From a virus, in the IMG/VR virus record IMGVR_UViG_3300042870_001718, positions 1 to 23,350 of that record: a DNA stretch of 23,350 nt. One strand, given 5' to 3'. This document shows positions 1 through 23,350 of the stretch, in pieces (position 1 is the first letter of the stretch; every line of letters begins with the position of its first letter). The position numbers and the translations under genes were made by a program. The notes under the pieces were generated by a model, which saw nothing but the letters and a program-made list of their open reading frames with translations, was not told where the DNA came from and did no database searches.

Positions 1-1
1 G

Positions 2-325
2 GGTAAAGACGGCGTTGAATGGTCAAACACCATGGTGGCGCATTATGGCTACGTGGTGGGGTCGTTGGGCGCAGATGGTGACGCGGTGGACGTTTACGTC
101 AAAGATGGTACGGATGATGCTTGGTGCGGTAAGGTTTATGTGGTCAACCAAGTGTTTGAGGACACGCAGCTTTTCGATGAACACAAGTGCATGATTGGCT
201 TTGATACGCGAGATGAAGCCGTGGCCAATTACATGAGCAACTTTAGCCCGACTTGGAGCGGTTTGGGGACGGTGGACGAAATGAGCTTCGACAACTTCAA
301 ACGATTTGTTGCATCGTCAAAATAA
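2..325 (+). CDS. Polyvalent protein C-terminus, InPase-like domain (5' end off window)
   Basis: The reading frame is open from base 2 and enters from outside the window, so only the last 107 residues are seen. They read GKDGVEWSNTMVAHYGYV, then GADGDAVDVYV, then FDEHKCMIGF and a closing YMSNFSPTWSGLG segment. This matches, from memory, the inorganic-pyrophosphatase-like domain (InPase) that sits at the end of large phage and plasmid polyvalent proteins; the acidic DGDAVDV run would bind metal and phosphate. The in-frame ATG at 32 lies inside the conserved domain and is unlikely to be the true start. Inference: the full protein is a multidomain polyvalent protein, possibly co-delivered with DNA. 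It ends 8 bases before the methyltransferase start, so the two are probably co-transcribed. Confidence 0.7.
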   Translation, partial: GKDGVEWSNTMVAHYGYVVGSLGADGDAVDVYVKDGTDDAWCGKVYVVNQVFEDTQLFDEHKCMIGFDTRDEAVANYMSNFSPTWSGLGTVDEMSFDNFKRFVASSK

Positions 326-333
326 AGGCATAC

Positions 334-816
334 ATGGACACATCATTTGAGCGCGCATCCGACGGCAAGGACGAGTGGCTTACTCCGCCGTCTTTGATTC
401 AATCTTTGGGCGCTTTTGACTTAGACCCCTGCGCACCGATAACTCGTCCATGGGACACCGCCAAACACCATTACTCAGTGCTTGACAACGGGCTGCAACA
501 GACATGGTTTGTCCGCGTTTGGTGCAATCCGCCTTATGGTTCAGAAACTGGCGTGTGGCTCAAAAAGCTGGCGCAGCACGGTGATGGCGTGGCGCTTGTA
601 TTTGGTCGAACCGATACAAAAGCATTTCACAGCGAAGTTTTTGCAAAAGCGAGTGCGATTTTATTCATGCGTGGGCGCTTGAAGTTTCACCACGTCGATG
701 GAGCGCCCGCTAAAAACAGCGCGGGCGCACCAAGCGTATTGATTGCATACGGCGAACAAAGTGCGCGGATGCTCGAGCAGTCAACAATTGACGGCTTTTT
801 CACTCGAATAAATTAA
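334..816 (+). CDS. Phage-type DNA N6-adenine methyltransferase (Dam family)
   Basis: A 160-residue protein that should transfer a methyl group from S-adenosylmethionine to adenine N6 in DNA. Visible marks are DEWLTPP (residues 13-19), FDLDPCA (28-34), which is the typical SAM-binding start of short phage Dam proteins, and the catalytic NPPY at 65-68. GRTDTKAFH and a FMRGRLKFH segment further on are also typical. The frame stays open upstream to 253, but the family starts close to DEWLTP, so the ATG at 334 is chosen; only a weak AAAGG precedes it. Role (inference): modifies phage DNA against restriction or tunes a regulatory site. It lies between two polyvalent genes, a common neighbourhood for anti-restriction functions. 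The target site cannot be read from the sequence. Confidence 0.85.
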   Translation: MDTSFERASDGKDEWLTPPSLIQSLGAFDLDPCAPITRPWDTAKHHYSVLDNGLQQTWFVRVWCNPPYGSETGVWLKKLAQHGDGVALVFGRTDTKAFHSEVFAKASAILFMRGRLKFHHVDGAPAKNSAGAPSVLIAYGEQSARMLEQSTIDGFFTRIN

Positions 817-828
817 AAAGGAATAAAA

Positions 829-3225
829 ATGTTGGCACAAAAAATATCACAGATTGAAACGCTCAAACTTACCAGCCGCGCCATGCTTTTGCACAACGAA
901 ATCGCGGCGCTGGCGGATAAAGACCCGTTGGGCAAGTTGACACGGATTAAGGAGTTGTTGCAGGTTCGGGCGCAGTTGGCGGGTGCAGTAAGCGCCGCCC
1001 CTGCACCTGTGTTGCCATCCGCTGGGTTTACCAAAACATCAGATGGCAGGACTGTTTCAAATAGAACCGTTTATATTCCAAATCTTTCAAAGTCAAAATT
1101 AGAACGGTTACTGGCAAAGCCAAAGTTGTCGAAAGATGATATTGAAGATCTGCTTGACTATAAGTGGTTGATGCTGTTTGATAAACAGGCTGCGCAAGAA
1201 AAAGGCTTGATGGATGTTTACCGTCAGAGTGGTTCAGGTGATGCGTTAATCCCGAAAAATAAATATTGGCTGGCCAATATTGACAGTGCGATAGCGAAAA
1301 ATGGCGGAAACCCACAGGAGATGACGAACAATCACCTTGCCGTAACAGAGGCCAATCTTGGCGTGCAGGATAAAGACGGCAAATCTGTGTCGCCTGAAGA
1401 CGATGTGCAAGCGTTGGGCGACAATGAGAATGGGCTGAACGATGACCATTTGTCCGAAGATTACCGCTACAAAGACGTGGGTTATATTGCAGGTTCGCGC
1501 AAGGAGCTGGCGGCTGAAAGCCTGTCGCGGATTATTAAATCGGGCGAGGTTGTGCGGCCAAGTGATGTTGATTGGGATGTTTTAGATGCTGACAATCGAC
1601 TGGCTGAAAGCATTTTGACCAAGAAAAACATGTTGGGCAAAGTGAATTGGCAGGCGCTCAAAGATGGCGGTATGCAGGCAAAGGCGGGCTTTGTTATCAG
1701 TAAATTGTATGCGGCGATTGAGCCAAAGTTTAATGAAGCCCTTGGCACAAGTAAGCATTATGTGACTGCAATTGCCAATTTGCGTGATGACATGGAGTCG
1801 TGCAAAACTTTGGATGAAGTGCGCGTAAGGGTCATGCTTTTGGCGGCTGGGTTTTGGGAGTTGCGCAAACGAGGCACTCAAGTGCTGGAAGAGAGTTACG
1901 AGACGCAGGTGAATATTTGCATGGGCAAAAAGTTCATGTACGTGGCGCTCAATATTGACAACAATTCGGGCGATGTGGTCAAAGCTGTGTCACGTTTAAG
2001 CGATGATGATTGGAGCTGGGCGCGGCTTAAGCCTGCCGATACTGGCGAGGTTGCGCCTGATGCTGGTGCGGATGGTACGCCGAAAAAAGAGCGCAAAAAG
2101 ACTTTTTCATTAGAGGCATCTAAAACCATTGAGCGCGTGGGTGGTGCGCCTGTGACCGTTGAGTCTACCGAGCAGTTTAAATCCTTGTTTGGACTCAAAG
2201 CGGTGCAATCGGGCAAGTGGGTGTTGGCCGATGTGGAAAGCGCTAAATTTCATGTGGAGCAAGCGGCGGGCGCGTTTGTGGACATGGCGGATGTGACGGG
2301 GATTCCTGTGGCTTCTTTGGGCTTGGGCGGGCGTTTGGGGTTGGCGTTTGGCGCACGCGGTCATGGGGCGGCTTTGGCGCATTATGAGCCTGTGCAGCGC
2401 GTGATTAACATCACCAAAATGAAAGGCGGCGGCTCATTGGGGCATGAGTATTTCCACGCAATTGACAACATGATGGTTGACCTTGTGCATCAAAAAAACA
2501 ACGGCAAGGCTGACTTTTTCGCGTCAGATAATGCCGATGCGCTGCCCGATGGGGCGATTGCGCAGGCGTATGCTGCCTTGAATGGCGCGATGCTAAAGGG
2601 CGATGTGCCGCAAAAAAAATGGTTCAAAATCTCGGACAAAGACCGATTGTTGTCACGCCAAAACTTCAACAAGCACGTCACGGGCGGGCTGGCTTTTGAC
2701 ATCATGAACGCGGGAAGTTTGGACGCTGCCATTGGCGTGATAGATGCAAAGTTTGATGCAAAGTTTTTAAAGCACAACCGATCCAAAGAACGCAGTAAAG
2801 GCTGGGATGGTTTTATCCGTGCCGCTGGCGCATTTTATCTTGGCGATGGGGTGAGTGTGTTTGAGGCGGTGGATATTAGCTTGGCAACTGAGTTTTACAA
2901 TCAAGCCTTGGCCTTGGACAACGGGGCGAAAGGCAAATATTGGTCAAAGCCTTACGAAATGGCGGCGCGTGCATTCTCTGCGTATCTTGAAGACAAGCTG
3001 GCAAAGGATGGGCGCAAAAACACCTACCTTGCCTCACCAAGCGATGATGAACGAGCGTATCCGCAAGGTGAGGAGCGCGTGCGAATCAATGCAGCTTTTG
3101 ATGTGGTGTTTAAAGAGCTGAAAAACGCGCAAGTCTTTGAAAATGCCTTGAACAACAATGCGCTGATGGATTCGTTGTTTGGTGACTTTGAGCAAGAGCT
3201 GCTAAACGATGGGATGTTGAGCTAA
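829..3225 (+). CDS. Large polyvalent protein with LPD1-type metallopeptidase-like domain
   Basis: A 798-residue soluble protein. Residues 1-60 look helical, with a short Ala/Pro linker near 50-65. A GYIAGSRKE motif near 220 resembles segments seen in other large polyvalent proteins. A charged, low-complexity linker (GADGTPKKERKK) lies near 415. The recognisable part is GLGGRLGLAFGARGHG followed by AHYEPVQRVINITK and GHEYFHAID; HEYFH (539-543) is an HExxH zinc motif. YEMAARAFSAYLEDKL (from about 709) offers Glu710 as a possible third ligand. This is the LPD1 signature as I know it from phage and conjugative-element polyvalent proteins. The start at 829 has an AAAGGA ribosome site. The gene follows the methyltransferase by 12 bases and is closed by a terminator. 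Proposed role (inference): an effector delivered with or made alongside phage DNA; no substrate can be named. Confidence 0.75.
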   Translation: MLAQKISQIETLKLTSRAMLLHNEIAALADKDPLGKLTRIKELLQVRAQLAGAVSAAPAPVLPSAGFTKTSDGRTVSNRTVYIPNLSKSKLERLLAKPKLSKDDIEDLLDYKWLMLFDKQAAQEKGLMDVYRQSGSGDALIPKNKYWLANIDSAIAKNGGNPQEMTNNHLAVTEANLGVQDKDGKSVSPEDDVQALGDNENGLNDDHLSEDYRYKDVGYIAGSRKELAAESLSRIIKSGEVVRPSDVDWDVLDADNRLAESILTKKNMLGKVNWQALKDGGMQAKAGFVISKLYAAIEPKFNEALGTSKHYVTAIANLRDDMESCKTLDEVRVRVMLLAAGFWELRKRGTQVLEESYETQVNICMGKKFMYVALNIDNNSGDVVKAVSRLSDDDWSWARLKPADTGEVAPDAGADGTPKKERKKTFSLEASKTIERVGGAPVTVESTEQFKSLFGLKAVQSGKWVLADVESAKFHVEQAAGAFVDMADVTGIPVASLGLGGRLGLAFGARGHGAALAHYEPVQRVINITKMKGGGSLGHEYFHAIDNMMVDLVHQKNNGKADFFASDNADALPDGAIAQAYAALNGAMLKGDVPQKKWFKISDKDRLLSRQNFNKHVTGGLAFDIMNAGSLDAAIGVIDAKFDAKFLKHNRSKERSKGWDGFIRAAGAFYLGDGVSVFEAVDISLATEFYNQALALDNGAKGKYWSKPYEMAARAFSAYLEDKLAKDGRKNTYLASPSDDERAYPQGEERVRINAAFDVVFKELKNAQVFENALNNNALMDSLFGDFEQELLNDGMLS

Positions 3226-3241
3226 CAACCGAGCTTTATTT

Positions 3242-3273
3242 AAAAACCTGCCCTTAATTGCGCAGGTTTTTTT
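3242..3273 (+). terminator. Rho-independent terminator after the polyvalent operon
   Basis: AAAAACCTGC (3242-3251) pairs with GCAGGTTTTT (3262-3271) around a 10-base loop and runs into a T tract. It lies 17 bases after the LPD1 gene stop, so it separates that operon from the capsid operon. Confidence 0.85.
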
Positions 3274-3357
3274 GCGCCTGAAGTGTCAAATGACGCGCAA
3301 CAAAGCCACCCATAAAATCCGCCCAAAATGACCGCCTGCAAGCCAAATCTCAAAACA

Positions 3358-3396
3358 GGAACGCCGCAAAAAACACCTATTTTCATCCCTTAAAGT
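3358..3396 (+). promoter_or_regulatory. Candidate late promoter A (capsid operon)
   Basis: GGAACG (3358-3363) followed after exactly 27 bases by TAAAGT (3391-3396). Three other sites in the window have the same box and the same 27-base gap to a -10-like hexamer. With TAAAGT at -10, GGAACG would sit near -45 to -40, and no -35 hexamer is seen in between. This suggests an activator-dependent or phage-specific sigma70 promoter. Predicted start near 3403 leaves a 50-base leader. The core AACAGGAACGCCGC is identical, 14 bases long, at promoter B. Confidence 0.55.
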
Positions 3397-3452
3397 GACT
3401 GTGTAGCGGCACGGTCGTGCGCTCAATTTTTTAAAACTCAATGGAGGTATTT

Positions 3453-5087
3453 ATGGATCGCACGTATCCCGAGCATTTCACTCACTCGCAGTTTATTCAA
3501 AACTTAAACCATGAAAAAGAAGCAAAAAAATCATCAGGCGCAGCATTCGATTCTGCCAGCGCATTGTCTTTGAATATGCCTGAAAAGCTGCGTGAGTTAT
3601 GCCAAACCGTGCCTGATTTTCAAGTGGGTGGTCGGAATTACTCAGGCGAGCAGGCAACAATGGACGCGGTGTCGCGTGGTATTGATGAGTACAAACGTAA
3701 GCACGGCCACGAAGTGCGCGGTGACGTATTAGAAAGCGCCGTTCGCACGACTTTAAACGTCATGACCCAAGATAACCGCGAAAAAGCTGGCTTGCCAGCG
3801 GTTTATGACGATGCACTCACATCTGCGTCGGGTGCGCCAATGCAGGCGAATCGCGCACAAATTGCCATCTTTACCAGCATTGCCAATGCCGTGCCGTTTG
3901 CGGGCTACATTCCCATGTCTGAGGGCTTGCAGGGCAAGTTGATTATTGTGCGCCATGAGGCAGGCACGGCAACGGGCGATTATGCTGTTGGTGACAGCTT
4001 GGATGGTGCAAATTCTGGCGACCCGTTTATGAGCTACAACCGCCGCATCAAGCTAGAAAGTGGTGTGGGCTTATTTAAAGTTGCAAAAGCGGACACAGCT
4101 GGCGCAGCGATTTTTGCAGGTGGCGTTGACGTGTTTGTGAATGGCGTTCCTGCTGGCTCGTCTGTATTAAACACCCGAAACGATGCAGCGTCTGCCCCCT
4201 TGTTCGGTGAAATCAAAATCGGCACAGCTGTGCATAAATTGACGGGCGAGGTGAAGGCAAAAACGGGTGAGATTAAAGCTGAATTTGAGCCTGCTTTACC
4301 AAGCGGCTCAATTGTTGAAGCCAGCGCGATTTTGAATTTTGAGAGCTTTGATGACAAGCGCCCAGAAGTAATTGTGTCCGCAACGTCTTATGACTTCCGC
4401 GCCACATTCATGAGCGGCAATCATTTTGTCACGCAGGAAGCCAAAACACAGTTCCGCGCTGAAGTGAATATGGATGCAACCTCTGAAGCGTTGGCTTCAT
4501 TGCGCAATCAGTCTTCAAATGAGCGTTACCGCGAAGCGTTGCGTGCGATGTATGCGGTTGGTAAAGGCTACATCACCAACTTTAGTTTTGACGCAATTAA
4601 TCGCCAAGCCCAACGCTCGCGCGCTGATGTTTGGTCTGATGTGATTTTCCCAATCGCCGCTGCTGACGCTGATATGGTCACGCGCACGCAAGGTTTTGGT
4701 ATTTCTTGCTTGTACGTCGGGACAAAAGGCAAAGCTGAACTGACATCATTGCCAAGCCACTTGTTTGAACAATCGGGCTTGAAGTCAACCAATGGCATTT
4801 ACCGTTTGGGTCGTTTGTACGGCAAATGGGATGTTTATTACGACGCGGGCAAGATTGTGAACGAAACCACCGATTCAATTGAGATTTTGGCAATCGGCAC
4901 GTCTGACGATGTGGCGCGCAATCCTGTGATTTTTGGTGATGTTGCAAGCCCAATGATTATGCCTTTGGCAACAAACAAGTCGCAAAAAGAGGGCTACGGT
5001 TACTACCAAGCGTTGGCCACAAAAGTCAATCCGCATCAAGACAGCGCACGCGGTGCTGCATTGATTCAATTAACCAACTTTGCTTAA
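3453..5087 (+). CDS. Major capsid protein (myovirus type)
   Basis: A 544-residue protein that I assign to the phage major capsid family used by large contractile-tailed phages. It has an acidic and polar N-terminal region (about 1-120) that may be removed on maturation. A beta-rich middle follows with an inserted domain near 205-300 (repeated Gly/Val strands, GSSVLN, KLTGEVKAKTGEIK). The C-terminal part contains RREALRAMY-like helices (SNERYREALRAMYAVGKGYI) and ends VNPHQDSARGAALIQLTNF. The NPHQ-S-A/G-A ending is one I associate with these capsid proteins. An upstream in-frame ATG exists at 3441, but GGAGG at 3444-3448 serves the ATG at 3453, which is chosen. First gene after candidate late promoter A. 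Unusually, the portal and protease are 7-10 kb downstream, beyond the tail genes. Confidence 0.75.
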   Translation: MDRTYPEHFTHSQFIQNLNHEKEAKKSSGAAFDSASALSLNMPEKLRELCQTVPDFQVGGRNYSGEQATMDAVSRGIDEYKRKHGHEVRGDVLESAVRTTLNVMTQDNREKAGLPAVYDDALTSASGAPMQANRAQIAIFTSIANAVPFAGYIPMSEGLQGKLIIVRHEAGTATGDYAVGDSLDGANSGDPFMSYNRRIKLESGVGLFKVAKADTAGAAIFAGGVDVFVNGVPAGSSVLNTRNDAASAPLFGEIKIGTAVHKLTGEVKAKTGEIKAEFEPALPSGSIVEASAILNFESFDDKRPEVIVSATSYDFRATFMSGNHFVTQEAKTQFRAEVNMDATSEALASLRNQSSNERYREALRAMYAVGKGYITNFSFDAINRQAQRSRADVWSDVIFPIAAADADMVTRTQGFGISCLYVGTKGKAELTSLPSHLFEQSGLKSTNGIYRLGRLYGKWDVYYDAGKIVNETTDSIEILAIGTSDDVARNPVIFGDVASPMIMPLATNKSQKEGYGYYQALATKVNPHQDSARGAALIQLTNFA

Positions 5088-5090
5088 GAA

Positions 5091-5603
5091 ATGGCACGCA
5101 AAGGTTTGGACGCTAAAAGCCTTGAAACCCCACAACTAACTGGGGTTTCTGAGGTGGTCGATAAGTCTGCGACCAGTTTAAGCACATCAACTTCAACGGT
5201 AGAGTCAACGGCGTTGGGCGATTCTGAAAGTTCAGTTGCTTCGTTGAGTACATCAACTTCAACAGGTTTGAGCAATGTTGAAAGTTCAATGGACTCATTA
5301 AGCACGTCAACGTCAACAGTCGATTCAACGGAGTTGAGCGATGTTGATGCGCCAGTTTGGCAATCAAAAGAATGGCTGATTAACAACTACACCGCATCAA
5401 TGATGGCATTTCCTGAGCTTGGCGACCAGCCAGCCTCTAAAGTGGCTGCCCATGCGTCGAGCGTTTCGGTCACGTTTAAATCAAAAGAAATGTATGAGCT
5501 GTTCCTGAGCAATATTGCCCAGCTCGCATTGCTCAATCGCTGGGCTGGTGATTTTGGCGTGTTTTTGACTGAAGCATCTATTAACCCAGTCAAGGAGGAT
5601 TAA
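5091..5603 (+). CDS. Ser/Thr-repeat virion protein of unknown function
   Basis: A 170-residue protein beginning 3 bases after the capsid stop, with no good ribosome site, so it probably depends on coupling with capsid translation. Residues 25-86 are a disordered Ser/Thr-rich region holding three copies of LSTSTST (30-36, 52-58, 70-76), separated by acidic linkers such as VESTALGDSES. Residues about 88-170 form a compact, folded-looking domain starting VWQSKEWLINNYTASMMAFPELGD. The position right after the capsid gene suggests a head decoration, head fibre or head-completion protein, but I do not recognise the family. The repeats could be a flexible tether or a site for surface modification; both are inference. 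Confidence 0.65.
   Translation: MARKGLDAKSLETPQLTGVSEVVDKSATSLSTSTSTVESTALGDSESSVASLSTSTSTGLSNVESSMDSLSTSTSTVDSTELSDVDAPVWQSKEWLINNYTASMMAFPELGDQPASKVAAHASSVSVTFKSKEMYELFLSNIAQLALLNRWAGDFGVFLTEASINPVKED
5178..5318 (+). repeat. Three imperfect coding repeats (LSTSTST units)
   Basis: Three near-identical stretches of the form TTAAGCACATCAACTTCAAC, about 54-66 bases apart, encode the LSTSTST units of the post-capsid protein. Third positions vary between copies (ACATCA/ACGTCA, TCAACT/TCAACG), so the peptide is more conserved than the DNA. Confidence 0.8.
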
Positions 5604-5605
5604 CC

Positions 5606-7200
5606 ATGTCTCAAAATGTTTATCAGCGCCGCTTGGTGGGTCAACAATCGGGGGTTCAAGTCAACATGCCTGTTGATAAAACCGACCGGTTGTTGCCTGA
5701 AGTTGGCGACCAAACCATTGCGGTTGTGGGGCATTTCTCACGCGGACGGATTGACCGACCGTTTTCCTTTCACCTGAAAAGCTGCAACGCTATTTGGGCA
5801 AAGCCAAAAGCATTCGTGCGGACTCACGCAATGAAACGTATTTGCAGGTCTATGAAGCGCTGAAAGCTGGCGCGGCTGGCGCGGTTATCTCTCGCTTGAG
5901 CAGTGATGCTGCGGTTTCAAAATACATTACGTTGAAAAATGATGGCTCAATTTCGGCCACAGAGACGCTTGGGACTGATTATTTGTTGGCCGTTAAGATG
6001 GCCGATGCGATTGATCAGGGCGTTTATGTCACGTTTGCAGCAGGCTCTGAGGATGGCTACGTTCGCGTGACCATTCGCGAGCTGGACAAAAACAGCGCTG
6101 GCGTTGACACCGACGAGGGCTATGTTTTGTACGAGTTTGAGGGTTCGTGCGTGGCTGGTGAGTTGGACGAAAACGGCAACACTGCGTTTATTAACGACAT
6201 GGCGAGCCGCTTTTATGGCGATTGGCTACAAGTTGAGGTGGCGCAAACTATTGATGCAGCGCTGTTCGCTGAAGCGATGTCTAAGCCAAGAAGCGCCGCT
6301 GTGATTGCGTTTGAGGACAAAGGCGCAGTGACGGTTGAGAACAAAACCAAGGCAGTGACGGCTTTGGGGCGCACCAACATCAAGTATCGCTACTTGGTCG
6401 TGGCAACCGCTGACATTGCGATTAACAGTCAAATGATGGCGCTGGCACAAGAGTTTAACCGCAAAATTTTCATTGAAGTTTCAGGAGAATTAAGCCCTGA
6501 AGCGGCGGCGGCATGGATTGCCAATTTCAACTATTCGGCGCAAGGCGGCATGTACTTTGACTTTAACTGGTCACCATTGCGGCGCGATGACCCGTTGGGT
6601 ATTTCGGGCAACGTGATGTTTGGCACGGTTGGGCAAAAAGCGGGCGCGGCATGTGCGCGTAATGCCATTACCAACGGCCACGGCCTTGCCAAATTGAACC
6701 AGCCGATTGCAGGCAAGGATTACTTCATTACGGGCAATCGGATTACGCAAACCTACTTCCCTGATGACACAGAAATGGCGTTGTTGGCCAAGGCGCGCAT
6801 CAATCCTGCGATTCACAGCGAATACCACGATGGCAGCGGTTTTGTTTGGGCGGATTCGTTTTCGGGTGCGAAGAAAAACGGTATCAGCAAACTTGCCAGC
6901 GCGGCTGAAATTGTATTTTGGGCGCAAGACCAATGGGGCAAGTTTGGTAAGTCGTTACTCCAAAAGCCGATGAAAGAGGGCATTCAATTGATGAGCCGTT
7001 TTTCAACGCGCCAGTTGCAAGCAATGGAAGCGTCTGATTGGCTGATTCCATCTGAGCAATTGGGCGGCAAAGCGTGGGCGTTTAGTGTTGCGCCAAACGA
7101 GCGCTATCCTGACGACCGCTTGGATACGATTTTAAAGCTGAGTATTGATGGCGTGATTCGCGTGGTCAACATCTCGACCGAAATGTATTCACGCAATTAA
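5606..7200 (+). CDS. Contractile tail sheath protein, apparent -1 frameshift near 5760
   Basis: The sheath surrounds the tail tube and contracts on infection. A strong AAGGAGG precedes the ATG at 5606. The first frame reads through AVVGHFSRGRIDRPF and then turns to nonsense, stopping at 5863. The frame one base back carries VFLSPEKLQRYLGKAKSIRADSRNETYLQVYEALKAG and continues to 7200. GRGRIDKPF followed by a helix and NEAYVQVYEAL is the continuous pattern I expect in these sheath proteins, so the join lies at about 5759-5768, at the run CCGTTTTCCTTT. Losing one base from a codon such as GTC would explain it. No canonical slippery heptamer is present. The joined protein would be about 530 residues, with typical sheath C-terminal segments (ARINPAIHSEYHDGSGFVW; GVIRVVNISTEMYSRN). 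An essential gene, so a sequencing error, true mutation or recoding are all possible. Confidence 0.75.
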
Positions 7201-7266
7201 AAATGGGCTTTGGCGGCGTGTTGCACGCTGCCAATCTCGAATCAAATCAAACAAAAGGGGAAATGT

Positions 7267-7950
7267 ATGAGTAACTATTTAGACGAACTTCGTCAACGTA
7301 ACAATCCAGCCAAATTGGTGCGCGCCGTATTTGATGGCGACGAGCCTGTGGCGCAAGACGCAGCCTCAAATTTTCAAATCTCAAGCATGCGTTTATCGGT
7401 TGCCGCTGGCGTGGCCGCTTGGGCTGAAACCAGCGAGGACGATTTAGAGGCTGGCGAAAACATGGCTGACCGCATGGATGCGCTGATGGTTGGCGTGTTG
7501 GACATGGACAAAGACGGTGAGCTGGACGATGACGAATTGTCGTTGCTTGACATGATGTACAACGTGCTATCTGAGTTTTTGCTCAAAAAGGGCTGCGAGC
7601 CTGCGGATGTGGACAGATTTATCAATGATGGCGATGAAGACGCTGCGCTGGCAATCCACGAGTTTGTGGCGGGCAGCTTAGCCAACGGTGAAGATGAGGA
7701 GCTGGACGAGTTGCACAGCTTCGCGTTTGACGCTGATTCTGACGCATCTGTGATGGATGCGGCTTATAAAATGAAGTCTGTGGTACGTGGCGGCAAAAAA
7801 ATGCGCGTGCGCAAGCGAATCTCAGGCCGCGTGCGTTTGTCGTCCAAGCAAAAAATGGGCATCAAAAAAATGCTGCGCAAATCACACTCCGCCGCCGCAC
7901 AAATGAGCCGCGCCAAGTCAATGCGCCGCCGCAAATCAATGGGCATGTGA
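7267..7950 (+). CDS. EF-hand virion-operon protein with basic C-terminal tail
   Basis: A 227-residue protein. The ATG at 7267 has an AAAAGGGGAA ribosome site; an upstream in-frame start at 7210 lacks one. Residues 79-90 read DMDKDGELDDDE, a complete EF-hand calcium loop (Asp at 1, 3, 5, Gly at 6, Leu at 8, Glu at 12), flanked by helices (MADRMDALMVGVL before, LSLLDMMYNVLSEFL after). The middle is strongly acidic. From about residue 172 it becomes very basic (GGKKMRVRKRISGRVRLSS ... KSMRRRKSMGM). I recall similar KS(H/M)xxAA.xxRAKSMRxRK tails in virion-operon proteins of other phages, without known function. It sits between sheath and baseplate/tube genes, with its stop only one base before the next ATG. 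Possible roles (inference): tail assembly factor, or a nucleic-acid-binding or calcium-dependent structural protein. Confidence 0.65.
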   Translation: MSNYLDELRQRNNPAKLVRAVFDGDEPVAQDAASNFQISSMRLSVAAGVAAWAETSEDDLEAGENMADRMDALMVGVLDMDKDGELDDDELSLLDMMYNVLSEFLLKKGCEPADVDRFINDGDEDAALAIHEFVAGSLANGEDEELDELHSFAFDADSDASVMDAAYKMKSVVRGGKKMRVRKRISGRVRLSSKQKMGIKKMLRKSHSAAAQMSRAKSMRRRKSMGM

Positions 7951-7951
7951 C

Positions 7952-8866
7952 ATGGGATTTTGGGCAAACGCCGCAACAATGGCGCTGGATAAAGTGACCA
8001 AATCATTGTCCATGACTGGGCAATGGGGGTCGCTGCATCCTGACTTAATTGCGACGTTGACCCAATGTGATGTGGATGGCAAAACCACGGCAATGACTGG
8101 CACAAAAGACGAGGGCGGCATGTGTATGCCCGCTGAGGGCGCATACGGCATCTCAATTTCTGCGCCAGTTAAAGATGGCAACGTTGAGCATCAATTTAAC
8201 TGGGCAAGTCCGTTTGAAGCAATGAACCCAGAGGGTAAAAACCAGTCAATGATGGGGGCGTTGCAGTCGGGCATGATTCCAACCATGTTGCAGGCAGCGG
8301 CCAATATTTTACCGTCAACGGCGGCGGATGCGGCGGCTGACTCAGCGGCCAAAGCGCAGAAAGTATCGGACTTGATGGTGGGGCGTTCTGGCATTACAAA
8401 AATGAACTCACGGCAGGTTTTTAACGGCAATGCGCCCATAAAAATCAGTATGACTTTATTGTTTCGCGCCTACCAAGATCCGCAAAGTGAAGTGGTGAAT
8501 CCGTACATGGATTTGCTCAAAATGGCGTATCCCGAAGAGCTGGCAAACGATGCCCTGACGTGGCAATCCGAACATGCAGACTTACCGCCGCTTGAAAAAG
8601 CGGTTGGCGTACTCATGCCCTCAATTGCCCCTAAGTTCGTATCGTTTACGTACAAGGGTGAAACCTACGCGCCGATGGTGATTGAATCGGTGAGCAAGCC
8701 GCTGGACGCGCCGTACAGCACGATGGGTGAGTTGTTTTTGCAAATCCCTGTTGTGTTGGGGACGTTGAGTTCGTGGGATGCGCGGGATGTGGCAAAGATT
8801 CGCAGCAATGCAATGAACAGCTTGGTTGATGATGCGGTGGCTGGCGTTCAAAGCCTTTTTAAATAA
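7952..8866 (+). CDS. Putative baseplate / tail-tube cap protein
   Basis: A 304-residue protein without signal peptide or clear membrane segment. After a Gly/Met-rich N-terminus and an Ala-rich helix near 120-135, the folded part contains NGNAPIKISMTLLFRAYQDPQSEVVNPYMDLLKMAYPEE and, near the C-terminus, VIESVSKPLDAPYSTMGELFLQIPVVLGTLSSWD. The strand-turn pattern and the final IPVVLGTL-type strand resemble baseplate and tube-cap proteins of contractile phages (gp48/gp54-like), but I cannot prove the family. It is tightly packed with its neighbours (start one base after the EF-hand gene stop; the tail tube gene follows 30 bases later), which supports a tail role. Confidence 0.5.
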   Translation: MGFWANAATMALDKVTKSLSMTGQWGSLHPDLIATLTQCDVDGKTTAMTGTKDEGGMCMPAEGAYGISISAPVKDGNVEHQFNWASPFEAMNPEGKNQSMMGALQSGMIPTMLQAAANILPSTAADAAADSAAKAQKVSDLMVGRSGITKMNSRQVFNGNAPIKISMTLLFRAYQDPQSEVVNPYMDLLKMAYPEELANDALTWQSEHADLPPLEKAVGVLMPSIAPKFVSFTYKGETYAPMVIESVSKPLDAPYSTMGELFLQIPVVLGTLSSWDARDVAKIRSNAMNSLVDDAVAGVQSLFK

Positions 8867-8896
8867 GCAAGAATTTAAACAAAATGGAGTACAAAA

Positions 8897-9385
8897 ATGT
8901 TAAATGTCCTAGAGCAATACAAGATGTTTCAAGGCGCGGTGGCGCTGGGTGAGATTGCGATTTCGTCCGAATACGTCATGATTCCTGACGATTATCCCGA
9001 AATGCAGTTGCTGGTTAAGCAGTTCAATATACCTTACACCAACCCTGAAGACGTGATTGAAGTGCCAATGGTTGGCGGGCAAACCTCGCACACGCCACAG
9101 ATTTCAAAAACTGACTTTAAAGGCGCGATTGCATTTAAAGAAACGGTTGCAGGGCATGTGAAAAAGTTTTTAGAGCAAGTGGGCGCAGAACGCACGGTGA
9201 GCCAGCGCTCATACTTTGATTTCACGATTTACCAAGGCACGCCTGAAAATCACACGAACAAATGGCATTGTAAGCACGCCTGCTTGTTTGGGTTTGAGCC
9301 GCTCGAAGTTGACTTTGAAAGCCGTGGGCAGTTGTCAATTTTGACTGGGCAAATTGCGTACCATTACTTCCCCGGCGTTGAATAA
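8897..9385 (+). CDS. Tail tube protein
   Basis: A 162-residue protein with the size and beta-rich composition of contractile-tail tube subunits, which stack inside the sheath. Suggestive segments are an N-terminal strand set, IPYTNPEDVIEVPMVGGQTSH, the central helix GHVKKFLEQVGAERT, YFDFTIYQGTPENHTNKWHCKHACLFGFEPLEVDFESRG and the closing SILTGQIAYHYFPGVE. The last piece (strand ending YHYFPG) is one I associate with gp19-like tubes. The ATG at 8897 follows ATGGAG. Downstream of the sheath in the same operon, as expected. It could instead be a second tube-fold protein, because the gene at 9830 also looks tube-like. Confidence 0.6.
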   Translation: MLNVLEQYKMFQGAVALGEIAISSEYVMIPDDYPEMQLLVKQFNIPYTNPEDVIEVPMVGGQTSHTPQISKTDFKGAIAFKETVAGHVKKFLEQVGAERTVSQRSYFDFTIYQGTPENHTNKWHCKHACLFGFEPLEVDFESRGQLSILTGQIAYHYFPGVE

Positions 9386-9396
9386 GGTTGCACACC

Positions 9397-9789
9397 ATGA
9401 CCTTGACTGAGCTGGCAAGCGAGTACTTAGAAAGCCGCGTCACCTCGCTACTTGATGTGGCGGGCGTGACTGGGTTTTTTATTGAGGCGGCCAAAGAGTA
9501 CGGCGGCTGGGCGCAGTTTGAGGCGCACAAAAACCTTGACGAGGCGCAAGGTGATGTGTTGCCAGCCATTGATGGCGCGTTTCAAATCACGCTGTCTGAG
9601 TGGGCCGTTATCAAGCCGCTGGCGTATTTGTTTTGTGAAAAAGAAACCGCGCTGATTCATGAACTGAGCCGCGTTGCCTCGCATGAAGCGGCGGGGCGTG
9701 CGTCCAGCGAGATTGAGGGCGATATTAGTAATTTTCGCAATGAGTATTTTCGGCAATGGGCGTTTAGCTACCCATGCAGCTCAATCTAA
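9397..9789 (+). CDS. Conserved small virion-operon protein, function unknown
   Basis: A 130-residue, mostly helical protein. The ATG at 9397 with AAGG nine bases upstream is preferred over the in-frame TTG at 9388. Most of the sequence is helix, and the segment LSEWAVIKPLAYLFCEKETALIHELSRVASHEAAGRASSEIEGDIS resembles a motif I recall in virion-operon proteins of other myoviruses (EWALIRPL..LY.E.E...ALEA.R...GR...E...DI). Its position between two tube-like genes suggests a neck, tail-completion or assembly role. No enzyme motif or membrane segment is seen. Confidence 0.55.
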   Translation: MTLTELASEYLESRVTSLLDVAGVTGFFIEAAKEYGGWAQFEAHKNLDEAQGDVLPAIDGAFQITLSEWAVIKPLAYLFCEKETALIHELSRVASHEAAGRASSEIEGDISNFRNEYFRQWAFSYPCSSI

Positions 9790-9829
9790 GCAACCCAATC
9801 AATTCAATCAACCTGAAACGGACTAAGTT

Positions 9830-10675
9830 ATGTCGATTTATTCACCCGTATCAAGCGCCACCAATGCCTTAATGAGCGTTGGTGGCTCTATTTTGGGCGG
9901 CGTTGCAGGCAAGCTGGGCGCAGGCTTTGGCAGCAGCTTTGGTGGCAGATTGGGCGCAGCGGCGGTGAGCGCGGCAACCCATGCGGTGTCACGGCGCGTT
10001 GCGGGCGTGATTCAACCAATGGCAAACAAGGTTGATTCGTGGATTAACAAGCAGTACAACAAAATGATGGGCAAGGTTGGACTGAACATCTTTAGCGAAG
10101 ATGTGGATTATGCCGATGGTGCGTTAAACGTGGCAGGTGGCATGGCGTTTAAAGACATGTGGGAGATTGTGCAGGCAACCGATGCTTACACGCTGTCACG
10201 CAAAAACTTCTATGTGCTTGAAATCAGTGATAGAAGCTATCAATCGCCCACCGCCAAGGATGGCAAATACAGTTTGTTTCACCTCCTCACAACCAACCTG
10301 TCGTTCAGCTCCGTCACCATTGGCGGCGAAGCGGTCCAACTCGGTTCGGTTGAGATTGACCACCTGCAATCATCTGCACGCACCGAAATGACGCTGTCTT
10401 GCTACGACGACGCGATGGGAACAATTAAAAACTGGGCAAAAGGGCGCGCCAACGCGACCGCTCCAAGCGATGGCACGTTTGGTATTCCATTTTTGTATCT
10501 GTTTGATGTCAAAGTGATTTTTGGCACAAACGTTGAAAACAGCGATTATTACAACGAAACGTTCACCATGCGTTTATCTGACTTAAGCCACGAGCTTGAC
10601 CGCTCAAGCCAAGCGCTTGAGGTGGTCTCGCTCAAATTCACCCAGTGGGATACCTGTATGCCTGCAATGTTTTAA
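9830..10675 (+). CDS. Tube-fold baseplate / tube-initiator-like protein
   Basis: A 281-residue protein. Residues 15-65 are Gly/Ala/Ser-rich and helical (GGSILGGVAGKLGAGFG...), followed by a short helix (KVDSWINKQYNKMMGKVG). The C-terminal 170 residues are a beta-rich, tail-tube-like domain: NFYVLEISDRS, FHLLTTNLSFSSVTIGGEAVQLGSVEIDHL, RTEMTLSCYDDAMGTIKNWA, NETFTMRLSDLSHELDRSSQALEVVSLKFTQWDTC. A tube fold behind an extra N-terminal region is how tube initiators of T4-like baseplates are built, so that role is proposed, with a second tube protein as alternative. No strong ribosome site is visible before the ATG at 9830 (AACGGACTAAGTT). Confidence 0.5.
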   Translation: MSIYSPVSSATNALMSVGGSILGGVAGKLGAGFGSSFGGRLGAAAVSAATHAVSRRVAGVIQPMANKVDSWINKQYNKMMGKVGLNIFSEDVDYADGALNVAGGMAFKDMWEIVQATDAYTLSRKNFYVLEISDRSYQSPTAKDGKYSLFHLLTTNLSFSSVTIGGEAVQLGSVEIDHLQSSARTEMTLSCYDDAMGTIKNWAKGRANATAPSDGTFGIPFLYLFDVKVIFGTNVENSDYYNETFTMRLSDLSHELDRSSQALEVVSLKFTQWDTCMPAMF

Positions 10676-10729
10676 TCAAAACCAAGCCAATTTAAACCAA
10701 ACTGAAACTAACCACCAACCAAGGCAACC

Positions 10730-11440
10730 ATGTACTTTCCAAAATTCATCACAACGCGGCTTGAAGTGGAGCTGCAAGAGCTAAAAATCCGCGACATTAT
10801 CGCGCTGTGCGAAATCCCTGCCCACTTAAACGAGGCTGCGATTGGCGCAACGCTGGCGTGCATTGTCAAGTCAAGCAATCTGCCCATTGCGCAATTCACG
10901 CTGCAAGAGCGCTACGCCGTGATTTGTGCCTACGTCACCGCCAAAGAACAGGGCGACTGGATGGCATCAGACAATGGCAAATATTCACAGTTCGTAGGCG
11001 AGATTGACGCGCCGCCTGACGACTACGTGTTTGAGTTTGGCGGTGACACCTTGCGCGTTGTGCCGCTGACCTCCGAATACATTGAAGCGATGGAGCGCGT
11101 GATTTTGAGTGGCGCGGTTGGGGATAATCCAAGCTCAATGCTGTGGTTTATCGCCGCCGCTGCATCTCAGATTCGCGGCGTGGATGATGACGTTGGCAAT
11201 GCAGAAGAGCTTGTAAAAGCACGGTGTTTGCAATTGCAATCGCTAAGCGAGGAGCATTTTTTCGCGCTCATGGATCACTTTTCACGCGGCCTGTTGCACA
11301 TCAACCATTTGTTTAATACTTGGTACGCCGACGACGGCGTGATTGTCCTGCCTCAGGAGGTGGGCGCGGCCAACCCCGCACGATTTCGCTTTGATACCTG
11401 CCTCTCGCAAGGAGCGATTGAGGCTTTCGCAAAACGTTAA
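10730..11440 (+). CDS. Baseplate-hub assembly / tail-chaperone-like protein (upstream frame)
   Basis: A 236-residue protein beginning FPKFITTRLEVELQELKIRDIIALCEIP. It is helical, with FEFGGDTLRVVPLTSEYIEAMERVIL in the middle, a long helical stretch from about 135 to 195, and TWYADDGVIVLPQEVGAANPARFRFD near the end. The overall pattern resembles T4 gp26/gp51-type baseplate hub assembly proteins (T4_baseplate family), a weak recognition. The frame ends at the TAA at 11438-11440, while a second frame with good coding character overlaps and continues to 11663. Such overlapping pairs just before a tape measure gene are typical of tail assembly chaperones that use a frameshift. AAGG precedes the ATG at 10730. 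Confidence 0.45.
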   Translation: MYFPKFITTRLEVELQELKIRDIIALCEIPAHLNEAAIGATLACIVKSSNLPIAQFTLQERYAVICAYVTAKEQGDWMASDNGKYSQFVGEIDAPPDDYVFEFGGDTLRVVPLTSEYIEAMERVILSGAVGDNPSSMLWFIAAAASQIRGVDDDVGNAEELVKARCLQLQSLSEEHFFALMDHFSRGLLHINHLFNTWYADDGVIVLPQEVGAANPARFRFDTCLSQGAIEAFAKR

Positions 11441-11663
11441 AGAGCTGGCCGAAACCATTTGTATTGTGCGCGGCTTGGATTTGAGTCAATGCGAACAATT
11501 AACCGTGTCCCGTGCCGACGACTTTGTGGACGGCAAAGCATGGGCGGCGGCACAAAAGCGCGAAGAAGACCTAATCGCAGCGCAGTTTGACAGCATCAAA
11601 GCCACACTAAAAACAATGTCAGGTGGATTCAACGCCATTGTTAAAACGTTGGCGGGGCGGTAG
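11418..11663 (+). CDS. Downstream frame of the chaperone-like pair
   Basis: About 80 residues (LRLSQNVKELAETICIVRGLDLSQCEQL...) rich in helix, ending NAIVKTLAGR. The frame is +1 (equivalently -2) relative to the upstream gene and overlaps it by 23 bases from the TTG at 11418. The frame remains open further upstream to 11343, but that part translates to Arg/Pro-rich nonsense antagonistic to the upstream gene. Two ways to make it: initiation at TTG 11418 behind AAGGAG (11409-11414, a short 3-base spacer), or a programmed frameshift near the upstream stop, giving a fused protein of about 315 residues. No classical slippery heptamer is seen. Function is inferred only from position. Confidence 0.5.
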   Translation: MRLSQNVKELAETICIVRGLDLSQCEQLTVSRADDFVDGKAWAAAQKREEDLIAAQFDSIKATLKTMSGGFNAIVKTLAGR

Positions 11664-11681
11664 AATGCTCACCCCAATTCA

Positions 11682-11728
11682 CCACGGCGCGGACATAACC
11701 ACGGTTATTCACAACAGCCGCGCCGTGG
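11682..11728. other. Long GC-rich hairpin between virion operons
   Basis: CCACGGCGCGG (11682-11692) and CCGCGCCGTGG (11718-11728) are perfect 11-base inverted arms. Inside, ATAACC (11695-11700) and GGTTAT (11703-11708) form a second nested dyad. A short TTTT follows 4 bases later (11733-11736), too far and weak for a standard terminator, though it could still end the upstream transcript. It sits 19 bases after the chaperone-pair stop and 36 bases before late promoter B. It might also be a protein-binding or packaging signal (inference). Confidence 0.6.
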
Positions 11729-11764
11729 CGGATGTTTTGGGGGTTTGGTTTGCTCGCACAAACA

Positions 11765-11803
11765 GGAACGCCGCCCAAGCACCCGCCAATTTCACCGCAT
11801 AAT
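11765..11803 (+). promoter_or_regulatory. Candidate late promoter B (portal operon)
   Basis: GGAACG (11765-11770), 27 bases, CATAAT (11798-11803). Same spacing as sites A, C and D. Predicted start near 11810, leaving about 20 bases before the portal ATG at 11830. The 14-base core AACAGGAACGCCGC is shared with site A. Confidence 0.55.
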
Positions 11804-11829
11804 TAACCCACTTAAAATTGGGTCAAATT

Positions 11830-13362
11830 ATGCCAACACTCTCTTCAATCCTTGACTCCAAAGGTCAACCCATCTCATACCCCAGCGCCGCTGAAATTCA
11901 GTCCGCTGGGTATTCGTCCAATACGGGCATTGATTCCGTATCCATCTCGCAGGTGCTTGCGTCGTTTGAGATGCCAAACCGTGCGCGTTGGGAAGTTTAT
12001 AAACAATACTTGTTCATGATGAGCGACCCGATTATTTCAGCGGCGCTCAATTTGCACGTGACCCAGTCATTGGGTGGACACGAAACCACGGGTGAGGTGA
12101 TTTTTATTGAGGCCAAGCCAACGGCGGATGCAAAAGAGAAAAAAATTGTGACCGAAATCAACGCGACGCTGGCCAGTAAAATCAACAACATCGCGTACCA
12201 CATGGGCTTTATGGGTACGGGCATGGGCGATGCGTATGCGCGTCTCTATGGCAAAAAAGGCGTTGGGATTACCAATATTGACACGTCCGAGTTCTATTTG
12301 CCGCCGTTGGTGCAGGCGTTTGAAAAGGGCGGTCAAACCGTGGGTTATGAAGTGAGCGTGGACAACCGCGATTTAATCCCGCTCACGGTGATGCAGATTG
12401 CACGGCTCAAAATGCCGCGCATGTTGTTTGTGCCGCAACCGCGCGCGCAGTACAACCATTGGAAACAGGCGGTGGCCGAAGATGATTTTGACGCGCTGCC
12501 CAATCTGCCTGCGCTGGTGGGCGGCTCGTTTTTAGAATCCGCTGAAAAGCCATTTTTCTTGTTGCAGGCGGCATTAACTGGGTTGAGTTCGAGCCGTATT
12601 TTGGATTCGGTGCGTGAGTCGATGTTTGGCGTGAACATGCAAGACATGACGACTGACCAGCAAAAGGAGTTTTTTACCCGCGTCTCAACCATGCTGACCA
12701 ACTCGAAGAAGCGAACCGCTGACGCAATCAAAAACCGTGAACCCGTGGTTGAAAAGGTATTTCACCTTATTCCAACTTGGCGCGAAAAGCAGCTGTATTC
12801 GATTGATCAAGGCGGCTCAACATCGGGCAGCGGCAATGCCCAAAGCTACAGCACCGAGGACGTGATGTTTTATGCAAAGCTCCTCGCAGGCGCATTGGGG
12901 CTGGATTTGTCGATGCTTGGATTTTCTGAAATTTTATCGGGCGGTTTGGGCGATGGCGGATTTTTCCGCGTGTCCGCGCAGTCCGCGCACCGTGCGCGCA
13001 TGCTGCGCCAAGCCATGACGGGTTTTGTGAACCACGTGATTGACGTGCATTGTCAATACAAATACGGCGGCGTGTATGCCGAAGCTGACCGCCCGTACAC
13101 CGTGAATTTTGTGGGTTCAAGCACCGCGCAAGACCGCGAGCAGCAAGAAGTGCAAGAGCGCAAGATGATGTCCACCGCCACGATGGTGCAGGTGATGCAG
13201 CAAATGAAAGACTTGGGTTTAAAGCCTGAGATTGCCACGCACCTGTTTAAAGAGCAAATGGCAATGGACGAAGACGATGCGGCGCTGTACGGCGGCATGT
13301 TCACAGGTGAGCCAGCCGCAGATGGTGTTGAGGGTGCGCCTGATGCCGCACAAGATGAATAA
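11830..13362 (+). CDS. Portal protein
   Basis: A 510-residue protein, the size of a myovirus portal, forming the dodecameric DNA channel at one capsid vertex. Typical features: an N-terminal region around EMPNRARWEVYKQYLFMMSDPIISAALNLHV (the 'state of the cell, non-adjacent samples' helix of portals), MGTGMGDAYARLYG, a central wing, helical stem region with RESMFGVN and PVVEKVFHLIPTW, then LAGALGLDLSMLGFSE..GGLGDGGFFRVSAQSAHRARMLRQAM, which I associate with gp20-like portals. The C-terminus is acidic. A TTG at 11818 is in frame, but the ATG at 11830 fits the leader length seen at the other late promoters; its ribosome site is weak. It is followed by the protease-scaffold gene, the usual partner. 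Confidence 0.75.
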   Translation: MPTLSSILDSKGQPISYPSAAEIQSAGYSSNTGIDSVSISQVLASFEMPNRARWEVYKQYLFMMSDPIISAALNLHVTQSLGGHETTGEVIFIEAKPTADAKEKKIVTEINATLASKINNIAYHMGFMGTGMGDAYARLYGKKGVGITNIDTSEFYLPPLVQAFEKGGQTVGYEVSVDNRDLIPLTVMQIARLKMPRMLFVPQPRAQYNHWKQAVAEDDFDALPNLPALVGGSFLESAEKPFFLLQAALTGLSSSRILDSVRESMFGVNMQDMTTDQQKEFFTRVSTMLTNSKKRTADAIKNREPVVEKVFHLIPTWREKQLYSIDQGGSTSGSGNAQSYSTEDVMFYAKLLAGALGLDLSMLGFSEILSGGLGDGGFFRVSAQSAHRARMLRQAMTGFVNHVIDVHCQYKYGGVYAEADRPYTVNFVGSSTAQDREQQEVQERKMMSTATMVQVMQQMKDLGLKPEIATHLFKEQMAMDEDDAALYGGMFTGEPAADGVEGAPDAAQDE

Positions 13363-13387
13363 ATCAGATTAATCAAGGAGAAACAAT

Positions 13388-14233
13388 ATGGGCATGAAAA
13401 CAGACATTATTACGTACAACGTCACCGAATTGGGGCGCTCATTTAGCGGCCAAAAACGCGCATTTAACGTAGAAGCGTTCACGCGGCTGGTCAACGGTGA
13501 AAAAGTACAAGAAGCGGTGCGCAACGGCGATATGGTCGGCTATTTGGGACACGACATCCGCCGCAATTTTGGTCTGCGCCCGCCCGAAGTCACAATGGAC
13601 AACGGCAAAATCGTGCCAATCGAACCCGCCTTCACCACATGTTACATAAAGGCCTATCCTGACGGTCGCGTGGAGCATCAAGAACGGTTTCTTGACACGC
13701 CGCTGGGTAAAGTGGCGCAAGACTGGTATATGTCAAAAACGGGCGGGTTCTCGTCGGTTGTTGCGCCTGACGAGCGCAACCCGTCTGATTTTCTTGGCTT
13801 TGACTACGTGCGCAGCCCAAATTTTAACGCCAACCGTGGCTACACAATGGACAGCGCACACGGCTGGGACACATTGACCAACAAGCAAAAAATCACAATC
13901 CTTGAGGACATGAACCTCGAGAAAGCGGCGGTATTTGACGCAATGATGCAATCAATGGGCAACTTGAGCGGCGCGGTCAATCACTCAGCCATGCAAGCGA
14001 ATCAACTACTGGCCGAACTGGCCACAATGGACGCAAACGCCCGCGAGCTTGAGCTGCAATTGCGCGATGCGCGCGCAGAATTGGCACAACACGAGCCGAA
14101 GTTTGAGCCAATGATGCGCTTGTCGGTGGGCGAGGCAAACTGGCTTCAAAGCTCTATTGCGAGCTTTGACTCAACCGAGCGCGCAGCGCCCAGCCAATAT
14201 GCTCCTCCAATGGATTTCACGCAGTTTTTATAA
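13388..14233 (+). CDS. Prohead maturation protease fused to scaffold
   Basis: A 281-residue protein with AAGGAG upstream of the ATG at 13388. The N-terminal 150 residues look like a phage prohead protease: AFNVEAFTRLVNGEKV, GYLGHDIRR with His55 as likely catalytic base, EPAFTTCYIKAYPDGRVEHQERFLDTPLGK, then KTGGFSSVV with Ser122/123 as candidate nucleophile, and FDYVRSPNFNANRGY. Residues about 200-235 are a heptad-rich helix (LLAELATMDANARELELQLRDARAELAQHE), as in internal scaffolds that are cut out during maturation. The protease would trim scaffold and capsid before DNA packaging. Which serine acts, and the third catalytic residue, are inferred only. Confidence 0.75.
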   Translation: MGMKTDIITYNVTELGRSFSGQKRAFNVEAFTRLVNGEKVQEAVRNGDMVGYLGHDIRRNFGLRPPEVTMDNGKIVPIEPAFTTCYIKAYPDGRVEHQERFLDTPLGKVAQDWYMSKTGGFSSVVAPDERNPSDFLGFDYVRSPNFNANRGYTMDSAHGWDTLTNKQKITILEDMNLEKAAVFDAMMQSMGNLSGAVNHSAMQANQLLAELATMDANARELELQLRDARAELAQHEPKFEPMMRLSVGEANWLQSSIASFDSTERAAPSQYAPPMDFTQFL

Positions 14234-14283
14234 AGCACGACTGATTTCCTGACTCCATCATTCTAAGATTCTAAAGGCAAACA

Positions 14284-17115
14284 ATGGCACTCAAGCACGA
14301 CAAAGACGGTTTTTTGGTAGGGCGCGGCGGCAAGGATGTGTTGCAGATTATTCACGACAACACCAAAGACATTCTTGCGCAAATCCACGGAAAAATCAAA
14401 CCGCCCACCAACCCACAACCACGCCTAAAAATTGGCGTGCAGATTGCCAATTCAGCACCAAAACCACGCGCACCCAAAGCACCCAGCGCATCGTTTGGTT
14501 TAAAAAATCGCGATGCACAAGGCCAGTTTGTAAATGCAAACAGCAACCCCACGCGCCTGCCCGCTGCAACCGTTAAACAAAACAAAGTCACCTCAGACGC
14601 AGCCGTGGAGGCAAAAAAAAGCAACAAAGAACAGATAAAACTGCTCAAACGGATTGCCAACAAGGGCAGCTCAGGCGACTCCACCAGTAAGTCACCAAAA
14701 ATCCCCGATGTTTTTGGGGGTGGTAAGGGCAAAATGGCGCGCTTTTTTGGGCGCACAGGTCGCGCACTCAAAGGCGCTGGCGGCAAGTTGCTTGGCGGCG
14801 CGGCCTTGGCCAAGCTGGGCGGATTTTTTGGGCGTGGCGGTTCAAAAGGTGGGCTGGATGGTGCGGCCGCCAAAGCAGGCGGCATTGGCGGCAAACTGCT
14901 TGATGGCCTTAAAGGTATTGGCGGCGGCGCACGAGCGGCGGGCGGGCTTTTAAAACGCATCCCACTACTTGGCGCAGCCATCACAGGTCTGTTTGCCCTA
15001 AGCGATATGGACACCATCAACAAAGACAGCTCACTCACGGACGAACAAAAATCCACCAAAAAAGCTGGTGTGACTGGTGGTGCGGCTGGCGCATTGGGCG
15101 GCATGGCAGCTGGCGCGGCAATCGGCACAATGATATTCCCCGGTGTAGGCACAGTCATTGGCGGCATCATCGGCGGGATTGGCGGCGAAAAAATCGGCAA
15201 AACCGTGGGCGAATGGCTGTACAAGCGCGACTGGAAAAGCGCGTGGGACAACACCCGCAGCGCCCTAAGCTCAGGCTGGTCGTGGATGACCATCAGCATT
15301 AAAGGCTTTGCGGACACCGCATGGACGAGCTTTACCGCCGCATGGAAAACAACCACGGACGGCATCACCCTAAAATTCACCGAAATCAAAGAGGCGTTTT
15401 TAGCCAAAGCAACCAGCTTTTTTGACGGCGTAAAAAACGCATGGGATGCAGCCAAGGAGCTGGTCACAGGCGGCGACCCGCCAACACCATCAGGAGACAC
15501 ACCGCCAGCAGGCGGCGGCGATTCACCCGCGCCACAAGCGCCACAAGGTACGGTTACGCGCAATAAAACGTTTGACGAAAAAATGAGAGACGGAAAAAAG
15601 TCTGGCGAAGTCCGCGACCAATTGGTTGTTGAAAAGGGGCGATTGCTTGCAAAAAAAGCAAAAGACGCGATTCCTTACGGTTGGTTTGGCGGGTATAAAG
15701 ACAAAGCTGATTCTGACGCATCAATTAAAAAGACCGCCGACAAAATCGCCACATTAGAAGAGGCACACAAAGTCCTTTATGCGGAAGCGATGAAAGAAAC
15801 GACAACCGCCCCGCCTGAGGGGGGCAGTAAAACGCTTCTTGGTAAAGCAGTGGATAAATTAACGCCTAAGGTCGAAGCTTTAGGGGGCAAAATAAGCGCA
15901 GTGGTTGGAGGCAAGGGCGGGGGCGGTTATTCGCCAACCAGCGCAACCGTTGGCGCAGTTGGTGGTGAACTCATGCCGTTTTTGAGTGCCTTAAAAAAAA
16001 TTAATGAACAATGTGTTTCACTGGTCAAAGCCGCAACCAAAAACAACGCATCTACCAGCGAATGGCGCAGGGGTGTATCAGCGGCAGATGGTACGCTGGT
16101 AAAAGGGCAGGGGATTGCCACGTTCTTGGATCGTAAATTTAATCAGTCAAATAAATACGATGAGGGAAAAGGCGGGCAAGAGGGAAAGAACAAAGACCAC
16201 GCAATGATTTTTGACAGCTATGTAAAAGACGCGGTCGGGAAAATCGTTGGACTCGTGGCTTATGAGACCTACCGTGGCTCGGGCGGCGTTAAGAAAAAAA
16301 CCTACATGTTCGGCCAAGGCGTAGGTGAAAAAAACGCGTCAAATTACGCCGCCATCAATGTGGGCGGCAACCCGCTTGCAATGGGTGCGGTAACTGACGG
16401 CGGCAATGGCGGGGCGCAGACTGCGTCTTATAGTACAAAAGGCGTTGACCCAAACAAAGCTGCAAGGGTTGAGGCGCTGAACGCACAAAATAATTTGCCA
16501 ACAGGTATGCTGGCAGGTGTTTGGGAGCAAGAGACCAAAAGCGGCAGGGATGTACGAAACTCACCAAAAGGTGCAAAAGGTCATTTTCAGTTCATGCCGG
16601 CAACTGCTGCTGACATGGGAATTGCGGGCAAAGAAAATGATTTTAACGCGGCCTCCGAAGCCGCTGCTAAATATTTAAGCCAGCTTTATAAAATGTTTGG
16701 TGGCGATGTAAATAAAACCTTGGCTGCTTATAATTGGGGTTCAGGGAACGTTTCAAAAAAAGGGTTGGGGAATGCGCCAAGAGAAACAAGAAATTATATG
16801 CGCGATATTGGTTCGTTTATGCAAAACCGTGCAGGCAAGATTGCCTCGGCAAGTCCACCACCTATCCTAACCGCCATAAAAGCCCCAACAGTACCAACGA
16901 TGCCCGCATTCAAAGCGCCCGATTATGCCATCCCCACCTTTGTTGCGGCCAACACGAGCGGCGGCACGAATGGCAAGGGCGGCAAAGGCGGCGGCGCTGA
17001 CGGCTTCGATTACTCAGGCGCAAGCAATGTCGCCTTGGCACAAATACCCGTGTCGCAGCGCGTCAGTAATGACAGAATAGCGTGGACGGCTGGCGGTGGA
17101 ATTGGGATGGGGTGA
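14284..17115 (+). CDS. Tape-measure-like virion protein with amidase and lytic transglycosylase domains
   Basis: A 943-residue protein. Residues 140-310 hold a Gly/Ala-rich hydrophobic stretch (GGAAGALGGMAAGAAIGTMIFPGVGTVIGGIIGG), as in tail tape measures that insert in the membrane. Pro/Gly linkers (about 395-420 and 540-560) separate the enzymatic parts. At 574-660, NEQCVSLVKA (Cys577), TSEWRRGV, GQGIATFLD and KDHAMIF (His639) resemble the BPSL0067/CHAP-like cysteine amidases. At 727-840, LAGVWEQETKSG (probable catalytic Glu750), GAKGHFQFMPATA (763-775) and AAYNWGSGNV form a soluble-lytic-transglycosylase domain. The C-terminus is Gly-rich. Together these would open peptidoglycan during DNA injection. 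Tape length cannot be checked against tail length here. It follows the protease gene by 50 bases. Confidence 0.75.
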   Translation: MALKHDKDGFLVGRGGKDVLQIIHDNTKDILAQIHGKIKPPTNPQPRLKIGVQIANSAPKPRAPKAPSASFGLKNRDAQGQFVNANSNPTRLPAATVKQNKVTSDAAVEAKKSNKEQIKLLKRIANKGSSGDSTSKSPKIPDVFGGGKGKMARFFGRTGRALKGAGGKLLGGAALAKLGGFFGRGGSKGGLDGAAAKAGGIGGKLLDGLKGIGGGARAAGGLLKRIPLLGAAITGLFALSDMDTINKDSSLTDEQKSTKKAGVTGGAAGALGGMAAGAAIGTMIFPGVGTVIGGIIGGIGGEKIGKTVGEWLYKRDWKSAWDNTRSALSSGWSWMTISIKGFADTAWTSFTAAWKTTTDGITLKFTEIKEAFLAKATSFFDGVKNAWDAAKELVTGGDPPTPSGDTPPAGGGDSPAPQAPQGTVTRNKTFDEKMRDGKKSGEVRDQLVVEKGRLLAKKAKDAIPYGWFGGYKDKADSDASIKKTADKIATLEEAHKVLYAEAMKETTTAPPEGGSKTLLGKAVDKLTPKVEALGGKISAVVGGKGGGGYSPTSATVGAVGGELMPFLSALKKINEQCVSLVKAATKNNASTSEWRRGVSAADGTLVKGQGIATFLDRKFNQSNKYDEGKGGQEGKNKDHAMIFDSYVKDAVGKIVGLVAYETYRGSGGVKKKTYMFGQGVGEKNASNYAAINVGGNPLAMGAVTDGGNGGAQTASYSTKGVDPNKAARVEALNAQNNLPTGMLAGVWEQETKSGRDVRNSPKGAKGHFQFMPATAADMGIAGKENDFNAASEAAAKYLSQLYKMFGGDVNKTLAAYNWGSGNVSKKGLGNAPRETRNYMRDIGSFMQNRAGKIASASPPPILTAIKAPTVPTMPAFKAPDYAIPTFVAANTSGGTNGKGGKGGGADGFDYSGASNVALAQIPVSQRVSNDRIAWTAGGGIGMG

Positions 17116-17131
17116 TTTAAAGCCTTGCGCA

Positions 17132-17160
17132 TTGACTGGACACCGAAAAATGGCTATTAT
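17132..17160 (+). promoter_or_regulatory. Sigma70-type promoter of the accessory operon
   Basis: TTGACT (17132-17137), a 17-base spacer and TATTAT (17155-17160), each 5 of 6 to consensus. It begins 17 bases after the tape-measure stop and about 42 bases before the next ATG. It would let the accessory genes be expressed from a prophage independently of late transcription. Confidence 0.7.
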
Positions 17161-17201
17161 TCGCGCATTAGAGTTTCAATTGTCAATGAAAGGAGAAAAT
17201 C

Positions 17202-17402
17202 ATGTTTGAATTTTTGATTTACCCGCCATCATTTAATAATGAGTCGCAGGTTAATGCGGCAAACAACATTCCAATTCATGTCGCCGCACAAGGTATGATG
17301 TCCTTGGCTATGGGTGCAACTGTTCAACAGTTTAACGATGCTTGTGAAAGAGTATGCTATGACAAAAAAACCAAAGTCAGCAGCCCCAGTAAGGAAGCCT
17401 GA
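17202..17402 (+). CDS. Small accessory protein, unknown function
   Basis: A 66-residue protein with a strong AAAGGAG seven bases before its ATG, and the promoter at 17132 just upstream. The sequence begins MFEFLIYPPSFNNESQVNAA and contains no signal peptide or recognisable motif; HVAAQGMMSLAMG is mildly hydrophobic. Its last 44 bases overlap the start of the DUF2335 gene in another frame, so the two are probably translationally linked. I do not recognise the family. Confidence 0.55.
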   Translation: MFEFLIYPPSFNNESQVNAANNIPIHVAAQGMMSLAMGATVQQFNDACERVCYDKKTKVSSPSKEA

Positions 17403-17757
17403 TATTTTGGGAGAAAGCCAGCAAGCCAAGCAGGTAGGCGGTTTTATGCAGATGCAGTCCAAGCAAGAGGTAAAAACGATATTTGACCCCGAAATTGTTA
17501 GGCAATATTCTGAAATGGTTCAAGATGCACCAGAGAGGATTCTAAAAATATTTGAGGAAAACAATAGGGTGGAGCGCTCAATTAGAGAGCGCCCATTCCA
17601 AGAAAGTAAACGTAGAGACTGGATGGGGTACAGCTTAACCGTTAGTATACTGGCCGCAACTTGCTTTTTTGCTTACATTGATAAACCTTGGCTTTATGGT
17701 ACGACGTTGATTGTGTTTCTTGGTATTGTTGTAAAAAATTTTATTGTACGAAAATAA
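17359..17757 (+). CDS. DUF2335-family inner-membrane protein
   Basis: A 132-residue protein. The start ATG at 17359 follows GAAAGAG and gives MTKKPKSAAPV; a longer frame from 17314 lacks a ribosome site. PEIVRQYSEMVQDAPERILKIFEENNRVERSIRE (residues 44-76) is the family core as I know it: a helix with PE..+.Y...V..APERI+ then E.E.R. Two hydrophobic segments follow (about 90-106 and 111-128), ending KNFIVRK. Function of the family is unknown; many copies are prophage-borne. Its 3' end plus terminator is duplicated at 19190. A second membrane protein of similar layout lies on the other strand at 20315. Confidence 0.7.
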   Translation: MTKKPKSAAPVRKPDILGESQQAKQVGGFMQMQSKQEVKTIFDPEIVRQYSEMVQDAPERILKIFEENNRVERSIRERPFQESKRRDWMGYSLTVSILAATCFFAYIDKPWLYGTTLIVFLGIVVKNFIVRK

Positions 17758-17780
17758 AACCCCGCGATTGCGGGGTTTTT
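17720..17780 (+). repeat. Direct repeat, copy 1: DUF2335 3' end plus terminator
   Basis: The 30 bases from 17720 (TTGGTATTGTTGTAAAAAAT and on, ending TTATTGTAC) recur identically at 19190. After that the copies continue with few differences through the stop codon and terminator (CCCCGCG..TGCGGGGTTTTT). Here the repeat encodes the last residues GIVVKNFIVRK. Confidence 0.9.
17757..17780 (+). terminator. Rho-independent terminator after DUF2335 gene
   Basis: AAACCCCGC (17757-17765) pairs with GCGGGGTTT (17770-17778) around GATT, with a T run. It overlaps the stop codon region of the DUF2335 gene. Confidence 0.9.
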
Positions 17781-17888
17781 ATGGTGAGTATGGATTGGGA
17801 TGGGGTAATTTGTTTGAGCGCAAAAACCATGGTCTTGGTGTTAGCATTAACTTGTCGGTTGTAGTCAACGCATGATTTTGCATGAGCG

Positions 17889-17919
17889 TTGACACAAAGA
17901 GCAAATAATGAGGTAATAT
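17889..17919 (+). promoter_or_regulatory. Promoter of the lipoprotein-adhesin pair
   Basis: TTGACA (17889-17894, perfect -35), a 19-base spacer and TAATAT (17914-17919). The spacer is slightly long. Predicted start is about 60 bases before the lipoprotein ATG. The 109 bases from the terminator to this promoter contain no gene that I can see. Confidence 0.6.
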
Positions 17920-17989
17920 TGCGAACTTTTAGTGGCATCATTGGGATTTGGCGATACATTTAGTTAAATATTTACACATAAGGGTTAAG

Positions 17990-18760
17990 ATGAAAAGAAT
18001 AGTAGGGGTTGTTTGTTTATCAATTATGGCAGCTGTGAGCCTGCCAGCATGTTCAAAAAAAGAGCAAAAAACAGAGGTGGCCGCACCTGTTGTTAAGCAA
18101 AAAGAAGAGCTGATTAAAGATTTTGCCGCTGTTTGGAGTACAAGCGATGAAACGGTAACTATTGATTACTCAAACAATCAGGTTTTAATGTTGGTTGGTG
18201 ATGAGCGTATTGACTTAACGTTGGGTGATTCTGACGTGCAAAACGAGACAGTGAATTTACTTAACGCGTCAGGCGAAATCACAACGCTAAGGAAGAATTG
18301 GAACGCGGATAAAACCGCTTACCAGTTGAGTCTTACAAACCCAAAAGGTAACAGAATGTTGTTGGGGTTCGTTCGGAAAATAACCAATGATGACAAAAAT
18401 CGAATTGCGAGCCTCGCCAATAAGCAGGCTCAGGTAGATGCACAAAAGGCAAATGAAGTTATTGAGGCAGATAAGCAGGCTTTGGCAGCAGGTCAAAACG
18501 CTTACAATGAAGCAAGGGTTCAAAACAAATCTGCGAGGACTGAGTTGAACGAGCTTTGGAATGGCTTGGATGAGGAGATTAAAAATGCCTTGATCACGGA
18601 ACAACGTCAGTGGGTTTTGCGGAAGAAAAAAGAGTGCGGCGAACCCAACAAGAGTACTAAGGTATCGTTTAGCGCAGAAGAATTTGAATCAGCTACTGAA
18701 AGCCTAGAGTGTGACACCAATATGACGAATGGTAGAATTTCTGAAATAAAAGGAGAATAA
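17990..18760 (+). CDS. Lipoprotein with LprI-type (DUF1311) lysozyme-inhibitor domain
   Basis: A 256-residue protein. The ATG at 17990 with AAGGG upstream is chosen over 17948 because it gives a clean lipoprotein signal (MKRIVGVVCLSIMAAVSLPAC, lipobox LPAC with Cys21). Residues 45-135 form a beta-rich domain of unknown type; 140-185 is a long Gln/Ala/Lys helix. Residues about 185-256 match the LprI family: LNELWNGLDEEIKNALITEQRQWVLRKKKEC with Trp208, Cys216, and LEC with Cys241, the conserved AQRxWxxxRxxxC pattern. LprI-type proteins can inhibit lysozyme at the cell surface. Inference: a prophage moron protecting the host from external lysozyme, or the phage's own virion transglycosylase. It is translationally coupled to the next gene, which starts 2 bases later. 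Confidence 0.7.
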   Translation: MKRIVGVVCLSIMAAVSLPACSKKEQKTEVAAPVVKQKEELIKDFAAVWSTSDETVTIDYSNNQVLMLVGDERIDLTLGDSDVQNETVNLLNASGEITTLRKNWNADKTAYQLSLTNPKGNRMLLGFVRKITNDDKNRIASLANKQAQVDAQKANEVIEADKQALAAGQNAYNEARVQNKSARTELNELWNGLDEEIKNALITEQRQWVLRKKKECGEPNKSTKVSFSAEEFESATESLECDTNMTNGRISEIKGE

Positions 18761-18761
18761 C

Positions 18762-19151
18762 ATGTCCTTTAAGTATTTAGCCACGCTGTTGTTGGCTTTC
18801 GTATCTTTTAACTCATTCGCCAACGATAGTGATAATGAGCGCTGGATGCATGTTAGCGAGTCAAGCAGTACGTTTATTTATTTAGACAAAAAGACATTGA
18901 CTGACACCTCGTTTTGGGTAAAACATTTGGTTAAGCCGGAAAAGATAGCTACGGCAAAGAAAAAAAGTACGATGGTGCATTATTCTTATAATTGCGAAAA
19001 ACGAATGTTAGGAGAACAGTCTTCCGTAGTTACAACTCTAACTGGAGGCACAGTAAGCTCGGAAGGTAAGGGGGGGCTTTATTTGGTCATACCCGATTCT
19101 ATTGGCGAGGATATTCTTGACGCTGCGTGTGAGGCTTATTCCAATAGGTGA
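18762..19151 (+). CDS. Secreted surface-adhesin-E-like protein
   Basis: A 129-residue protein with AAAGGAG inside the end of the previous gene. Residues 1-20 (MSFKYLATLLLAFVSFNSFA) form a signal peptide. The mature part starts NDSDNERWMHVSESSSTFIYLDKKTL, then a strand with WVKHLVK, HYSYNCEKRM (a Cys near 80) and VIPDSIGEDILDAAC. W..v..s....YlD..tl, a central Cys and a P.S...IL...C ending are typical of the surface-adhesin protein E family (PF16747). The two cysteines probably form a disulphide in the periplasm or at the surface. Whether it truly binds host tissue is not known from sequence. It forms a two-gene operon with the LprI-like lipoprotein. Confidence 0.6.
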   Translation: MSFKYLATLLLAFVSFNSFANDSDNERWMHVSESSSTFIYLDKKTLTDTSFWVKHLVKPEKIATAKKKSTMVHYSYNCEKRMLGEQSSVVTTLTGGTVSSEGKGGLYLVIPDSIGEDILDAACEAYSNR

Positions 19152-19189
19152 TTTAACTCGCAGGTAGATGTTGATAATATTCGATGATA

Positions 19190-19251
19190 TTGGTATTGTT
19201 GTAAAAAATTTTATTGTACAAAAGTAAAAACCCCGCGCGTGCGGGGTTTTT
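19190..19251 (+). repeat. Direct repeat, copy 2: orphan DUF2335 3' end plus terminator
   Basis: Repeats 17720-17780. It translates as GIVVKNFIVQK and a stop codon, with no upstream DUF2335 coding sequence, so it is a remnant rather than a gene. Differences from copy 1 include RK to QK, one extra A and a changed hairpin loop (GCGT instead of GATT). Confidence 0.9.
19226..19251. terminator. Bidirectional terminator between convergent operons
   Basis: AAAAACCCCGC (19226-19236) pairs with GCGGGGTTTTT (19241-19251) around GCGT. The A tract on the left and the T tract on the right make it work in both directions. It closes the + strand adhesin operon and the - strand antirepressor gene, whose stop codon is at 19260-19262. 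Confidence 0.9.
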
Positions 19252-19259
19252 GCAAGGGT

Positions 19260-20012
19260 TTAAGCCACCAACCACTTGGGCATGTCATTGTGTACCATGC
19301 CCAATGCGTCAATGCCGCTGGTGAGTTGTCGTGCCATGTTCCACAGGTTGATTGCCGCCTTGCGTGGTACAAGCATCATGCCGTCAGGGACTTTGAATGT
19401 GGCGGGTTGAGACTGTGGCAATGCAACGGGTGCATGCGCCCAGTCGTCAGGGTTTAATCCGATGGGGTCAGCTTTGAAGTATGCACAGGATTTTGCGTAT
19501 GACTGCGGCGTGAGGTTGTCCAGCCTGTTAAAACCATTTGCTTCTTGTACGGCTGTCCATACTTTTTGAAAGTGCAACCCTGTTTTTGATACGCGGTCGC
19601 TTACCAATGATTTTAAGTGTTGCTTTTGGGCGGGGGTTGCGAGCTGGGTTTGTTGCGCCGCAACTTTTGGCATGAAGTGGTTAAAAAGCACGTCGAAGCA
19701 TTCGGTTTGGTATTGAATCAACGTGTCGCGGATTTCGGGACGCACGCGGTTTGAGTCTACGCCGAATAACCAGCCGTTCAATACGGATAATGGCAAAGCC
19801 AAAACTTCGCGTGACTTACCGTCTTGGGCAACTGCCTTTATCATACAGGCGGTTGCACTCAAGACTGGGTGGCGGGCGATTCGTTGGCGTTGTGCCTCCC
19901 AATCAAGGCCGATGTTTTCGACGATTGAGCGCATTGCTACGTATGGCTTTTCGTTGTGATTTAAAACAGTGATTGATTGTTCGTGAAATTGAACTGTTGA
20001 TAATTCAGACAT
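19260..20012 (-). CDS. ant: Phage antirepressor with P22_AR_N domain
   Basis: A 250-residue protein. The start at 20012 has AAGGAG seven bases away. Residues about 5-125 match the P22 antirepressor N-terminal domain: VQFHEQSITVLNHNEKPYVAMRSIVENIGLDWEAQRQRIARHPVLS, LALPLSVLNGWLFGVDSNRVRPEIRDTLIQYQTECFDVLFNHF. The C-terminal half (LKSLVSDRVSKTGLHFQKVWTAVQEANGFNRLDNL) resembles the C-terminal parts of related antirepressors. Such proteins bind and inactivate phage repressors, promoting induction. A C4-type RNA and its target lie immediately upstream on the same strand, as in P1 and P7 immI, but no icd-like gene lies between C4 and this gene. The repressor it would attack is not in this window. 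Confidence 0.8.
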   Translation of the reverse strand: MSELSTVQFHEQSITVLNHNEKPYVAMRSIVENIGLDWEAQRQRIARHPVLSATACMIKAVAQDGKSREVLALPLSVLNGWLFGVDSNRVRPEIRDTLIQYQTECFDVLFNHFMPKVAAQQTQLATPAQKQHLKSLVSDRVSKTGLHFQKVWTAVQEANGFNRLDNLTPQSYAKSCAYFKADPIGLNPDDWAHAPVALPQSQPATFKVPDGMMLVPRKAAINLWNMARQLTSGIDALGMVHNDMPKWLVA

Positions 20013-20019
20013 GGTCTTA

Positions 20020-20060
20020 CTCCTTCAGGTGAGATTTTCAATGTACCCCTGTTCATGGGG
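20020..20060 (-). promoter_or_regulatory. Antirepressor ribosome-binding region and C4 target
   Basis: On the - strand, CCUGAAG (20023-20029) overlaps the AAGGAG ribosome site and is perfectly complementary to the CUUCAGG in the C4 hairpin loop (20083-20089). Upstream, a CCCC/GGGG hairpin (20046-20049 with 20057-20060) presents UGAACA (20050-20055) in its loop, complementary to UGUUCA of C4 (20074-20079). Base pairing at both points would block translation of the antirepressor. Confidence 0.6.
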
Positions 20061-20062
20061 GC

Positions 20063-20142
20063 GGTCGAGCACTTGAACACAGCCTGAAGACTGCTAACGG
20101 CGTTTACCTTTCGGCTATTGCATTACCGTTCACTACTCGACC
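20063..20142 (-). ncRNA. c4: C4-type antisense RNA
   Basis: An 80-base RNA bounded by a perfect 7-base outer stem (GGTCGAG with CTCGACC). It then shows a TGAAC/GTTCA stem, an arm with CGGTAATGCAATAGCCG and AAAGGTAAACGCCG, and a hairpin GCAG/CUGU displaying UCUUCAGG. The overall sequence and the position directly upstream of an antirepressor match my memory of the C4 antisense RNA family of phages P1, P7 and relatives. There C4 is cut from the same transcript and blocks the antirepressor ribosome site. The loop complementarity described at 20023-20029 supports the same mechanism here. The 302 bases between antirepressor and the next gene (20013-20314) hold this RNA, its promoter, a partial inverted copy and a terminator. 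Confidence 0.75.
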
Positions 20143-20220
20143 ATTGAAAAATCATCAACCAACCAAGGGGAACGATTTTGTATGGACGAAAAAAAAGCAC
20201 AGTTTGCGGATGTGAGACCG

Positions 20221-20242
20221 CTTCAGGATTCGTGTGTTCAAG
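20221..20242. repeat. Inverted partial copy of the C4 interaction segment (target mimic)
   Basis: CTTCAGG (20221-20227) and TGTGTTCAAG (20233-20242) are exact inverted copies of 20083-20089 and 20072-20081 within C4. On the - strand transcript they read CUUGAACACA..CCUGAAG, that is, complementary to C4 and like the antirepressor target. Placed 5-26 bases after the predicted start of the C4 transcript. Confidence 0.7.
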
Positions 20243-20253
20243 CACTTGGCGCA

Positions 20254-20282
20254 ATCATAACCCCGTTTCAAAAAGAAATCAA
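20254..20282 (-). promoter_or_regulatory. Promoter of the C4-antirepressor transcript
   Basis: On the - strand: TTGATT (20282-20277), a 17-base spacer and TATGAT (20259-20254). The -10 is 5 of 6 to consensus and the -35 4 of 6. Predicted start is near 20247, just before the C4-target mimic. Confidence 0.6.
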
Positions 20283-20288
20283 ATTAAA

Positions 20289-20311
20289 AAAACCACCGTG
20301 ATGGTGGTTTT
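20289..20311. terminator. Terminator of the membrane-protein operon
   Basis: AAAACCACC (20289-20297) pairs with GGTGGTTTT (20303-20311) around GTGAT. On the - strand it lies 3 bases after the stop of the gene at 20315 and ends in a T7 run. It insulates that operon from the C4 promoter directly downstream. It could also work for a + strand transcript. Confidence 0.85.
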
Positions 20312-20314
20312 GTT

Positions 20315-20713
20315 TTATTCCGTGTCCGCTCGTTCGTTACTTTTACTTTTTGCCTTACCTGCCAAGTATCCTGCAATCAGGCCACCTCCAATTTTCGCAA
20401 GGTCTCCAGCCAATATTGCTTGCCCCATATAAACAAGCCCAAGAATCCCAAAAATGGATAATGCGCCAAGCCATAAGTGCCAACGTAGGTTTTTCTCGTG
20501 ACCTTTGAGCATCATTTCGCGCGTTTCTCTGCGGTCTTGAGCGTGCAAGTCCATTGCTTTCATGGATTGCTCATGGTTCAGGCTCAACTCTTGCGTGCGT
20601 GTATCAAGCTCGCGCTGTCGGACTTCAAGCTCTCGTGTTTGGTTTGCTATAAATGATTCTGCTATCGCGTGAGAGTCCCTGTTTGTTGACTCTCCAACCC
20701 CTGTGCCGCTCAT
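20315..20713 (-). CDS. Coiled-coil membrane protein, unknown function
   Basis: A 132-residue protein. Residues 18-75 form a charged heptad-like helix (NQTRELEVRQRELDTRTQELSLNHEQSMKAMDLHAQDRRETRE). Two hydrophobic segments follow (about 79-99 and 105-119), then a basic, polar tail (KAKSKSNERADTE). No signal peptide. This layout (long helix then membrane hairpin) is like that of the DUF2335 protein at 17359, but the sequences are not obviously related. Its ATG overlaps the preceding gene's TGA (ATGA at 20713-20710), indicating coupled translation. Possible roles include superinfection exclusion or anchoring of a cytoplasmic sensor; neither is supported by a recognised domain. Confidence 0.7.
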   Translation of the reverse strand: MSGTGVGESTNRDSHAIAESFIANQTRELEVRQRELDTRTQELSLNHEQSMKAMDLHAQDRRETREMMLKGHEKNLRWHLWLGALSIFGILGLVYMGQAILAGDLAKIGGGLIAGYLAGKAKSKSNERADTE

Positions 20714-20898
20714 TTCATGCCCACCAAAACAGGGGTTTTAAATTTAACCTGAACGTGTCCAAAATTTCTAGACCCAATTGTTGGCGGTACGAATCGGGAT
20801 GATTCGATATTTTCTTTTTGCTTGTCCGTTAAAGCCACAAACTCTTCGGGCTTCATGGATTTTGTAGACGTTGGCATAAAAAGATCTTGATGTGACAT
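20710..20898 (-). CDS. Small accessory protein, unknown function
   Basis: A 62-residue protein starting at the ATG at 20898, with AAGGAG seven bases upstream; a longer frame from 20961 has no ribosome site. The sequence MSHQDLFMPTSTKSMKPEEF is followed by a predicted helix (VALTDKQKENIESSRF) and a C-terminal, basic strand region (HVQVKFKTPVLVG). There is no membrane segment. First gene of a two-gene operon driven by the promoter at 21019-20991 and possibly controlled by the palindrome at 20949-20981. I do not recognise it. Confidence 0.6.
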   Translation of the reverse strand: MSHQDLFMPTSTKSMKPEEFVALTDKQKENIESSRFVPPTIGSRNFGHVQVKFKTPVLVGMK

Positions 20899-20948
20899 GT
20901 CTTTCTCCTTGATTAAACATGAATTGCTTGCTTTCACATTGTGAAAAT

Positions 20949-20981
20949 AGACCGATTTCAAGTGTGCCTCGAAATCAGTCT
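20949..20981. promoter_or_regulatory. Operator-like palindrome at the start site of the - strand operon
   Basis: AGACCGATTTC (20949-20959) and GAAATCAGTCT (20971-20981) are 11-base inverted arms with one mismatch and an 11-base centre. It begins about 10 bases after the -10 hexamer, at the predicted transcription start, a usual place for a repressor operator. A half-site, GACTGATTTC, also occurs at 14239-14248 before the tape-measure gene. Confidence 0.6.
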
Positions 20982-20990
20982 GTTGCGTAA

Positions 20991-21019
20991 ATTATGAGGC
21001 AAACCATTCGCGATGTCAA
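20991..21019 (-). promoter_or_regulatory. Sigma70 promoter of the - strand membrane operon
   Basis: On the - strand: TTGACA (21019-21014, perfect -35), 17-base spacer, CATAAT (20996-20991, 5 of 6). It points at the gene starting at 20898. The expected start lies at about 20984, touching the palindrome at 20949-20981. Confidence 0.7.
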
Positions 21020-21057
21020 ACATCATTGACATAATTGATACAAAACCCGCCTTTATC

Positions 21058-21096
21058 GGAACGTCCACCAATCGCCCGCCGTGCGCCCATTACAAT
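21058..21096 (+). promoter_or_regulatory. Candidate late promoter C
   Basis: GGAACG (21058-21063), 27 bases, TACAAT (21091-21096). Predicted start near 21103, 23 bases before the ATG at 21126. The leader TTAAGGTGCGG before that ATG resembles AAAAAGGATGCGG at site D. It overlaps no gene, but transcription from it runs antisense through the gene at 21148-21507 towards the gp25-like gene. Confidence 0.5.
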
Positions 21097-21125
21097 CACG
21101 CATCAATCATTTTTAAGGTGCGGTT

Positions 21126-21422
21126 ATGTGGAACAAAACGTTAAATACTATTGGCGGGTGGCTGGTTTGGGCGGGGTACGTCCTGCTAAATCGTCAGCCG
21201 CGAGGGATTGCGAAAAAATATGTAGGAGGGCTTGTTGTGCAGCCATTGTTACTTTCATCGCTCGCCAACCTAAGTTGTTTCTCAGACCTATATGAAACGG
21301 GAATTGAATATGTAGCACACCCGTTTCCTCGTTTTTTGAGCCTTGAATCGGAACATCAACTGTCACAATCTCTAGCATCGACTGTGGTTCAGTGGACACG
21401 ATACCCGCCAGAAGCAGAATAA
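21126..21422 (+). CDS. Doubtful + strand reading frame behind promoter C
   Basis: A 98-residue frame with ATG at 21126, AAGG nine bases upstream and a correctly spaced late-promoter motif. The first 22 residues (MWNKTLNTIGGWLVWAGYVLLN) could be a membrane helix. From 21148 on, the frame is antisense to a - strand gene that has better coding character. It may be a real small gene, or only the start of a gene whose remainder was replaced by the - strand gene. Confidence 0.25.
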   Translation: MWNKTLNTIGGWLVWAGYVLLNRQPRGIAKKYVGGLVVQPLLLSSLANLSCFSDLYETGIEYVAHPFPRFLSLESEHQLSQSLASTVVQWTRYPPEAE

Positions 21423-21507
21423 CTTCTTGTTTGAGATTACTCAGCTCATCTGAACTTAAATGCGGCAATTGGCTTTTGATGATGTTGATTGGCGTGTTGT
21501 TACTCAT
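21148..21507 (-). CDS. Accessory protein, unknown function
   Basis: A 119-residue protein starting at the ATG at 21507 behind AAGGGAG; the frame is open further up to 21597 without a ribosome site. It begins MSNNTPINIIKSQLPHLSSDELSNLKQEVILLLAGI (two helices), followed by a beta-rich part (IVTVDVPIQGSKNEETGVLHIQFPFHIG) and a helix with AMKVTMAAQQALLHIF, ending TPPKPATRQ. No signal peptide, no membrane segment, no recognised domain. It lies alone between promoter C and the gp25-like gene, facing against the virion genes, and I see no clear own promoter. Confidence 0.55.
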   Translation of the reverse strand: MSNNTPINIIKSQLPHLSSDELSNLKQEVILLLAGIVSTEPQSMLEIVTVDVPIQGSKNEETGVLHIQFPFHIGLRNNLGWRAMKVTMAAQQALLHIFSQSLAADDLAGRTPPKPATRQ

Positions 21508-21539
21508 AAAGTCTCCCTTGAAACTTAGGATTTTACCCC

Positions 21540-21830
21540 ATGCAAACCGTCTTAAATTCAGCGTTTTTAATGAATCAAATCCGCCATTGGCTGGCAACGC
21601 CGACCAATTCGTACCTTGGTTCGGGCTATGGGATTGACATTAAGTCATACCTGCACAAACCCATGTCCACCTTTGACGGCGATGCGATTATTGACAAGCT
21701 GCGCCGCGACATTCCTGCGTTGGGGGCTTTGCCGCGCACGGTGGTGAATATTTATTTTGAAAACCAAGGCTTGGACGGCAAGTTGATGCACATTGCGGTG
21801 GGTGACAATGTCTTTAGCGTGGCCGCTTGA
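21540..21830 (+). CDS. Baseplate wedge gp25-like protein
   Basis: A 96-residue protein of the size and type of gp25-like baseplate wedge subunits, which join the baseplate to the sheath. The key stretch is WLATPTNSYLGSGYGIDIKSYLHKPMSTFDGDAIIDKLRRDIPAL, with the L.TP.....G..YG.D...L.. start of that family; the end is VVNIYFENQGLDGKLMHIAVGDNVFSV. The ATG at 21540 is used; MNQIRHW at 21570 is an alternative start. It lies just after the accessory island and before the gp6-like gene, the expected order. No separate promoter is visible immediately upstream; transcription from promoter C would reach it. Confidence 0.65.
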   Translation: MQTVLNSAFLMNQIRHWLATPTNSYLGSGYGIDIKSYLHKPMSTFDGDAIIDKLRRDIPALGALPRTVVNIYFENQGLDGKLMHIAVGDNVFSVAA

Positions 21831-21846
21831 GTGCGTGCTTGAAATA

Positions 21847-21885
21847 GGAACGTTGGCGCGGTTGCGGGTTTAAGCGCTTTAAAAT
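21847..21885 (+). promoter_or_regulatory. Candidate late promoter D (baseplate wedge operon)
   Basis: GGAACG (21847-21852), 27 bases, TAAAAT (21880-21885), the best -10 of the four sites. Predicted start near 21892, 18 bases before the wedge-protein ATG at 21910. It lies in the 79-base gap after the gp25-like gene. Confidence 0.55.
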
Positions 21886-21909
21886 TGTTGCATTAAAAAG
21901 GATGCGGCA

Positions 21910-23337
21910 ATGAGCGATATTTTAACCAAAAAAGATTTCTACGACTCCGCCATGCGCGAGTTGTCTAAGTACCCTGAGCTGGCGGTGCGCGTGAATGCGG
22001 GCGATGTGCTGATTACCCAGCACATTGGCGCGATTGCGCAGATGTTGGCGATGGTGTCGTGGCAGATTGGCGTGGCCGAGGTTGAACCTTGGACGCGGGC
22101 GCGGGATAATATGGTGCTGGCCGATGCAACGGCCAAGGGCGTGATGCCTTTTGCCAAGCCGCCGCGCTGGCAGATTAACGCGGTCAACAAGAGTGCTGAA
22201 GACAACGTGATTGGTGCGGGGCGCAAGCTCCTAGACACCAAAAGCCGTGTGTGGGTTGTGACCGATGGTGCAACCATTGCGGCGCAAGGCTCTGCGCTGA
22301 TTAGCGCGGTGCAAGAAGAAGTAAAGGTGGTGACACACACGGTCAGCACGGGCAGTAATTTCTACAAAATCGAAGTCCCCACGCTTGATATTGACCAGTA
22401 TTTAACGTCGGTATCGCTGGTGCGCACTTCGGATCAATTCCCATTTAAATTAGCCGAGCGCTTCAATAACGTTGCGCCGAACGACTGCGTGTATCACTTG
22501 ATGTCTGATGAATCCATGCGACTGTGGATTGAGTTTGGCACGGATGGCGTGGCGGGCTACGTGCCTGCACTTGGTGAGCAGTTTGATATTGTCATGCGTT
22601 ACACCTACGGCAAGGCCAATATTGCCAACGCCACGCCGTTTGGCTTTGAATATTCGTTCTCGTCCGAGACCGACAAACTCACCGAGCTGTACGCCAACGC
22701 GATGATTGATGGCGGGGCGTTTGCGCCGTCGATTGTTGAAATGCGCGAGATTACCAGCTTTCCGTCGATTTATGATGCCAACGCGGTTTATTTGGCTGAC
22801 TTTCAGTTTTTGTTGATGCGCAACTTGTCGCCGTTTGTATTTTTGAGCGTGTGGAATGAGCAGCTCGAAGAAGCTGTGCGCGGTGCAAGCGTTGACAACA
22901 TCAACGTGCTTTTTGTCTCCTTTATCAAAGCCAACACCAACGAAGCGCAAGCGAAGATTGATATCACCCGCACGATTGAATATTCCGATGATTCATACCG
23001 CGTGCGCTTTGTACCGGTGATTGAGAAATACATTCCGATTGAGGTTCACCTGCGTTTATCCCCCGTGCATGATTTTGAGAGCGTGCGGATTCGGATTCGT
23101 GAAATCCTGCTCGCGCAATACGGGCGGCAGTCAGAATGGGCGCGGCGTGGTCGCAATCGGATTAACTGGCGACACACAACGGATTTGCTCAAAAGCAAAA
23201 TCGTGGAGCTGCAAGACGCAACCAGCGACATCAGCGTGGTGGTCACGGACGACACCATCGCCAATAAGCCCGAAGAGTTCCGATACGTATCAAGCGACAG
23301 CATCAGCGTGAGCAATGCGCCGCTGATTGTGTTTTAA
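21910..23337 (+). CDS. Baseplate wedge protein, gp6/J-like
   Basis: A 475-residue protein with AAAAAGGA 8 bases before the ATG. Segments such as LADATAKGVMPFAKPPRW, VWVVTDGATIAAQGSALISAVQ, DCVYHLMSDESMRLWIEFGTDGVAGYVPALGEQFDIVMRYTYG and, near the end, IEKYIPIEVHLRLSPVHDFESVRIRIREIL..YG, match the layout of gp6/Baseplate_J-type wedge proteins: an N-terminal helix with ATA.G, a beta domain, and a C-terminal helix-strand region. They form the inner ring of the contractile-tail baseplate. The stop codon is 13 bases before the window edge, so the baseplate operon probably continues. Confidence 0.7.
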   Translation: MSDILTKKDFYDSAMRELSKYPELAVRVNAGDVLITQHIGAIAQMLAMVSWQIGVAEVEPWTRARDNMVLADATAKGVMPFAKPPRWQINAVNKSAEDNVIGAGRKLLDTKSRVWVVTDGATIAAQGSALISAVQEEVKVVTHTVSTGSNFYKIEVPTLDIDQYLTSVSLVRTSDQFPFKLAERFNNVAPNDCVYHLMSDESMRLWIEFGTDGVAGYVPALGEQFDIVMRYTYGKANIANATPFGFEYSFSSETDKLTELYANAMIDGGAFAPSIVEMREITSFPSIYDANAVYLADFQFLLMRNLSPFVFLSVWNEQLEEAVRGASVDNINVLFVSFIKANTNEAQAKIDITRTIEYSDDSYRVRFVPVIEKYIPIEVHLRLSPVHDFESVRIRIREILLAQYGRQSEWARRGRNRINWRHTTDLLKSKIVELQDATSDISVVVTDDTIANKPEEFRYVSSDSISVSNAPLIVF

Positions 23338-23350
23338 GCTGGGGCGGCTA

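Follow-up and report, generated by a model that had tools for sequence, protein, structure and literature searches.

The window, an IMG/VR fragment of 23.35 kb, encodes proteins of the P1-like myophage type and carries four sites that are likely to be late promoters of a P1-like phage, at which a GGAA-box activator, probably an XRE-type HTH protein, would drive late blocks insulated by hairpins. The capsid, sheath, portal and bplA families of the window group with P1, and the window is a fragment of a P1-like phage. The closest relative found was a prophage of Hydromonas duriensis, with a portal identity of 81%. Two contigs of this bacterium, C22 (G001) and C18, seem to belong to a single P1-like prophage, since their gene contents are complementary. 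A portal search of 300 Hydromonas-order genomes gave three matches, one of them Hydromonas itself, and a scan of viral contigs with baseplate, sheath and HTH proteins yielded no new relatives.

Paired boxes and -10 hexamers in the window

An earlier note on this DNA described forward-strand copies of GGAACG, each followed after exactly 27 bases (N27) by a -10 hexamer, and our motif search recovered all four. The putative activator boxes lie at 3358..3363, 11765..11770, 21058..21063 and 21847..21852, and the corresponding hexamers are TAAAGT (3391..3396), CATAAT (11798..11803), TACAAT (21091..21096) and TAAAAT (21880..21885). The consensus proposed for the hexamer, TANAAT, was only partly borne out: a -10 is present at N27 in all four sites, but two of the four fit TANAAT strictly, and the letters that are constant over the wider set of sites are A at -11 and T at -7. 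The other forward copies of GGAACG, at 16745, 18300 and 20169, lack a -10 at N27, as had been observed, and so does the sole reverse-strand copy (4145-4150).

GGAACG by itself is not enriched in the window (8 copies against 11.5 expected); the signal lies in its pairing with the -10. A -10 stands at N27 in four of the seven forward copies, where 0.10 would be expected; among 300 dinucleotide shuffles, none reached four pairs at a single spacing between 5 and 45. Every one of the four -10s lies between genes, although intergenic DNA makes up only 9% of the window. Pairs were few within genes and in shuffled sequence, and the sites were kept in relatives, as would be expected if the note's reading were right. 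The -10s of the window sites are weak, and the reported lack of a -35 element held, with best -35 matches of 1 to 3 of six positions at the four sites and no TGn.

Family matches agreed with the genes first assigned to these sites, all on the forward strand. The first site precedes a P1-type major capsid protein gene (phrog_1014; 3441..5087, likely start ATG 3453), whose orthologue in Xanthomonas phage Rb1 is annotated as major capsid protein, and the second precedes the portal protein gene (11818..13362, likely start ATG 11830). The third lies 5' of a 98-amino-acid open reading frame (21126..21422) with no family or database match, and the fourth 5' of a bplA-type baseplate wedge gene (21910..23337). 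The distance from the end of the -10 to the ATG is 26 nt for portal, 29 nt for the 98-amino-acid frame and 24 nt for bplA.

Conservation in close relatives and recurrence in distant genomes

An unbiased hexamer-by-spacing scan of the window together with G001, G002 and G004 (the last an 80.6-kb genome whose portal is 55% identical to that of the window) placed GGAACG-N27 first among 135,168 hexamer-spacing pairs, with 19 of 33 copies paired (log10 p of -24). On the late strand, GGAACG with a -10 at N27 occurs nine times in G004 and four times in G002, and in G004 alone 9 of 15 copies are paired against 0.3 expected; homology among some of the sites in G002 and G004 means that not all are independent.

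Three of the window promoters have orthologous sites. The capsid promoter corresponds to GGAACC at G001 10966 and GGAACG at G004 45165, the portal promoter to GGAACT at G001 22448 and GGAACG at G004 60354, and the bplA promoter to sites at G001 25188 (GGAACG), G002 12593 and G004 54156. Because the G001 boxes of capsid, portal and bplA read GGAACC, GGAACT and GGAACG, all at N27, the core is GGAAC with a variable sixth base. On the Hydromonas contig C18, GGAACG-N27-GATAAT lies 5' of hdf; its G004 orthologue is at 23036. Portal precedes bplA in the window and follows it in G004, and the promoters stay with their genes.

Full P1-like genomes were then scanned one by one, and in most of them a box stood at a fixed distance particular to that genome. 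The architecture recurs in P1-like phage-plasmids of Pseudomonas, Burkholderia, Xanthomonas and Acinetobacter, with a GGAAA, GGAAT or CGCAAA box at a lineage-specific spacing: GGAAAA at 29 in G003 and, more weakly, in Xanthomonas phage Rb1; GGAAAG at 29 in P. psychrotolerans; GGAAAA at 30 in B. vietnamiensis pBVIE05; GGAATA at 27 in Acinetobacter WCHA55; TGGAAC at 29 in ABMM1; AGGAAT at 29 in A. defluvii; and CGCAAA at 30 in P. atacamensis and P. putida, the GCAAAC at 29 in P. fluorescens being the same position. A. soli and A. oleivorans gave a weak box signal, yet have the HTH protein described below. The same hexamer-spacing scan found no such box in P1 and nothing clear in Vibrio P1-like plasmids.

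In 13 of 15 records the chosen spacing gave more sites than any of about 48 control spacings. The counts for distant genomes are post hoc because box and spacing were picked from scans. The two exceptions were C18, which has two sites, and A. defluvii, scored at spacing 30 where the scan had given 29. When sites were aligned on the box only, A and T were prominent at the -10 positions of G003, P. psychrotolerans and G004 and less marked in the two AT-rich Acinetobacter genomes. A promoter was found for capsid in nine genomes, for portal in seven and for hdf in nine.

These observations suggest that the late-promoter class proposed from the window is real but was drawn too narrowly, GGAACG being the form that the GGAA box takes in one lineage. 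Fixed spacing, orientation and intergenic location fit the proposed class of late promoters without a -35, with the box near -45 to -40, and its association with the same late genes despite rearrangement, together with its recurrence in about ten further P1-like genomes, likewise argues for it.

A candidate activator and a hairpin at the -10

The earlier note had called for a small late-activator gene, and the search produced a concrete candidate, an XRE-type HTH protein of 215 to 250 amino acids that would bind the box. Its HTH part matches phrog_7396, a family of unknown function. The protein is encoded in every one of the 13 complete non-enterobacterial, non-Vibrio genomes that were examined, including five (P. 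putida, P. fluorescens, A. defluvii, A. oleivorans and A. soli) that had not been used to find it, as well as in Hydromonas, and in none of six genomes with the P1 activator Lpa (P1, JK004, D6 and the Pantoea, Enterobacter and E. coli P1-like genomes); no Lpa homologue was found in the 13, and this mutual exclusion is a correlation confounded by host phylogeny. Neither G001, G002, G003 and G004 nor the other GGAA-box genomes yielded an Lpa homologue, the window being a fragment. The window and G002, both fragments, are without the HTH gene, which in the window's closest relative lies on another contig.

Among the families with this distribution, a systematic family search returned the HTH protein as the only one that is evidently DNA-binding and non-structural. 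In Hydromonas, pBVIE05 and G003 its gene lies immediately 5' of terS-terL, and in G003 a GGAA site separates it from terS; in the Acinetobacter genomes it is farther from the terminase genes. P1 has a similar arrangement, with an activator gene beside the terminase (lpa-LPpac-pacA). The XRE-HTH protein is thus plausibly the best candidate for an activator of the GGAA-box promoters in place of Lpa.

Other leads were set aside. A 157-amino-acid protein common to the first eight genomes was taken as structural because it is co-oriented with late structural genes in other genomes. The P22_AR_N antirepressor was rejected as an Lpa relative; Lpa is a Pfam family of its own, and P22_AR_N is not common to the group. 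A structure of the HTH protein predicted from its single sequence had a pLDDT of 43 and was discarded.

We consider it rather unlikely, though deserving of real weight, that the promoter class is genuine and the activator is another phage protein or a host factor such as an RNA-polymerase-bound protein of the SspA type, the XRE-HTH protein being, for example, an early repressor. Repressors are common among XRE proteins, the distribution of the HTH protein is matched by several unnamed families, and P1 late genes also need host SspA (PMC8201110). However, the remaining families are structural or non-DNA-binding by position or sequence, a separate LexA/CI-like XRE protein of repressor type is present on the opposite strand in 11 of the 13 genomes, and the terminase-side position of the HTH gene parallels that of lpa.

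Each window site also has a forward-strand hairpin at or just 3' of its -10. At the capsid promoter a hairpin with a 9-bp stem starts where the -10 ends (3395..3418), at the portal promoter ACCCA pairs with TGGGT (11806..11823), as also in the portal promoters of G001 and G004, at the third site CGCATC pairs with GGTGCG (21099..21122), and at the bplA promoter a 10-bp stem extends into the start codon (21884..21911). Over 60 intergenic sites, 21 had a stem of at least 6 bp with the start of its 5' arm no more than 2 nt from the end of the -10, whereas shuffles gave 3.7 (maximum 7). In AT-rich phages a U-tract often follows the hairpin and precedes the ATG. Transcription is expected to start about 7 nt 3' of a -10, so that a promoter's own RNA would be without most of the 5' arm. 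The hairpin is probably a terminator for upstream transcripts only, transparent to the RNA of its own promoter.

The terminator-like hairpin in register at these 21 sites could instead mean that box and hairpin form an RNA or antitermination signal, a regulated leader terminator in which the hexamer is the A-tract of a bidirectional terminator. We regard this as improbable, since the spacing of the -10 is fixed while the hairpin start shifts (register 0 at many sites, -8 at G004 63777 and 73828, +10 at G001 10966) or the hairpin is missing, and box-only alignment shows A at -11 and T at -7 to be constant in GC-rich phages without U-tracts.

In the promoter reading that we favor, host RNA polymerase with the housekeeping sigma factor would use the weak -10 without a -35, and an activator bound to the GGAA-core box, whose first base lies 33 to 36 bp 5' of the -10 (about -45 to -48), would be needed to recruit or position it. 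Each late block (capsid, portal, bplA, hdf and others) would have its own copy of the promoter. The activator would most likely be the phrog_7396-like XRE-type HTH protein of 215 to 250 amino acids, encoded 5' of the terminase genes and taking the place of Lpa, the activator that goes with the -22 box in the enterobacterial P1 group. At roughly one-third of intergenic sites, transcripts arriving from upstream would terminate at the hairpin by the -10 end, and RNA begun at the promoter itself would start inside the 5' arm and be unable to form the hairpin; together these two properties would insulate each late block.

Relation to known promoter systems

P1 late promoters depend on the activator Lpa (gp10) and host SspA and have a sigma70 -10 without a -35 (PMC10695390, PMC8201110). 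The sites described here share with them P1-like virion genes, several dispersed late promoters and a promoter for the portal gene (PMC10695390, PMC8201110), as well as a sigma70-like -10 without a -35, which the window sites have. In contrast, the P1 box is a 9-bp, AAGTKACTT-like element ending 4 nt 5' of the -10 (the Lpa box at -22), unlike the GGAA core 33 to 36 bp 5' of the -10, and the candidate XRE-HTH activator is unrelated to Lpa. The four window sites depart from the Lpa box by 4 to 8 mismatches, and the same scan found six Lpa boxes in P1, four in JK004 and none in the window.

At promoters of the Mu C/Mor type, an activator near -40 to -50 replaces recognition of a -35. The position of the putative activator here is alike, whereas the box differs and the candidate activator matches XRE-type families only. 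With the P2-type Ogr/Delta system the sites share dispersed late promoters and a small phage activator, here a candidate, but the TGT-N12-ACA dyad of Ogr type, located near -55, is upstream of none of the window sites. Across the wider set, -35 matches were below random, and matches of at least five of six positions occurred at 0 of 61 sites.

The letters GGAAC resemble the classic -35 of ECF sigma factors, and the box could be read as such an element. That reading is very improbable: nothing is conserved 15 to 18 bp 3' of GGAAC, where the second ECF element would lie, the partner is instead a sigma70-like -10 at N27-31, and no Sigma70_r2 domain indicative of a phage sigma factor was detected in 14 genomes (13 of the GGAA group plus P1). 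Chance pairing between a hexamer and AT-rich hexamers that are both common is the least credible account, for although GGAACG is not over-represented in the window and -10-like hexamers occur once per about 67 bases, the first rank in the scan, the shuffles, the orthologous sites in relatives and the recurrence in independent genomes speak against it, and conservation refutes it.

By membership, the GGAA-box promoters are not P1 Lpa promoters, not of Ogr type and not ECF promoters; they most likely work like other activator-dependent phage late promoters. Our literature searches, with subscription papers mostly outside their scope, found no description of such promoters.

We hold it to be an even proposition that P1-like phages have two late systems swapped wholesale on the same genes, Lpa with its -22 box in the enterobacterial group and an XRE-HTH protein with a GGAA box near -45 elsewhere, with box and spacing co-evolving by lineage and many promoters embedded in terminators so that late blocks are insulated. 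P1 is a textbook phage, and the literature searched did not mention that a different late switch seems to serve much of the wider P1 kin. For a large group of phage-plasmids, most of whose genes have been annotated only as hypothetical, the sites would provide a predictive map of late promoters, and the phrog_7396-like protein becomes a candidate master activator. The system would represent a clean case of regulatory rewiring, in which a regulon of about ten promoters has acquired a new activator, a new box and a new geometry while its target genes have remained unchanged.

Split genes and cargo-like region of the window

The tail sheath and phrog_6830 genes of the window (positions 5606-7200 and 10730-11663) are each divided between two overlapping frames, which may reflect sequencing error, decay or frameshifting. 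The sheath is split in the window, whereas it is encoded by a single ORF in G001, a Hydromonas duriensis contig that appears to belong to a P1-like prophage, the nearest relative found for the window. A match to the sRNA-Xcc1 family, whose known setting is integron cassettes, was detected by Rfam on the minus strand at 20055-20142 (64.7 bits). The cargo-like region around this match also contains a P22_AR_N antirepressor gene (19260-20012, minus strand) and an Adhesin_E-like gene.

Observations in other P1-like elements

In the Hydromonas prophage, GGAACG-N27-TATATT occurs at positions 190-228 of locus L181, a short distance upstream of the integrase gene; this match may be a promoter, att-associated or due to chance. 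An Ideonella P1-like prophage carries genes annotated as a diversity-generating retroelement, avd and reverse transcriptase (L046, 34798-38197). In a P. atacamensis plasmid, the large terminase gene (L043, 10122-12398) has a 764-aa product annotated as a Hint-domain (intein-like) protein.

Late control in Vibrio plasmids

Neither Lpa, the P1 late activator, nor the candidate HTH family activator was found in the three Vibrio P1-like plasmids (W17, W18 and W19), nor was a clear box. These plasmids may possess a third late-control system.
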